58,964 nt of DNA, taken from assembly GCA_018822365.1 (NCBI GenBank), contig JAHJKL010000027.1, forward strand, positions 1 through 58,964, given 5' to 3'. The DNA comes from Candidatus Margulisiibacteriota bacterium (GTDB taxonomy: Bacteria; Margulisbacteria; WOR-1; O2-12-FULL-45-9; XYB2-FULL-48-7). Positions 1 to 58,964 of this stretch are shown here, in pieces. The translations under genes were made by a program, and so were the position numbers. The first letter of the stretch is position 1, and each line of letters opens with the position of its first letter. The notes under the pieces were generated by a model that ran no database searches, was not told the origin of the DNA, and worked only from the letters and a program-made list of their open reading frames with translations.

Positions 1-1155
1 TCCGTAATGCAGGATACTGCCAAGTCTTATATGTTGAAAGATTCCAAAGGGGATTGGTTTGGAGGGAAGGTTGGAGGTGGCGGGTATAGCTTTACTCCCG
101 GCCTTTTTGGCCTGGGCGGCGGGACTAAGATCGGCGACGCCCCCTGGGGGACGGTGCCGCTGACGATTGCCAGGGATGGCGAAAATATTAAAATAAGCTG
201 GGACGCCGCCAAAGCGCCGGGAGCGCAGATCTATGTCTTGACCGGCGACGGGACCGGGAAATTCCAGAAGAATGTCCCCGCGGATTGGAAGCTTTACGCC
301 GATTCATCAATTGCCGGACAGTTTAATGCCGGCTCTGTCGCAACCGGAATTTTATATCATAACAAACAAGTTGGAGCCGCGGTTCCGTCAGGATATAGCA
401 ACCACGGCGAGGCATATTACTATGGACTGCAAGCCGGCGTGACCCCGACAACCCCTTGCCAGGATCCGCTCTACACCGGCAAGACATGTTTTGAAGTCGC
501 CCCGGCGGTGGGGAAGGTGAACGTGCCAATCTTTAAGGCGTCAAGCGGCGACAAATATACCAGATTTTCTTTCCCGTTGATTGTGAGCAATAATGAGCTG
601 AATGAAGCGGTCGGCAATCAACTTCACGCGGATGCTTCCCCGAGTAAAGCGGACCAAATACTGGAATGGAGCGGATCAAAATGGAATGTTTATTATTTGG
701 ATTCAACAAAAGGTTGGACATCACTAAGCGGTGATCCTTTTGGAATGGTATTTGGCGAAGGATTTGCGGCATTTATAATTAAACGAGCCAGCCAAACGAC
801 AACCCCCATTACGGTTGTTGGAGCCGTTAAAGCGGATCAATTTAAAATAGCGGATACTTATAAAAACTTGGCAAAAGATACCTACACCATTTTTGCCAAT
901 CCGTTCCCGAAATATCGATTGCTAAATGAGGCCAATTTCGCTCCATCAGGAGCGGTTGCCAACGATTCGCCGGCCAAATCTGATCAGATCTTGGTTTGGA
1001 CCGGTGATAGCTGGACAATAAAATATTTGAGCACGACCGGCTGGCAACAATTGTCGGGGAGTGCGTTCGAATTTTCACCCGGCATTGGTTACACATATTT
1101 AAAGGGCGGCGCGAATACAGGTCCGAACGGGTTCAACTGGACGTTGAATCCATAA
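1..1155 (+). CDS. Family A surface protein A1 (5' end cut by window)
   Basis: The frame is open to base 1, so the first ATG (7) is probably internal and the signal peptide lies outside the window. Counting from that ATG, a beta-rich segment with NIKISWD (about 60-66) and TGDG (about 80) leads to HNKQVG (about 120) and AVGKVNV (about 168). Two related repeats of about 100 residues follow, each with an ADQIL/SDQIL-W-G-W motif (about 215 and 326). The protein ends in GFNWTLNP. The same layout recurs in the genes at 3024, 6294 and 9220 and at the C-terminus of the 1622-residue protein at 42029-46897. I do not recognise a named family; a secreted or cell-surface adhesive role is inference. Gene B1 follows 23 bp downstream. 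Confidence 0.8.
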   Translation, partial: SVMQDTAKSYMLKDSKGDWFGGKVGGGGYSFTPGLFGLGGGTKIGDAPWGTVPLTIARDGENIKISWDAAKAPGAQIYVLTGDGTGKFQKNVPADWKLYADSSIAGQFNAGSVATGILYHNKQVGAAVPSGYSNHGEAYYYGLQAGVTPTTPCQDPLYTGKTCFEVAPAVGKVNVPIFKASSGDKYTRFSFPLIVSNNELNEAVGNQLHADASPSKADQILEWSGSKWNVYYLDSTKGWTSLSGDPFGMVFGEGFAAFIIKRASQTTTPITVVGAVKADQFKIADTYKNLAKDTYTIFANPFPKYRLLNEANFAPSGAVANDSPAKSDQILVWTGDSWTIKYLSTTGWQQLSGSAFEFSPGIGYTYLKGGANTGPNGFNWTLNP

Positions 1156-1178
1156 TTGCAATTATGAAGGAGATAAAC

Positions 1179-2486
1179 ATGAAAGAAAAAAACAAATTAA
1201 AGATCTGGGGTGAAGTAGTTTTTGCTGGACTTTTAGTAATTCTGATCGGTGGACAAGTTTTCGCTGATGGCGCTTATGTGCGGCTACTTGGCGACGTGAA
1301 TACCAACTTTATATTTAATAATGATGGCACGACAAAGGTTCCCGCCGGCCAAAGCAATGGATCAGTGGTGCAGGTTGTAACGGGTGCGATTTCCGCTCCC
1401 GGAGCTGGCGGAGCGCTTGCTGGCGGTCAAACAGAAGTGGTAAAAGGGTTTGTTGGTTTTGATGGCGCGACAAACGATCTTTTGGCTGGACAATTTTACT
1501 ATGGAGTAGTGCAGGGAGCATTGACGCCATACTATGTGAGAGTATGGCCTAGTGGAATTGGGGCGGATAAAATGTACGGTCAAAGCGGACAGCAAACGAC
1601 CTCGGCGCCAGGTGCGAATCCAGATCCTGATGATATAGCGGCAATCGTTTGTGATTGGAAATTGTCGGTGCCGCCCGGAATAATCTGTAATGTTGGAAAT
1701 TATATTTTAACTTATAACGACTCTTTGGGTGATTATCTCCCCGCTTTTACCGTTACTCCCACGAATATCGGGGCTGTTGGCTCAATAAAATATGTGTTGG
1801 ATAAGGATAATATCAAGTATGCTTATGATTCAATTTCGTATGAAATATGTAAAGCCCCGGGTGGTGTGGTAAATTGGACAGCAAGCCAAACAAATATAAT
1901 AAAAACATATGCCTCGGGATCAATTAGTGAAAATTCGCTTACCGATCCCTTTTACAAAAAAGGGGATACTTACGCTGTTCATGCCAGCGCGACAAATTCA
2001 AGTATCGGAACCGGGGCATTTGGCCCGAATAAAGTATTCACGATACCTGCGGGAGGCGTCGGCCCCTCCGGCGCCGTTGCTGATCATATGGAGATTAACC
2101 TGAAGAAAACCACCGACCTGGGGGTTAACCAGTTTGCTTATGTGATGAATACCACCGACCAGAACGCGACTATTTATTTCACCGGGAAACTACAGACAAC
2201 GACTGATACGACATTTACAAACCGGACCGTTAAAGGCCTGGCGGAAGCGATAGATGATTTTGCCGAACCAGGGACCGTTAAATCGATCGGCTGGTGGAAT
2301 AACGAAGTCACCGTCAACGGGGTAGAGACCCAAAGAATGGAAGGATATACTATTGATGGCTCGACCTGGACCGGGTCAACCGGGACCAGCGGCAACGGGG
2401 CGGAAGCCTTGAAAAATATTGTTTATCAGATCAGCGTTTCAAAGGATGTCAACGTCTTTAAAATGGATAAGGAACAAGGCAAATAG
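1179..2486 (+). CDS. Family B surface protein B1
   Basis: The start is ATG 1179 because AAGGAG (1167-1172) sits 6 bp before it; the in-frame ATG at 1164 has no such site. Residues about 5-30 form a signal peptide ending in GGQVFA. An N-terminal beta domain contains VVQVVTGAISAPG and a YVRVWP strand (about 55-130). An Ig-like segment follows (about 165-290), then a Gly/Pro linker and a C-terminal domain of about 130 residues. Along its length it resembles the gene at 7965 and more weakly those at 4472 and 10641. It lies between family A genes with tight spacing, so co-transcription is likely. Function unknown; secreted surface protein by inference. Confidence 0.8.
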   Translation: MKEKNKLKIWGEVVFAGLLVILIGGQVFADGAYVRLLGDVNTNFIFNNDGTTKVPAGQSNGSVVQVVTGAISAPGAGGALAGGQTEVVKGFVGFDGATNDLLAGQFYYGVVQGALTPYYVRVWPSGIGADKMYGQSGQQTTSAPGANPDPDDIAAIVCDWKLSVPPGIICNVGNYILTYNDSLGDYLPAFTVTPTNIGAVGSIKYVLDKDNIKYAYDSISYEICKAPGGVVNWTASQTNIIKTYASGSISENSLTDPFYKKGDTYAVHASATNSSIGTGAFGPNKVFTIPAGGVGPSGAVADHMEINLKKTTDLGVNQFAYVMNTTDQNATIYFTGKLQTTTDTTFTNRTVKGLAEAIDDFAEPGTVKSIGWWNNEVTVNGVETQRMEGYTIDGSTWTGSTGTSGNGAEALKNIVYQISVSKDVNVFKMDKEQGK

Positions 2487-2520
2487 GGAGAATTGTGAAG
2501 AACCTTTATGGAGGAAACGA

Positions 2521-2781
2521 ATGCCTGAAATAAGCAGGTTTTTTGGAATAGTGATAGCGGTTTTTTATGATGATCATAATCCGCCGCATTTTCACGCCAG
2601 ATATGAAGGAAATAAGGCGGTCATCGACATCAATGAGTTGAAAATTACGGAAGGAAGCCTGCCGCCAAGAGCGCTGGGTTTTGTTATCGAATGGGCTCTG
2701 ACGCATAAACAGGAGCTCTTAAAAAACTGGGAGTTGGCCGGAGAACATAAGGCGCTGTTGCCGATCGAGCCTTTAAAATAA
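2521..2781 (+). CDS. DUF4160 family protein
   Basis: An 86-residue protein beginning MPEISRFFG with the family hallmark DDHNPPHFHARY (about 17-28). The start is ATG 2521, 6 bp after GGAGG (2510-2514); an upstream in-frame extension is open but lacks a ribosome site and overlaps B1. DUF4160 genes are commonly found beside DUF2442 genes, as here (1 bp gap), and the pair has been suggested to be a toxin-antitoxin-like module; that role is not established. It interrupts the alternating A/B array between B1 and A2. Confidence 0.85.
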   Translation: MPEISRFFGIVIAVFYDDHNPPHFHARYEGNKAVIDINELKITEGSLPPRALGFVIEWALTHKQELLKNWELAGEHKALLPIEPLK

Positions 2782-2782
2782 A

Positions 2783-3037
2783 ATGTTAATTGATATAATT
2801 GACGCTCAATATCTGGGGGACTTTAAGTTGAAGATTAAATTCGAAAATGGCCGGGAGGGGATTTTCAGCTTGCGAAAATACCTTGATCATAAAGGCGTTT
2901 TCTCGAAGTTGAACGATTTGAATTACTTGAAGAGCTTTTATGTCAACCCGGACCTGGGGACGATCTGCTGGCCCGATGGGTTGGATATCGCTCCGGAAAG
3001 AATCTATTCTGAAGTTGAAAAAAATGAAAAAACTTAG
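2783..3037 (+). CDS. DUF2442 family protein
   Basis: An 84-residue protein matching the DUF2442 pattern: an N-terminal beta hairpin (YLGDFKLKIKFENGREG), then a phenylalanine-rich middle and the GTICWPDGLDIAPE signature near residues 59-72. It is the usual partner of DUF4160, which lies immediately upstream. Its last 14 bases overlap the start of the next surface gene (A2), so the pair is translationally embedded in the array. A role in DNA or RNA binding or as an antitoxin partner is inference from genomic association only. Confidence 0.85.
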   Translation: MLIDIIDAQYLGDFKLKIKFENGREGIFSLRKYLDHKGVFSKLNDLNYLKSFYVNPDLGTICWPDGLDIAPERIYSEVEKNEKT

Positions 3038-4451
3038 CTTAATAATATTATTGTTGATCATGGTCGCGGCGGCGATCCCCGCTTTTGCCGCCGAGCCGCC
3101 GGTATTCAACGCTATGTATTGGTTAAAAGGGACAACGATTCCAGGTATTAATGACCCTGGTCACTCTGCCAGCACTTTAATTCAACATCGAAAGGTAGTG
3201 TTTTATCGGACATTGCCCGGTTCGTACATCCTCGCTCCGATCGAGTTTGATAGCAGTGGGACAGGGAACCCGCAAAAAAGTGGTAAATTTATTTTCAATA
3301 TTTACGATAATGGTAAACTAGTGATTGACCCGCAATATGATTATTACGCCGCGGTACCGCGCGTTCCTGAGTCCCAGGGGGGGGATAATTATGGCGCGGC
3401 AGAAGTAAAAGTGAATATTACCGGTAACGGCTTTGAAACTGTTCAACTAAAAATTGAATACGGCAAGGGCCCCGTTCTCCCCCTTCCCGGTGCGATCCAA
3501 CTCTTTATTTCGCGTGATGTTAACAAAAAAGACATCAAATTGAGCTGGGACAATGATGCTTATCCTGATAAACCAGTGATCTGGGCGCTTTCTGACGGTA
3601 ACGGGAGCGGCAGTTACGTCAATACAACCGCGACAAACAAATGGTCGGTATTTACTACTAAGCTAACCACGAATTCGGAGGGTTTCTTCCTTCATGCTGC
3701 ACAGGTTGGCGATGGATTGCCGGAGATCTATTATAAAGCGACAGAAAAAGGCTTGGATGATTTGACAAAAACAAAAGGCGCTAACACAGTTGCGCAGATA
3801 TTAGAGTCCGCCTGGGCGGTTGGGAAGATGAACATTTCTCTTCAAAAAGGGACTAGCCTGGTTTCTCTCCCATTCAATTATCCAAATTCGATAATCGGCG
3901 AGGCGTTAGGCCCTGCTTCTCCGGTTTGGCAAAATGGAGACCTGGCCTTTTTGAAAACAAGTGCTGGTCCAAACTATAAAGGAGCAATTTACAATAATGG
4001 CCAGTGGGTGAGCCAGACTACCGGTTTGTCTGCGGACATTAATTTTGATCCGAGATATGGTAATCTTATTTACGTTGGCGCAAATAAGGTTTTTACCGCA
4101 ATCGGCGGAGTAAACGCCAGTGAACAGCTGAACCAACCGATCGCCGTTACGATTTGGGGTGGCGGAGGAACACATGTGGGGGCACTATTTCCTAGAATGA
4201 TAGGGCTTAGCCAAACAAGTGTAATTACAGATGGTGGGGCTGACGGTGATGGCCTCTACATGAAAACCTCTGCCGCGGCGCCAGATTATGCGTATGCTGT
4301 TTTATACAATAACAGCGGCAATTTGGAATGGCGTTCCGGCGTTGATCCGGTTAATAGCCCCCCACCGGCAGTCATCGGTACGCTCAAGCCCCCATACGGA
4401 TATTTATATACGAGATCGGGATCGCAATTTATTTGGCAAAGATGGCAGTAA
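3024..4451 (+). CDS. Family A surface protein A2
   Basis: The start is ATG 3024, giving MKKLSLIILLLIMVAAAIPAFA, a clean signal peptide; the longer upstream frame lies inside DUF2442. The 475-residue product has an N-terminal domain with YWLKG (about 33-37) and a DNYGAAEV segment (about 125), then KKDIKLSWD (about 170), and a C-terminal region that begins with SLVSLPFNYP and has two degenerate repeats. It ends GSQFIWQRWQ, matching the F-x-W terminus of its paralogues. No catalytic motif is visible. Secreted surface protein by inference; it pairs with B2 immediately downstream. Confidence 0.8.
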   Translation: MKKLSLIILLLIMVAAAIPAFAAEPPVFNAMYWLKGTTIPGINDPGHSASTLIQHRKVVFYRTLPGSYILAPIEFDSSGTGNPQKSGKFIFNIYDNGKLVIDPQYDYYAAVPRVPESQGGDNYGAAEVKVNITGNGFETVQLKIEYGKGPVLPLPGAIQLFISRDVNKKDIKLSWDNDAYPDKPVIWALSDGNGSGSYVNTTATNKWSVFTTKLTTNSEGFFLHAAQVGDGLPEIYYKATEKGLDDLTKTKGANTVAQILESAWAVGKMNISLQKGTSLVSLPFNYPNSIIGEALGPASPVWQNGDLAFLKTSAGPNYKGAIYNNGQWVSQTTGLSADINFDPRYGNLIYVGANKVFTAIGGVNASEQLNQPIAVTIWGGGGTHVGALFPRMIGLSQTSVITDGGADGDGLYMKTSAAAPDYAYAVLYNNSGNLEWRSGVDPVNSPPPAVIGTLKPPYGYLYTRSGSQFIWQRWQ

Positions 4452-4471
4452 CAATGAAGGAGTTGATGGAT

Positions 4472-5788
4472 ATGATAATAAAAAAATCTGTAAAAGGAGG
4501 GATGTTAATACTTCTACTTGTGTTTTCCCTCTCTGGCTTAGCTGGCGCTGTTAGTTTTAATGTTTTAGGCAATGGCATTACAATTCATGGAAAAACGCCA
4601 CCGGCGACAACCCCTCTTTCCACTCCGGCGAATGGAGTAAGATTTTACTTGCAGACTGGAGCTAAAGATCCGTTAAATAAAACAACTGGTTTGCCGAATG
4701 GTGATGATGTTGAAATATACGCCTATAACCCTGATAATAGTAAAAAATTGATCCCGTCAGTTTCCGGAGGCGTTCTCAAATTTAAAGAAGATGGCGCGAT
4801 GGTTGACCTTAGCCAAACAACAACCGGCAAACAATATGTTCAATTTAATGACCCGACTGCCGGATCGGTTATATACGCTATGATTTGGGATACGATAGTA
4901 GGCAAAGATGGCTACTACCTTGTTAAATCATTCTCGTTCCCGACCGGGAATGGCTGGAACACTTTTGACCCAACGACAACCTGGGACATTACCGGCCAAA
5001 CAAACAATAAAGCGACGGTTCCGAGCACTCCATTGATCACTAAATTCAGCGATTCGTTGACCAGCATTGTAGGTGATGGCACCGAATCAAGCCTGACCGC
5101 TTATTCCGCCGCGACCGATGAGGCGGATGGTTCGGTCATTCCGATTTCCAAATATTCCTGGAAATATGGCACTGCTTCTCCTCCGACAACCGACGGGCCA
5201 GCGACGCAGAATATGACGCTTACTAATCCATCAGCTGGTACTTATTATTTCCAGGTTACTTACTACAACGACTTTGGTGATACTTCTAGCAAAATTGAAT
5301 CGCATATTTATAGTGGAGGTGGCGCCGGCGGCCCCCTCTCTTATCCTCTGACCTTCGAATCACAGGTCGCCAGCGACGGCCCGGGGATCAACTTCTTCTC
5401 CATGCCGATACCGCCGGATAAGGATGGAAAGTGGTACGCGTATGATAACAATCCTTTTAGTGCGACATATCAGAAGAATATGACGCTGAATGGCATTTCA
5501 AATGCTTATGAATTACTGCAAGCGATAAATAGCGCCGCTAAGACATATTTGCCGTCAGGCACTCAATATCTTTTTTATACATCAAGCTTTGGCCAATGGA
5601 AATCAAACGAACAAAAAGATGGTGGAGTATTAGTGACATGTAGTGGGCCTGGTCTTTTAACGAGCCAGGTTAATGCCTTAAAAGCGATCCCAATTAAACA
5701 AGGAGTAGGATACCAGGTTTACATCGGGAAAAATGGTTCCAATAATCCGCCCGCTAAATTTGATATGATCATCAAGAACACGCAGTAG
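4472..5788 (+). CDS. Family B surface protein B2
   Basis: Several in-frame ATGs exist. ATG 4472 is preferred: AAGGAG (4457-4462) lies 9 bp upstream and the product starts MIIKKSVKGGMLILLLVFS, a signal peptide ending near GLAGA. The mature protein has an N-terminal beta domain with GDDVEIYAYNP and VIYAMIWDT. A second Ig/FN3-like domain (about 185-290) carries PLITKFSDSLTS and SAGTYYFQVTYYN, then a GGGAGG linker and a C-terminal domain with GINFFSMPIP. It is paralogous to the genes at 1179, 7965 and 10641. Function unknown. Confidence 0.8.
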   Translation: MIIKKSVKGGMLILLLVFSLSGLAGAVSFNVLGNGITIHGKTPPATTPLSTPANGVRFYLQTGAKDPLNKTTGLPNGDDVEIYAYNPDNSKKLIPSVSGGVLKFKEDGAMVDLSQTTTGKQYVQFNDPTAGSVIYAMIWDTIVGKDGYYLVKSFSFPTGNGWNTFDPTTTWDITGQTNNKATVPSTPLITKFSDSLTSIVGDGTESSLTAYSAATDEADGSVIPISKYSWKYGTASPPTTDGPATQNMTLTNPSAGTYYFQVTYYNDFGDTSSKIESHIYSGGGAGGPLSYPLTFESQVASDGPGINFFSMPIPPDKDGKWYAYDNNPFSATYQKNMTLNGISNAYELLQAINSAAKTYLPSGTQYLFYTSSFGQWKSNEQKDGGVLVTCSGPGLLTSQVNALKAIPIKQGVGYQVYIGKNGSNNPPAKFDMIIKNTQ

Positions 5789-5948
5789 GGGGAGATTGGA
5801 ATAGGAGATACGGATATACGGGACACGGGATAGGTGAGACGGGATGGAAGGGGAAAGGCGGGAGAGAAGGCGGGGCAGAGGGCGGGAGAAGGGGGAAGAA
5901 AGGGATTAGGCTGAGGCAGGAGGCAGAGGGGAGTGGAAGGGGTGGAAA
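5789..5948 (+). other. G-rich purine spacer
   Basis: 160 bp between B2 and the small coiled-coil gene, made almost entirely of purines on the + strand with many GGG/GGGG runs, densest at 5848-5945. It could form G-quadruplexes. An antisense frame runs through it but is low-complexity Pro/Ser and not a credible gene. A similar G-rich stretch occurs at 33055-33125. Confidence 0.6.
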
Positions 5949-6260
5949 ATGAAGGATAAAAAAATGAACGATGTTTTAGAAAAAATTGAAAAGCTGATTG
6001 TTGACGGGAATAACGAGGTCGTTTCCCGGCTAGAAAAAAAGCTCGAGGAGGCCAGAGAAGAGTTGCGGCAGGGGCTTGGCGGGAAAATCGACAATGTCGA
6101 AACAAGCCTGCGGCAGGAGATTAGGACCGAAGTCGGCAAAGTCGATCAAAAACTGGATCTTTATTACAAAATGCTTGATTATGATGTTAAGCAAGTTGAT
6201 AAAAAAGTTGATGGCTTAAAGGATCGGCTTGAAAATCATCTTTATCCGGCGCATTCTTAG
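5949..6260 (+). CDS. Small coiled-coil protein
   Basis: A 103-residue charged protein with heptad patterning over nearly its whole length (VLEKIEKL, SRLEKKLEEAREEL, then KVDQKLDLY and QVDKKVDGLKDRLENHL). It has no signal peptide. It resembles small cytoplasmic coiled-coil proteins of unknown function. ATG 5949 is used; ATG 5964, 7 bp after AAGGA, is an equally plausible start. It sits at the junction of the second and third A/B pairs, in the position occupied by toxin-antitoxin-like genes at two other junctions. Confidence 0.65.
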   Translation: MKDKKMNDVLEKIEKLIVDGNNEVVSRLEKKLEEAREELRQGLGGKIDNVETSLRQEIRTEVGKVDQKLDLYYKMLDYDVKQVDKKVDGLKDRLENHLYPAHS

Positions 6261-6293
6261 TGAGAGTTTTTGGATAATTTAGGAGAATCTAGG

Positions 6294-7949
6294 TTGATTA
6301 AAAAGTTAATTATAACGATGATCGCGATAGCGGCCTTAACCGGCGTAGCCATCGCCGCCGACCCCCAGGCGCCGACCATGCCGTTTTACTGGGTAACCGG
6401 GAAGGTTTTGAACCCCGGCCAGCTGAACGGCCGCCCGGTTATTTTATACGCCAAAGATTATTCAGACACGAAAGTAATTTCGGTTATCCCCGATGGTTCG
6501 GGCAATTTTACAATAAACACTTACGAACTTTACTTTTATCATAAGAACGACAACTGGGTGGAAATCGGCGGCAAACCGGCTTTCATTGTCGGGGTTAAAA
6601 GGCAGAATCCGGACGATTACGGCACCGCTGAAGCGGCGACCGCGATCTGGGACAACGGCTATCTGACAATCGACCTCAATCTGGTCGTGGGCGGCGGACC
6701 GCTGGAAGGCGCCAGTCAGATTGCCGGGGTGGTGACCGCTGAAGCTAATGGCGATCCTATCGCAGGGGCGCTGTTGTCGGAAGATTCGAATGGGAAATCA
6801 ACTGTCAGCGGAGCTGATGGGGCATACCTCTTCCCTGGGGATTTTGCGGCGGGATCAACGGTTGGCGTTGCCTGTAGCGCTGTTTCTTACGATTCCGCCA
6901 ATAAAAATACGTCGCCATTAGTTGCCAATCAGGTTACCTGGGTAAACTTCGCGCTGGCGGGAGGCGGAATTGTTGATACCGGACTAATCCAGGGAACGGA
7001 TATTATTCGCGTGACAGATGATAAAGATTCGAACATAAAAATAACTTGGGGATATAAGTCAGGTTCTGGAATAGTTGCGGCCGATATTTGGTGGTTGCAA
7101 GGGACCTATAAAGAAATGTCTTCTAATACAAATGATTGGCAGCCGGCACCGTCAGGACAAAATCTAAGTGATGGGGTGACCGGTTGGCAGGCGGGCAATG
7201 CGGTAAAGGTAATGGATGGGAATAACGCGTATTATCGAATTGTTCCAGCTGGAACAGTTCAAGCAGAAATTTTAAATCCACTTAACAACTCAAGAACACT
7301 TGGCAAGGTTGATCTCCCGCTGTATAAGGGAACTACTTTGAAATTTACCAGATTTTCAATGCCTTTAATTCCAAAAAGCATTGAATGGAAGAATATTATT
7401 GGTGATCAATTGCAGGCGAACGCGACTCCTGCTGATGCCGACCAAATCCTGCAATGGCATGGAACTGGCTGGAATTCCTTGTACTACAAATCTGCTGTCG
7501 ATGGGTATGTGTTATTAAGCGGGGCTTCATATAAATTCTCTTTTGGCGAAGGTTATTCATTAAGGGTCCCTGGCAGAGCCGGACAAGTTCCATCCTTTAT
7601 TACTATTGTTGGAGATGTCAAGCAGGACCAATTTAGTATTGCCAGCAACTTTAAAAATTTGGCAATAACAAAATATACAATATTTGCCCACCCCTTTCCC
7701 AAAACGTACACTCTAGATAATGCGGGATTTGCCAGCTCCGGAGCGGTTGCTAATGATACGCCAGCAAACGCTGACCAGATCAATCTTTGGAATGGGACCG
7801 GATGGGTTACAATGTACTTGAGCACGACTGGTTGGCAACAGCTGGGGCTAACTAGTTTTCAGTTTGTGCCGACAATTGGGTATACGTATAGAAAGGGCGA
7901 TTCTAATACAAGTAGCGGGTTTAATTGGACATTGAGTCCGGTTTATTAG
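6294..7949 (+). CDS. Family A surface protein A3
   Basis: The likely start is TTG 6294, 7 bp after AGGAGA (6281-6286), giving the signal peptide IKKLIITMIAIAALTGVAIAA. The 551-residue product has an N-terminal domain with PFYWVTGKV and DDYGTAEA, then an inserted carboxypeptidase-regulatory-like fold (about 140-225, SQIAGVVTAEANGDPIAGA). Next come SNIKITWG and two C-terminal repeats with ADQILQWHGTGW and ADQINLWNGTGW. It ends GFNWTLSPVY. It is the closest relative of A1 and probably secreted. The extra regulatory-like domain is absent from the other A proteins. Function unknown. Confidence 0.8.
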   Translation: MIKKLIITMIAIAALTGVAIAADPQAPTMPFYWVTGKVLNPGQLNGRPVILYAKDYSDTKVISVIPDGSGNFTINTYELYFYHKNDNWVEIGGKPAFIVGVKRQNPDDYGTAEAATAIWDNGYLTIDLNLVVGGGPLEGASQIAGVVTAEANGDPIAGALLSEDSNGKSTVSGADGAYLFPGDFAAGSTVGVACSAVSYDSANKNTSPLVANQVTWVNFALAGGGIVDTGLIQGTDIIRVTDDKDSNIKITWGYKSGSGIVAADIWWLQGTYKEMSSNTNDWQPAPSGQNLSDGVTGWQAGNAVKVMDGNNAYYRIVPAGTVQAEILNPLNNSRTLGKVDLPLYKGTTLKFTRFSMPLIPKSIEWKNIIGDQLQANATPADADQILQWHGTGWNSLYYKSAVDGYVLLSGASYKFSFGEGYSLRVPGRAGQVPSFITIVGDVKQDQFSIASNFKNLAITKYTIFAHPFPKTYTLDNAGFASSGAVANDTPANADQINLWNGTGWVTMYLSTTGWQQLGLTSFQFVPTIGYTYRKGDSNTSSGFNWTLSPVY

Positions 7950-7964
7950 GAAAAGGAGAGAAAC

Positions 7965-9206
7965 ATGAAAAAAACAATGAATAAAAGTTGGGTGAAAATA
8001 GGGTTATTGGTTGCTGTTATAGGGCTCACTTCGTCAATGGTCAATGCTACGGGTTATTATTTCCATTTAAAAAACCCGAATTTCGCATATCAGAAAAATG
8101 GGACAACGAAAATACCAACGACAGCACCAAATGATGTTGTGCAAGTGGTTACTGGTGCCATTTCCGCCCCAGGCAATAATGGCGAAGTAAAGGCTGGCCA
8201 AACAGTTGTTTATTCCGGCCAAATTGGTGACGGCGGCAAAGGGGATGGTGAGTTTGAATACTCATATGGATTAGGCGACTCACAGCCAATATTTTTAAGG
8301 ATTTGGCCAGATGGGGCGGCGCAAGGAAAGACTTATGGAGAGACGAGCCAGTTATCTACATCAGCCGCGGGTGACAACCAAAAAGAAGATGCGATTTCTT
8401 CAATTACTTGTAATAGAAAATTAGCCGCCCCTCCGGCCGTTGATGTTTCGGTCGGTAGCTACGCCCTGACTTATACAGGAGGCAAATATTTGCCTTCTTT
8501 TGTCGTTACTCCGACGAATGCCTCGGGGGGATATATAAAAGACTCATCGGATGACACTTATATTTATTACACATCGATAGCTTACGAAATAACAAAGAGT
8601 GTTGGGGGAGCTCCTGACTGGACAATAAAGAAGCCGCCTTACTCGTCTGGCAGTATCCAGGAAAACGACGCTCTTAACCCTTATTATTTGATGGGAGGGG
8701 AATATTTTGCTAGAGCTATCGCGACGAATGGCATTGGTGCGGGACCAACCCCCAGTCCAGGATTCAAATTTACTATCCCAGCTGGCGATGGGATCGGCGG
8801 CCCGATCACTATTATTTATAATCTGACCAAGCCGGTCGGCAAGAGTGGCATCAACACCATTTCTCTGCCGTTTAATTTTGCGAGCGGCGTGACCGATGAG
8901 GCCACCGCCGTTATTACAACCGTGGACAGTTTGATCAAGAGTATCAATGCCGCTTACGTCGCGGCTAACCCGGCCAATACCGACGCGGTCACGGTTTTCG
9001 GCTGGTATGATGAAACGACCCAGACCCATGTCGGTCTGACCGGGATTGTTTATAGCGCGGGGAATATTGACGCCTCGTCCAAATACACCGGGGCGGCAAA
9101 CATTGCCGCGATAACTGGCGCCGCGCTGGATAAAGGACGCTCCTACCAGGTAACGGTCAAATATGACAATGTGCTTACTTACAAGCTGACTGGAACGGTT
9201 AAATAA
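7965..9206 (+). CDS. Family B surface protein B3
   Basis: ATG 7965 follows AAGGAG at about 6 bp. The 413-residue product has a signal peptide (LLVAVIGLTSSMVNA), an N-terminal domain with DVVQVVTGAISAPG and IFLRIWPDG, an Ig-like middle domain and a C-terminal domain with KSGINTISLPFNF. Nearly every block aligns with B1 by eye, making these two the closest B pair. The gene is 15 bp after A3 and 13 bp before A4, consistent with one transcript. Secreted surface protein of unknown role. Confidence 0.82.
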   Translation: MKKTMNKSWVKIGLLVAVIGLTSSMVNATGYYFHLKNPNFAYQKNGTTKIPTTAPNDVVQVVTGAISAPGNNGEVKAGQTVVYSGQIGDGGKGDGEFEYSYGLGDSQPIFLRIWPDGAAQGKTYGETSQLSTSAAGDNQKEDAISSITCNRKLAAPPAVDVSVGSYALTYTGGKYLPSFVVTPTNASGGYIKDSSDDTYIYYTSIAYEITKSVGGAPDWTIKKPPYSSGSIQENDALNPYYLMGGEYFARAIATNGIGAGPTPSPGFKFTIPAGDGIGGPITIIYNLTKPVGKSGINTISLPFNFASGVTDEATAVITTVDSLIKSINAAYVAANPANTDAVTVFGWYDETTQTHVGLTGIVYSAGNIDASSKYTGAANIAAITGAALDKGRSYQVTVKYDNVLTYKLTGTVK

Positions 9207-9219
9207 AAAGGAATTAGGA

Positions 9220-10614
9220 ATGGCAAAGTTGGCTAAAAATATATTATTGGTCCTGTTGTTGGCGGCCTGCCTGCCGCTGGCGGCAACCGCCGCCCAGTCG
9301 CCGACCCCATACCCGGTCGCCTACTGGGTCAACGGCGCCCTGCAGAAGGACGCGAGCTCTCTTCCGCCGACCCTCGACGGCTTTAAGCTCTACTTTTACA
9401 AGGCGCCGGGTAATGGCTTTGTCCCGACCTTTGACTACGCGGTCGCCAGCTCCGATGCCAGCGGCAACTTCTCAATCAACGCCCTGGAAGACTTAAGCCT
9501 TACACCGCTGGCCGCGGCGACCTATTATTTCGGGGTGGAGAAGAAGGAGTTTACCGTCGGTGGAGTAAAACGGAGCTGGGGGATCAACGAGACCGCAGTC
9601 GACCTTTCTCAGGCGGATATTAACAGCGGCTATAAAAATATAGCTGAATCTTTGACCACCTTAGTAGAAGGAGCGGGCTTAACCCCGTCCGGCGAAACAT
9701 CAGGCTTGACAATATTTAGGGCGGGGGATACAAAAGATTCTAATATTCTTATAGCATGGGATACAAAAATATTTTTAACCCCCCCCAATATTTATGCGAG
9801 GACCGGGGATGGCAATGGACTATATGTTAGCGATTATGACGCGAAATGGGTTAGAGCTTTTGACGGGACAACTGTTTTGGGTGGATTACCAGCGGAATTA
9901 GGCTCTTTTAAGGTTGATCCTCTAATACCTAATACTTTGGTTCATGAGAAACAAGTTGGATCAGGAAGTGTTGAGGTTTACTATAAAGCATATCTTGGCG
10001 CAACCAATCCGCCTACCGGGGCCGATCTTGCTGCCTTTAGTTCTGCGCCGGCAGTTGGCAAGCTAATCGTTGTTGCTTACGGCAGTAAGAAAAACAACGC
10101 GATTGGTATTCCATTTGTTGTTTCTTCAGGTAAAATAGACGATGTTTTGTCAACGACTTTGCAACAAAAAGACATTGAATATTTAAAGTTTGACAGCAGC
10201 ACCCAGCAATATGCTGGCGGTTATTATGACAGCGGCTGGAAGGGGACGGCGATAACTTTATCGCAGGGGGATGGGATTTGGATTTATAACCCGATCACCG
10301 GTAGCGATATTGTTATGACCATTGTTGGCAATGTTCCCAAAAAAGGACTAGCAGTTAGCTGCACGATTTTTGGGCCGAAAAAAAATAATAAAATTGCCTT
10401 ACCCCATCCGCAAGGGGCGGCCTTAACCTTGTCTGGCCTGGATCCCTTAGCTGGCTCTGAAATATTGATATTTGACAACTTTAATCAAACATATACTGGA
10501 ACTTATGTTGATAGTGGAAATTGGAAGTCTGATTTGTGGGTAAAACCGGGCAAAGGATTTTGGTATTATAATTTGAATGGAACCTTTGACTGGAGCACTA
10601 TGGTGAAAAAATGA
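9220..10614 (+). CDS. Family A surface protein A4
   Basis: ATG 9220 gives MAKLAKNILLVLLLAACLPLAATAA, a signal peptide. The 464-residue product has the family's VAYWVNG motif, DSNILIAWD (about 172), TGDGNGLY and HEKQVGSGSVEVYYKA (about 247-262). Two C-terminal repeats follow, each with a GSKKNNAIGIP- or GPKKNNKIALP-type block and YxGxYxDSGxW. It ends GTFDWSTMVKK. Its repeats diverge from those of A1 and A3 but keep the same order. It overlaps the open frame of B4 by 4 bp. Function unknown. Confidence 0.8.
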   Translation: MAKLAKNILLVLLLAACLPLAATAAQSPTPYPVAYWVNGALQKDASSLPPTLDGFKLYFYKAPGNGFVPTFDYAVASSDASGNFSINALEDLSLTPLAAATYYFGVEKKEFTVGGVKRSWGINETAVDLSQADINSGYKNIAESLTTLVEGAGLTPSGETSGLTIFRAGDTKDSNILIAWDTKIFLTPPNIYARTGDGNGLYVSDYDAKWVRAFDGTTVLGGLPAELGSFKVDPLIPNTLVHEKQVGSGSVEVYYKAYLGATNPPTGADLAAFSSAPAVGKLIVVAYGSKKNNAIGIPFVVSSGKIDDVLSTTLQQKDIEYLKFDSSTQQYAGGYYDSGWKGTAITLSQGDGIWIYNPITGSDIVMTIVGNVPKKGLAVSCTIFGPKKNNKIALPHPQGAALTLSGLDPLAGSEILIFDNFNQTYTGTYVDSGNWKSDLWVKPGKGFWYYNLNGTFDWSTMVKK

Positions 10615-10640
10615 ACATCTTGAATAAGGGGGAAAATATT

Positions 10641-11717
10641 ATGTGGAAATATAAAAACCGATTGTTAAGGAGGGTAGCTGTATTATTTGTTCTAGCTTTT
10701 TTCGCAAATAGTGCTTTTGCGCAATTAACGATAAAAAACCCAGTTGTCAAGGATCTTAGCGGAGCATCAGTGAACAATACGCCAGTTGTGCTAATCTATG
10801 GGAATAGTACTGCTACCCCCTCACCAGTAGCTTCCCCATATTATTCTGGAACATTGTATAAAACGTATACTACAAACAGCTCGGGGATTGCCGTTTTTAC
10901 TGATCAAGAATCGGCTTTAAATACTAATATCTATATGAAGGCTTGGAAGGGAACTCCGGGGCCAGATTCATATTATGGCTTTTATGGCCCAACAAATACA
11001 GATTCAGCTACGATTCTTAAACGATGGGATGATCCAGTCATAACGACAAATTATAAGGCAGCTGCCCCATATGGGCCGAAAATAACTAAATTTGAAGAAA
11101 GTACTGTTACTTTGACCGATGGTTCTTCCCCATCGGCGACACTAAAAGTGTATTCTGGCCAGCCGACAGCCACTGATGGTCTTAGGGAATTAACTAAGTA
11201 TGCATGGAAAATGTGGATAAAAGGGACAGCAAAGCCAGCAACGGATCTTGCAGGACAAACTGAGGCAACGCTTTCATTACCTTCTTCACAGGTTAGTGCT
11301 GGTACAACCTATATTTTTCAGGCAATGCATGGTAACCCTTGGGGGGATGCTTGGGGGGAAGAGAAAGAATACACTGTTGGTGGCGGTGGTGTTGGCGGTG
11401 GCGGGACCGTGACCTACGCGCTGAAAGCGGGGATCAACGGAATGGGCTTGCCGTTTGGCGGCTCAATGAACGTCGCGGTCAACGGCGGGACTCCAGTCGC
11501 GGTTGATAGCGTGCAAAAGCTTGTGACCGCGGTTGGCGGCGTGACCGCCATCTCGGTGTGGGACGCGGTCGGACAGAAGTTAGGCGGCGCTACGTTTGAC
11601 GGCTCCGGCAACGTTACCTTCCAGACCCCCGGCTTTGACCTGAACGGGGCCTTGACCGCCGGAACAGCATTATATATCTCGGTCGGCGCAGACAGCAGCG
11701 TGACTTTGAGCAAATAG
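10641..11717 (+). CDS. Family B surface protein B4
   Basis: ATG 10641 is chosen over ATG 10611 because AAGGGGG (10626-10632) lies 8 bp before it and translation then starts directly in the signal peptide MWKYKNRLLRRVAVLFVLAF. The 358-residue product is the shortest B protein: an N-terminal beta domain (IKNPVVKDLSG, IYMKAWKG), an Ig-like domain (PKITKFEESTVTLTDGSS), a Gly-rich linker and a C-terminal domain with INGMGLPFGG. Secreted surface protein by inference. Confidence 0.8.
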   Translation: MWKYKNRLLRRVAVLFVLAFFANSAFAQLTIKNPVVKDLSGASVNNTPVVLIYGNSTATPSPVASPYYSGTLYKTYTTNSSGIAVFTDQESALNTNIYMKAWKGTPGPDSYYGFYGPTNTDSATILKRWDDPVITTNYKAAAPYGPKITKFEESTVTLTDGSSPSATLKVYSGQPTATDGLRELTKYAWKMWIKGTAKPATDLAGQTEATLSLPSSQVSAGTTYIFQAMHGNPWGDAWGEEKEYTVGGGGVGGGGTVTYALKAGINGMGLPFGGSMNVAVNGGTPVAVDSVQKLVTAVGGVTAISVWDAVGQKLGGATFDGSGNVTFQTPGFDLNGALTAGTALYISVGADSSVTLSK

Positions 11718-11724
11718 GAATAAA

Positions 11725-12057
11725 ATGAGCAGAAAAGAACTGTTGGAAAAAGAGTTAAACAGCTTTGTTGATAAGGCAAAGCAAAAATATCAACCGAAAA
11801 AGATTGTTTTGTTTGGCTCAATGGCTGGCGGCAAGGTAAACGAGAAAAGTGATATCGATGTTTTAATGATAGCGGAATCGAAAAGCGGCTTTTGGGAGAG
11901 AATGAAGGAAGTCTCCGGCATTTCCAGTCGCTTGGTGGGGATGGATATCTTGTTTTATACGCCAGGCGAGTACATAAAACTTATTAACAACAGGACATTC
12001 ATTAGGAACGAAATAGAAGAAAAAGGGAAAATTATTTATGAATCAAAGTCTGCCTGA
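11725..12057 (+). CDS. MNT-type nucleotidyltransferase (MntA-like antitoxin)
   Basis: A 110-residue minimal nucleotidyltransferase. The motif GSMAGGKVNEKSDIDV (about 32-47) supplies GS-x10-DxD, and a third Asp lies in GMDIL. In HEPN/MNT toxin-antitoxin modules this enzyme neutralises the HEPN ribonuclease by AMPylating it. Here the gene overlaps the HEPN remnant downstream by 20 bp, the usual order. The protein looks intact, so it may be an orphan antitoxin. It lies between B4 and the terminal gene of the surface array. Confidence 0.85.
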   Translation: MSRKELLEKELNSFVDKAKQKYQPKKIVLFGSMAGGKVNEKSDIDVLMIAESKSGFWERMKEVSGISSRLVGMDILFYTPGEYIKLINNRTFIRNEIEEKGKIIYESKSA

Positions 12058-12253
12058 AGAGGTTGTTAACTGGCTATTCTATGCCGATGAGGACCTTTCC
12101 GCGGCGCAGATAATGATGAGAGAGAAAATGTATCCGGATGCTGTTGTTGGTTCATTGCCGGAAGGATTGCCAGGAAAAGATCAGGCCGATGAAGCGTTGC
12201 AAATAGCCGGCGAAATAGTTGGCTTTACAAAGAAACGTTTGGGAGCATCATAA
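12038..12253 (+). pseudogene. HEPN toxin gene with internal deletion
   Basis: The 71-residue product keeps the start of a HEPN protein (VVNWLFYADEDLSAAQIMM, about 9-27) and its end (DEALQIAGEIVGFTKKRL, about 51-68). The middle is missing: the Q-A-x-EK-x-LKA helix and the RxxxxxH catalytic region expected between them are absent. Family members usually have about 120-135 residues. The join lies near 12150 and keeps the frame. The partner MNT gene upstream is intact. I infer a deletion that disarmed the toxin; a mini-HEPN with another role is the alternative. Confidence 0.7.
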
Positions 12254-12255
12254 TA

Positions 12256-13419
12256 ATGAAAAAAATAACCGGATTTGCAATTATTTCTTTATTTTTAGCC
12301 AATTGTCTGGTTGGTCTTGCCTTTGCGCAGGTGGCAACGCCTGCCGCGCAACTCAAGTTCATGACCCCCGGTTATTGGGTGGTCGGTAATTGCCCTGACA
12401 CCAAGACCGGTGCGGGGGGAGATGTTTTGGCCGATGGCCGGGTCGTTTACTTCTTTGAGAACGAAACCGAGCTGGCTAACGGAAATTATGTCACCACCAC
12501 CATTTTTGGCACCAAGTTCATGGTCAACGCCATGTCGATCTGGCCGGCGGTTTTAACGGTTGGCAAGACATATAAGGTCGCGACCGAAAAAGGGACCGAT
12601 AATTATGGCGCTAATCCGACCGATGTGGCAATTTCCGGCAGTGGGTGGGATCAGGTAGACCTAACATTGATTTTAGGCGGCGGGATAAACGCCCCAACCG
12701 GTGGAGCTGAAATGGGGATGAAGATCTGGTTCGGCAATCGGCTCTACCAGCCGGCTCTGGTCGCCAAAGGTGATCCGTTCGTCGTCTCTCCCAATCCGAC
12801 GATCAAAGTTGACCTGTCGGTCAGCGAGCCGCATACCCTTTCCGATAATGTCAGCGATTACCAGATAATTTTGGACCCGCAGTCAACCAGCCCCAAGACC
12901 TTCCAGATGGAAGCGTCATCGGTGACCAGCAAGACTTTGGCCTCGGCAACCGAATCGATCCGCGCCTTGAGCCTGAAATATACGGTCGCCGAACCGCTGA
13001 CCGACGGCGTTCACACTTTCGCCGTCTCGGCCAAGACCGCCGCTTCCGGCGGCCTCCAGGCTACTATGACCAGCTATTCCACTGTTGAAGTTATGGGGGG
13101 GCCTCTCCGACTGGTCGGCACGCCGCTGACCTACCCAAGCCCATACAGTATCCCGCGGCATAAAACGGTTACCATCCAATACGGCTTGTCTGCCGATGCC
13201 AATATCGAGATCTATATTATTGGGGTAGACGGGACCAGGATCAAGCATTTTGTTCTCCCCGCGGCAACAGAAGGGGGCTCGGCCGGCGTTAACAAAGTAA
13301 CCTGGGACGGGACCACCGATCAGGGGTATAAGGCCGGTAACGCCATCTACGTCGGGACCATTGTCGCCAGGGACGAAGGGCGGCTCCTCGGCAAGTTTAA
13401 GCTGACGATCGTTAATTAA
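12256..13419 (+). CDS. Family A-like / FlgD-Ig hybrid surface protein
   Basis: A 387-residue protein with a signal peptide (FAIISLFLANCLVGLAFAQ). The N-terminal half keeps the family A block (PGYWVVGN, DNYGANPTDV and VDLTLILGGG, about 35-145). The end is different: a FlgD-Ig-like domain (about 295-387) with HKTVTIQYGLSADANIEIYI, VTWDGTTDQG and ARDEGRLLGKFKLTIVN. FlgD-Ig-like domains are common C-terminal modules in secreted proteins of several phyla. This is the last gene of the + array; proA has its own promoter. Confidence 0.8.
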   Translation: MKKITGFAIISLFLANCLVGLAFAQVATPAAQLKFMTPGYWVVGNCPDTKTGAGGDVLADGRVVYFFENETELANGNYVTTTIFGTKFMVNAMSIWPAVLTVGKTYKVATEKGTDNYGANPTDVAISGSGWDQVDLTLILGGGINAPTGGAEMGMKIWFGNRLYQPALVAKGDPFVVSPNPTIKVDLSVSEPHTLSDNVSDYQIILDPQSTSPKTFQMEASSVTSKTLASATESIRALSLKYTVAEPLTDGVHTFAVSAKTAASGGLQATMTSYSTVEVMGGPLRLVGTPLTYPSPYSIPRHKTVTIQYGLSADANIEIYIIGVDGTRIKHFVLPAATEGGSAGVNKVTWDGTTDQGYKAGNAIYVGTIVARDEGRLLGKFKLTIVN

Positions 13420-13465
13420 TCACGAATTATCAACTCGAATGCGTTAATACGGGAACCAATGATTG

Positions 13466-13474
13466 TGTTATAAT
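13466..13474 (+). promoter_or_regulatory. proA promoter, extended -10, probably leaderless
   Basis: TG-T-TATAAT (13466-13474) ends 6 nt before the ATG of proA at 13481, so the expected transcription start falls at the start codon. No convincing -35 box is seen; the TGn extension would compensate. Confidence 0.6.
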
Positions 13475-13480
13475 ATCTTC

Positions 13481-14725
13481 ATGTCACTCGAAAATATAGG
13501 CCAGAAAGCAAAAAATGCCTCGCGAAAATTAGCCGTTACCTCTGAAAATACCAAGAATTATGCCCTTGCCAAAATGGCCGAAGCGCTGGCAGCCAACGCA
13601 GAATATATTCTTAAAGCTAATTCTCTTGACCTTGAAGCTGGGGAAAAGAAAAACATATCAACTGCGCTGCTCGACCGGCTGGCCCTTGACGGGAAACGGA
13701 TCAAAGCGATGGCCGATGGGTTAAACGTTGTCAAAGGGCTTCCTGACCCGGTAGGAGAGGTTATTGGCGAGTGGAAGCGTCCCAATGGGCTAAAGATCAA
13801 AAAAGTCCGCGTACCGCTCGGTGTAATTGGCATTATTTACGAAGCAAGGCCAAATGTGACCGTTGATTCCGCCGCCCTCTGCCTCAAAGCGGGGAACGCG
13901 GTAATATTGCGCGGCGGCTCTGACGCTATTCGGTCCAATCTAGAATTAGCCAGGATCATTGCCGAAGCGGCTTACTCGGCCGGGATCCCCGATGGGGCTG
14001 TCCAGCTGATCGAAGATACCGAACGCTCGTCAGCGGAAGAGCTGATGCGGGCCAGAGAATATGTTGATGTCCTGATCCCGCGCGGCGGCAAGAACCTGAT
14101 CCAAACCGTCGTGCAAAAGTCGACCGTTCCGGTGATCGAGACCGGCGAAGGGAACTGCCATGCTTACGTAGAAAAAACAGCCGACCTGAAAATAGCCGTT
14201 GAAATAGTCAATAACGCCAAGGTCTCCCGTCCGTCGGTCTGCAACGCGATCGAAACCCTGCTGGTCGACGAAGCGGTCGCCGGTAAATTCCTCCCTATGA
14301 TCAAAGAGAAGCTTGATGCCGCTTATGTTGAATTGCGCGGCTGTGACAAAACCAGGCAGATCATTTCGGGGATCAAGGCGGCGACCGAAGAAGATTGGGG
14401 GACCGAATATTTGGGGTTGGTCCTGGCGGTCAAAGTGGTGGCAGGGGTTGAAGAAGCGATCGCTCATATTAACAAATATGGGACGAAACACTCTGAAACA
14501 GTTATTAGTAAGGATAAAGAAGCGTTGCGCAAGTTTTCTGCCGAAGTCGACGCGGCGGCGGTCTACGCCAACGCTTCGACCCGGTTTACCGATGGCTTTG
14601 AATTTGGTTTTGGGGCCGAGATCGGGATCTCGACCCAAAAACTCCACGCCCGCGGCCCCATGGGACTCCGGGAGCTGACCTCGTATAAGTATGTGATCGA
14701 AGGGAACGGACAGATCAGGGCCTGA
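13481..14725 (+). CDS. proA: Glutamate-5-semialdehyde dehydrogenase (gamma-glutamyl phosphate reductase)
   Basis: Catalyses the NADPH-dependent reduction of gamma-glutamyl phosphate to glutamate-5-semialdehyde, the second step of proline synthesis, in the cytoplasm. The 414-residue product has full family length. Recognisable blocks are VPLGVIGIIYEARPN, ILRGGSDAIRSN, the catalytic-Cys segment SRPSVCNAIET, and HARGPMGLRELTSYKYV at the C-terminus. The start is ATG 13481, directly after the -10 box; the frame upstream (MCYNIF) would lie across the promoter. proB is not in the window. nadD begins at the last base of its stop codon. Confidence 0.97.
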   Translation: MSLENIGQKAKNASRKLAVTSENTKNYALAKMAEALAANAEYILKANSLDLEAGEKKNISTALLDRLALDGKRIKAMADGLNVVKGLPDPVGEVIGEWKRPNGLKIKKVRVPLGVIGIIYEARPNVTVDSAALCLKAGNAVILRGGSDAIRSNLELARIIAEAAYSAGIPDGAVQLIEDTERSSAEELMRAREYVDVLIPRGGKNLIQTVVQKSTVPVIETGEGNCHAYVEKTADLKIAVEIVNNAKVSRPSVCNAIETLLVDEAVAGKFLPMIKEKLDAAYVELRGCDKTRQIISGIKAATEEDWGTEYLGLVLAVKVVAGVEEAIAHINKYGTKHSETVISKDKEALRKFSAEVDAAAVYANASTRFTDGFEFGFGAEIGISTQKLHARGPMGLRELTSYKYVIEGNGQIRA

Positions 14726-15342
14726 TGGAAAAAATAAAACGGATCGGTATTATGGGCGGGACTTTTAATCCGATCCACCGCGGACATCTTGCTCTGGCGG
14801 CGGCAGCCAAAAAAGCCTTCCGGCTGGAACGGATCATTTTTATCCCTTCCGGGACGCCGCCCCACAAAAAACCGGGCGAGGTTTTGGACAAGGAGATCAG
14901 GTATCGGCTGGTCAAAATGGCGATCCGCGGGAAAAAGAAGTATTATCTCTCCAGGATCGAGCTTGACCGGCCGGGATATTCGTACGCGGTCGATACTTTT
15001 ATAACTTTAAAAAAACTATTTGGGCCAAACGCGAAGCTTTATTATATAATGGGGCTTGATTCGATCAACGAGCTCCTTTCCTGGCGAAAACCGCTTGAGC
15101 TTTTTAAGCTGTGCGAATTTATCATCGGAACGAGGCCGGGTTCAAAGATCAGGTCGTTTAGGAGATTGCTGAAGTTCCCTCCATTGCAGAAAGAAGCGGA
15201 TAAATTGAACCTGATCGAGCTCAAGGAGGCGATCTCCGCCTCGGATATCCGCCGCCGGATCAAAGAGGGGCGGGGGACCGGTCGCCTGGTGCCAAAAGTG
15301 GTTGCCGGATATATTGCCAAAAAAGGGCTATATAAAGGATAA
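14725..15342 (+). CDS. nadD: Nicotinate-nucleotide adenylyltransferase
   Basis: Transfers AMP from ATP to nicotinate mononucleotide to make deamido-NAD. The 205-residue protein has the nucleotidyltransferase signature GGTFNPIHRGHL (about 10-21), the PSGTPPHK loop (about 46) and a C-terminal SASDIRRRI in place of the usual ISSTxIR. Length is typical. The ATG overlaps the proA stop by one base and the gene is followed after 2 bp by the M16 peptidase, so proA-nadD-M16-dut-dapB look co-transcribed. Confidence 0.96.
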   Translation: MEKIKRIGIMGGTFNPIHRGHLALAAAAKKAFRLERIIFIPSGTPPHKKPGEVLDKEIRYRLVKMAIRGKKKYYLSRIELDRPGYSYAVDTFITLKKLFGPNAKLYYIMGLDSINELLSWRKPLELFKLCEFIIGTRPGSKIRSFRRLLKFPPLQKEADKLNLIELKEAISASDIRRRIKEGRGTGRLVPKVVAGYIAKKGLYKG

Positions 15343-15344
15343 AT

Positions 15345-16604
15345 ATGACTATTCCCAACGCTAAAAAAACAGTTTTGCCAAACGGGGTCAGGGTTTTAAC
15401 CGAAGAGATCCCCTCGATCCGTTCGGTTGCCATGGGGATCATGGTTGGAGCCGGCTCCGGGAACGAGACCAACCAGGAAGCGGGGATCTCCCACTTTATT
15501 GAGCATATGATGTTCAAAGGGACCCCAAAACGGAGCTCTTTCCAAATCGCCCACGCCCTCGATTCGGTCGGCGGTAAAATGAACGCTTATACCAGCAAAG
15601 AAGTGACCATGTATTACGCGGTTGTCCTGGACCAGCACCTTGAGGTAGCGGCTGATGTGCTGGGGGATATGTTCATTAATTCAATTTTTGATCCCAAGGA
15701 GATGGAAACCGAAAAAGGGGTTGTCCTGGAAGAGATCAAGATGTACGAAGATACCCCGGACGAGCTGATCCACGACCTGTTCGCGGAAAAGATCCTCCAT
15801 GGGCATCCCTTAGGGAAGCCTACTATCGGTTTTAATGAAACGGTCGGGGCGATTGCCCGCGAAGATATTCAAAAATACCGGCAAAGGCTCTACACCCCTA
15901 ACAACATTATCGTTTCACTGGCCGGAGCGGTTCCCAAAAATGCCATGGACCTGCTGCTCCCGTATTTTGGCGGGATATCCGGGGGAGAGTTCAGGCATGA
16001 AGGGGCCAAGGCGGAGATCAAAGCTAATGTTTTTCTTAAAAAGAAAAAGACCGAACAGGCCCATCTTTGCCTGGGGGTCAAAGGGCCTTCCCATCGGGAC
16101 AAAGATAGGTATGCCTATTCAATTATGGACAATGTTTTAGGGGGGACCATGAGTTCCCGTCTCTTTCAGGAGGTCAGGGAGAAGCGGGGTTTGGCTTACG
16201 CCATCTATACCGCGTCATCTCCTTTCCGCGATTTCGGCCTTTCTTATGTTTACGCCGGAACCGGGAAAGAGACTCTGGGTTATGTGATCGAGCTGATCAT
16301 TGAACAATACAAACAATTAAAAAAAGAGGGGATCACCAAAGAGGAGATGACCCGGGCCAAGGAATATATCAAAGGGTCAATGGTCTTGAGCCTGGAATCG
16401 TCATCTTCCCGGATGGGTTTTATGGCCCGCTCCGAGCTGTATCACGACCGGATCCAGACGGTTGACGAGATCTTTGCCGAGATCGACAAGGTCAAGCCTG
16501 ACGATATTGTCAGATTGGCGAATCAGTATTTTAGGAACGAAGAGCTTTCTCTGACCGTTATTGCCGACCTGGATGAACTGCCGCTCAAGGAATTAAAATG
16601 TTAA
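15345..16604 (+). CDS. M16 family zinc metallopeptidase (processing-peptidase-like)
   Basis: A 419-residue insulinase/processing-peptidase homologue. The inverted zinc motif HFIEH (about 47-51) and the downstream Glu in KGVVLEEIKMYEDTPDE (about 125-140) are present, so it should be catalytically active. The C-terminal half carries the R/Y-containing motif SRLFQEVREKRGLAY (about 270-284) of the M16 C-terminal domain. No signal peptide is seen, suggesting a cytoplasmic enzyme of the short single-chain bacterial type. dut starts 7 bp before its stop codon. Confidence 0.93.
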   Translation: MTIPNAKKTVLPNGVRVLTEEIPSIRSVAMGIMVGAGSGNETNQEAGISHFIEHMMFKGTPKRSSFQIAHALDSVGGKMNAYTSKEVTMYYAVVLDQHLEVAADVLGDMFINSIFDPKEMETEKGVVLEEIKMYEDTPDELIHDLFAEKILHGHPLGKPTIGFNETVGAIAREDIQKYRQRLYTPNNIIVSLAGAVPKNAMDLLLPYFGGISGGEFRHEGAKAEIKANVFLKKKKTEQAHLCLGVKGPSHRDKDRYAYSIMDNVLGGTMSSRLFQEVREKRGLAYAIYTASSPFRDFGLSYVYAGTGKETLGYVIELIIEQYKQLKKEGITKEEMTRAKEYIKGSMVLSLESSSSRMGFMARSELYHDRIQTVDEIFAEIDKVKPDDIVRLANQYFRNEELSLTVIADLDELPLKELKC

Positions 16605-17050
16605 AAGTTCAAGTCAAGGTTTTGCCCCACGGGTCGGGTTTGCCGCTTCCCAAATACATGACTGATCATTCGGCGGGGATGGACCTCTGCGCGGCGGTTG
16701 AAAAGGAAGTTGTTATCCCGTCGGGGGAATGGAAACTGGTCCCGACTGGTTTGGCGATCGCTTTGCCGGAAGGATATGAGGCGCAGGTTCGGCCCCGCTC
16801 CGGTTTGGCGCTCAAGCAGGGAGTTTCGGTCCTCAACACGCCGGGAACAGTGGATGCCGACTACCGGGGAGAGGTTGGGGTGATCCTGATGAACCACAGC
16901 AAAAATGATTTGCTGATCAAGCGGGGGGACCGGATCGCCCAGATGATCATTAACAAGTTTGAGCGGATAGTTTTTGATGAAGTCGAAGAACTGTCGGTTA
17001 CCGAGCGCGGCGCCGGCGGATTCGGTTCGACGGGAAAAAGGGAGAAATAA
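16598..17050 (+). CDS. dut: dUTP diphosphatase
   Basis: Hydrolyses dUTP to dUMP and pyrophosphate, protecting DNA from uracil. At 150 residues it has all five motifs of the trimeric dUTPase family: AGMDLCAA, PRSGLA, GTVDADYRGEVGV, RGDRIAQMI and the C-terminal Gly-rich RGAGGFGSTG. It overlaps the M16 gene by 7 bp and precedes dapB by 1 bp. Confidence 0.97.
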   Translation: MLKVQVKVLPHGSGLPLPKYMTDHSAGMDLCAAVEKEVVIPSGEWKLVPTGLAIALPEGYEAQVRPRSGLALKQGVSVLNTPGTVDADYRGEVGVILMNHSKNDLLIKRGDRIAQMIINKFERIVFDEVEELSVTERGAGGFGSTGKREK

Positions 17051-17051
17051 C

Positions 17052-17714
17052 ATGGAAAAAATTAAAGTTATCGTCAATGGAGCAAAAGGGAAAATGGGGC
17101 TGGAGACGGTTAAAGCGGTCCAGAACGAGACCGGCCTGGAACTGGTCGCCCGGACCGATATTGGGGATGATCTGGCCAAAGTGATCAAGCAGAGCGGAGC
17201 GGAGGTTGTGGTCGACTTTACTCATCCGGCGGCGGTTATGGAAAATATTCGTTTGATCCTGGGGAGCGGAGCGCATGCCGTTGTCGGCACGACCGGTTTG
17301 ACCGATGACAACCAGAAAGAAGTTAAAGGGTTATGTGAAAAGCACAAAGTTAACTGCCTGATCGCCCCGAACTTTGCCATCGGCGCGGTCCTGATGATGC
17401 TTTTTGCCAAGGAAGCGATCAAACATATGCCGAAAGCGGAGATCATTGAGTTCCACCACGAGCAGAAAGCGGACAAGCCGTCCGGTACCGCCATCAAGAC
17501 CGGCCACATCATGGGGAAAGAGGTCCCGATCCATTCGGTCCGCCTTCCCGGCCTGGTCGCCCACCAGGAAGTGATCTTTGGCGGTTTGGGGCAAACCCTG
17601 ACCATTCGCCACGATTCGATCTCCCGCGACTCCTTTATGCCCGGAGTGATCATGGCGGTCCGTAGGATCAAAGGGCTCAAGGGTTTGGTCTACGGCCTGG
17701 AAAACCTGTTATAA
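17052..17714 (+). CDS. dapB: 4-hydroxy-tetrahydrodipicolinate reductase
   Basis: Reduces hydroxy-tetrahydrodipicolinate in the diaminopimelate/lysine pathway. ATG 17052 gives MEKIKVIVNGAKGKMG with the nucleotide-binding loop at the N-terminus; the longer upstream frame lies inside dut. The catalytic and substrate motif EFHHEQKADKPSGTA lies at about 138-152 and GTTG at about 80. At 220 residues it is shorter than the E. coli enzyme (about 270), as in several other phyla. The smpB -10 box lies in its last codons. Confidence 0.96.
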   Translation: MEKIKVIVNGAKGKMGLETVKAVQNETGLELVARTDIGDDLAKVIKQSGAEVVVDFTHPAAVMENIRLILGSGAHAVVGTTGLTDDNQKEVKGLCEKHKVNCLIAPNFAIGAVLMMLFAKEAIKHMPKAEIIEFHHEQKADKPSGTAIKTGHIMGKEVPIHSVRLPGLVAHQEVIFGGLGQTLTIRHDSISRDSFMPGVIMAVRRIKGLKGLVYGLENLL

Positions 17715-17715
17715 T
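17707..17715 (+). promoter_or_regulatory. smpB promoter, extended -10, probably leaderless
   Basis: TG-T-TATAAT (17707-17715) overlaps the dapB stop codon and ends 6 nt before the GTG start of smpB at 17722, the same spacing as at proA. The -35 region is weak (TTGGTC at 17685-17690, 19-bp spacer). Confidence 0.55.
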
Positions 17716-17721
17716 TGAGGT

Positions 17722-18183
17722 GTGGAAAAGTATTACAAAGTAGTTTCGGATAACCGCAAAGCGCGCTTCGATTACATCATTCTCGAGGTCTACAAAGCAG
17801 GTTTAGTTTTGACCGGGAATGAGGTAAAATCTGTCCGGTTGGGAAGGGTCAACCTTCAGGACAGCTATGGGCGGGTTGAAAACGGCCGGATAATGTTATA
17901 TGGTATGCACATCAATCCGTACGGCCAGGCGGCAAATAGCGACCCGCTCCGGTCGCGCCAGGTTTTGCTTAACAAGCAAGAGCTGGTGAAATTGACGGGG
18001 AAAGTCGCCGAAAAAGGATTGACCCTGGTCCCGCTGAAAATATATTTTGACGGTAATTGGGCCAAGGTTGACCTGGGAGTAGCCAAGGCCAAAAAGAAGT
18101 ACGAAAAACGTGAAGCAATTAGACGTAGAACAACTGAAAGAGAAATTGAAAAAGCTATTAGAGGAAAAAATAATGATCAATAA
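17722..18183 (+). CDS. smpB: SsrA-binding protein SmpB
   Basis: Binds tmRNA and delivers it to stalled ribosomes for trans-translation. The 153-residue protein starts at GTG 17722. Family blocks are visible: NRKARFDYIILEVYKAGLVL, TGNEVKSVRLGRVNLQDSY, the internal HINPYG, and a basic C-terminal tail rich in Lys/Arg (about 125-150) that enters the mRNA channel. The tmRNA gene lies 720 bp downstream. Its last 11 bases overlap the next small gene. Confidence 0.97.
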   Translation: MEKYYKVVSDNRKARFDYIILEVYKAGLVLTGNEVKSVRLGRVNLQDSYGRVENGRIMLYGMHINPYGQAANSDPLRSRQVLLNKQELVKLTGKVAEKGLTLVPLKIYFDGNWAKVDLGVAKAKKKYEKREAIRRRTTEREIEKAIRGKNNDQ

Positions 18184-18355
18184 AACTGCCAGAACTTATA
18201 CCGTTTCCGATCTGTATAAAGAAGCGGCCCAACTGGTCCAGGGGGAGTTCAAGGGGTTGAAGGACAGGCCGCTGACTCCTGCGGAACAGACCAAGTCGGA
18301 GGAGCTGGCCAAATTGATCTCTAAAATGGCCTTGAAGGAGATGGACCTGTTATGA
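18173..18355 (+). CDS. Small hypothetical protein
   Basis: A 60-residue protein beginning MINKTARTYTVSDLYKEA; ATG 18173 follows GAGGA by about 6 bp. The frame is open further upstream from a GTG at 18110 inside smpB, but that part is a shadow of the SmpB tail. It is helical, ending in ELAKLISKMALKEMDLL. The general size and composition recall flagellar anti-sigma or cell-division accessory peptides, but there is no diagnostic motif and I do not assign a function. It overlaps the next gene by 4 bp. Confidence 0.6.
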   Translation: MINKTARTYTVSDLYKEAAQLVQGEFKGLKDRPLTPAEQTKSEELAKLISKMALKEMDLL

Positions 18356-18825
18356 TCGAGATACCGGGACAAAAGCCCTTTACTCCGCCGATCACTCCTA
18401 AAGAAGCGAAAGCGGTAGATAAAGAGGCGACCGAACAGACAGCGCAAAAACCAGCCTCCATGCCCAAAGGGCCGATCCCCCAGGGGATAGGGCGCGGGCC
18501 GGAGCTTGATGCCCAGGCGATCGCCACCCGGCTGGCGGTATTGGCGACCGAAGCCAAAGAAAAAGAGCTTAAGTTCGAGGATATTATCGATCGGGCGATC
18601 GCCGAAACTGGGATGACCAACGCCCAGGGGGCGATGGAAGAGGTCAACCGCCGGATCCAGCAGGAGATCGAGGCGGAGATCGACAAGATCAAAGATAACA
18701 AGGACCTGATGGAAGAAGCCGAGAGCTGGCAGGAGTTTGCCGAGACCCTCTCGCGGATGAACAAAGAGCAGGTTGAGTCTTTCATGGGACTGCTTCAGGA
18801 AACGATCAAAGCTAAGAGTTTTTAA
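18352..18825 (+). CDS. Hypothetical helical protein
   Basis: A 157-residue protein with a Pro/Lys-rich N-terminus (GQKPFTPPITPKEAK, PKGPIPQGIGRGPE) and a helical acidic C-terminal half (GAMEEVNRRIQQEIEAEIDKI). No signal peptide or membrane segment. It overlaps the upstream gene by 4 bp (ATGA), so the two are probably translationally coupled. Not recognised. Confidence 0.65.
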   Translation: MIEIPGQKPFTPPITPKEAKAVDKEATEQTAQKPASMPKGPIPQGIGRGPELDAQAIATRLAVLATEAKEKELKFEDIIDRAIAETGMTNAQGAMEEVNRRIQQEIEAEIDKIKDNKDLMEEAESWQEFAETLSRMNKEQVESFMGLLQETIKAKSF

Positions 18826-18830
18826 CGGCA

Positions 18831-18902
18831 AAGGCACAGGCACAGGGGGAAATTTGCTTCCTGTGCCTTTGCCTGCGCCTGAATTTGCGGAGCAAATTTC
18901 CC
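18831..18902 (+). repeat. Two mutually exclusive hairpins before tmRNA
   Basis: Arms 18831-18840 and 18860-18869 are perfectly complementary (10 bp, AAGGCACAGG/CCTGTGCCTT). Arms 18847-18858 and 18891-18902 are also perfectly complementary (12 bp, GGGAAATTTGCT/AGCAAATTTCCC). The second pair starts inside the loop of the first, so only one hairpin, or a pseudoknot, can form. The last arm ends one base before tmRNA. Confidence 0.6.
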
Positions 18903-19332
18903 GGGGCTGTAAGGGTTTTGACGGGGAGTTGTGGTTGCGTGAGTTGCGAGCCGAGGATGTCATCTCACCTCGTAAAACATGGTGGCAACGTTCAAACGCG
19001 AACGTACAAACATTAATTGCAGACGCGCGTGAAATGGGTCTCGATGCCTTCAAGCAATTGATCGGCTATCAGCCCGCTCCCGCTCTGCAAGCTGCTTAAT
19101 AACTAAGTAGCACGTCTTCCGAATTCGCCGATAGGTTCGGGTCAAGATGTTATTTTGTCGGATACCTGGCTGGTCCCGCCGGTTGGCAAGCCGGGGAAAC
19201 AATAAAGCGGCTAGTCCGGGAGCCTCCTCGTTTAAGGAAAAGTTCCGGATGAAATAATAATTGAAACTACGCTCGTAGTGGCTCCCGTAATTGCCTTTCC
19301 GGACAGGGGTTCGACTCCCCTCAGCTCCACCA
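18903..19332 (+). ncRNA. ssrA: tmRNA
   Basis: One-piece tmRNA of about 430 nt. The 5' end GGGGCTG (18903) pairs with CAGCTCC before ACCA, giving the alanine-type acceptor stem. The 3' part has a T-arm (CAGGGGTTCGACTCCCCT) and an encoded CCA at 19330-19332. The region before the tag has CCTCGTAAAA as in E. coli. A tag frame ends PAPALQAA followed by two stops TAA TAA (19097-19102), then CTAAGTAG. If the resume codon is AAC 18995, by its 22-nt distance from CCTCG as in E. coli, the tag is 34 residues (NANVQTL...), much longer than usual. Together with SmpB it rescues stalled ribosomes. Confidence 0.92.
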
Positions 19333-19427
19333 ATTTCCGGGGTTCTCCCGATGGACATTATAATAAAATAATTATGAAATCATCGGGATCCCGTCCATTC
19401 ATTTTAATTTAATAATGTGCGACGGGA

Positions 19428-19444
19428 GACTCCCCTCAGCTCCA
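19428..19444 (+). repeat. Duplicate of tmRNA 3' end (att-like)
   Basis: GACTCCCCTCAGCTCCA occurs in the tmRNA T-arm/acceptor stem (19313-19329) and again here, 98 bp downstream, followed in both cases by an ATTT sequence. tmRNA 3' ends are classical integrase targets, so this may be a leftover attachment site. The 19333-19585 interval holds no gene; only weak inverted repeats (for example TCCCGATG 19346-19353 with CATCGGGA 19381-19388) are seen. Confidence 0.6.
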
Positions 19445-19585
19445 ATTTGACTGACAACTCGGTGTTTCGCGCCTACAACTAACGACCAACAACTTGTTGT
19501 TTTTATATGATAATCAGTTGTCGGTGGTAGCGAGTCACGACGCAAGGCGGGACGAGCGTCTTGTTCGTTGTCGGTTATTATCCCC

Positions 19586-19614
19586 TTGACCATGGACGCT
19601 TACCCCCCTATAAT
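19586..19614 (+). promoter_or_regulatory. Sigma-70-type promoter of the GT-C gene
   Basis: TTGACC (19586-19591), 17-bp spacer, TATAAT (19609-19614), then 6 nt to the ATG at 19621. This is a near-consensus promoter that places the transcription start at the start codon, so the mRNA should be leaderless. Confidence 0.75.
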
Positions 19615-19620
19615 ACCCAC

Positions 19621-21210
19621 ATGCGGTTTACATCTTTTCAAAAGGGTCTGCTTGTCGCCCTCCTGGTTATTGTTGCTTTTCTTTCTATTATATTCGTCAA
19701 TGGGATCCTGCTTGGCGACGCTTTTTCCAAAGAAGAGGCCCAGCACGCGATCTACGGTTTGTGGCTTTATAAGGATATTCGCGCTCTGGACTTTGGCGCT
19801 TTTTGGTACGACACCCAGCGGCAAATGTTCTGGCCCTTTCTCCATTCCTGGTTCCTGTCGGTAACTTTCTTTTTCTTCGGGGTCACTTTTGCCGCCGCCC
19901 GGTTTTTGAGTTTTCTGATCTTTATCCTGACCCTCTTTTTTATTTATCAGGCGTCGCTCCAGCTTAGCCGAAGGTCAGGGCCGTTGATCGGCCTTATGGC
20001 GGTAGCGCTTGCTTTGTCATCGCCGATCATGATCAACTACGCGACGCAGAGCACCCTGGAGGGGCTGGGCGCTCTAATATTTTTGGTCGCTTATTATTTC
20101 TATATCAGCACCGAGGACCGCAAGTCGCTGATCAACTATGTGTTTTTGGCGATCCTGGTTGGCCTGTCGATTTACACCAATTACCTTTACGCGTATTTCA
20201 TGATCCCGGCCTTTCTGGTCGTTTCTTTTGCCAAGCTGGGGCCGGTCTTTGTCGAGGTTCGGGCTCTTAGTAAAAAAGGAGAGCATGCCGCTTACCCCTT
20301 TCTCTGGTGGGCATATCGCAAGCTGATCTTTATTACTGTTCTTTTGGTTGTTGCCGGCGCCTGGTTCTTTACTTCCGCCTTCGCCCGAAAATTCCTCCTT
20401 TTTCTGCAGGCAATTTTCCGGTATTCCGGCGGTGAATCGATTGATGGTCTTTTGCCGGCACTGTTTTACTATCCCCGGATGATCATTGAGCACTATTCCT
20501 TCTCTCCCTGGCTTGGCCTGCTGATCGTGGTTGCCCTGTTTCTCCCTTTTACCGCTTTCCATTACTGGAAAACCAACAAGCTCTACACCTTTATCTGGAC
20601 GGTTTTGATCCTGGCGACCATGACCGTTCCGACCAAAGCTCCACAGTTCATTTACATTATCGCTCCGTTCCTTTTTATGGTCGCGGCCTCGTCTTTCTTT
20701 TATTTTATCGAGAAATATGACCTCAAGGCCAAACGGGTCCTGATCGCCCTGCTGCTCCCGGCCCTGATCTCTTTGCCTGCGCTGTTTGGCTTATACTTTC
20801 CTCAGCGGCCGGCGGAGAACATGACCGGGGTCTTGAGGTATTTCCGCCAGAGCGTCCTCCCCAGGCATCCGGTCGCGATATCCGTTAACCTTCAGCATCT
20901 AAACTCTGAAGTGGTCAATTTTTATTTCTGGGACTGGAATGCCCCTGTTTTGGCCGATACCGCCGCCCAGGAAGGGCAGCTTTTCCAGTCGGCCCGCTAC
21001 TTTTTTGCCCTTGAGCTGGACGAGTGCAGCCCCGTCCATTTGGATGTTTTGGACGACTCGCTTTTCCGCTGGAACGCTTTTTTAAGCGATAAACTGAAAA
21101 ATAATGAGGTTTCGGAGCTTTCGATGCGTCATTTTGCCAGCTTAGGCTTGACCGCCAAGATCTACGAGAAAAAAACACCGTTATATACACCTAAAAACCC
21201 TCTTTATTAA
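19621..21210 (+). CDS. GT-C family membrane glycosyltransferase (ArnT/PMT-like)
   Basis: A 529-residue polytopic membrane protein. A first membrane helix (about 9-30) is followed by an external loop with acidic residues (GDAFSKEEAQHAIYGLWLY, about 33-51), the place of the catalytic Asp/Glu in GT-C enzymes that use polyprenyl-phosphate sugars. About ten more hydrophobic segments follow up to about residue 400, then a soluble C-terminal domain. It probably transfers a sugar to protein or lipid at the membrane; substrate unknown. ATG 19621 is fixed by the promoter; the frame upstream crosses the -35 and -10 boxes. Confidence 0.8.
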   Translation: MRFTSFQKGLLVALLVIVAFLSIIFVNGILLGDAFSKEEAQHAIYGLWLYKDIRALDFGAFWYDTQRQMFWPFLHSWFLSVTFFFFGVTFAAARFLSFLIFILTLFFIYQASLQLSRRSGPLIGLMAVALALSSPIMINYATQSTLEGLGALIFLVAYYFYISTEDRKSLINYVFLAILVGLSIYTNYLYAYFMIPAFLVVSFAKLGPVFVEVRALSKKGEHAAYPFLWWAYRKLIFITVLLVVAGAWFFTSAFARKFLLFLQAIFRYSGGESIDGLLPALFYYPRMIIEHYSFSPWLGLLIVVALFLPFTAFHYWKTNKLYTFIWTVLILATMTVPTKAPQFIYIIAPFLFMVAASSFFYFIEKYDLKAKRVLIALLLPALISLPALFGLYFPQRPAENMTGVLRYFRQSVLPRHPVAISVNLQHLNSEVVNFYFWDWNAPVLADTAAQEGQLFQSARYFFALELDECSPVHLDVLDDSLFRWNAFLSDKLKNNEVSELSMRHFASLGLTAKIYEKKTPLYTPKNPLY

Positions 21211-21244
21211 CAAGGTTCTTTCCCGCGGCAATTTTCAATTAAAG

Positions 21245-21271
21245 TGAAATTATCCCCTGTCTTTATCGACA
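21245..21271 (+). promoter_or_regulatory. Sigma-28-like promoter, imperfect copy
   Basis: TGAAATT (21245-21251), 15 nt, CGACA (21267-21271). It differs by one base from the TGAAATT-N15-CGATA motif found six times on the - strand. It lies 110 bp before the 765-residue gene at 21382 and would give a leader that contains the palindrome at 21302-21347. Confidence 0.45.
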
Positions 21272-21301
21272 AATGTTAGGACCTAGTCTCAATTGACCGT
21301 C

Positions 21302-21347
21302 TAACCGCGGAATTCTTGCCCGCCGGCAGGAGGGAATTCCGCGGTTA
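21302..21347 (+). repeat. Inverted repeat with TAACCGCGGAATTC arms
   Basis: Perfect 14-bp arms (21302-21315 and 21334-21347) around an 18-nt loop that contains a GCCCGCCGGC core. The same arm sequence forms a 28-bp perfect palindrome at 33211-33238. It could be a dispersed palindromic element or an mRNA leader structure. Confidence 0.7.
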
Positions 21348-21381
21348 AATAGATTAAGCGAAACAAAGAAGGAACGCGTTA

Positions 21382-23679
21382 ATGGCAAACACTATTAGCA
21401 GACTACATTCTCTTGGCCGACAGTATTGTAATTTTGGCCGGGAACGTTTGGCGGCCGGCAATACCGGGGCCAGGGTCAGTTTTCCTGATAAAGCGGCTTG
21501 GAAGTACCTGCCGGTTGGCATTTATTATCATTTGGTCAGCAATATTGTCAGCCGTTTGATTGATCATTCAAGCCAATCCCCCTTCGGTGCGCCGGTCTAC
21601 GCTTCTGTTGCGGCGATGACCCAAAAAACAAGGTCCGTATTAGAAGATCCACCTGTTTTGAAAATGACCAACCGGGTCCCCCTAAGAGATAGCCATACCG
21701 CCCCGGGACATCTGACCGGCGAAGCCAAACGGATGGTCAGGATCATCAGAGAGCTGACCCGCCGGGATAACGGGGTCTTTACCAGGGAACAATTCAACAA
21801 TTACTGTGTAATGGGGAATTTTACTGTTGATCATCTGGCCCTTTTCAACCATCTGCTTAGCGAGAATATGGTCCGCCTCGTTGACAATCAAAAAACCGAA
21901 TATTTTGAAGTTGTAGATCAGGTCGAGTGGATCTCCAGCAACGCGACCCAGATCAATGTCAACGGAGAGATCATGAGCCTGCGTAAAGCCCTTCAGGGGG
22001 TATACACTATCCATGAGGTCATCAACATTGCCGCGCAAACCCTGGACGTGCTATGGGGGAACTCCCGGGTCTATCTATACGACCCACAAAGCGGGACGGC
22101 TACCCTGGCGATCAGCAGCGGCGACCGTGACAATGCCGACTCGCATTATCAGGGGGGATGGATCCCGCTTAGGAAGTTGAACGCCGAAGCGGAGCGGCGG
22201 TTTATTTCCAACGGGCGGACGCTTTCTGTTGTTGATCTGAAAGAGGAGGCTAGCCTGCACAAAGCCGACCGGGGAGAGGAGGCGATTACCGACCTGGTCT
22301 CAATCGAAGCGGATTACCAGAATTATAGTTTGCCCGACGGCAACCCCGGAAAAATGGTTTACGGAGTTTTTTCTTATACCCCCGACCAGGTTGAACAACG
22401 CTTTGCCGATGACCTGGAAATGAAGCGTAAACACAGCATCTGGGCCCTCTGGACCGCTTCCAACCGGATACCGAACGATGAAAGAGGCCGGGACCTGGCG
22501 GCCAGATACCCGGCGCTGATGACCGCCGAACCGCTTTCCGCCAATAACCGGCCCCAGGATGTCGCTGCAAAACTTTATAACATGGTCTTGCGGGAGGTCG
22601 CCCAGCGGATCTCGGAAATTTGCGGCGGACGGGGAATCAGGGAGGTGTGGGGGGCAGAAGAGCGCTCGATCGCTAAAGAAGAAGATACCGGCAGACGTCA
22701 AATTGTTGCGCACCCGGCCGGCCTTAGCGTGGTCTCGCTGGTTGTGAATGGGAACCAAAACCTCGCTTTTAATCTTGTTCCCCAGCTTACTACGGAAGAA
22801 AAAATGGAGCTTCTTAAAAGAGGGCAATTATTCGAGATCAATGGGATGAGGGTGAGGCTTTACGAGTATCCCAGGGATAAGTTTAAGGAGGATGAAATCC
22901 CCAGCATAACAAATTGGATCCGCGATGCCATTATTGCGGTTTATGACGGGACCGAATTGGCCAGGGGAAAATCAAAAGAACAGATGATCAGGGAACTTTC
23001 ACTTGAAGACCGACTGATGTATGAACGGGTTATCGCATCCCGATATACATTTTTGATTGAAGGGCCTCAAGGGGAAGAGCATAATATTCAGGGAGTGGTA
23101 TCGTTCAATATTCTTCAGTTAAATGATGGCAAACAAAGTTATGAGGTTTTAAAAATTCCAGAGGCAATGATCCAACCGGCAGCGCGCGGCCGGCGCCTTC
23201 AAGTCGCCCTGACCAGGCTTATTGCCAGCAGGGTGTTGCGTAAATATCGGATGGATAGTGGCTTTGGCAAGGGGTTTTGGCTGGCTTTGACCAGGGGGAT
23301 AATTCTTTACGCGACGACTCAAAGCTTAAGAGTAATGAAAGACTTCTCTCGCTCTTCCCGTTTCTCTATGAAGAGGGTCCTTAATGGAAAGACGCTAACC
23401 GAAGAAGAAAAAGCGATCATTAATGTCGGTTCGTCCGGGAAGGCTGATGAATATGGCATTGAAAGAAATGCCTATGGAGGGATGATCAGAATAGATGAAC
23501 AAGAGAGAGGAGTTGGGGTTTTTGGCAGAAAAATGGATGAAAAACTAAGACACTGGCTTGATGAAAAAGTCGGCTCCAATGGACGTATCCACCTTCTTGG
23601 CTACTTTACTATCTGGGCGAGCATTCGTTCCTGGTTTTCGGTTGTGATGAGGAGATTTTCCGGAGAAAAAAAGGATTGA
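21382..23679 (+). CDS. Unknown 765-residue protein, possible GAF-like and acyltransferase-like regions
   Basis: ATG 21382 follows AAGGA by about 8 bp. Not recognised. Residues about 115-180 look like a winged-helix or similar helical domain (EAKRMVRIIRELTRRDNG). Residues about 210-290 resemble a GAF-like fold (IHEVINIAAQTLDVLWGNSRVYLYDP). A later stretch (about 545-630), with NIQGVVSFNILQL and AARGRRLQVALTRLIASRVL, recalls the acetyl-CoA-binding part of GNAT enzymes. These are impressions without diagnostic residues. No signal peptide; the C-terminal hydrophobic stretch (GYFTIWASIRSWFSVVM) could touch the membrane. The methyltransferase follows after 4 bp. Confidence 0.7.
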   Translation: MANTISRLHSLGRQYCNFGRERLAAGNTGARVSFPDKAAWKYLPVGIYYHLVSNIVSRLIDHSSQSPFGAPVYASVAAMTQKTRSVLEDPPVLKMTNRVPLRDSHTAPGHLTGEAKRMVRIIRELTRRDNGVFTREQFNNYCVMGNFTVDHLALFNHLLSENMVRLVDNQKTEYFEVVDQVEWISSNATQINVNGEIMSLRKALQGVYTIHEVINIAAQTLDVLWGNSRVYLYDPQSGTATLAISSGDRDNADSHYQGGWIPLRKLNAEAERRFISNGRTLSVVDLKEEASLHKADRGEEAITDLVSIEADYQNYSLPDGNPGKMVYGVFSYTPDQVEQRFADDLEMKRKHSIWALWTASNRIPNDERGRDLAARYPALMTAEPLSANNRPQDVAAKLYNMVLREVAQRISEICGGRGIREVWGAEERSIAKEEDTGRRQIVAHPAGLSVVSLVVNGNQNLAFNLVPQLTTEEKMELLKRGQLFEINGMRVRLYEYPRDKFKEDEIPSITNWIRDAIIAVYDGTELARGKSKEQMIRELSLEDRLMYERVIASRYTFLIEGPQGEEHNIQGVVSFNILQLNDGKQSYEVLKIPEAMIQPAARGRRLQVALTRLIASRVLRKYRMDSGFGKGFWLALTRGIILYATTQSLRVMKDFSRSSRFSMKRVLNGKTLTEEEKAIINVGSSGKADEYGIERNAYGGMIRIDEQERGVGVFGRKMDEKLRHWLDEKVGSNGRIHLLGYFTIWASIRSWFSVVMRRFSGEKKD

Positions 23680-23683
23680 TCAA

Positions 23684-24463
23684 GTGATTCTATCAGTAGC
23701 CATAAATAAAAGTTTTTGGAGACTATACTTTAAAGTATATGATCGGAACCAATCCGAACCATATTTGCGCTTAATAAAAGATGGCGCGCGAAAATTAGTT
23801 AAAAATCCGATCGGTAAATATCTAGAGCTTGGCTGTGGTTCAGGCAATCCAACTTTGGAAATTGCCCGCAGATTGAAGGCCGCGGGTGACGTTGTCGGAT
23901 TAGACTCTTCAACCGATGCCATTGAGTTAGCTCAAAAAAAAGCGTCAGCGGAGAAACTTGGGAATATCACGTTTGTCTTGGGCGACATGGGAAAGGCGCT
24001 CCCTTTTGCTGATGAGTCGTTTGATGGGATATTGGCCAACAATTCGTTTTATTTGGTCAGTGACCCGCAAAAAACATTGATTGAAGTGATACGTTTGCTG
24101 AAACCCGGCGGTTCTTTCTTGATGACCAACCCCAAAGAAGCCGCCAGCTCTTCGGCGATCTTCAGAGAACATCTGGCAATTATGAAAGAGCGCTATTTTT
24201 ACAGGTATGGCGCTGTGATTGGCGGGGTCGCTCTGGCGGGGCACACCGCGCGGGCGTTATATAATTACAGCCTCCTCCTCCCTTTTCAGTTGGTTTTGAA
24301 ATATAGCTATAAGATCGAATCCCACTTCTGGCCGGCCGAAAAATGGGAGCAGGTCATAGAAGAGGCGCGGCGAGCTTCTCCTTATCCCTTTGCGGTCAGA
24401 GGCCCCTTTGACGCTTACGCCGGGCAGAACCACACCTATATTATTGATAGATTGCCGCGATAA
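23684..24463 (+). CDS. Class I SAM-dependent methyltransferase
   Basis: A 259-residue protein starting at GTG 23684. The SAM-binding motif LELGCGSGNPTLEIARRL (about 46-63), the acidic end of strand 2 (VVGLDSSTDAIELA, about 70-83) and motif IV/post-I LPFADESFDGILANNSFY (about 104-121) match Methyltransf_11/UbiE-like enzymes. The C-terminal half is hydrophobic and may bind a lipid or membrane substrate. Substrate unknown. It starts 4 bp after the 765-residue gene, suggesting one transcript. Confidence 0.88.
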   Translation: MILSVAINKSFWRLYFKVYDRNQSEPYLRLIKDGARKLVKNPIGKYLELGCGSGNPTLEIARRLKAAGDVVGLDSSTDAIELAQKKASAEKLGNITFVLGDMGKALPFADESFDGILANNSFYLVSDPQKTLIEVIRLLKPGGSFLMTNPKEAASSSAIFREHLAIMKERYFYRYGAVIGGVALAGHTARALYNYSLLLPFQLVLKYSYKIESHFWPAEKWEQVIEEARRASPYPFAVRGPFDAYAGQNHTYIIDRLPR

Positions 24464-24470
24464 TTCGGGT

Positions 24471-24476
24471 TATAAT
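24471..24476 (+). promoter_or_regulatory. -10 box of the histidine kinase gene
   Basis: TATAAT ends 8 nt before ATG 24485, again implying a leaderless or nearly leaderless mRNA. No good -35 at 17 bp is visible. Confidence 0.5.
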
Positions 24477-24484
24477 ACCGGATC

Positions 24485-26629
24485 ATGGCCCTAAAACCGG
24501 AAATTAACAAGCAGTTATTGAACTTTGTTTTATTCTTTTTCTTCGCGTTAGCTATATTGGGGACCGCCTTTATTGTTTATTACAAATTTGATCCACTTAC
24601 AATTCCCAGCTATTATTTGATTTTATCGCAAATATTGCTGGGTTTATTTATCTTGATCAATAACCCGGCAAATCAGATTAATTTATATTTCTTCCATTTT
24701 CTCTTATTTATGGCGACCTGGAATTTCCTGGCTTCGATAATTATTCATTCTCCGTTGGATACGCCAATGTTCTGGGGAGATTGGTATGTCTACGTTGCCG
24801 CTGTTTTAATGACCTTATTTTTAATGTTTTTTACCATGGTTTTTCCTCAACGGAAGCCTTACTTTACTCAATTGAGTAAAGTTCTTTTCTTGGTCTTGCC
24901 TCTGTTCATAATTGTTTCAATCCTGATCAGCCATGAATATATAATTAGTGGGATTATCTTGGAGCGGGGGATTAGGACCCCGCTCCCGGGAAGCGGTTAT
25001 AATACCTTTGTTTTTTACATTATATTTTATATTGGTTTGGTCGTTTTTAATCTTGTTCAAAGTTATTTGCGGGCCGGCAATTTAGAAAAACTCCGTCTCT
25101 TTTATTTATTAATTGGGGCATTGATCTCGATCAGTGGTTTTATGATCACAAATCTTTTCCTGCCGATCATGGGAGTTGCCGATCTTGAATGGATGGGGGC
25201 CTGGTTTACCTTGATTTTCGCGGCCTTTACCGCTTACGCGATCACCAAGCACCACCTCCTTGATATCTCGATCGTCATCAGCCGGTTCTTTGCCGAGCTT
25301 ATTACGATCGCGATCCATGCTTCATTTTATCTCCTTTTTGTCTGGGGTTTTCTCGCGTATGTAGGGACGACCATCAGCTGGGTCTTTTTGACCCTGACGA
25401 TCATTTTTGGCATATTTGTCGGGCAGACACATCATAACCTCCGGGTCTTTATCCAAACGACCTCCGACAAGTTATTCCTGCGGGGTAAATACAATTATTA
25501 CCGGGAGCTATCTGACGCGACGACCAGGGTAGGGGAGAAAATGTCGCTGACCGAGATCCTCAAGGTCTTGTACAGCACCTTTTACAATGTCGTCGAGATC
25601 TCTGACCCAAAAATATATCTCCCGGAGTATTTTTCGGAGCTTGAAAAAAGATCAACCTGTTACCAGATCTACGACAGAGAAAACTTTGCTCCTCAGCCAA
25701 ACAGCTGCGAAGTTCTGGCCGACTCGCCGTTAGTTGCCGAAATGCTGAAAAAGAGAGGTCCGCTCTTTGACGTCAAAGAGATCGACTCCGCCCTGGTCGT
25801 TCCCTGCATCCTGGAGAGTCGACTGATCGGCTTCTTTGCCCTGGGTCGCAAGCTCTCCGAAGACGCCTACACCGACGAAGATCTCCGCCTTCTGCAGGTA
25901 TTGGCAAACCAGGCGGCGATGGCCCTGGACCACACCCGCTCATACGAGAAGATCAGGAACGAATTGGAGGCGGTGGAGCGCCAACTGGAGCGCTCCCAGC
26001 GGCTTGCGTCGCTCGGGACCCTGACCGCCGGCGTAACCCACGAGATCCGCAACCCCCTGACCGTGATCAGGGGAGAGACCGAACGGCTGGTCAAAGAGCC
26101 GCGCGACATAGAGTATTTAAAAAACTTCCGGGAACTGTTGCTGCGGCATATTGACCGGATCTCCGGCATTGTCAACCGGATGCTTGACCTGGCCAAGGAA
26201 AAAGCCAAGGAAAGAAAGCCGGTCGACCTGAACGAAATGATCGAGGCCTCCCTGACCCTGATCTCTTTTGGGAAAGTGAAGCTGGAGAAAGAAATGGGGG
26301 AGATCCCCAGGATCTCCGGCGATCCGGAGGCGCTGCAGGAGGTCTTTATCAACCTTTTTCAGAACGCGATCGAGGCGATGCCCCAGGGAGGGAAGATCAT
26401 GGTGAAGACTTTCCAGGAGAATAACCGGGTCGTGGTCGAAGTGAGCGATACCGGGAAAGGCATTCCAGCGGATCTAAGGGAGAAGATCTTTGACCCGTTC
26501 TTTTCAACGCGGCATGAAGGGGTTGGGCTGGGGCTGTCGATTGTCTACCGGATAATCCGCGAACACGACGGCGACATCTCCGTCGACAGCGAAGTGGGGA
26601 AGGGGAGCACGTTTAGGCTTACCTTTTAG
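24485..26629 (+). CDS. Membrane sensor histidine kinase with GAF domain
   Basis: A 714-residue sensor kinase. The N-terminal ~320 residues form many hydrophobic helices, like the histidine-kinase 7TM/MASE-type sensor regions. A GAF-like domain (about 345-480) precedes a short coiled coil. The HisKA box is GTLTAGVTHEIRNPL with phospho-acceptor His519. The ATPase domain has the N box (NLFQNAIEAM), DTGKGI and GVGLGLSIV. It probably phosphorylates the receiver protein encoded convergently at 26626-27096; the two stop codons overlap. The signal is unknown. Confidence 0.93.
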   Translation: MALKPEINKQLLNFVLFFFFALAILGTAFIVYYKFDPLTIPSYYLILSQILLGLFILINNPANQINLYFFHFLLFMATWNFLASIIIHSPLDTPMFWGDWYVYVAAVLMTLFLMFFTMVFPQRKPYFTQLSKVLFLVLPLFIIVSILISHEYIISGIILERGIRTPLPGSGYNTFVFYIIFYIGLVVFNLVQSYLRAGNLEKLRLFYLLIGALISISGFMITNLFLPIMGVADLEWMGAWFTLIFAAFTAYAITKHHLLDISIVISRFFAELITIAIHASFYLLFVWGFLAYVGTTISWVFLTLTIIFGIFVGQTHHNLRVFIQTTSDKLFLRGKYNYYRELSDATTRVGEKMSLTEILKVLYSTFYNVVEISDPKIYLPEYFSELEKRSTCYQIYDRENFAPQPNSCEVLADSPLVAEMLKKRGPLFDVKEIDSALVVPCILESRLIGFFALGRKLSEDAYTDEDLRLLQVLANQAAMALDHTRSYEKIRNELEAVERQLERSQRLASLGTLTAGVTHEIRNPLTVIRGETERLVKEPRDIEYLKNFRELLLRHIDRISGIVNRMLDLAKEKAKERKPVDLNEMIEASLTLISFGKVKLEKEMGEIPRISGDPEALQEVFINLFQNAIEAMPQGGKIMVKTFQENNRVVVEVSDTGKGIPADLREKIFDPFFSTRHEGVGLGLSIVYRIIREHDGDISVDSEVGKGSTFRLTF

Positions 26630-27096
26630 CTCTTCTTCTTGAATTCTTCTCTTTTCTCAATATGTTTTTCAAAGGTATTCAGCACCATGCTGGTGTCTTT
26701 CCCCTCAAAAAACTTGTCGACAGTGGCGAGGAGCTCATCGCTTTTGAACGGTTTTTTTATGTAGTTAATGACAAAGCCGGAGGTGGCGCGGTCCCACTTT
26801 TCCTCGTCTTCCCAGGCGGTCAGCATGGAGATGCCGATATCTTCGCCAAAGTCCTTGCGGATCTTTTCCAATAACTGGAGGCCGTCAACTTCGGGCATCT
26901 TGATGTCGAGAAAAACGAGCCGGATCTTGTTGCCTCCAAGGCCGAGAAAGCTCCGGTTTTTGGACAATTTATCCAGCGCTTCTTTGGCCGAGTAGGCGGT
27001 CAGGACCTCGTACTTGCCGGTATCCCTGATCGTGTCGGAAATAACGTTCGCGACATCGACTTCATCATCCACAACCATAATTATTGGCTTTGCCAT
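26626..27096 (-). CDS. Receiver-domain response regulator, no output domain
   Basis: A 156-residue CheY-like protein: acidic pocket VVDDE (Asp10/Asp11), phospho-acceptor Asp64 in LVFLDIKMPEVDG, and the conserved Lys in YIKKPF (about 112). After the receiver there is only a charged helical tail (FEKHIEKREEFKKKS), so signalling must pass by protein contact. It faces the histidine kinase tail to tail with overlapping stop codons. ATG 27096 is preceded by GGAG at about 12 bp. Confidence 0.93.
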   Translation of the reverse strand: MAKPIIMVVDDEVDVANVISDTIRDTGKYEVLTAYSAKEALDKLSKNRSFLGLGGNKIRLVFLDIKMPEVDGLQLLEKIRKDFGEDIGISMLTAWEDEEKWDRATSGFVINYIKKPFKSDELLATVDKFFEGKDTSMVLNTFEKHIEKREEFKKKS

Positions 27097-27120
27097 ATTA
27101 AATCACGCTCCGTGGGATAA

Positions 27121-27149
27121 ATTTTCTCATGAAACGCCCAGATAGTCAA
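27121..27149 (-). promoter_or_regulatory. Possible promoter of the response regulator gene
   Basis: On the - strand TTGACT (27149-27144), a 17-bp spacer and a weak -10 GAAAAT (27126-27121), about 25 nt before ATG 27096. The -35 is good, the -10 only 4 of 6. Confidence 0.4.
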
Positions 27150-27162
27150 TCGATCCCCTATT

Positions 27163-27171
27163 TGATACAAT
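27163..27171 (+). promoter_or_regulatory. Extended -10 of the DUF4015 gene, probably leaderless
   Basis: TG-A-TACAAT (27163-27171) ends 6 nt before ATG 27178. Same geometry as at proA and smpB. Confidence 0.5.
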
Positions 27172-27177
27172 ACTCGA

Positions 27178-28302
27178 ATGAGGAATAGTTTGCGTCTGGC
27201 CGGTTTGGCCGGTTTGGTTGTTTTTGCGGTTTTAATTCTGTTGATCCCTCTGATCTATCCAAAGCTGGCAGAGAGCAGTGACCACCCCGATCTGCCGCTT
27301 AAGGTTAAAAAAAAGGCCGATAAAGGGATCTATATTACCTGGTATGTCGCTCAAACCCCGAAAATGCTGGACCGCTTACTTGCCCGGGCCAAAGAGTGCG
27401 GTCTTAACACGATCGTAGTAGATGCCAAGTTTGCCCTTTCTCCGCCGCTTTTGGAGTTGCTTAAAAAGAGAGAATTGACCGAGAAAACTGTCGCGACCGC
27501 CGATCCCTGGCTGTCGGAATTTACGGCAAAACTCCACGAGCAGGGGTTTATTGTCTCTACCCGGCTGGTGGTGTTTAAGGACGACCACCTGGCGCTGGCC
27601 AGGCCCGACCTGGCGGTCAAGGTCCCGGGCGGGGGGTATTACCGGGATTTAAAAGAGGGGAAATGGGCCGATCCTTATTCGAACGAGGTCCGGCTCTACA
27701 ATGAATTGGTGGCCGAGCGGGCGGCCGCTTCGGGGGTTGACGAGATCCAGTTTGACTACATACGCTTCCCAGCCGAGGGGAGGGCCAAGCACGCCTATTA
27801 TCCGCACGAAAAAAACGGTATCAGCCGGGTTGATATTGTTTGCGAGTTTTTGGCCGGGGTCAAGAAGCGGCTGGAGAGGTACAATGTCTCGCTGGCGGTT
27901 GATATTTTTGGTATTGCTGCCTGGCAGCAGCCAGTCGATGTGCAGAGCCTGGGGCAGGACCTAAAGCGGATGTCTGCCTATCTTGACGTCCTCTCGCCCA
28001 TGCTCTACCCGTCTCATTTTCACGCGGGCTACGATGGTTATGATAATCCGGGGAGTTATCCCTATCATTTCATGAGCCAGGGAGTAAAAAAATCACTCGA
28101 TATTTTGTCCGGAGAAGCGACGACCCTGGTCCCGTGGATCCAGGGATTCAACCTTCGCTCCCCTAACTTTGGGGCAAACTATATCTTAGAGCAGGTTAGG
28201 GCCGCCAAAGAGCTGGGGGTAGACCATTTTCTGGTCTGGAACGCCTCCAATAATTACGAAACGACCTTTGCCGCCCTGCGGCGACGCCCATCAAGCCCTT
28301 AA
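27178..28302 (+). CDS. DUF4015 putative glycoside hydrolase
   Basis: A 374-residue protein with an N-terminal membrane anchor (LAGLAGLVVFAVLILLIPLIY, about 6-26) and an extracytoplasmic TIM-barrel-like domain. KGIYITWYVAQTPKMLDRLL (about 50-69), NTIVVDAKF and the VDEIQFDYIRFPAEG motif (about 192-206) are typical of DUF4015, a group classed as putative glycosyl hydrolases; FDYIRFP carries the candidate catalytic Asp. LDVLSPMLYPSHF follows (about 271-283). Probable role in cell-surface polysaccharide processing, by family inference. Its stop overlaps the stop of the gene on the other strand. Confidence 0.85.
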   Translation: MRNSLRLAGLAGLVVFAVLILLIPLIYPKLAESSDHPDLPLKVKKKADKGIYITWYVAQTPKMLDRLLARAKECGLNTIVVDAKFALSPPLLELLKKRELTEKTVATADPWLSEFTAKLHEQGFIVSTRLVVFKDDHLALARPDLAVKVPGGGYYRDLKEGKWADPYSNEVRLYNELVAERAAASGVDEIQFDYIRFPAEGRAKHAYYPHEKNGISRVDIVCEFLAGVKKRLERYNVSLAVDIFGIAAWQQPVDVQSLGQDLKRMSAYLDVLSPMLYPSHFHAGYDGYDNPGSYPYHFMSQGVKKSLDILSGEATTLVPWIQGFNLRSPNFGANYILEQVRAAKELGVDHFLVWNASNNYETTFAALRRRPSSP

Positions 28303-28995
28303 TTACCCTGGGTAAGCGAACGGAGCGGGACGGTGAACGTAATGACCGGGTGGCCGCGCAGATCGGTCGGAAAAGTTATATTACCAAGCAATTGCCTGAT
28401 CCTGCTTTCTGGTATGGCATCTGATCCTGGCGCGTGCCAGGCTCCGGTTGCCGATTTCAGGGTGAGCCGCCCATTGGCATCCACCTGAATTTTCAGGCTC
28501 AAGCCACCATGACCCTCAAGACGCCTTAATGCCTCTTTTACCAGGTTGACCGCTCGGGTAGTTTTGCGGTCATCACCGTAGCTGATCTCTTCGACGGGAG
28601 CCGAGGACGGGTCGGGAGTGATTGTGACCGGCCCATCGTCACCGATTTGTCCCAACATTCCGGTTCCGGTCGTTGTTTGGCGGCGGGCGATATTAGCATC
28701 AACAGGGTTGTTGATGTCAATGTCTACGCTATCGGCATTGGCGCCGGCGTCGTGCTGGGTGATCCTATAAAAATGAGGGGCTGAACTGCTGGCAAAACGG
28801 ATCCGGAGGAATTCGCCTTCGCGGCCGGCGATAGTGTAAATAGGCTCTTCACTGCCGCGGCCATTGACATACTTGGCCTTGCGGTTGGTCGCCGTGGCGA
28901 GCGGGAGAGCGGGCCTTGACGGTGTTGACGGCGCTACCGGAGCGCTCGATCCGGTCGGAGCCGGTTGGGCCGGTCTATTTAATGGCTTTTTTTTT
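28299..28995 (-). CDS. TonB-C-like domain, -1 frame extension of the barrel gene
   Basis: This frame is open from the 9-A run (28987-28995) to the stop at 28299. It encodes a Pro-rich linker (NRPAQPAPTGSSAPVAPSTP), a beta-rich segment (EPIYTIAGREGEFLRIRF), and a C-terminal domain with VKEALRRLEGHGGLSLKIQV, DANGRLTLKSATG and FPTDLRGHPVITFTVPL, the pattern of TonB C-terminal-type domains. Internal ATG 28658 could start only the last 119 residues and has no ribosome site. The frame joins the upstream barrel gene by a -1 shift, giving a product of about 928 residues. A missed base in the run would have the same effect. Confidence 0.75.
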
Positions 28996-31084
28996 CAGAT
29001 TCGGTGCCAACCGAAACGGTGGCGCTTCCCGCTGCCGGGACACTGGCTCCGCGGACATTGAGCGGCCGCTGGAACGAAGGCAGGGCACTGTTAGGGGTCA
29101 GATACCTGGTCGGTGTTCCCATTGGGAGAAGCGGGGATGAATATGGTCCAACCCGGCTTTGGCCTTTGTAGACTTCTCTTCCAAAGAACAAGGCGGTTGC
29201 CCCTCTGACCAGATCGTAGGTGAGCATTCCGGTCACTCCTCCACCATTGTCGGCGATCTGCAGATGAGCTCCGAGCGGCGCCAGGAACGGCAGGCTTTCG
29301 CCAAATTCAGTGAAGTATGAGGCTTGCAGGAAATTCCTGCTTTCGTCAACATAGTGATTTGGCGCGATATGACCTGCCCAGATTTCCGGGCGGCCCCAGG
29401 GGAACAAGGCGCCGATACTAACGTCGGTCAAAGCGACCGCGTTCCATGCGTAGTCGCCGTCGCCGAGTGTTTCGCGGCCAATGTTAAGCTGGGCGTAAGG
29501 GTGCCACCGGTGGTTAGGGAATGCTCCCGTTAAACCAACAGCTTGGGCGCCGACCCTTTCTTTATAATCTTCTCCAGCCAGGGTGTCGGGGGTTGATTGC
29601 TCTCCCCAAACGACCTGAGCGTAACTGAGGGTCAGGCTAAGGTCGCCAACCGGATTGAAAGCGAACTGTCCTCCGGCTCTAACTGTCCGACGGGTCCCGT
29701 CGTAGCTGCCGCCGTAAACTTCAATATGGTTCAGCGAGAAAGCGGTCCGGTCATGCTCGACAAAAGCCCCATAGCTGGCGCGGTCTCCAATAAAGCCGCT
29801 GGAGGCGAGGCCAAAAGTGGCGTTGGTCGCGTCACCGGTCGGGAACTGGCGGGTTGACTCTTCGGCGTGGGTCTTGCGCCCGCTGGCCAGAACGTAGGCT
29901 CCCGGCTGTAGGCCGCGGAAAAACGCGTAGCGGACGCCGACACCGGCGCCGGCGTCGGTAAAGCGGTTGCCGTCAAAATCGGTAGCGAAGGTCGCCTGAA
30001 GAGGGGCGACAACTTCCAGACGGGGGCTTTCGATGATCCCATTAGGCCCGACCACACGGATCAAAACCGCGGGGGCGAGTCCAAAGTTGGAGTAAGAGCC
30101 AAGGGTGACCGGGGCATCGTCTCCGGGGACTGTGCCGAGGCTCAATCTAAGCCGTGGATTGACCATTCCCGGGGTATCTTCGGTCCCGATATAGCGCCGC
30201 CAGGATGGGAGCTGGTTGCCGGTGTTGCCGGTGGTTCGCGGCCGGACCGGTGTTTGCGCTGGTCTATCAGGGAGGCTGGGGGTTACGGTTAATGGATTAG
30301 GGGCGGTAGCGGAAAGCTGGTCCGCGTGCGCCGTTGAAGCGATCTTGACGGTCAAATTGCCCGGTGTGGTGTTTGCCGGCACGGCAATGCTAAAAGTAAC
30401 CGTTCTTTTGTCTTCAGAAACACTGATATTGGAAACAGGGATGCTGACCGGAGTGCTTCCGTTAGCAAAGGTAATGGTCGGCTCATCAGGAAAATTGAAA
30501 TTCGCGCCGGTTAGCGTTATTTCTTTGGTCTCGCCTTGCCGAACAGTGGCCGGGGCCATGGCAGAGATCGACGGGAGCTGATATCGTTCCCAGCCGCAAG
30601 CCTTGAGAACCACGTCATCGAAGGTCGAGCTGTATTGTTCAAGACGGGAATTGGATTCGAGCTGGGCTATCATTTGACGGACGCGCGGGGTCGCGGTCGC
30701 TCTTAACCAGGCGGCAAAATTACGCAATTCTCTGGGGGCAGAGGTGCCCAGACCTTCGATCGCTTTGATCGAAGCGGCGATAATATTGTCGAATTTCGCG
30801 CGCTCACGATTTCCGCAAGCGGACGCGACCTCACTATCAAAGGTGGCATTGTATTGAGTAAAGGCTGTTTGGTCATGTTCAAGCCGGGCCATCATTTGGC
30901 GCACTCTGGGGGTTGCGATGGTTTGCAGCCAGCTTCTGAATGAAGCTAGCTCCGAGGGAACAGGGTCCGCGCCGATCGAGCGAATGGCCTCGGCGACGAT
31001 ATCGTTAAAGTTGGCCCGCTGCGGTGATCTGACCTGAATATAAATGGGATTACTTTCTGATACGGTTCCGGTTGGTGGCGTCAT
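28979..31084 (-). CDS. Outer-membrane barrel-like protein with IPT domain and duplicated helical repeats
   Basis: The zero frame encodes 701 residues. Residues about 20-92 and 93-165 are two copies of a helical repeat, each with ATPRVRQM and ending ACG. An IPT/TIG domain follows (about 170-265, ATVRQGETKEITLTGANF). Residues about 300-660 show alternating strands such as GVRYAFFRGLQPGAYVLASG and LSLTLSYAQVVWGE, consistent with a beta barrel. No signal peptide is visible, odd for such a protein. The zero frame stops 7 bp after a 9-A run; a -1 shift continues into a TonB-C-like domain. It follows the lipoprotein gene at 31119-32216 by 34 bp. Confidence 0.75.
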   Translation of the reverse strand: MTPPTGTVSESNPIYIQVRSPQRANFNDIVAEAIRSIGADPVPSELASFRSWLQTIATPRVRQMMARLEHDQTAFTQYNATFDSEVASACGNRERAKFDNIIAASIKAIEGLGTSAPRELRNFAAWLRATATPRVRQMIAQLESNSRLEQYSSTFDDVVLKACGWERYQLPSISAMAPATVRQGETKEITLTGANFNFPDEPTITFANGSTPVSIPVSNISVSEDKRTVTFSIAVPANTTPGNLTVKIASTAHADQLSATAPNPLTVTPSLPDRPAQTPVRPRTTGNTGNQLPSWRRYIGTEDTPGMVNPRLRLSLGTVPGDDAPVTLGSYSNFGLAPAVLIRVVGPNGIIESPRLEVVAPLQATFATDFDGNRFTDAGAGVGVRYAFFRGLQPGAYVLASGRKTHAEESTRQFPTGDATNATFGLASSGFIGDRASYGAFVEHDRTAFSLNHIEVYGGSYDGTRRTVRAGGQFAFNPVGDLSLTLSYAQVVWGEQSTPDTLAGEDYKERVGAQAVGLTGAFPNHRWHPYAQLNIGRETLGDGDYAWNAVALTDVSIGALFPWGRPEIWAGHIAPNHYVDESRNFLQASYFTEFGESLPFLAPLGAHLQIADNGGGVTGMLTYDLVRGATALFFGREVYKGQSRVGPYSSPLLPMGTPTRYLTPNSALPSFQRPLNVRGASVPAAGSATVSVGTESEKKSH
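28987..28996 (-). other. A9 slippery run, candidate -1 frameshift site
   Basis: In the mRNA the codons read GAA AAA AAA AGC CAT TAA. The heptamer A-AAA-AAA followed by G is a strong -1 slip site, and the zero-frame stop lies three codons later. The -1 frame continues for 226 further codons. Confidence 0.65.
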
Positions 31085-31118
31085 ATTACTTTTACCTCTC
31101 TTTTATTATTCATTATTA

Positions 31119-32216
31119 TTAGAAATTGCATTTTGAGTCGCTCGGGTTTCGGTCGCAAAAGCTTGGCGTCTTGGTTGGCGGCGTGGTGGCGACCGGCGGC
31201 ACAGTAACGACCGGGGGGGTTACTGTCGCGGCGACCACTGGCCTGGAAGGACGATTGATCCTAAGATAATTATCCTCGTTCGCTACTTGAATTTGATTGT
31301 TTGCGCGTTTAACGTAAAGCTTGAGCGTTCGATTGAGAGGCTCCTGGACCCCGGGTGTAGCCGTAAATTCAATGGTAAAAACTGTTCCATCAGCCGCCAT
31401 GTTGCGGCCGGTTCCCGGGACCGTATAGTTGGCATCATGATTTTCAATTGTTTTAATGACCCCGGATAAACCGCGATTACCGAGGTTGAGGACGTAATCG
31501 CTGATGTTTGTCGGGAGGTCTTTGCCATTGAGGACCAGGGTAACGGTTATGGTTTGCCCCGGCGTGATATTGTTGGTTGAACAAGGGAAATTAGCGTCGC
31601 AGACGCGCAAGCCGAGCACGGAAGATGCCGTCGAGGCCGGCGCGGCGGTAGAGGCTGTTGCCGGGGTCCCTGGATTGATGGCGTTTTTGATCATCTCGTC
31701 TGTGATCCCCATGTCAAGATTGGGGATCAGTCCGGTAGGGGAGGCGTTGCCGCCGGTTTCGCAGTAGCGGGTCAACAGGTTAAGCGAGTCGGGAGAAAGT
31801 TTGGCCAAAAGAGTCCCGTTCGAGGCGATCTTGCCAGCAATGTCGTTGATGGCCGCGGTCTGTTTGGCTGAGGGAGCAAGAGCAAGAAAATCCGCTCGAT
31901 GGTCGCTTTCCAGAATAATATGCTCGGCAACCACATTGGCCAGGGTCCTTTTTTGGCCGTTAACTGTCAATTCGGTGGCCAGGAGCGGGTTGTTTGGCGC
32001 CGTGGGGATCAGGGTCCCGTCTGCCGAACGAGCGCCGCAGATCGACTGGTTGAGCATCACATTGCTTTCGACAATGAAATGGTAATTGCCGCTCGGGAGC
32101 TGGCCGGAGACGTGGTTTTTGGGGGCCGCTTTGCATCCGCCCAGCAGGGTCGTGGCCGTCAAAGCGAGCGGGGCGATCCTTCTGGTAATTCTAGTTATTA
32201 ATGATGCGTGGCTCAT
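31119..32216 (-). CDS. Lipoprotein with CDxNPxDSKCNF tail
   Basis: A 365-residue lipoprotein: signal LALTATTLLGGC with the lipidated Cys at 28. The middle part (about 60-160) includes a YCETGG segment. A beta-rich part (about 200-310) follows, then a Pro/Thr/Val linker and the tail FCDRNPSDSKCNF. The same tail ends the product of 32334-32984. Two sigma-28-like sites lie upstream. The downstream barrel gene is 34 bp away, suggesting one operon. Function unknown. Confidence 0.78.
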   Translation of the reverse strand: MSHASLITRITRRIAPLALTATTLLGGCKAAPKNHVSGQLPSGNYHFIVESNVMLNQSICGARSADGTLIPTAPNNPLLATELTVNGQKRTLANVVAEHIILESDHRADFLALAPSAKQTAAINDIAGKIASNGTLLAKLSPDSLNLLTRYCETGGNASPTGLIPNLDMGITDEMIKNAINPGTPATASTAAPASTASSVLGLRVCDANFPCSTNNITPGQTITVTLVLNGKDLPTNISDYVLNLGNRGLSGVIKTIENHDANYTVPGTGRNMAADGTVFTIEFTATPGVQEPLNRTLKLYVKRANNQIQVANEDNYLRINRPSRPVVAATVTPPVVTVPPVATTPPTKTPSFCDRNPSDSKCNF

Positions 32217-32236
32217 ATTCTCTTCTCCCCTATATA

Positions 32237-32263
32237 TATCGTCAAAATTGCGTTGAAATTTCA
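32237..32263 (-). promoter_or_regulatory. Sigma-28-like promoter, proximal
   Basis: TGAAATT (32263-32257), 15 nt, CGATA (32241-32237), 21 bp before ATG 32216. One of six identical-spacing copies. Confidence 0.65.
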
Positions 32264-32300
32264 GGCGTTTTCATCAAACCCGTTTTTCCCGCTAAAGTAT

Positions 32301-32327
32301 TATCGTTAGGATCAGCTGAAAATTTCA
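32301..32327 (-). promoter_or_regulatory. Sigma-28-like promoter, distal
   Basis: TGAAATT (32327-32321), 15 nt, CGATA (32305-32301), 64 bp upstream of the proximal copy and 7 bp past the previous stop codon. Tandem promoters for the lipoprotein-barrel operon. Confidence 0.6.
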
Positions 32328-32333
32328 TCTGTT

Positions 32334-32984
32334 TTAGAAGTTGCACTTTGAGTCGCCAGGATTCAGGTCGCAAAAAGTGCGCGGGCGTGCTGGTGCTGGT
32401 GGTTTTTGGCCGGTTGATGTTGGAACAGGATTTGCAGGGAGAGCCAGATAGATATCGATTATCGAAAAGATCTTGTCAAGATTGCTTGATCGATCGTAAG
32501 CCATCAGGGCAACAGTGTATTTGCCAGGACGGGCGGCAAGCGTCACGTTGGAAATAGTTACTGTATTCCCGGAAATCGCGACGTTTTGGTCAAGCAGGGG
32601 GATGGGGGAAGTGTTATCGGCGGCAATAAGCCTGGCTGAGAACTTTAGATCATTGGGGATAGTTGTTCCGGCCGGGAAAGTAAAGACCAGGTTGGTTGAG
32701 CGGCCGATGGTAATGGGAGTTGGCAGGGTTGGGACAAGACCTTTTATTCCGTCCAAATGGGTCGCGACAATGGTCGCTCTCACGGTTGGAGCGGCGGTCG
32801 CGGTTGGACAAGCGGGGGTTGGAGCCGCCGGCAAGTTAACGCATCGGGCGTCAATAGGGGCCGATGATTTTTCGCAGCCAACACCGGAGCGCAACGCCAG
32901 AAGCATGGCGGCCGGAGCGGCAAACCGACGGACAAAATTAACAACCCGGGCGTGATTAGCAATTGAACTGGTTCTAATAGACAT
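32334..32984 (-). CDS. Lipoprotein-like protein with CDxNPxDSKCNF tail
   Basis: The start is ATG 32984, 7 bp after GGAGG; the TTG at 32999 overlaps that site. The 216-residue product has a basic N-terminus, a hydrophobic stretch and a weak lipobox (RSGVGC, Cys37). Its core (about 90-190) resembles a carbohydrate-binding or Ig fold with FTFPAGTTIPNDLKFSARL and GKYTVALMAYDRSS. The tail is FCDLNPGDSKCNF, matching the neighbour at 31119-32216. It is monocistronic between its own sigma-28-like promoter and the distal promoter downstream. Function unknown. Confidence 0.72.
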   Translation of the reverse strand: MSIRTSSIANHARVVNFVRRFAAPAAMLLALRSGVGCEKSSAPIDARCVNLPAAPTPACPTATAAPTVRATIVATHLDGIKGLVPTLPTPITIGRSTNLVFTFPAGTTIPNDLKFSARLIAADNTSPIPLLDQNVAISGNTVTISNVTLAARPGKYTVALMAYDRSSNLDKIFSIIDIYLALPANPVPTSTGQKPPAPARPRTFCDLNPGDSKCNF

Positions 32985-33024
32985 TGTTTTTCCTCCCAAA
33001 GATATTAATAAACTACCAAGTATC

Positions 33025-33051
33025 TATCGGGGGATAATGGGAAAAATTTCA
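33025..33051 (-). promoter_or_regulatory. Sigma-28-like promoter
   Basis: TGAAATT (33051-33045), 15 nt, CGATA (33029-33025), 40 bp before ATG 32984. The region behind it (33055-33140) is G-rich on the + strand with no gene. Confidence 0.65.
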
Positions 33052-33144
33052 GGCTATTTGGGGAAAGGGTGGAAGTAAAGGCGGGACAAAGGGCTCGGGC
33101 AAGGGAGGGAAAGAGGGCGGATAAGAGAGCGAGATAAAGACAAC

Positions 33145-33176
33145 AAAAAAGCCCCGGGTTTTTACCCCAGAGCTCT
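33145..33176 (-). terminator. Rho-independent terminator
   Basis: On the - strand an imperfect GC-rich stem (AGCTCTGGGG with CCCGGGGCT, some G-T pairs) and a short A-rich loop end in six T. It lies 70 bp past the stop of the PorV-SLH gene and before the sigma-28-like promoter of the next gene. Confidence 0.75.
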
Positions 33177-33210
33177 TTAGATTCGACTGATTTAGTTTGT
33201 GGTTGGTGAT

Positions 33211-33238
33211 TTAACCGCGGAATTAATTCCGCGGTTAA
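33211..33238 (-). repeat. 28-bp perfect palindrome
   Basis: TTAACCGCGGAATT and its exact complement, with no loop, 8 bp past the stop codon of the PorV-SLH gene. The arms are the same as in the inverted repeat at 21302-21347. Confidence 0.7.
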
Positions 33239-33245
33239 TAGTTTT

Positions 33246-35198
33246 CTAATACAGCGAAGCCTTCAGTGTCGGGCGCTCCTGTGTGGTTGAGGGAACAAAG
33301 CCCTTTTCCCACTCATACAGGTCTTTGATCTTGGTGCTGGCAAGAGATGTCTTGGCCAGGACGTCGACCGCCTGGGAACGGAGCATCGCCTGTTTCGGGT
33401 TGAGCCGGTTGTCGGAGACAAAGTTCAGCATCCCGGCCGACTTGGCCGCTTCAATGTAGCGGGCGGCCCAGTGGTAGGCGGGAACGTCCCAGTATGGCTT
33501 GGCGTTGACCTCGGCCAGCGGGAGCTTGTCAAAACGGACCAGGACCGCGATCCCCTCCGCCTTGCTGATCTTGTTGTTCGGGCGGAACGATTTGTCCGGG
33601 TAGCCTTTGACCAGCCCTTCGCGCTGGGCAATTTCGACGTACTTGGCGGCCCAGAAATCAGGCTTGACGTCCTTAAATACTTGGCGGCCGCGTTCATCTT
33701 TGACATCGTAGCCTTTGGCCCTGACCAGCAGGGTGGCCAGTTCGGCCCGGGTGAGCGGCCGATTCGGTTTAAAATCGCCGTCCGGGTAGCCCTGGATCAG
33801 GCCGACGGTAGCATTGTTCTCGATCGGCATTTTGGCCCAGTACCCTTCAGGGACGTCGGCAAAAGAGGTCAGGCGGACAATGCGCAGGTCTTTGGCGCCG
33901 GCGTTCCCTTCGGTATCATAGGCTTTGACGACTAGCAGCTTTTTGCCGTACTGGTTGACCGGGACGTTGACCTGGAACTTGCCGTCCGGTGAAACTACCG
34001 CGTTGATGTCGTTGACCTTGACGGTCAGGTTCTTGGCGACGTCGGGAGTGATCCCTTCAACCCGTCCGGTGACCGCGACGTTGTCCGAATAGACGATCGA
34101 CTTGTCGGCCGGGCTCTCGAGCAGGACGGTGTATTCGCGCTTTTTATCCTCGCCAAGGTAGCCGAACGAGAAGTAGTGGGTGGTGTTCTCGCCGATCTCG
34201 GAATATGGGTGGTAGGCGTAATTGAACTCGACCCCGGAGTAGCGGATGCCGATCCCGGCGGTCAGGTCGCTGTTGTCGCTTCCGACGCGCAGGGCCAGGT
34301 TCTCGACCGGCCAGAATTCGAGGCCGGTGTAAATGGCTGATGGCTTTTTGCTGCTCAGGTTGATGTCGCCGTCAACGGAGAGGTAGAGCTTGCGGGTAGC
34401 GTGGGTAAAATAAGCTTTGTTGCTTTCACCGATCAGGTTAAAACGCGAACCAAGCTTCAAGGTCGGGGCCAGGCTGTCGTCTGTCTGCCCGCCGCTGGAA
34501 TTGAGCTTGCTCCCTACGAGGACGTTTTGGAAAACCCCGCCAAGCATGACCTGGTTGTTGACCGGGAAGAGGACCCCGAGGTCGGCGTTGAGCGCTGTTC
34601 CGCCAACGGTCGCGACATTTGTCCCTTCGCCGCCGACACTGATATATTTCAGGTTGGCGCCGAGCAGGATATCTTTATTGAAGTTTGAATTGAAAGCGCT
34701 TAAAAAGGTGCCGTATGAGAGTGTGAGGACATGGTTTCCCCAGCCCCCTGTTCCGAGTACATTGCCGGTCGAATCGGTGATCGGGATGCCGGAAAGGCGG
34801 GCGCTGGCAAAACCAAGGCCGAGGGTCGCTTTCTGGTTGATCGGATAGGCGCCGCTCAATACGCTGTAGCCAACGTCTCCCATGACGGACGAATACATGG
34901 CGCTGACCTTGGGTCCGGTGATCAGGGCGATCCCGGCCGGGTTAGCAAAAACCGCTTCGCCGTTTTCGGCAACAGCGACATATGCCCGACCCAGGCTCAA
35001 CGCTCTGGCCCCAACCGCGATACCGGTCGGGTCGGCGATATAGCTGGCGGCGTGGGCAGGGGAAATAAGCTGTAAGCTGTAAGCGATAAGCAAGGCAAGC
35101 ATCCCCTCACCCACCATTCGCCAGAGCGAATGGTCCCCCCTCTCCCTGTGGGAGAGGGGCCGGGGGTGAGGGTTGAGATAATTATTTACGTTGTTCAT
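33246..35198 (-). CDS. PorV-like barrel with C-terminal SLH domains (copy 2)
   Basis: ATG 35198 is 8 bp after GGAGG; the longer frame runs into the upstream gene. The N-terminus (MNNVNNYLNPHPRPLSHRERG...) comes from a palindromic element and precedes the real signal (ALLIAYSLQLISPAHA). The mature protein begins with the PorV/UPF0164-like segment GARALSLGRAYVAVAENGEAVFANPAG and an eight- to fourteen-strand barrel (to about 340). An Ig-like domain (about 360-460) follows, then three SLH repeats: YWAKMPIENNATVGLIQGYPD, FWAAKYVEIAQREGLVKGYPD and HWAARYIEAAKSAGMLNF. SLH domains bind peptidoglycan or secondary polymers, so the protein could link outer membrane and wall. Paralogue of 36997-38907. 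Confidence 0.85.
   Translation of the reverse strand: MNNVNNYLNPHPRPLSHRERGDHSLWRMVGEGMLALLIAYSLQLISPAHAASYIADPTGIAVGARALSLGRAYVAVAENGEAVFANPAGIALITGPKVSAMYSSVMGDVGYSVLSGAYPINQKATLGLGFASARLSGIPITDSTGNVLGTGGWGNHVLTLSYGTFLSAFNSNFNKDILLGANLKYISVGGEGTNVATVGGTALNADLGVLFPVNNQVMLGGVFQNVLVGSKLNSSGGQTDDSLAPTLKLGSRFNLIGESNKAYFTHATRKLYLSVDGDINLSSKKPSAIYTGLEFWPVENLALRVGSDNSDLTAGIGIRYSGVEFNYAYHPYSEIGENTTHYFSFGYLGEDKKREYTVLLESPADKSIVYSDNVAVTGRVEGITPDVAKNLTVKVNDINAVVSPDGKFQVNVPVNQYGKKLLVVKAYDTEGNAGAKDLRIVRLTSFADVPEGYWAKMPIENNATVGLIQGYPDGDFKPNRPLTRAELATLLVRAKGYDVKDERGRQVFKDVKPDFWAAKYVEIAQREGLVKGYPDKSFRPNNKISKAEGIAVLVRFDKLPLAEVNAKPYWDVPAYHWAARYIEAAKSAGMLNFVSDNRLNPKQAMLRSQAVDVLAKTSLASTKIKDLYEWEKGFVPSTTQERPTLKASLY
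35066..35093 (-). repeat. 7-bp tandem repeats in signal-peptide codons
   Basis: Four imperfect units of the form TAAGCNN on the + strand within the signal peptide of the PorV-SLH gene (copy 2). Unit length 7 is not a multiple of 3, so gain or loss of a unit would shift the frame. Confidence 0.5.
35103..35172 (-). repeat. REP-like compound palindrome inside coding sequence
   Basis: Outer arms CCCTCACCC (35104-35112) and GGGTGAGGG (35164-35172) enclose two hairpins: CCATTCG/CGAATGG (35114-35120, 35127-35133) and CCCCTCTCCC/GGGAGAGGGG (35137-35146, 35150-35159). Translated it gives PHPRPLSHRERG, a peptide known from dispersed palindromic repeats in many bacterial genomes. Confidence 0.75.
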
Positions 35199-35212
35199 TT
35201 TTATGTCCTCCA

Positions 35213-36904
35213 TTATCGTTTCACCACGAGGATCTTCCCTTTGGCCAGCAGGCTCTTGGTATCCTCGTTGACGACTCTTAAGAGATAGGCGCCGTTGCTG
35301 ACCATTTGGCCCCATTGGTCGATCCCGTTCCAGGTGATCTGGCTGGCGGAACCAGTCGATTTATAGACCAGCTGGGCCGCCATGTCGTAGATGTAATAGC
35401 CGAGGCGGGAAGCGCCGCCGGTATTGCTGACGACAATATTGACCTGCTCGGTCAGCGGGTTGTACGGATTGGGGAAGATCTGGGCGACATCGCCCGCAGC
35501 TGAAGCGGTGACCTGGAAGTTTACCGGAGTCGAAATAAAGGTCGTAACCACCGATGGATCAGCGGCTGACGGAGCGGACACTTTGACGTCAACGGCGTAG
35601 AGCCCGGCGGCCAGACCGGCCGGCAGGATTGCTTCGATCGTGGTGTCGGTCCAGTTGAGGACCACCCCTTCGGTCAGGGCAGAAGTAGAAAGGGAAGTAA
35701 ACTCAAGCGCGCGGCTGGCGCTGGTCGTGCTGTCGCGGAAACCGGTCCCTTCCACGATAATTCTGACCCCGGCCGGTCCTTTGGCCCGATCCGGGTCTGT
35801 CGCCAGCGAACCTGAACGATAGATATTGGTAATGACCGGTGAAGTTCCCGGAGTCGGCGGGATCGGCGGCGTTGATCCGCCAACGGTAATGTTGACCGTC
35901 GCGACGTTGGAGTAGGCTGTCCCGTCATTAGCCCGGTAAGTGAAGCTGTCGGAGCCGGTATAGCCGGTGGTCGGGGTGTAAGTGACCTGGCTACCGGAAA
36001 CAGTGCCTAGACTGCCATGTGTCGGGTTGGAGACGATCGAGTAGGTCAATGGGTTGCCGTCCGGGTCGCTGGCGCTGAAGTTGACCGTGGTTGACGTGTT
36101 GCTGGCGGTGGAAGTTGTTACGTCATTGGCGGTCGGCGCATGGTTGACGCCGCCGGAAGCGTTAACAGTAAAAGTGACGGCATTACTGGCTGAAGCCCCT
36201 GGATTAGTAATAGAAACAGTCCGATCTCCCGTGGTGGCCGAGGCCGCGATACTGATGTTAACCGTTGCCTGGGTCGCGCTATTTATAGTTGTTGAATTGA
36301 TCGTGATCCCGGTTCCGCTGAACGCGGCGGTGGCGCCATTCTGGATATTGGTTCCAGTTAATACGACCGCCAGATTGCTGACCTCCTGGGTCCCGTTGTT
36401 CGGGTTGATCCCGCTTAAAGTTGCCGGGGTAACGGCGGAAGAGATGTTCACTGTTGTGGCAAAGCTTGCTGGTTTGTAAGTATAAACAAAACCGGAGCCG
36501 ACACTACTTGGGATCGAGGTCCCATAGTTTCCCGAAGGACTCCCGGTTCCGTTCCAGGTGTCCCAGGCCCGGATGTAGATGTAATTGCTTTGCGTAATAT
36601 TGCAGGCGCCGGAAAAGTTGCCGGCGGCAGAGAGCGTTCCGGAAGAGATGACCGTGTCGCCAGCCGGCAGGCCGGTGGAGCTGTTTGGCGCTCCTGCAGT
36701 GTTATCGGTTGATTGGATAAGTTGCACGTAGCGGCCAGCGGGTAAAAGGGTCCCTCCGACCCCGGTGTTATTGTAGATCTGATTGGCTGGTGAATTAGTG
36801 TTGTTGCAGGAAACTGTGACAGCGGTGGCATTGGCAATACCAGTAAAAGCGACCAGTGATAACCAGACAACTAACATGGTCCCAAGGAATTTTTTAATTT
36901 TCAT
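35213..36904 (-). CDS. IPT/cadherin-like surface protein with FlgD-Ig C-terminus (short)
   Basis: ATG 36904 follows GGAGG by 7 bp; ATG 36910 lies too close to it. The 563-residue product has a signal peptide ending GIANA. The N-terminal domain (VSCNNTNSPANQIYNNTGVGG...) is nearly identical to that of 38969-42010. Next come an IPT/TIG domain (about 165-245), a cadherin-like domain (NHAPTANDVTTSTASNTSTT), a second IPT, and a FlgD-Ig-like end with IFPNPYNPLTEQVNIVV, ITWNGIDQWG and KGKILVVKR. This tail resembles the C-terminal sorting domains of type IX secretion cargo. The PorV-SLH gene starts 15 bp downstream. Confidence 0.83.
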   Translation of the reverse strand: MKIKKFLGTMLVVWLSLVAFTGIANATAVTVSCNNTNSPANQIYNNTGVGGTLLPAGRYVQLIQSTDNTAGAPNSSTGLPAGDTVISSGTLSAAGNFSGACNITQSNYIYIRAWDTWNGTGSPSGNYGTSIPSSVGSGFVYTYKPASFATTVNISSAVTPATLSGINPNNGTQEVSNLAVVLTGTNIQNGATAAFSGTGITINSTTINSATQATVNISIAASATTGDRTVSITNPGASASNAVTFTVNASGGVNHAPTANDVTTSTASNTSTTVNFSASDPDGNPLTYSIVSNPTHGSLGTVSGSQVTYTPTTGYTGSDSFTYRANDGTAYSNVATVNITVGGSTPPIPPTPGTSPVITNIYRSGSLATDPDRAKGPAGVRIIVEGTGFRDSTTSASRALEFTSLSTSALTEGVVLNWTDTTIEAILPAGLAAGLYAVDVKVSAPSAADPSVVTTFISTPVNFQVTASAAGDVAQIFPNPYNPLTEQVNIVVSNTGGASRLGYYIYDMAAQLVYKSTGSASQITWNGIDQWGQMVSNGAYLLRVVNEDTKSLLAKGKILVVKR

Positions 36905-36910
36905 TATCAT

Positions 36911-36959
36911 ACCTCCGAGTATACTTGAATCCAATAAAACTAATTATGCACTCGGAGGT
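36911..36959 (-). promoter_or_regulatory. Leader hairpin that sequesters the Shine-Dalgarno
   Basis: In the mRNA, ACCTCCGAGT (36959-36950) and ACTCGGAGGT (36920-36911) are perfectly complementary over 10 bp, separated by 29 nt. The second arm contains the ribosome site GGAGG of the gene starting at 36904. No T-tract follows, so translational control (thermometer or trans-acting factor) is likelier than termination. Confidence 0.65.
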
Positions 36960-36975
36960 ACTATTTATGTCGACA

Positions 36976-37004
36976 ATTATATCAAGACTACAGGCATTAG
37001 TAAA
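36976..37004 (-). promoter_or_regulatory. Sigma-70-type promoter of the short IPT gene
   Basis: TTTACT (37004-36999), 17-bp spacer, TATAAT (36981-36976). The -35 overlaps the last codons of the upstream PorV-SLH gene. The transcript would begin about 10 bp before the sequestering hairpin. Confidence 0.6.
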
Positions 37005-38907
37005 CTGACGCCCTGATCTTTGGCCGATCGTCGGGCGTGAACTCTTTCTGGAACCCTTTTTCCCAGGTGTAGAGGTCTTTGATCTTGCCGCTGGCCAGGG
37101 AGGTCTTGCCTAACATGTCGACTGCCTGGGAGCGGACCAGGACCTGTTTGGGGCCGAGCTTGTTGCTGCTGACGAAATTAAGCATCCCGGCGTCTTTGGC
37201 CGCCTGGATATGGCGGGCCGCCCAATGATGGAGTGAAACGTCCCAGTAAGGCTTGGAGTCGACTTCGACCAGGGCGAGCTTGTCGAAGCGGACGAGGACC
37301 GCGATCCCTTCCGCTTTGCTGATCTTGTTGTTGGGGCGGAAGCTTTTGTCCGGGTAACCTTTGATCAGCCCTTCGCGCTGAGCGACTTCAATGTACTTGG
37401 CCGCCCAGAAATCCGGTTTGACATCTTTGAACACCTGGCGGGCGCGGCTGGCGGGAAGCTCTATCCCCTTGGCTCTAACGAGCAGGGTGGCGAGTTCAGC
37501 CCGGGTCAGGGCGTTGTTCGGTTTAAAGTTGCCGTCCGGATACCCCTGGACCAGGCCGACGGTGGCGTTGTTCTCGATCGGCATTTTGGCCCAGTACCCT
37601 TCGGGGACGTCGGCAAAAGAGGTCAGGCGGACGAGCCGGAGCTCTTTGCCGGCGCTGTCGCCGGCGGGAGTGGCAGCTTCGATCGCGACCAGCTTTTTGC
37701 CGTATTTGTTGACCGGTGCATTGGCGGTAAAGGAGCCGTCCGGCATGACCTGGGCGTTGATCCCATTGACCTTGACGGTGACATCTTTGATGGTCCCGCC
37801 GACTTCACCTTCGGTGAAATTGACCTTGCCGGAGACCTTGACGTTGTCGTCGTAAATGACCGCTTTGTCCGACGGCGAGTCGACCGAGAGCTGAAGTGTC
37901 CGTTTGGTCGGGTCGCCGACATAGCTGACCGAGAAGTAATGCGAAGTGTTCTCGGTGATCCCGCCATAAGGATGATAGGCGTAATCAAAAGCGACCCCGG
38001 AGACCCGGACGCCGACCCCCAGGGTCATATCGCTGGCGTCGGAACCGGCCCGCAGGGCGAGGTTGTCGGTCGGCCAGAACTCGACCCCGGCGTGCAAAGC
38101 ACCCGGGACACTGGTCCTGGTCGGATAATAATCGTAATCAACATTGGTATAGAGCCGGCGGCTGGAATTGGTGAAGAGCCCTTTCCCTTCTTTATCCATC
38201 AGGGCGACTTTGGCGCCGACCTTCAGGGTTGAAGGGATCGAGTCGTAATCGTTGCCGGACTTGGTGATCTTGGCGCCAATGCTGGCCGGGAGGGCGTTCT
38301 GCAGGGTGACCCCAAGAGTGGCGTATTCGTTGGCCGGGTAGAGGGCCGAGAGATCGGCGTCAAAACCGGAGCCGGAGCCGTCGATCCCGGAACCGCCGAC
38401 ATTGAAATATTTGAGATTGGCCCCAATGGCGATATCTTTTCCCATATTTAAATTAAGCGGAAGCTCACTTAAATAGGTGCCGTAGGAGAGAAAAAGGACA
38501 TTGCTCCCCCAGGTCAGGTTTGAACCGGTGATCGCTCCGGTATCGTCGCGCAAAGTAATGTCGGCCACGCGGGAGCTGACCAGTCCGATCCCTATAGCTG
38601 ACCTTTCGCCATAAGGAAAGGCGCCGCCGAGAATGGTGTAGTTGACGTCACCCAGCAGGTTGGTGTACATGCTGGAGAGTTTGGCGGACGAAATACCGGC
38701 TATCCCTGCCGGATTGGTGAAAATAGCGTCGCCGTCTTCGGCCATGCCGACGTAAGCCTTGCCCATTCCCATGGAGCGGGCACCGACACCGATGCTCATC
38801 GGGTCGGCGAGGTAGCCGGTGGCGAAGGCAGGATTAATAAGCTGTAAGCTTAAAGCTGTAAGCAATAAGAAAGCGACACAAGCACGCGATAATTTGATGT
38901 TTAGCAT
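36997..38907 (-). CDS. PorV-like barrel with C-terminal SLH domains (copy 1)
   Basis: ATG 38907 is chosen: GAGGGGG lies 8 bp upstream and the signal peptide (CVAFLLLTALSLQLINPAFA) starts cleanly. The upstream ATG 38958 overlaps the -35 of the sigma-28-like promoter and cannot lie on that transcript. The 636-residue product has the PorV-like start GARSMGMGKAYVGMAEDGDAIF, a barrel, an Ig-like domain and three SLH repeats (YWAKMPIENNATVGLVQGYPD, FWAAKYIEVAQREGLIKGYPD, HWAARHIQAAKDAGMLNF). DNA identity with copy 2 is very high around the SLH region. Likely an outer-membrane/wall linker or substrate shuttle. Confidence 0.85.
   Translation of the reverse strand: MLNIKLSRACVAFLLLTALSLQLINPAFATGYLADPMSIGVGARSMGMGKAYVGMAEDGDAIFTNPAGIAGISSAKLSSMYTNLLGDVNYTILGGAFPYGERSAIGIGLVSSRVADITLRDDTGAITGSNLTWGSNVLFLSYGTYLSELPLNLNMGKDIAIGANLKYFNVGGSGIDGSGSGFDADLSALYPANEYATLGVTLQNALPASIGAKITKSGNDYDSIPSTLKVGAKVALMDKEGKGLFTNSSRRLYTNVDYDYYPTRTSVPGALHAGVEFWPTDNLALRAGSDASDMTLGVGVRVSGVAFDYAYHPYGGITENTSHYFSVSYVGDPTKRTLQLSVDSPSDKAVIYDDNVKVSGKVNFTEGEVGGTIKDVTVKVNGINAQVMPDGSFTANAPVNKYGKKLVAIEAATPAGDSAGKELRLVRLTSFADVPEGYWAKMPIENNATVGLVQGYPDGNFKPNNALTRAELATLLVRAKGIELPASRARQVFKDVKPDFWAAKYIEVAQREGLIKGYPDKSFRPNNKISKAEGIAVLVRFDKLALVEVDSKPYWDVSLHHWAARHIQAAKDAGMLNFVSSNKLGPKQVLVRSQAVDMLGKTSLASGKIKDLYTWEKGFQKEFTPDDRPKIRASVY
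38838..38872 (-). repeat. 7-bp tandem repeats in signal-peptide codons
   Basis: Five imperfect TAAGCNN-type units (+ strand) in the signal peptide of PorV-SLH copy 1, at the same place as the repeats in copy 2. Confidence 0.5.
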
Positions 38908-38930
38908 TTGGCGTTTCCCCCTCGTATATA

Positions 38931-38957
38931 TATCGTCAAGTTTGGTGAAGAATTTCA
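38931..38957 (-). promoter_or_regulatory. Sigma-28-like promoter of PorV-SLH copy 1
   Basis: TGAAATT (38957-38951), 15 nt, CGATA (38935-38931), 24 bp before ATG 38907. It decides the start codon of the gene. Confidence 0.65.
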
Positions 38958-38968
38958 TGGCTTCTCCT

Positions 38969-41900
38969 TTACTTCTTGACGACGAGGATCTTTCCCTTGG
39001 CGATCAGGCTCTGATTCTCGTTGTTGACTATCCGGACCAGGAAAACCCCGTCCCCGACAGTCAGGTTGTACATGTCTTTTCCGTCCCAGGTGAACTGTCC
39101 GCCAGTGATGTTCTCCCTCTTGACCAGCCTGGCGGTCATGTCGAAAATATAGACCCCAATGTTGGTGGCGCTTCCCGGGTCGAACTCCACTTTAAGCGGG
39201 TTGCCGCTGTTTGGATTGAACGGCGTCGGGTAGGCGATGATCGTTCCCGGAGGGGGGGCGGCCGCGGTAACGGTGAAAGCGGCCGGATTGGAATAGAACG
39301 ACCGGATGATGCTCGGGTCAGAAGCCGATGGGACTTCTACCAGGACCTTGACGTCGTAGGCGCCGGTCCCCAGGGCGGCAGGAACGGTCAGAGTGATCTG
39401 GGTCGATTCCCAGCTGATAATGGAAGCTTCAACAATTGCCCCAGCTCCCGAGATGAACAAGACCTTGCGGGAGGTGCTGGTATCTTTGTCCCGAAAGTTG
39501 TAGCCGGTGATCGTCATCCTGGTCCCGGCCGGCCCGATGGTCGGGTCGATCGAGGTGATGACCGGATCGTCCCCGGTTGGCGGAGGCGGTGGCGGGGTGC
39601 TCCCGGTCGACGCAAAAATGCTGTCGATATACTGGTAATTGGCGGTTGTTCCCTTAGCCGTATAGACAAAGTTATAGCTTCCGACGTTGGACCAGTTGAA
39701 GCTGGCGTCGGCGCCGGCGTCACTCCCGTCCTTGTCGTAGGCAAAGCTTGATTTGTCAAGGCTGACCAGGCCGTAACCGGAAAGGGCGGTCAGAGTCGTG
39801 TTGGTTATGGCAGCGGCATACGATGTCCCGTCGGCGTCTTTGAGGCTGACTTTTACGTCGTTGCTGGAGCCGTCCCATTTGACGTAGAGATTGATCTTGT
39901 CCGCGCTGGAGAGGTTGAGCTGGTTAGCAAGAGCCGCTCCCCAGCCGCCGCCCCAATCGGAGGTGTAGGAATATTTGACCTTCATCCCTTTGGCCCCTTC
40001 TTTGGCCGCTTCGGCTTGCGGGCCGTTGGCGGTAATGGTGCTGTTGTTGGGTTCGATCCCGGTCCCAAAAGCGTAGTAACCGGAATCCGGATTCCCGTCG
40101 CTGTTGTTGTCAATTGTCCAGTTGCCGACCGAGCCCCCTTCAAAATCTTCGAGGTAGGTCCGGCTGGTGTCAACCGTGACCGAGCTGTTGCCGGTTTTGC
40201 CGGAAACAGTAACTACGACCTGGGCTGAACCGCTGGCGACCCCGGATGGGATCGCGACAGAAATAGAGCTGTCGCTCCAGGCAGCCGGCTTGGCGCTCTG
40301 GCCGCCAATAGTAACCGTGCTGGCTCCTTTGCCGGCGCCAAAGTTGGACCCGCTGATAATAATAGTTTGGCCAAGATACGCGGTCGCCGGGTTAATGCCG
40401 GAGATGTTTGGCGTAGTCACAACCCCCGCCGGATCGATTGTGATCGAGAGAGCCCTGGTTGCCGTCTTGGCGGCTGAGTCGGTTACCTGGACCGTGAAGT
40501 TAGCTGTTTGAGCGGTGGTCGGCGTTCCCGAAATCATTCCGGTTGAAGTGTTGAGCGACAGACCGGCTGGTAATGACCCAACAGTAATTGCCCAAGCGGT
40601 GTAAGGCGCGGTGCCGCCGGACGCTTGCAAAGTTTGACTGTAGGTGACACCGACGGTCCCGTTGGGGAGACTGTTGGTAGAGATGCTAAGCGCCGGAGGA
40701 GCGCTGTTGATCGTCAAAGGCTGCCCGTTACTGGCGACGCCATTAACAGTGACGACCACGTTGCCGGAAGTTGCCCCGGTTGGAACCGCGATATCGATCT
40801 TGCCCGCGCTCCAGTAGTAAAATGCGGTAACAGCGGTGCCGTTGATCGCGATCGTGCTGGTTCCTTGAGTTGCTCCAAAATTAGAACCGATAATCGAAAT
40901 GCCGTCGCCGATGCCGGCCGAAGTGATCGGCACGCCGGGGGCGCTGGTTTGCTCCAGCCTGGTGATGGTCGGAGCGGTTGAAACAGTGTTAACAGTTAAA
41001 ATCGCGCTGCTGGTCAAGACCCCGGCATCATCAGGGTTGGTCAGGGTGACGGTTCGCGCGCCGGCAGTTGCTCCGGCGGCGACGGCGACGTTGACGGTCA
41101 GCTGGGTCGCGCTGTTGTAAGTAACGGCATTAACGGTGATCCCGGAGCCGCTGAAAACGACATTAGCGGCGGTCCAGGTCCCGCTATGGAAGCTGGTTCC
41201 GGTTAACACGACATTGCCGGTAAAGCCCTGGTCGGCGGCGGCCGGATTGGCCGAGGTCGCCAAAGGGCCGGCGTTGACGGTAAACACGGTCGCGTTGCTG
41301 GCCGCGGCGCCTGGATTGGTGACGGTGACATTTCGGGCGCCGGTGCTGGCGGAGGAGGCGACGCTGATGCTGACGGTTAACTGGGTCGCGCTGTTGAAAG
41401 TGACTGAATTGACGGTGATCCCACTGCCGCTGAACTGGACAGTGGCGCCGTCCTGGAAATTGGTCCCGGTCAGAGTCAGATTTTGTGATTGAGCTCCCTG
41501 ACCGCGGCTGTTGGGGGAGATGGTTGAAAGCGTTGCCTGGACCGGCAGGTCGGTTGTAGTCGCGAAGCTGGCCGGTTTATAAGTAAAAACAAAGCCAGAT
41601 CCGACACTGCTTGGGGCAGAGGTGCCGTATTTGCCGGAAGGAGCGCCTGTTCCGTTCCAGGTTTCCCAGGCGCGGATGTAAATATAATTGCTGGATGATA
41701 TGTTGCCGCTGCCGGAAAAATTGCCGTTGGTCGCCAGTGTTCCGGTCGAAACAATGGTGTCGCCAGACGGAATGCCGGTCGTTAGATCAGGGTTACCGGG
41801 AGTGATGTCCGCTGATTGAATTATTTGAACATACTTGCCGGCGGCGAGAAGGGTTCCTCCCACGCCGGTGTTGTTATAGATCTGGTTGGCCGGGCTATTG

Positions 41901-42010
41901 GTTCCGTTGCAGGAAACGGTTGCGGCAACAGCGTTAGCCGTTCCAGCCATTAACGTTACCGCCAGTAACGCCAGAAACAACCCTTTTAGAAAACTTAATT
42001 TATTGATCAT
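38969..42010 (-). CDS. IPT/TIG surface protein with CBM-like and FlgD-Ig domains (long)
   Basis: A 1013-residue secreted protein (signal ending MAGTANA). N-terminal VSCNGTNSPANQIYNNTGVGG domain, three to four IPT/TIG domains (about 165-450), a putative-Ig (He_PIG-type) domain (LPNGTVGVTYSQTLQ), another IPT, then a jelly-roll segment like a carbohydrate-binding module (TYLEDFEGGSVGNWTIDNN, about 625-790). A last IPT and a FlgD-Ig-like tail with AYPTPFNPNSGNPLKVEF, FTWDGKDMYN and KGKILVVKK complete it. It is the long paralogue of 35213-36904, and PorV-SLH copy 1 lies directly downstream. Glycan binding or adhesion is inference. Confidence 0.83.
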   Translation of the reverse strand: MINKLSFLKGLFLALLAVTLMAGTANAVAATVSCNGTNSPANQIYNNTGVGGTLLAAGKYVQIIQSADITPGNPDLTTGIPSGDTIVSTGTLATNGNFSGSGNISSSNYIYIRAWETWNGTGAPSGKYGTSAPSSVGSGFVFTYKPASFATTTDLPVQATLSTISPNSRGQGAQSQNLTLTGTNFQDGATVQFSGSGITVNSVTFNSATQLTVSISVASSASTGARNVTVTNPGAAASNATVFTVNAGPLATSANPAAADQGFTGNVVLTGTSFHSGTWTAANVVFSGSGITVNAVTYNSATQLTVNVAVAAGATAGARTVTLTNPDDAGVLTSSAILTVNTVSTAPTITRLEQTSAPGVPITSAGIGDGISIIGSNFGATQGTSTIAINGTAVTAFYYWSAGKIDIAVPTGATSGNVVVTVNGVASNGQPLTINSAPPALSISTNSLPNGTVGVTYSQTLQASGGTAPYTAWAITVGSLPAGLSLNTSTGMISGTPTTAQTANFTVQVTDSAAKTATRALSITIDPAGVVTTPNISGINPATAYLGQTIIISGSNFGAGKGASTVTIGGQSAKPAAWSDSSISVAIPSGVASGSAQVVVTVSGKTGNSSVTVDTSRTYLEDFEGGSVGNWTIDNNSDGNPDSGYYAFGTGIEPNNSTITANGPQAEAAKEGAKGMKVKYSYTSDWGGGWGAALANQLNLSSADKINLYVKWDGSSNDVKVSLKDADGTSYAAAITNTTLTALSGYGLVSLDKSSFAYDKDGSDAGADASFNWSNVGSYNFVYTAKGTTANYQYIDSIFASTGSTPPPPPPTGDDPVITSIDPTIGPAGTRMTITGYNFRDKDTSTSRKVLFISGAGAIVEASIISWESTQITLTVPAALGTGAYDVKVLVEVPSASDPSIIRSFYSNPAAFTVTAAAPPPGTIIAYPTPFNPNSGNPLKVEFDPGSATNIGVYIFDMTARLVKRENITGGQFTWDGKDMYNLTVGDGVFLVRIVNNENQSLIAKGKILVVKK

Positions 42011-42028
42011 TTAATGATTCCTCCTGTT

Positions 42029-45000
42029 TTAGTAGGGCTTCGGCTGTGACCAGTTAAATGATTGTTTAACCGGTTCGTTCAGCATATAGCCCTTACCCGG
42101 GACAAGCTGCAGAGTGGCCGGCGCGCTAAGCGTCGCGTTGACCCAGCCGCCGGTCGTGTTAACCGCCATTCCGTCAACCCCGTTTATCAGGTTGGCGTTG
42201 GCATTGAACTGGTAAGCGGTTCCTCCGTTGAGCGGTGAATCGCCAATGGAGGTGGCGCTGGTCAAACCAGACACAGACAGATTTACCGGTGTCGGATAAG
42301 CGTTGCCGATCCATTCGGCAACCGCCGCCTGGTCTTTAACGCTGTCCCAGCCGCCTGCCAGCGACAGATCGTTGGTCGGCGTTGTCGGCACTTTACCAAC
42401 AATAGTAATGTATTTTTCAGCCAGGGTCGAGAATCCGTAGGCGCGGCCGGCGGCCAGATTGTTGATCGATGGTACGCCCGGGAAAGCGGCCCAAACGCCG
42501 CCTTGATATAGCGAACCATAGGTAACATCTTTGTTCATGTCGAAGAGCAGGAGGCTGTCCCCTTCACTAACCTGGCTGCCGAAAAGATCGGTGACCGAAT
42601 TGGTTTTGGGAGCGATCGGCTCAAGCGGCAGGGAAACAAAGAACTTGTCCGGCTGGGTCTCGTACGGTCCGACGATCAGGTCGAATTTACCGACGACATT
42701 GGCCTGCAGGTCGCTGTTCTTCAGGGTTGTGCCATGAGCGATAAGTTTGTAATAGACGGCGTTGCCGGTCCCGACGAGGTTCGGGATCTGGTAGGTCCCG
42801 CCGGTCAGGTTGTCGCCGTTTGGAGCTTTGACCCACTGGCTGGCTTCAGTCGTGAAATACGAAGTATAGCTGCCCGATGGCTGGTCAATGGCGCAGGTCA
42901 GGGTGTAAACATCAACCCCGGTATTGGCCGGATCGGTCGTCCAGGTGATGGTGATTCCGGATCCCGGGGTGTCTCCATCGCGGACAATATCAATGGTGAC
43001 GACCGGGTCGGTCTCGCTTGACGTAACGCTAAACCCGTCGGTCAATTGGCCGGTCTGGGTGTCAGGATTGGTGACCATGACGGTCCAGGAGCCGGTGGCG
43101 GTCGTCAGGGCGAGTGGAATTGAACAAGTGATCTGGTTAGAGCTGGCCACTACGACATTGGTCGCGTCGATCGGGGTTTCACCGGTCTTGGCGATGTGGA
43201 CCGTTGCCCCATTGACAAAGTTGGAACCGGCCAGATCGGTAATGGCGATTGTCTCTCCCTGTTTGCCGCCATTTGGCGTAATGCTGGTGATGACCGGGGC
43301 GGTTCCCGGCGCCGCGAAGATCTCAAAACCCTGCGGCAGGGTGCCGGAGAGTGTGCTTGGGTTGGTGACGGTGACGTCCCACTTGCCGAGCATTGCTCCG
43401 AGCGGCAGCGGGAAGCGGCAGGTGATGTACTGACTGTTGGCGACCGTAACATTGGTCGCGTTGATGTCGGGCTGGCCGCTCATCGAGAGCTTAACGGTCG
43501 CGCCGGTCACAAAGTTTGTCCCGACGATATTGACGATGTTGACCGTTTCTCCCTGGACCCCGTCGTCGGGGTCGATCGAGGTGACGGTCGGGACAACCGT
43601 TGAAGACGAAATAATAGTGAAGCCGTTGGATAAAACAGCGCTCTGTCCCCCCTGGTTAACTTCAACGTTCCATAATCCGGTTACGGCGAGAGCCGGGATC
43701 GGGAACTCGCAGGTGATCTCTTTATCGGAAACAAGAATGAGTTTGGCCGCATTGATCGGAGTTTGGAAAAGTCTGGTCAAGCGGACGGTTGCTCCCGGCT
43801 CAAAGTTGTCTCCAATAATTGTGACTTTAACGGTTTCCCCTTGCAGGGCGCTGTTTGGTGTAATGCTCTTAATGGTTGGCGCCAGGGTCGCCGGTTCAAC
43901 TTTGAACCCGTTGACTACAGTTGCCGGCGTTTTTCCCGGATTGGTGACGGTGACGTTCCGGAAAGTGGTGGCCGCCGTTCCCATAATGCTGATATTCGCG
44001 GTCAGCTGGGTCGAGCTATTGAGAGTGATCGAATTGACGTCAATATCTTTAATAACACCGCTGAAAGCGACATCGGTTGAACTGATAAACCCGGTCCCGG
44101 TAATAACTACGTTGAGGGTTTGACCCTGCTGACCGGAATTTGGATTGATCCCATTAAAGGTGATGGTCGGGGTCGGGACCGAGTCGGTAACAGTAAAGGC
44201 GGCAGGCAATGTTGCCGGTGTCTTGCCCGGGTTGGTGACGGTCACGTCACGCGCTCCGAGAGCGGCGGCGCCGGAGATGGAGATGTTGGCCGTGACTTTT
44301 GTCGGACTGTTGTAGGTGGTTGTTACGTTGATGCCGGTCCCGCTGAAAGAGACCGCGGTCTGGTCGTAGAAGCCGGTTCCGGTGATCTCCACGTTGAGCG
44401 TTTGGCCGCGTTCCCCTGAATTCGGGTTGACCCCGTTAGCGTCAATGGTCGGGGTCGGGACCGGTAGGATGCTGAACATCCACCACGGTTGTGAGTCATA
44501 CGAGGCTCCCCATTTATCGAAAGCGGCCACATGCCAGGAGTAGCTGGTTGACACGGCAAGCGAAGCGGGAAAAGAGCTTTGATTACCGGCTACCGTGTAG
44601 GTGCTGTCGATTTGAGTAGTGAGGTTTCTGATCGTAACGATATAGTGATCGATATAATCTCCGGCGTCCGGATCCCCGTTGTTTTCCCAGGTCAGGGTCG
44701 GGGAAAGGGTGTAAATTATCGACTTATCGGCCGGAGAGAGCTTGTTGAAGGCGTTCGGGGCGGAGTTGGACCCTCCGATGGTAAAGGTCAAAAGATACTC
44801 GCCGCCGCTGGTCCCGTTGTTGTCGCCGTCAAGCGAATTACCGACCGTGTCGGTCAGGGTTGGCTGTCCGGTGCCGTTCAGGTGGACCTTGACCGTTGAT
44901 CCAGGGGTTAAGCCTGGAGCATTAGGGGTGATGGTCAGGACCTTGCTGGTGCTGTTATAGCTTTCGGTATGCGCGATTAGCGTAGAGCCGATCATGACCT

Positions 45001-46897
45001 TGGCGACAGCGCCGTTGAAAGCGGAATCCTTCATCGCTTCGCTAAAAGTGATGGCGATTGTTGTTCCGCTGGAAACACCGGTTGCGCCGGCGCTTGGATC
45101 AGAAGCGCTGACTTTGGGCGGTGTCCGGTCGATAATAAAATCAGGCGATGTGCTTGGCTGGGCCATGGAGCCGTAGAGCCCGCCAGAGTCGCCGACCCGG
45201 GCCTGCCATTCGTAATTGTTGTCGACCTGGGCGCTGAAATCAACGGTGACGGAGCCGTCGACCGCTGTCCCGGTATAGTTTACCGCCGTGCCGGAGATCC
45301 AGCTGGACCAGACCATTGAGCCGGTCCTGGTGTACCTGATCTGCGGGGTCAAGGTGTCGGGGTTGTTCGGGTCGGTCATCTTGAACTTGAAGGTGATGGA
45401 ATTGGCGTTGGTTTTGCCGCCAAAAGCGACCGGGCTCTGGCTGAAGTCGGTCGGTGCGTTCGGCGCCTGGTTGGTCTTATTAATAGTGAAAGCGCTGAGC
45501 AGCTCGTTCTGCGAAGTCCCGTTCTTGAGCCGGAGTGCGTAGGTTTTAGTTTCGTTAGTGAACGAATTTGTATCGATAGTTGCATTAATTGTAGTAGGTG
45601 AAACGACGGCGATCGCTGAGATCGCATGTTCGGTGCCGTTAACCAGGAAGGCGGTGGTAGTGGAGAGGAAATGTTCCCCCTTGATCACCACTGCTTTATT
45701 CTCTCCCCAGTTGGCGGAAGTCGGGGTAATGGAGGTGACAACCGGGGGGATCGCCCCAGGGTTGCCAAGGTTGCCGTTAAGATTGTATTGCAAAATTGTG
45801 CCGTCGCCGCTATAGGTGGTGGCAAGGCGCAATCTGTCAGGAGAGATCGCCAGGCCGTCGTATTTACTGGTTGTGGAGTAGTCGTTAACGTTGGTGGCGG
45901 TTACCGCTCCATTGGCGCTGGTCAATGTAACCCTATAGAGCCTGGTTGAGGTTTCACTGGCATTCTGGGCCTGGATATAATAAAGGTAGCTGTTGTCGGG
46001 AGTGACATCGAGCCCGTTCCAGCCGTAGTTGGCGGTGACCCCCGATGGGTTGGAGATCGTCGCTTTTTCGGTCAGGTAGGGGGAAGTGGAGCTGATGGTA
46101 TAGACCTTGACATCGCCGTCGGTCCCGTTGAGGGCGACGCAGAGCTTGTTGCCGGCGACTTTAAGATAGGTCGGGACCTGCAGGTCAAATGAAGTTTTTA
46201 GAGTATTGACGACCGCGCCGCTTTCATAGCGGTAGACAAGGAGTTCTTTGCTGGAGGTGTTGCTCTTGCGGCTGACAAAGATCGAATAATTGCCGTTGGC
46301 TTCGGGAGCGGAAACGGCGACGTCATAGTACGGTGCCAGGACCGAGAGGCCGCTGGTAATATCTCCGGCGTGCGCCCAGGTCCCGTTAGTGTTCTTGAAA
46401 TAATGGACCCGGCCGAGGTTCATGTCGGCGACGTAAAGCATATCCCCCTGAACGGCGATCCCGGCGATGGAAGCGTCCCCTTCGGTCAGATAGCCAGATC
46501 CGTCCCTGGCCCAGGTCGCGTCCTGGTAAGAATAATTGCCCGGCATGCCATTAGCAAGCGAGTAGATCCTGACGCGCGATTGGCGCAGGTCGTTGATCGA
46601 AACAAAAAGGGAAGAGCCGTCTTCAGAAACGGCCAGGCCGTAGATCTTGGCGGTAGTGGAAATTCCCGCCGGTGTAATGTTGGTTGCGGTCGAATTCCAG
46701 CTGGAGCCATTGTAAGTATAAACTCTGATCCGGGCGGGTGAAGTTGTATTGTCCGGAACATAAAGCGTTTGGTAGATCGGGTTGACGGCGCTCTTGGATG
46801 GAATAATGACCGCGTCAGCGGCGGCAAAAGCCCCGCTGGCGGCGACCAGTCCCAGGACCAAAAATATTGCCCAGACCGCTTTTTTGATGCTTTTCAT
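42029..46897 (-). CDS. Giant secreted protein: beta-propeller, IPT repeats, family A C-terminus
   Basis: 1622 residues with signal MKSIKKAVWAIFLVLGLVAA. Residues about 30-385 look like a beta-propeller (SSLFVSINDLRQSRVRIY, NSYLYYIQAQNASETSTRLY). An IPT domain follows, then FN3/Ig-like domains including a Big_5-type domain (SAGATGVSSGTTIAITFSEA) and five or six IPT/TIG domains to about 1290. The last ~330 residues match family A of the + strand array: GITITWTTD, GNAVYYKLI, ANVVGKFDL, paired repeats, and the end SFNWSQPKPY. Repeats suggest a long stalk ending in the same module as the A proteins. Probably an adhesin; ligand unknown. Confidence 0.82.
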   Translation of the reverse strand: MKSIKKAVWAIFLVLGLVAASGAFAAADAVIIPSKSAVNPIYQTLYVPDNTTSPARIRVYTYNGSSWNSTATNITPAGISTTAKIYGLAVSEDGSSLFVSINDLRQSRVRIYSLANGMPGNYSYQDATWARDGSGYLTEGDASIAGIAVQGDMLYVADMNLGRVHYFKNTNGTWAHAGDITSGLSVLAPYYDVAVSAPEANGNYSIFVSRKSNTSSKELLVYRYESGAVVNTLKTSFDLQVPTYLKVAGNKLCVALNGTDGDVKVYTISSTSPYLTEKATISNPSGVTANYGWNGLDVTPDNSYLYYIQAQNASETSTRLYRVTLTSANGAVTATNVNDYSTTSKYDGLAISPDRLRLATTYSGDGTILQYNLNGNLGNPGAIPPVVTSITPTSANWGENKAVVIKGEHFLSTTTAFLVNGTEHAISAIAVVSPTTINATIDTNSFTNETKTYALRLKNGTSQNELLSAFTINKTNQAPNAPTDFSQSPVAFGGKTNANSITFKFKMTDPNNPDTLTPQIRYTRTGSMVWSSWISGTAVNYTGTAVDGSVTVDFSAQVDNNYEWQARVGDSGGLYGSMAQPSTSPDFIIDRTPPKVSASDPSAGATGVSSGTTIAITFSEAMKDSAFNGAVAKVMIGSTLIAHTESYNSTSKVLTITPNAPGLTPGSTVKVHLNGTGQPTLTDTVGNSLDGDNNGTSGGEYLLTFTIGGSNSAPNAFNKLSPADKSIIYTLSPTLTWENNGDPDAGDYIDHYIVTIRNLTTQIDSTYTVAGNQSSFPASLAVSTSYSWHVAAFDKWGASYDSQPWWMFSILPVPTPTIDANGVNPNSGERGQTLNVEITGTGFYDQTAVSFSGTGINVTTTYNSPTKVTANISISGAAALGARDVTVTNPGKTPATLPAAFTVTDSVPTPTITFNGINPNSGQQGQTLNVVITGTGFISSTDVAFSGVIKDIDVNSITLNSSTQLTANISIMGTAATTFRNVTVTNPGKTPATVVNGFKVEPATLAPTIKSITPNSALQGETVKVTIIGDNFEPGATVRLTRLFQTPINAAKLILVSDKEITCEFPIPALAVTGLWNVEVNQGGQSAVLSNGFTIISSSTVVPTVTSIDPDDGVQGETVNIVNIVGTNFVTGATVKLSMSGQPDINATNVTVANSQYITCRFPLPLGAMLGKWDVTVTNPSTLSGTLPQGFEIFAAPGTAPVITSITPNGGKQGETIAITDLAGSNFVNGATVHIAKTGETPIDATNVVVASSNQITCSIPLALTTATGSWTVMVTNPDTQTGQLTDGFSVTSSETDPVVTIDIVRDGDTPGSGITITWTTDPANTGVDVYTLTCAIDQPSGSYTSYFTTEASQWVKAPNGDNLTGGTYQIPNLVGTGNAVYYKLIAHGTTLKNSDLQANVVGKFDLIVGPYETQPDKFFVSLPLEPIAPKTNSVTDLFGSQVSEGDSLLLFDMNKDVTYGSLYQGGVWAAFPGVPSINNLAAGRAYGFSTLAEKYITIVGKVPTTPTNDLSLAGGWDSVKDQAAVAEWIGNAYPTPVNLSVSGLTSATSIGDSPLNGGTAYQFNANANLINGVDGMAVNTTGGWVNATLSAPATLQLVPGKGYMLNEPVKQSFNWSQPKPY

Positions 46898-46901
46898 GTT
46901 T

Positions 46902-47876
46902 TTATTCCACCACCCTTACAGTAAATTGGACGTTAAAACCATAACCGGAGTAAGAGAGCCCTTCGGTATTAACCCCGAACTGGGCGGTCCCTGTCCAGTG
47001 CATGGCCCCTGAAGTAAAAAATTCTGGTTTCAGCTCGACAACAGCCGGCGCGGCATAAGCGGTCCCGCCTTCCAGGCTGGTCAGGGCTGTCGGTAATTCG
47101 CAGGAAGTTCCGACAATATTTGGAGAAGTTTCTATATCAAACGTTGATTCCTGGGGGGCTACCGGCTGGCCGTTGTTTGAGATCTTTGAAACAGCCTTGA
47201 ACATGGTCAGGTAAAGCGGGGTTATCAGGTCGCCAAGCTCATCGGCAGGGACGGAACTGATAAGGTATTGGCCGTTGCCGTCCAATGCCAGATTCGCGAC
47301 GCCGGGGATACATGGATATGTCGCGTTAGGGGCCCGCATCGGGTCGTCATAGAGGTTAGGGAGTTGGGTCGAATCGGTGACAAATTCAACCACGACTTTG
47401 CTGGCGTTTTGGATCCCCGGAATTACCATTGGGGTGCCGTCCAGGACTTGCAGGGTGAAATCCGCGGTCACAAAAACGGTCTTGCCGATCTGCTCGGCCG
47501 GGACATAGAGCCAGTCTGATTGGGCGAGAATGCCGACCGGCGGATCTTGTTTGACCTCTTCGGAAACCGCGTCGGTTTGAGCGGCGGCTTCGGGCTGGGC
47601 GATGACGTCGGCCAGAGCGTCGGCCCGGCCGCCGTCAAAAGTGCTGAATGAACCGGCGTCGATCCCGTTTTCGGCGATCTCCAGTCCGGTAGGCCGTCCG
47701 TCAGATCCTCCGCCGCAGGCGAGGCTGTTGAGCAGGCCAAGTGCGCCGACCACGCCAAAAGTCCGAGAAGTTAAACGCAGTTGAGACGAGAGTCTTTCTC
47801 TGGCCGCCGTGGCTATGGTCGCGACGTTATTGTAGGTGGTCGTTAATCGGCTGACTGATCTGGTGCTGTGAATCAT
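46902..47876 (-). CDS. Probable lipoprotein, unknown function
   Basis: ATG 47876 is 7-8 bp after AGGAGG. The 324-residue product has a long polar N-terminus, then a short hydrophobic stretch (FGVVGALGLLNSLAC) with a weak lipobox at Cys54 and a GGGSDG spacer. An acidic linker (about 70-110) leads to a beta-rich domain with SDWLYVPAEQIGKTVFVTADF and repeated strands. No known family recognised. First gene of a probable operon with the 1622- and 1013-residue proteins (gaps 4 and 18 bp) behind a sigma-28-like promoter. Confidence 0.72.
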   Translation of the reverse strand: MIHSTRSVSRLTTTYNNVATIATAARERLSSQLRLTSRTFGVVGALGLLNSLACGGGSDGRPTGLEIAENGIDAGSFSTFDGGRADALADVIAQPEAAAQTDAVSEEVKQDPPVGILAQSDWLYVPAEQIGKTVFVTADFTLQVLDGTPMVIPGIQNASKVVVEFVTDSTQLPNLYDDPMRAPNATYPCIPGVANLALDGNGQYLISSVPADELGDLITPLYLTMFKAVSKISNNGQPVAPQESTFDIETSPNIVGTSCELPTALTSLEGGTAYAAPAVVELKPEFFTSGAMHWTGTAQFGVNTEGLSYSGYGFNVQFTVRVVE

Positions 47877-47942
47877 TTTTTTTCCTCCTGTAAAACGGGC
47901 GAGGGGCCTTTTGGCCGCGCGCTCCTATTCCTTCCTTATATT

Positions 47943-47969
47943 TATCGACATCCTCTGGGGGAAATTTCA
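47943..47969 (-). promoter_or_regulatory. Sigma-28-like promoter
   Basis: TGAAATT (47969-47963), 15 nt, CGATA (47947-47943), 66 bp before ATG 47876 and 7 bp past the stop of the coiled-coil gene. Confidence 0.65.
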
Positions 47970-47975
47970 GTTGAT

Positions 47976-49817
47976 TTATGAGTTGGCTTGATTATCGTTT
48001 GGCGGATTACCAGTGCTGTCCACGATCAATGGCAAGCTGTCTAGCAGGCTCGAAACACGGCTTTCGCCTGTGTTAATTATACCACGGATTTGGTTGAGTT
48101 GGTCGACGAGAGGGGTGATCTTTAGACGGGCCTGTTCGCGGGCGGCCAGCGATCTGTCGAGCTCCCGAACCGCATTGGTCTTTTTAGCGATGAGTGAATC
48201 GATTTCGCGGTTCCGTCTGGTTAGATCGCGCTGCATCTCCGCGGAGATCTGTTCCCGGCTGCCGAGCCTAAGTTCGCGGCGCAGGCCGGTTTCCAACTGG
48301 GCAAGGAATTTATTGGCGGACAATAATTTGCTGTTGATCTGTTCTCTTTTAGTCGGGTCAATAGCTGTTTCGAGCTCAGTGGTCAACCTGGCAATTGTTT
48401 GCCTGGCAATTTTAATCCCTTCGTCGTTGTCGGCGGCGGCAGAATATTCAGAGTCGAGATTGTCGATCTTCGATTGATAGCGTTGATTCGCCTGGGACAT
48501 TTGCGCTCTTCGGGCAGTGACTTGCAGCTCCAGATCGGCCGCCTCGCCTTCTTTCGCGGAGATCGCGGCGTTGATCTCGCTGATCGATCCGTTAATTGCC
48601 TCTGCCTGGCTGGCCAGGGTGTCAAGAGCCAGGGCGATCGCTTGTCTGATCATTTCCAGCGGGGTGCCGGTAAGGATCGGTGAAGAGACAACCGGTTCGG
48701 CTTTTTTTGCCAGTTCCTGCTGTAGTGTCTCGATTTGTTTAGTTAAGTCGGCGATCGTCGCCCCCTGAGCTTTATTGGTATTTTTTAATTCGGTTAAAGT
48801 GATTCGCTCCGCTTCTAAAGCAAATCGCGCGTCGCTGGCTGAAGCATTGATCAGGGCTAATTCTTCTTGCAGGCCGGTTTTTTCTTCGGTCAACTTTTGG
48901 AGTTGTTTCTCGGCTGCCTGGATCCGCCGGGCTTGCTCTTGCTGGGTCAAGGCGGCAGAATCCCGGAGCTCAATAAGATCAGCATTCAATCTGTTCTTCT
49001 CGGTTTCCAGGGTCTTGTAACGGGCCTTTAGAGTGTTGAGCTCGCCTTGAGCGGCCAACAGTTGATCGTTGATGTCTGATACAGCTTGTTGACTGGTTCG
49101 GAGAGCGACAAGCTCTTTTTCCAGAGCGGTTACTCTCGCTTTTGCCTTGTCCCGTTCGGCTTCCATTTCACGGGCTTTGTCTCTCGCGCCGCCAAGACTG
49201 GTTTCCAGCCGGTGGGCATGTTCTTGTTCTTTGACCAGTTCGTTCTGCTTGGCCTGGATTATATCGGCGCTTTCTTGCTCCAAACGGACTAATTGATTGC
49301 TGAGCCGTTCGACTTCCGCTTGAGCGGCGCCCAGCTGTCGGGCGGGATTAGGAGCGGGAACAGGCGCGGGAGCAGGATTGGCCGCGGCCGCGGCGGCAGC
49401 GCCTTGTATAGCCTGCATTGCCGCTTGTTGGGTGAAAACTGACATCCGGCCGGCGTTTGGATCGGTAGACTGGGCGGGAGAAACGGCCGGGGCAAGGGCG
49501 GGAACAGGCACAGGCAAAGGCGCAGGCAAAGGCTGAGGCAAAGGCTGAGGCAAAGGCGCAGGCACAGGTGTGACCAGAGCGTCAATATCGATCGGGGCGA
49601 TGGGAGCTCCTTTTGGTAGAGTCGGGACTATCTGCAAAAGTTGGGCTTGCAAAGATTCTATTTCAGTTTTGACATCAGCAGGAACAGTGATCGCCCCCGA
49701 CAGGACCGGATTAATGACCCGCTCGGTAATTGGTTTTAAGTCAGCCCGAACTCGGGCGCTTGGCAGATTAGTCCTTATTCTGGCGATCAGACGATGATCA
49801 ATTTTTAAAGTTGCCAT
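47976..49817 (-). CDS. Large coiled-coil protein, third gene of kinase-phosphatase operon
   Basis: A 613-residue cytoplasmic-looking protein. A small N-terminal domain (about 1-70) ends in SLQAQLLQIVPTLPKG and loosely recalls the N-terminus of the PP2C protein. A Pro/Ala low-complexity linker (about 82-115, PLPQPLPQPLPAPLPVPVPA) and an Ala-rich stretch follow. Residues about 160-590 are almost continuous coiled coil with canonical heptads. ATG 49817 follows AAAGGAG. It starts 9 bp after the PP2C gene. A structural or scaffold role, perhaps as kinase substrate, is inference. Confidence 0.78.
   Translation of the reverse strand: MATLKIDHRLIARIRTNLPSARVRADLKPITERVINPVLSGAITVPADVKTEIESLQAQLLQIVPTLPKGAPIAPIDIDALVTPVPAPLPQPLPQPLPAPLPVPVPALAPAVSPAQSTDPNAGRMSVFTQQAAMQAIQGAAAAAAANPAPAPVPAPNPARQLGAAQAEVERLSNQLVRLEQESADIIQAKQNELVKEQEHAHRLETSLGGARDKAREMEAERDKAKARVTALEKELVALRTSQQAVSDINDQLLAAQGELNTLKARYKTLETEKNRLNADLIELRDSAALTQQEQARRIQAAEKQLQKLTEEKTGLQEELALINASASDARFALEAERITLTELKNTNKAQGATIADLTKQIETLQQELAKKAEPVVSSPILTGTPLEMIRQAIALALDTLASQAEAINGSISEINAAISAKEGEAADLELQVTARRAQMSQANQRYQSKIDNLDSEYSAAADNDEGIKIARQTIARLTTELETAIDPTKREQINSKLLSANKFLAQLETGLRRELRLGSREQISAEMQRDLTRRNREIDSLIAKKTNAVRELDRSLAAREQARLKITPLVDQLNQIRGIINTGESRVSSLLDSLPLIVDSTGNPPNDNQANS
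49505..49570 (-). repeat. GGC-NNA hexanucleotide repeat tract
   Basis: About eleven 6-bp units (GGCACA, GGCAAA, GGCGCA, GGCTGA on the + strand) encode the alternating Pro linker of the coiled-coil protein. Being hexamers, copy changes keep the frame. Similar words occur before tmRNA (18829-18875). Confidence 0.55.
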
Positions 49818-49826
49818 ATTTCTCCT

Positions 49827-52800
49827 TTATCCCATTAATAATTCCAGGATCTTGGTCCTGGAGGCGATACATTGCATATTGATCCAGCTATCGGAGACGT
49901 ACTGCTGCTTGATCTGTTCAAGCCGCTCGTTCTCCAGCTTAACGATTGTTTCTTCTTCGTCGGTTAGTTCTCCTTCAACGTCAGCAAGAGCGCCTAGTGC
50001 CCGAAGATAATTCCTAACCGATTTGATGTCGTTAATATCAAAAGTGGGCGCCAAGGTAAACCTGGCCGCTGGCGCCGTTGGGATGGCTGGGGCAGGCGCT
50101 GGTTGTGATACAGCGATCCTTTCGCACACAGAAACCGGGATCATTGGATTGCCATCATTATCAAACTTGAGTTCGAGGTCAGCCTTGATCCGCCAGCCGT
50201 CGATCTCCTGGCCAGCTTTAGCCTTAGCGGAACTGATCTTGTCGCCGTTAAAAAAGAGGACCGATCCGGCCAGCCAGGTCGTGTCGCCGATCTTTTGCTG
50301 GTTTTTGACCTCAAGCACGTCCCAGTTGCCGTCATTTTTCAGGTAAACGGTATTGCCGGCGGCTACCCCTTCCCATTCGCCAGCGGGAGTGATTGAGATG
50401 ACGGTTCCGTATGAACTTATTTCGATCCGGGAATCGGCCGGCAGATTGGCGAAGGCGTTACTAGCGTCAACGAGCTTTGTTGGATCAGACGGAACGGTTA
50501 AAATAAAGGACCGATCGTCTTCGTTGATCTCAAGCTCCAATCCTGAGCCGATCAAAAAGTCGCCGATCGGCAGGTCGGCTGAAGGGACAATGATCTCTTT
50601 GTCGCCGGGGGTCTTGAGGATCGCTCCGGATAAAAATTTAACATCAAAAATAGTTATTTCCTGATTATATTTGGTGGCAATGGTTTCGCCTCTGTCGCTA
50701 AACCAGAGTTGGGCTCCCGCCTTGGTCTCTCCCATATCAGCGCCGATAATAATACTGGAAACCTGTTGGGATAGGTTGTCAAGAATGACCTTTGAGCCGG
50801 GCGGGTAATCGGTCCCGTAAATATTCAGATGGGCGCCGAGCTCGATGCTGCCGATCTCGCCGGTAGCCGAGAAAACCAGCCAGCTGCCGTTGGTAACCGG
50901 TTCGGCAAGATGGGGGAGGGTTAAGGAGCCAAAGAATCTGGCTTCGACTAAGCGCTCGGTTGTTGAGTCGTAAACCAGCCGGCTGTTGGCCGAATAATCA
51001 ATGCCGTTGATATTCCTGGTGTTGCCGTTGGCAAGCTTCAACCTGACCGTGGTTCTGTTGCCGGCAAAGTTCAATTTGGTCCGGTGCGGGTGGAAAAGGC
51101 CAAAGATCTTCTGTTCGCCGTAAAGCTCGGCGCCGATCAATGAATCATTCTCATAAAAGAGATAGGTGCCGGCATTAAAATTAATAGAATGAATAGTTCG
51201 TTCACTGCCGAGGCGGGCGCTTTGTAATTCGCCTTGTTCATTGAACCAGACCCTGTCCCCGGCCAAAAATTGCGGGCCGCCAAGGTTTTGCGGGGCCGAT
51301 AAATTAGCGCTAATCAGCTTTCCTTCAGGAGAAAAATATAAGACCGTCCCCTTTTGGTAGCCGATGTTATTGATGATTTTTGGCTCGGCCAATTCAACCG
51401 AACGCAGCGGCCTCGTGTTTTCCGCGTGATAGGTGATACTGTCGCTGGCGATCCTGGTCGGGTTCTGTTCGCCGGGCAAAACCACCTGGAGGGCGGCTTT
51501 GGCTGGAGTGGACCGAAAGGCAAGGTCCCCTTTTTTGTCGGTGACCAGGTCGGCGATAATTACGGTAGTATTGTCCCCTTCTTTCCCCGCCTCTCTCATA
51601 TGCTCCAAAGCAACTTCGGCAAGTAACTGCGCCCGGCGGGCTGCCGGGAGATGAGCGTTGTTGATCAGCAGGTTTCGCAGGACGTCAAAAGAGATAAAAC
51701 CGTGCAACCCGTCGGTCGACAGCAATAAGGTGTCCCCCGGTTTTAGTTCTATATTTGAGCGGCTGACATTTTCCGGGCCATTTAAATGACCCAATGGATT
51801 CAGGATTTCCCCCTGCGCTGTCATGGTAAATTCATGGTAATCGGCTGTTTCGGCCTGATCAAATGGATAGGCGGTCGCTCCATTTAAGTCGACCAATTCT
51901 TTAACTTTACCATTCTGGGCGCCCCACTGGAGAGTGTGTTTGTGATTGTCAACGGTCCGCAGCAAAAGCTCTCCGCCGCGCAGGATGTATAGTCTGGCGT
52001 CGCCGGCCCAGGCGACCTGGGCATTCTTTCCTTCAATAAATATTGTGGCCGCGGCTGCTCCCATGCCGCTCAAGGGCTCCGCGTTTGCCGGCTGGGTTTG
52101 CGCCCGAAACTTGATCGCTTCGTCGGCAAAGAACAGGGCTTCGGCCGCGTTGAGAGATCTGTTTTGCGTTCTGCTTAAGTAAGCCTGTCTGGTCTTGTGA
52201 ACGGCAATATCCGCGGCAACTTCTCCTCCGTTGTGTCCCCCCATGCCGTCAAATACCCGCAAGTAAAGTCCGTCGATCGCCGCGGCGTCTTCATTATTCG
52301 CCCGGCCGTTGACCGAACAAAAGCCCCCTAGACCCAAGCCGATGTGTAGAGAAGTATACGCAGCTCCTTTGGTGGTGGAGGCGTATGTCGGCGCATTAGG
52401 CGTGGTTAGCCTTCTAATAATAGCTCTTAATATTAAATAAGGTAAGAGAACCGGGCTAAAAACCACGTAACCGAGCCATTTGAACGCCTTCAAAGACAGG
52501 CTGGGCTGCTTGGCCGCTGGGGCCGGTCTTGCCGCTGGCGGGAGAGTAGGGATCTGGGACGGAGCTGGCGGCGTGATCGGCAGCCTGACGGTTGGCGGCT
52601 CTTCTTCAGTCGGGGCTTGTTGTACAGATGCCGGAGTAACGACCAGCGGGGGAGTAATGATTGGCGGTGCAGTTGACGCCTGGGCCTGTTCCGGCTTGAG
52701 CAGTTCTAAGATTTGCGTGGTCAGCGCGCCAAGCTGCTGATGCGAAGTCAGCGGCGTTAATCCGGTCAATATCGCCTGCTCGTTGCAGACGATCCCTTTC

Positions 52801-52955
52801 TGGACGGCGGCAAGGAGTTTTTGCGCGTTCTCGATCCTGACCGACAGGTCAACCTTGCCGCTTTTGTTGGTGACAAGCGACAGATAGGTCCTTTCTATTT
52901 TTGAAAAGCGAGTGTAGGAAGGATGCGAAGTGGTTATACGAGCGATCACGTTCAT
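49827..52955 (-). CDS. PP2C-type Ser/Thr phosphatase with membrane segment and beta-repeat C-terminus
   Basis: 1042 residues. A small N-terminal domain, Pro-rich linker, a hydrophobic segment (YVVFSPVLLPYLILRAII, about 168-185) and then a full PP2C domain (about 205-475): NNED, DGMGGH with Asp236, AWAGDARLY, LLLSTDGLHGF and EGDNTTVIIA with Asp461, all metal-binding acidic residues present. The rest (about 500-960) consists of roughly 39-residue repeats of the form 'G-x-x-F-x-A-G-x-x-V-x-F...G-x-L'. Short helical C-terminus. It reverses phosphorylation by the kinase encoded upstream, whose stop overlaps its ATG. The repeat region is unusual for PP2C proteins. Confidence 0.9.
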   Translation of the reverse strand: MNVIARITTSHPSYTRFSKIERTYLSLVTNKSGKVDLSVRIENAQKLLAAVQKGIVCNEQAILTGLTPLTSHQQLGALTTQILELLKPEQAQASTAPPIITPPLVVTPASVQQAPTEEEPPTVRLPITPPAPSQIPTLPPAARPAPAAKQPSLSLKAFKWLGYVVFSPVLLPYLILRAIIRRLTTPNAPTYASTTKGAAYTSLHIGLGLGGFCSVNGRANNEDAAAIDGLYLRVFDGMGGHNGGEVAADIAVHKTRQAYLSRTQNRSLNAAEALFFADEAIKFRAQTQPANAEPLSGMGAAAATIFIEGKNAQVAWAGDARLYILRGGELLLRTVDNHKHTLQWGAQNGKVKELVDLNGATAYPFDQAETADYHEFTMTAQGEILNPLGHLNGPENVSRSNIELKPGDTLLLSTDGLHGFISFDVLRNLLINNAHLPAARRAQLLAEVALEHMREAGKEGDNTTVIIADLVTDKKGDLAFRSTPAKAALQVVLPGEQNPTRIASDSITYHAENTRPLRSVELAEPKIINNIGYQKGTVLYFSPEGKLISANLSAPQNLGGPQFLAGDRVWFNEQGELQSARLGSERTIHSINFNAGTYLFYENDSLIGAELYGEQKIFGLFHPHRTKLNFAGNRTTVRLKLANGNTRNINGIDYSANSRLVYDSTTERLVEARFFGSLTLPHLAEPVTNGSWLVFSATGEIGSIELGAHLNIYGTDYPPGSKVILDNLSQQVSSIIIGADMGETKAGAQLWFSDRGETIATKYNQEITIFDVKFLSGAILKTPGDKEIIVPSADLPIGDFLIGSGLELEINEDDRSFILTVPSDPTKLVDASNAFANLPADSRIEISSYGTVISITPAGEWEGVAAGNTVYLKNDGNWDVLEVKNQQKIGDTTWLAGSVLFFNGDKISSAKAKAGQEIDGWRIKADLELKFDNDGNPMIPVSVCERIAVSQPAPAPAIPTAPAARFTLAPTFDINDIKSVRNYLRALGALADVEGELTDEEETIVKLENERLEQIKQQYVSDSWINMQCIASRTKILELLMG

Positions 52956-55618
52956 GCCGAACCTCCGTTTTCATCGTCAAGGTCGTCCTGAATAAAATTG
53001 ATCAGGTAGGTGATCGCGGAACGGGCGGCCGCTTTGAGCTCCGCGTCCTGTTCGGCCTTGATCAGGCGTTGAAGCACGGTTACCAGTTGGCCGGCAACGG
53101 TCGGATCGTCGACGTATTGCTCGATATTCCTCAACAGCTTGAGCCGGCTGGCTTTATCGCCGGTATTGACCGATTGGGTAAGCTGTCCGATGGTCGGGGT
53201 CTGGGAAAGCAACGGATTGGTCAAGCTGTCGATATGGGTCGGTTCCTCCCCTGAAAGCCTTTGGCTGGTCGGCGGATCGCTTGGTTTGACCTTGCGAATT
53301 GCCGGGGCGGTTTTAACCTCGATCGCGGAGAGGTTCTCTTGGATGCTGATAATGCTAAGCTCGCTGTCATCCAAGCGCTCCTGATCTTTTAGTTTAACTA
53401 CGAACGCCTGTTCAAGCTCGGCCATTGAATCGAACGCCGTGTGGGAGATTCTGTTCTGGCAAACCCCGATCTCCAGGATCGGGAACAATACGGTGGAAAC
53501 AGTTCCTTCAACCGGTAATTCTTTAACTACATCTTTATTGTTGATCGTGGCGACCCGCCGGATCACTCCTTTGAACTCCTGGAGCAATCTCCCTTCCTTG
53601 CTGATCAGGAGTGCGTGCGCGAACTTTCCTTTTTCCAGGAAGGGGTTGCCGTCCTGGCCGGAGAATTCCCAAACCGGCTGGGAACCGGAAGCGAGCTGGT
53701 AAAGGGTGGCGCAAATGCCGAAAATATCGTTTTGGACCTTGTTTTCCCACACTTCTGGGGCTTTAAGGTAGCCGGGGTAGCCGTAAGAAGGGGTCCCGAC
53801 CAGCATGCCGGCCTGGGTGAGATCGGTGCCGTCCTGGGTTTTAGCCAGGCCAAAATCACCCACTTTGATCTGCCCGTTATGGATGTTATAAAAAACATTC
53901 CCCGGTTTGATGTCGCGATGGGCCATATGGAAATTCTCATGAAGATTCTTCAAGGAGCGGGCCAGAAGGAGGCCGATCCGTAACAGGATGTTCGGTTTGG
54001 AAAAGTCTGACGTCGGCGAAAAAATGTCGCTGGACAGGGTGACCCAGTTGGTCGGGTCCAGGTATTCCATGACCATGGCCGGCTGGTTAGCGGCAGTAAC
54101 CGCGTAGTGGTGCATAGCGACGTAGCTGGAACGGAGCGGCTCGGCGGTTTCGTCGCAGACCTTTTTTTGGTTGACGTATTCTTGCTTGAAGCGGTTTGCC
54201 GCTTCCGGGTCGTTGGTCGATGCGGTAGCCAGCAGTGACTTGACCGCAACTTGTTGATTTGTCCCAAAATCCCAGCCAAGGTAAACCTCTCCCATCCCGC
54301 CGGCGGCGACAAAACGGCCGCTGGCGTTGGTCCCGATGTTGTCCGGGTCCTGGTTGGGGAGGGCGGGCAAGAGATAATATTTTTGCGTGTATTGATTTTC
54401 CGGACGGTTCGGGTCGACCGCGGTGATCGTCAGCCCGAGATCGGTCGAAAGCAAGATGAGCATCACTTTCAGGGCCTCTGTTCTTGGGGCTATTTCCCCC
54501 TGGCGGGCGTAAGTGTTGTAAGCCGCGGGGCTGGCCTGCAGTGAAGCGAGGAGACGATAGGCCGGCCAGGCCAGGCGGAGTTTATCCAGGGGGGTTCCGG
54601 GTAAAGCGTTAAGATCAAGGTCCAGGATCAAATCGTAAATGACCGGTCCAAGGTTTTCCAGGATAACGAATTTATCTTTGGAAGCCTCAAATAATGAAGG
54701 CAGAAGATGCCGTTCCGGGTGGCTCTTGATCATTTCGATCAGAGCTTGTTTTCTGTCATGGGCAAGCTTTTTTTCGAGCTGGGCGACCAGCGTCGGCATG
54801 TCAATGATCCCGCCGTTATTGTTGTTCGGCAGGTCATTCTTGGCCTCATTTAATTTTTTACCATTCAAATGGGCCATTTCCTGTCTGACCTTTTCGCTGA
54901 GCTCTTTAGGGAGCCGAATTAAAAGGTAATCAACTTTCTTGGCGTTCTTTAGGCCGACAAGGTGGCGGGCCAGGCTCTCTTCTCTTCCGACCGCGAGCTT
55001 GGCGAGCTCCCTGACCGTTGATCTGGCTCTGGAGTCGCCTATCATCTGTATGACTCCGACCGTGATCATGGTTCCTGCTCCGACGATCATGGCTGGGATC
55101 CAAAACGGCAGAGTGATGGGGAGAAAAGAAAAAGCGGCGCTGACCGCCAGGGAGGATGAAGCAAAAAGACCGGCGGCGGTGCTGGCGGCGGCCCCAAGGC
55201 CAAGCATAAGGTTGCTGCGCCAGAATGAGTCGTGGCGTTTAATGAAAACGGTCATTTTTTTGTCCAATTCGTTGCTAATGGAAGGGATAGTTTGTTTAAG
55301 GGCCTGCCCGGCAACGCGAGTTGTCGAGTCGCTGTTGCTGGCCATGAAGACCGCGGGGATATTTAAAAGGTCCCGGTTTTGCGGGGTGCCGGCGATCGCC
55401 GGTTCGCCAAGCGAAGAGGTGTTGGGGAAAAGCGCGTCAGCCGCCCGGTCGGTGACCTGAATAAAAGCTCTTCGACCGAATTGTTCAAGGCTGGTAAGCG
55501 ACAAGAGCGAACGTCTCTCTTCTCCCGGATAGATGCGTCGGAATAACTGCCGCGGAGCGGTCAGCGGCCTTCCGGCCGGTTGGTTATGGTCTATTCTGAC
55601 GATCGGTCTATTTTGCAT
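52952..55618 (-). CDS. Hanks-type Ser/Thr protein kinase with internal membrane segment
   Basis: 888 residues. The N-terminal region (to about 420) includes two hydrophobic helices (SSSLAVSAAFSFLPITLPFW and AMIVGAGTMITVGVIQMI, about 150-190) and a helical part. The kinase domain (about 430-720) has the glycine loop VAAGGMGEVYLGW, Lys460 in VAVKSL, AHRDIKPGNV with catalytic Asp569, DFGLAK with Asp588, and APE in the activation loop. A HEAT-like helical C-terminus (about 815-885) may be a docking part. ATG 55618 follows GAGGAG. First gene of a kinase-PP2C-coiled-coil operon behind a sigma-28-like promoter. Confidence 0.9.
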   Translation of the reverse strand: MQNRPIVRIDHNQPAGRPLTAPRQLFRRIYPGEERRSLLSLTSLEQFGRRAFIQVTDRAADALFPNTSSLGEPAIAGTPQNRDLLNIPAVFMASNSDSTTRVAGQALKQTIPSISNELDKKMTVFIKRHDSFWRSNLMLGLGAAASTAAGLFASSSLAVSAAFSFLPITLPFWIPAMIVGAGTMITVGVIQMIGDSRARSTVRELAKLAVGREESLARHLVGLKNAKKVDYLLIRLPKELSEKVRQEMAHLNGKKLNEAKNDLPNNNNGGIIDMPTLVAQLEKKLAHDRKQALIEMIKSHPERHLLPSLFEASKDKFVILENLGPVIYDLILDLDLNALPGTPLDKLRLAWPAYRLLASLQASPAAYNTYARQGEIAPRTEALKVMLILLSTDLGLTITAVDPNRPENQYTQKYYLLPALPNQDPDNIGTNASGRFVAAGGMGEVYLGWDFGTNQQVAVKSLLATASTNDPEAANRFKQEYVNQKKVCDETAEPLRSSYVAMHHYAVTAANQPAMVMEYLDPTNWVTLSSDIFSPTSDFSKPNILLRIGLLLARSLKNLHENFHMAHRDIKPGNVFYNIHNGQIKVGDFGLAKTQDGTDLTQAGMLVGTPSYGYPGYLKAPEVWENKVQNDIFGICATLYQLASGSQPVWEFSGQDGNPFLEKGKFAHALLISKEGRLLQEFKGVIRRVATINNKDVVKELPVEGTVSTVLFPILEIGVCQNRISHTAFDSMAELEQAFVVKLKDQERLDDSELSIISIQENLSAIEVKTAPAIRKVKPSDPPTSQRLSGEEPTHIDSLTNPLLSQTPTIGQLTQSVNTGDKASRLKLLRNIEQYVDDPTVAGQLVTVLQRLIKAEQDAELKAAARSAITYLINFIQDDLDDENGGSA

Positions 55619-55639
55619 CTTTTCTCCTCGCTTTAATAT

Positions 55640-55666
55640 TATCGTTAGTTAACAGAAAAAATTTCA
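55640..55666 (-). promoter_or_regulatory. Sigma-28-like promoter of the kinase operon
   Basis: TGAAATT (55666-55660), 15 nt, CGATA (55644-55640), 21 bp before ATG 55618 and 10 bp past the stop of the PKD gene. Confidence 0.65.
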
Positions 55667-55676
55667 CTTCCATAAG

Positions 55677-58600
55677 TTAAATTGGCCAGGTTGAGACGAC
55701 CGTGGTCAGGTCTGACTTGTTGCCGAAATTGTCCTCGATGGTGACCTTTACGGTATAAGTACAGGCCTGGGTGCCGCCGCAGGCAAAGGTGTGTGGCAGG
55801 CTGGAGGCGCTTCCGCTTTCTACTGGAGAACCATCTCCCCAATTAAAGGCGTAGTTGACAAGGCTGGCGCCGGCGGCGTTGGTGTAGCTGTTGCCGGCGT
55901 CGGCAACGACATTGAGAGGCGCTGGTCCAGATCCCGGGTTGATTACCAGGTTCGGCACAGGCGCGCCGTGCGGCACAATAGTAATAATGAAGGGAACAAA
56001 ATATTCGGAGCCATCAACGGTGCTCTTGACCTTGGCGACAACCTGGTATTTGCCAGGGTTATCGAACTGATGCATAGTGTCGGCCCCAGTTCCTGCCGGT
56101 TTGCCGTCGGCAAACTCCCAGGAAACCTCCCAATCAGTTTGCGGGTTGGGGAGGGTGATGCTCATCGGGGCCGGGGTGTCTTCTTCGGCGGCGTAAGGGA
56201 TGGTCACGCCGATTGCCGGCGGATTGACCGACTGCTTGACGATAGTGATCTTTTGGGTGACTTCGTCCTTAACGCTTGGATCATCGATCCTGCCCATGAT
56301 CAGCTTGACGGTATAAGTCCCTTCTTTGGCAAAGGCGTGGGGAGGAGGAGTGGGGCCGGTCCCAAAGGTGCCGTCGCCAAAATCCCAGGTGTAGGTGTAT
56401 TGTGTTCCATCAATGATGCCGGCGGTAAATGGGACAGCTTCTCCCATTTTACCGGAGAACGGCCCGACAATGCTGGCTTGCGGCAGGGGAACGGTATTTT
56501 CGTAGACGTTAACTTTTCTGGCGGCGGTTGTTTTGATGTTCCCCTGGGCGTCTTTGACGGTGAAGGTGAAAATATATTCTCCGGTCACCGGGAAATTAAC
56601 CGACGCGATCGTTTGCCCGGAATAAGGAGTGGTAATAAATTGTGACGGGTCGTTTGGATCAGGGGAGACGACTGTCCACTCGTACTGGTTGTTCGGGTCG
56701 TTGTCGGTGGAATAACCGGTGATGTTGGCCGCCGATTCCCCCTGGTGATAAGAATATTTAAGGTTGCCGGAGATCGAGGCCTCCGGGGTCGCGGCTCCGC
56801 CCGGGTAAACATTGACAGACCGGGAAGCTGACCCGATGACAATGTTGTTGCCGTCGAGAACTTCCAGTTTAAAGGCGTATTCACCGGTCTGGCTGAAGCT
56901 GAACGAAGGGATGTCTTTACTGTTGACCGTTTGAGTGGTCAGGTCCGGCCTGGTGATGGTCCAGCGATATTTCGCGTCAGGGTCGGTCGAGTCGGTCCAG
57001 CCTGATATGTTGGTCGCGGTCTCTCCCTGGTTGTATGAGTAATCAAGGTTGCTGGAGATCAGGACCTGCGGCGCGCCGGTGTAGGGGGCGTAAACGTCGA
57101 CGAACTGGGTTTTTGTCACCGTGTACGCTCCATTGGCCCCGGTGACGGTCATATCAAGCCGGAAAGTGCCGGAGCTGTCAAAGACAGGGGTGACATTTTT
57201 CCCGGACATGGAATAAAGAGGAATATTCGTCGTCTGGCCGGGATTGGCCGGATCGGGAACATCCTGGCTGACGACCCAGTCGACCTGGGCGGTGTTATCT
57301 TCCGGCCAGTCGCGGCCGATCAGGGCGGCGACGTTGATCGGTTGGCCGACAGAAATCCCATTGTTGTTGTTTAAGTTGATAGAGACCGGTGGAGCGGGAA
57401 AAGGATAGATCTCCAGCGCTTCGGCCCCTTCTTTGGTGACGGTCGCCATGACCTCTTGATTGGCGTCGAGGACGGTCAGGCGGATAGCGTATTTTCCAGA
57501 TTCATCAAAGGTATGGGTGACGGTGGGCGAAGCCCCTTCTTCCATGAGGATAGGGGTTGGATAAGCGACGTTGTCTTTGGCGACGATCTCCCAGCGGTAG
57601 CTGGCGGCGCCTGCGATCACCTGGGCGTTCAGGACGATCGGCCGGTGGGCCAGGCGTTCCGAGTATGGGGTGGCGACCGTAAAATCACCGGTGACCGTGG
57701 TGGTGGTGCCAGACGGCGCCACGGAAATGGTTTCAGTCCTTGCGATTTCATAGGCGTTGTCCCCGCCGACCGCTTTGACTTCCAGGTAGTAGTTGGTGTT
57801 GGTCGCGACCTCCGGGAAAGAAAAATTAAAAGGGTTGGGCTGGCCGCTTGCCAGGCAGGGCTGGTCGGCAGTTTTATCTTCGACCGGGGCCCCATTGAAA
57901 AAGTGATAGAGGCGGAAAGAGCAGGTGGCCGCTTCGTCTTCCGGGCCAAATTCAGGGCGGTATTCGCTAGGTATCAGAACCGGAAGATAGCTTTGCGTGG
58001 TCTCTCCCTTGGGATAAAGATTGCCGTCGATCTTAAGGGTCGGGGCGGGGAAAGGATAGACGATAATATCGCTCTTTTGGACCGAGAGAGGCTTTTCGAG
58101 CTTATCACCGGTAATGGTCAAGGATGCGGAATAAGTTCCTTCACGCATCGGCGTGAAGGTGGCGTTGTTGCCGCTGGTCGTCAAGTCAACCGGATTACCG
58201 TCAGGGTCTTTGACCTCCCAGGTGTAATTCAATGTTCCTTCGGGGATCTGGCTTAGCCAGTTTGGAGAGAGAGTGACCGGCCGGCGGGCGTATTGTCCGC
58301 TGACTTCATAGTTGGTGTTGATCCCGGCCTGATAGTTGCCGGAGGTGCCGGTCGTGCCGGGCGCGTTGATCGCAAAATCGTTGAAGCTTTGCGAGGAAAG
58401 GACCTTTCCCTCGCTGTCCCGCACGACGATCTTGACCGGCTTTCCCCAGGCGCGGTCGGCGTTTTGAGTGGTTGAGAATTGACCGTTAGCGTACGTCAGT
58501 GGGAAGTTCCCCTTTCCGGTTTCCAGCGTGATGCTGATCTTGGATGGATCGACGCATTCGGAGTTGGTAACCGCGACCGTAAATTCGATCGGTGTTCCGG

Positions 58601-58886
58601 CGGGAATGCTGTACTGGTTGATACCGTCGGGAATGTTCATGGAAAAACTGCCGATCCCATCGCTAAGGCTCTGGCAGGCCGATGACCCGGTTTCATGGAC
58701 GCAGCCGATAAAAAGGGCAAAAGGGTTAAAGTCGGCCAGAGTTAAGGGTTGGCGCGGCATGATATTGCGCGGCACCGGCAATCTTGTCGGTTGACTTGGC
58801 TCGGGAGAGATCCGACCGGGATTGACCGGATAGCACATTCCGTTTTCGTATCTGCCGACTAAATTTGGGCCGTCATAAATATCCAT
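55677..58886 (-). CDS. PKD-repeat surface protein
   Basis: 1069 residues with about nine PKD/Ig-like repeats of about 90-100 residues. Good PKD cores are YTWDFGDGTFGTG, WEFADGKPAGTG and FNWGDGSPVESG near the C-terminus; upstream repeats have YRWTITRPDL and YEWTVVSPDP. The N-terminus (MDIYDGPNLVGRYENGMCY) has no usual signal peptide; a hydrophobic FALFIGC lies at about 55-61. No catalytic domain. PKD repeats are typical extracellular spacers or adhesive stalks. ATG 58886 has only a weak GGGG ribosome site. The kinase operon follows. Confidence 0.78.
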   Translation of the reverse strand: MDIYDGPNLVGRYENGMCYPVNPGRISPEPSQPTRLPVPRNIMPRQPLTLADFNPFALFIGCVHETGSSACQSLSDGIGSFSMNIPDGINQYSIPAGTPIEFTVAVTNSECVDPSKISITLETGKGNFPLTYANGQFSTTQNADRAWGKPVKIVVRDSEGKVLSSQSFNDFAINAPGTTGTSGNYQAGINTNYEVSGQYARRPVTLSPNWLSQIPEGTLNYTWEVKDPDGNPVDLTTSGNNATFTPMREGTYSASLTITGDKLEKPLSVQKSDIIVYPFPAPTLKIDGNLYPKGETTQSYLPVLIPSEYRPEFGPEDEAATCSFRLYHFFNGAPVEDKTADQPCLASGQPNPFNFSFPEVATNTNYYLEVKAVGGDNAYEIARTETISVAPSGTTTTVTGDFTVATPYSERLAHRPIVLNAQVIAGAASYRWEIVAKDNVAYPTPILMEEGASPTVTHTFDESGKYAIRLTVLDANQEVMATVTKEGAEALEIYPFPAPPVSINLNNNNGISVGQPINVAALIGRDWPEDNTAQVDWVVSQDVPDPANPGQTTNIPLYSMSGKNVTPVFDSSGTFRLDMTVTGANGAYTVTKTQFVDVYAPYTGAPQVLISSNLDYSYNQGETATNISGWTDSTDPDAKYRWTITRPDLTTQTVNSKDIPSFSFSQTGEYAFKLEVLDGNNIVIGSASRSVNVYPGGAATPEASISGNLKYSYHQGESAANITGYSTDNDPNNQYEWTVVSPDPNDPSQFITTPYSGQTIASVNFPVTGEYIFTFTVKDAQGNIKTTAARKVNVYENTVPLPQASIVGPFSGKMGEAVPFTAGIIDGTQYTYTWDFGDGTFGTGPTPPPHAFAKEGTYTVKLIMGRIDDPSVKDEVTQKITIVKQSVNPPAIGVTIPYAAEEDTPAPMSITLPNPQTDWEVSWEFADGKPAGTGADTMHQFDNPGKYQVVAKVKSTVDGSEYFVPFIITIVPHGAPVPNLVINPGSGPAPLNVVADAGNSYTNAAGASLVNYAFNWGDGSPVESGSASSLPHTFACGGTQACTYTVKVTIEDNFGNKSDLTTVVSTWPI

Positions 58887-58930
58887 TGTTTACCCCTTTA
58901 TATTTTTCTTTTGCGTCCTATATTTTCTCT

Positions 58931-58960
58931 CGGGAACCGAAGACTAAACGTCTCGGTTTC
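58931..58960 (-). repeat. Inverted repeat upstream of the PKD gene
   Basis: AACCGA/TCGGTT and GAC/GTC arms around GTTTA, with one bulged base, 45 bp before ATG 58886. It may end an upstream transcript or lie in the leader; the window ends here. Confidence 0.4.
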
Positions 58961-58964
58961 CAAA

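Follow-up and report, generated by a model that had tools for sequence, protein, structure and literature searches.

In Escherichia coli, promoters of the flagellar sigma factor sigma-28 (FliA) follow the consensus TAAAGTTT-n11-GCCGATAA, and a T-to-C exchange at the first -35 base left the aer promoter with 23 units instead of 223 (PMC2859248). Sigma factors of the FliA family also serve programmes other than motility, as is the case for WhiG of Streptomyces (PMC8325347) and sigma-28 of Chlamydia (PMC10597470). In Staphylococcus epidermidis, a sigma-B-dependent promoter lies before the primary sigma factor gene sigA (PMC2824700). Among the hits of a literature search on Saganbacteria flagella or WOR-1 promoters, none dealt with either subject.

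The stretch of DNA analyzed here, referred to as the window, comprises 58,964 nt of a WOR-1/Saganbacteria metagenome-assembled genome (MAG). Its initial annotation listed six copies of TGAAATT-N15-CGATA, and their coordinates, minus-strand orientation and identical 15-nt spacing were confirmed (Table 1). In 100 dinucleotide shuffles of the window, 0.01 copies were expected and six were reached in none. The proposed whole-genome scan yielded 33 copies in 1.68 Mb, and the reversed pattern yielded none. When the spacer was varied from 8 to 23 nt in 422 kb of sequence from this genome, 19 copies were found with 15 nt and none with any other length. In all 19 copies, xAAA and CGATA are separated by 17 nt, i.e., by the sigma-28 spacing.

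The 12 fixed bases of the motif are stringent, since single-substitution variants are nearly absent from the source genome's sequence, with few substitutions tolerated at only two bases, the last T of the -35 element and the T of CGATA. Replacing the -35 G of TGAAATT by A, C or T gave 0, 0 and 1 matches in 422 kb, respectively. The description of the sites as sigma-28-like holds for the spacing and, as regards CGATA, for the -10 element, but the -35 element is TGAAAT and not TAAA. CGATA, which was compared with the sigma-28 element GCCGATAA, was itself set in the search pattern, and substitutions in it are barely tolerated. It is followed by A or T, and the GC of an extended -10 element is weakly kept before it, with preferences for T at -15, a purine at -14 and A or C at -13.

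About 93% of the source genome's DNA is coding, yet with few exceptions the copies are located before a gene on the same strand. The two apparent intragenic copies concern a doubtful 86-aa ORF ahead of bipA and the over-long start of an ORF at 38931-38957; none in the source genome lies deep inside a gene, which speaks against the motif being equally common there. The claim that each copy directly precedes a gene or operon applies to nearly all, but the site at 32301-32327 precedes a second copy. The imperfect plus-strand copy exists as described, but it is unconvincing as a site, with the next ORF about 110 nt later. Two copies run directly into small RNAs with terminator ends; these had no match in Rfam, for which a tRNA elsewhere was the sole match. 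An rRNA operon downstream of the site at C55:7910 was considered and rejected, as rRNA signatures are absent.

A pyrimidine-purine (YR) initiator is present 7/8 nt past CGATA in all target groups, with a purine at +8 in 93-100%. The distances to the start codons are bimodally distributed: at 32 sites, the start codon lies 7-13 nt past CGATA without a Shine-Dalgarno (SD) sequence (leaderless), none lies at 14-16 nt, and those at 17 nt or more have an SD sequence. The sequence therefore favors the starts 6-8 nt past CGATA that the initial annotation had anticipated. The motif behaves as a promoter, in which TGAAATT and CGATA would represent the -35 and -10 elements and transcription is predicted to start 8 nt past CGATA.

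Table 1. Predicted promoters and associated genes in the window. SD, Shine-Dalgarno sequence; G064, one-contig genome of the same class (98% complete).
Feature	Position	Strand	Remarks
Promoter	55640..55666	-	Exact match; predicted start near 55632; SD + ATG 21 nt downstream (kinase gene); site kept before orthologue in G064
888-aa Hanks-type Ser/Thr kinase, first gene of operon	52952..55618	-	PF00069 9.7e-21; N-terminal signal peptide absent by hydropathy
PP2C-type phosphatase	49827..52955	-	PF13672/PF00481; 4-nt overlap with kinase gene, from which co-transcription is inferred
613-aa coiled-coil protein	47976..49817	-	ORF 9 nt downstream; weak TACC_C coiled-coil match; probable third gene of kinase operon
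Promoter	47943..47969	-	Exact match; predicted start near 47935; ATG 66 nt downstream; spacer 15/15 identical in G064
324-aa protein	46902..47876	-	Lipoprotein-like N-terminus (LNSLACGGGS)
1622-aa TIG/Big_5 protein	42029..46897	-	Domain matches; probably downstream in operon of 46902..47876
1013-aa TIG/He_PIG protein	38969..42010	-	Domain matches; probably downstream in operon of 46902..47876
Promoter	38931..38957	-	Exact match; predicted start near 38923; SD then ATG at 38907 (likely start codon); conserved in G064
SLH-domain barrel, PorV-like, with Sec signal peptide	36997..38907	-	SLH 1.9e-28; hydropathy; PorV-like from N-terminal sequence only
573-aa Big_9/cadherin-like protein, probable operon member	35213..36934	-	Domain matches
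689-aa SLH-domain protein, probable operon member	33246..35315	-	SLH 3.2e-29
Promoter	33025..33051	-	Exact match; predicted start near 33017; ATG 40 nt downstream; conserved in G064
216-aa putative lipoprotein	32334..32984	-	
Promoter, upstream one of tandem pair	32301..32327	-	Exact match; predicted start near 32293; 64 nt from second site
Promoter, downstream one of tandem pair	32237..32263	-	Exact match; predicted start near 32229; SD + ATG 20 nt downstream
365-aa putative lipoprotein (LLGGC)	31119..32216	-	
1069-aa PKD-domain protein	55677..58886	-	Hydropathy shows neither Sec signal nor TM segment; motif before G064 orthologue; own upstream region reaches contig end
One-mismatch copy (CGACA), not counted as site	21245..21271	+	

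The motif was found in all 31 genomes of the class (WOR-1/Saganbacteria), with 8 to 184 copies each. It precedes rpoD in 19 of the 20 genomes tested, and the twentieth has an N16 spacer. Of 29 regulon proteins found in the source genome, 20 match a regulon protein of G064, although the spacers diverge. Besides rpoD, the predicted members include bipA, two-component and RelA/SpoT-domain proteins, glycosidases and small RNAs. The window genes named in the original proposal of a surface/kinase regulon are predicted targets, but the regulon is much wider and includes rpoD class-wide.

The search for a sigma-28 family gene revealed genes of the sigma-28 superfamily, but not canonical FliA. One of them encodes a 241-aa sigma factor closest to the FliA/WhiG family on contig C13 of the source genome (C13:14970-15695), between flgJ and flgB in the basal-body operon, and this synteny is kept class-wide. 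Its best match is TIGR02479 (FliA_WhiG), with 141 bits over the full model, which is below the cut-off of 189.6; its solved relatives are a WhiG-type sigma factor and FliA. In the tree, it does not group with the canonical FliA of the same phylum but forms its own clade together with a second group that spans the phylum (96/90). The -35 helix of the C13 sigma factor is diverged (SRPKVCRV versus SESRISQIH), which fits the changed -35 element TGAAAT. In the sigma factor census, only RpoD and the C13 type were present in every genome at least 85% complete; the C13 type is missing from G063 (79% complete). Flagellated families in which the motif is scarce (G028, G029) have C13-type sigma factors as well, and the specificity of these must therefore differ there. 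Judged from these sequence features, one member of the FliA/WhiG (sigma-28) superfamily would read the motif in a class-wide regulon, and we infer with a probability of roughly two in three that this reader is the C13 sigma factor.

The window lacks flagellar genes, as initially annotated, but the genome encodes a flagellar basal body and export gate elsewhere. Flagellin and FlgM were not detected above cut-off in any of the 31 class genomes, including G064, whereas both were detected in flagellated sister families, in which some flagellin promoters carry TAAA at the same geometry. FliG is truncated to about 150-184 aa in the class, and no anti-sigma factor was found. The gene run containing the C13 sigma factor gene begins with flgF, whose promoter looks sigma-70-like (TTGACT-N17-TATAAT); in the source and closest genomes, the RpoD-type TTGAC/TATAAT was found there and no second promoter type that would point to the partner of the other sigma factor.

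If this gene run is co-transcribed, as is assumed here, RpoD would transcribe it and thereby provide the C13 sigma factor, which in turn would act on rpoD via TGAAATT-N15-CGATA. The resulting positive loop would be tied to a set of envelope, signaling and translation genes, and without flagellin and FlgM, a sigma factor of the flagellar family would serve a non-motility programme. More tentatively, the flagellar logic may have been rewired across the class: a sigma-28-superfamily factor from a flagellin-less basal-body operon with shortened FliG, and with no role in filament formation, would drive large proteins that lack Sec signals, namely kinases and PKD, GH8 and GH26 proteins, together with rpoD in the positive loop. 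The flagellar type III apparatus may serve to export these regulon proteins.

The same promoter could instead be read by a two-domain sigma factor of about 198 aa encoded directly after flhA (C52:25618-26214), which is less likely but represents the main alternative. It possesses sigma-28-superfamily regions 2 and 4, has a flagellar location, and its type is present in nearly all class genomes, being almost as widespread as the C13 type. Moreover, two-domain sigma factors such as this one often use a TGAAA-type -35 element, e.g., ECF promoters with TGAAAC-N16-CGTA. However, its -35 helix SESQVSRI is near that of canonical FliA, which recognizes TAAA, and it lacks region 3, yet the promoter prefers T at -15 and a purine at -14. 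In addition, the flhA-linked sigma factor was not found in G072, the genome with the most sites (184), although this MAG is 90% complete and an assembly gap could account for its absence.

Reading of the motif by an ECF sigma factor, or by an odd protein with sigma region 2 encoded on contig C55, is very unlikely. TGAAAT-N16-CGATA shares the geometry of SigW-type ECF promoters, and the source genome encodes one ECF sigma factor besides the C55 protein. Nevertheless, no ECF sigma factor was found in G048 (94% complete, 112 sites), G068, G069 (100%) and G071, all of them rich in sites and nearly complete, or in G055, and the class census, barring missed genes, ruled it out as the general reader. 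The census likewise ruled out the C55 protein, whose type was detected in the source genome only and whose gene itself looks like a target, with CGAAATT-N15-CGATA upstream. It is more improbable still that the motif, bipartite and fixed as it is, represents a repressor or activator binding site over ordinary RpoD promoters, since it is non-palindromic, has a single orientation to the gene, keeps a fixed distance to the YR initiator and leaderless start codons, and contains no TATAAT, while the RpoD-type promoter in the same genomes is canonical, as at flgF. Finally, if the bacterium were motile and the assembly had missed its flagellin genes, canonical FliA promoters would account for CGATA, the spacing and the flagellar genes, but this reading is hardly credible and was rejected, given the TGAAAT element, the shortened FliG, the lack of canonical FliA in the class and the failure to detect flagellin and FlgM even in a one-contig genome.

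The motif and its distribution provide a map of regulation at the promoter level for a class of Margulisbacteria that is uncultured, and dozens of unknown genes are grouped into one regulon. They suggest that a sigma factor of the flagellar type can persist beyond the flagellum itself and share command of the primary sigma factor gene. Since the bipartite promoters are stringent and many targets are leaderless, the regulon can be read from sequence alone, and the hypothesis is therefore accessible to in-vitro tests that require no culture.

Compared with the FliA system, the WOR-1 promoters share the distance between the elements and have CGATA(A) as the -10 element, and the candidate sigma factor is closest to the FliA/WhiG family and encoded within a flagellar locus. 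They differ from it by the weakly kept GC of the extended -10 element, by the -35 element TGAAAT, in which a near-invariant G takes the place of the T required by FliA, and by non-flagellar targets in genomes in which flagellin and FlgM were not found. Unlike in the case of WhiG and chlamydial sigma-28, the targets and the -35 element are others, and the sigma factor gene lies within the basal-body operon. The TGAAA -35 element and spacing resemble those of SigW-type ECF promoters, whereas the -10 element is CGATA rather than CGTA or CGTC, and several site-rich genomes lack an ECF sigma factor. As for sigA of S. epidermidis, a primary sigma factor gene of a dnaG operon would also be served by an alternative sigma factor; in contrast to the sigma-B-dependent promoter there, the WOR-1 promoter is of the sigma-28 type and kept across the class.

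TGAAATT-N15-CGATA (hereafter the motif) was found at all six minus-strand positions proposed for the window by the initial annotation, against a chance expectation of 0.01. Same-strand genes lie downstream of the copies, although the genome is about 93% coding. The plus-strand CGACA variant is present, but the next ORF lies about 110 nt away and it was not counted as a site. A scan of the own MAG (1.68 Mb, 88 contigs, 95% complete; the window is contig C27) yielded 33 copies, whereas the reversed pattern did not occur. The claimed constant spacing held: in 422 kb of this genome both halves were found together in 19 cases with spacer 15 and in none with another spacer from 8 to 23, and single substitutions of the fixed bases were almost absent from the own-genome sequence. 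The motif occurred in 31/31 genomes of the class WOR-1/Saganbacteria (8–184 copies each; control counts 0–2) and was patchy in other classes of the phylum. For 20 of 29 own regulon proteins, a matching regulon protein was found in the close relative G064; the N15 spacers of the two genomes are just 71% identical.

The 12 core bases are fixed by the search pattern; flanking signals are free of it. A purine, mostly preceded by a pyrimidine, stands 8 nt past CGATA in 97% of 101 copies from class genomes (leaderless targets 93%, Shine-Dalgarno-led 98%, ORF-less 100%). Start-codon distances past CGATA (101 sites, some from outside the class) were bimodal, with 32 sites at 7–13 nt and none at 14–16 nt. 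A Shine-Dalgarno sequence was found at 0 of these 32 sites and at nearly all from 17 nt on, which fits leaderless mRNAs for a large minority of targets. Only five of the 101 start codons lie closer than 7 nt; since a start codon cannot precede the transcript start, this floor fits initiation at +7/+8. At three loci a short RNA-like stretch with terminator hairpin and T-run follows the motif, so a translational element cannot account for it. The terminator stem keeps its form between species with different sequence, and the units had no Rfam match at gathering score. Thus, sequence evidence argues strongly that the motif behaves as a promoter. One further copy, conserved in G064, has no clear gene after it and perhaps precedes another small RNA or a short peptide.

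Features associated with the motif and its candidate sigma factors
Feature	Location	Remarks
Motif copies, window (−)	55666-55640; 47969-47943; 38957-38931; 33051-33025; 32327-32301; 32263-32237
Basal-body and export-gate genes	C13:10716-21363; C52:17001-26214 (own genome, G000)	shortened FliG; no detectable flagellin/FlgM; class-wide
C13 sigma	C13:14970-15695	241 aa
C52 sigma	C52:25618-26214	~198 aa, two domains, after flhA
flgF promoter	C13:10640-10716 and orthologues	near-consensus RpoD type; ATG ~9–10 nt past TATAAT
Small RNA-like unit	G000 C61:33169-33300; C29:7934-8060; G064 C1:1305603	GAAGCG..GACATACCTTTTC..CACTTCTGTCGAGACAA, then terminator; directly behind motif
Conserved motif copy	G000 C55:7910-7936
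Sigma-region-2 protein	C55:18821-21076 (−)	751 aa
RelA/SpoT-domain protein	G000 C84 (L072:7384-9798)	804 aa
Large PKD, GH8 or GH26 proteins without Sec signal/TM	window 55677-58886 (PKD); L226:1786-14546; L250:3430-8268	hydropathy

The motif-defined regulon is likewise strongly indicated. The surface/kinase regulon proposed for the window stood, with a Hanks kinase-PP2C-coiled-coil operon, SLH/PorV-like and Ig-type surface proteins and lipoproteins, but its scope proved wider. Elsewhere in the genome, RpoD, BipA/TypA, further kinases, a histidine kinase, a response-regulator protein, TPR proteins, a GH116-family protein, sRNA-like units and a RelA/SpoT-domain protein are targets; the N-terminus of the last resembles that of the window kinase. 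In relatives the regulon also takes in additional kinases and proteins with GH8, GH26 or PKD domains.

The search for a sigma-28 family gene yielded the C13 sigma, whose best match is FliA/WhiG, at a score under that model's threshold. This sigma and another group found across the phylum share a clade separate from canonical FliA. The C13 sigma is 95% identical to the sigma of WOR-1 bacterium RIFOXYB2_FULL_45_9, and has a diverged −35 recognition helix (SRPKVCRV; canonical SESRISQIH). In a class census (sigma region 2 survey plus protein searches), all genomes that are 85% or more complete contained RpoD and a C13-type sigma, and no ECF sigma was found in several site-rich genomes. Census, family affinity and diverged helix together make the C13 sigma the best candidate, and it is likely, at about two in three, to read the motif. 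The C52 sigma is a less likely reader: this type occurs in nearly all class genomes, but was not found in G072, which has 184 sites, and its helix (SESQVSRI), nearer canonical than that of C13, stays close to FliA. The C55 protein, detected in the own genome only, has sigma-70 region 2 near the N-terminus, then some four repeats of ~95 aa, and gave no match to region 4; its gene is probably a target, because CGAAATT-N15-CGATA lies upstream.

The C13 sigma gene sits behind flgI/flgJ and ahead of flgB in a class-wide order (flgH-I-J-sigma-flgB-C-fliE-F-G-H-I; flgJ match missing in some genomes). FliG has about 150–184 aa in nearly all class genomes versus 338 model positions. The export-gate proteins FliP, FliQ, FliR, FlhB and FlhA are also encoded. 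Flagellin and FlgM had no matches over family cut-offs in 31/31 class genomes; both were detected in flagellated sisters. Many large proteins with extracellular-type domains lacked a Sec signal or TM segment in a hydropathy scan, and might conceivably be exported through this flagellar type III gate. The gene run containing the C13 sigma starts at flgF, behind a sigma-70-type promoter (TTGACT-N17-TATAAT) in the own and closest genomes, where the flgF mRNA is probably also leaderless. RpoD would drive this run and the C13 sigma would drive rpoD; if both hold, the two sigmas would form a positive loop.

An independent check looked at rpoD alone, in 20 genomes of the class that span several families and were chosen by rpoD position. 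The exact motif stood just upstream of rpoD in 19, 42–54 nt from the start where parsed (not in G059); in the remaining genome, G073, the spacer is N16. Throughout the class, then, the gene for the primary sigma has an alternative-sigma promoter ahead of it.

The proposed sigma-28 likeness stood for the geometry, which the motif shares with the consensus TAAAGTTT-n11-GCCGATAA (PMC2859248), and in the −10 for CGATA, ahead of which the GC is only partly kept. It did not hold for the −35, where the initial T of TAAA is a G. In the E. coli aer promoter, changing this base to C lowered activity from 223 to 23 units (PMC2859248). Several flagellin upstream regions of flagellated sister families carry TAAA at the motif's spacing before CCGATA or CCGAAA. 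There is good support for a promoter of sigma-28 type with a real −35 difference. For rpoD, Staphylococcus epidermidis provides a precedent, its primary sigma gene sigA being served by an alternative sigma, sigma-B (PMC2824700).
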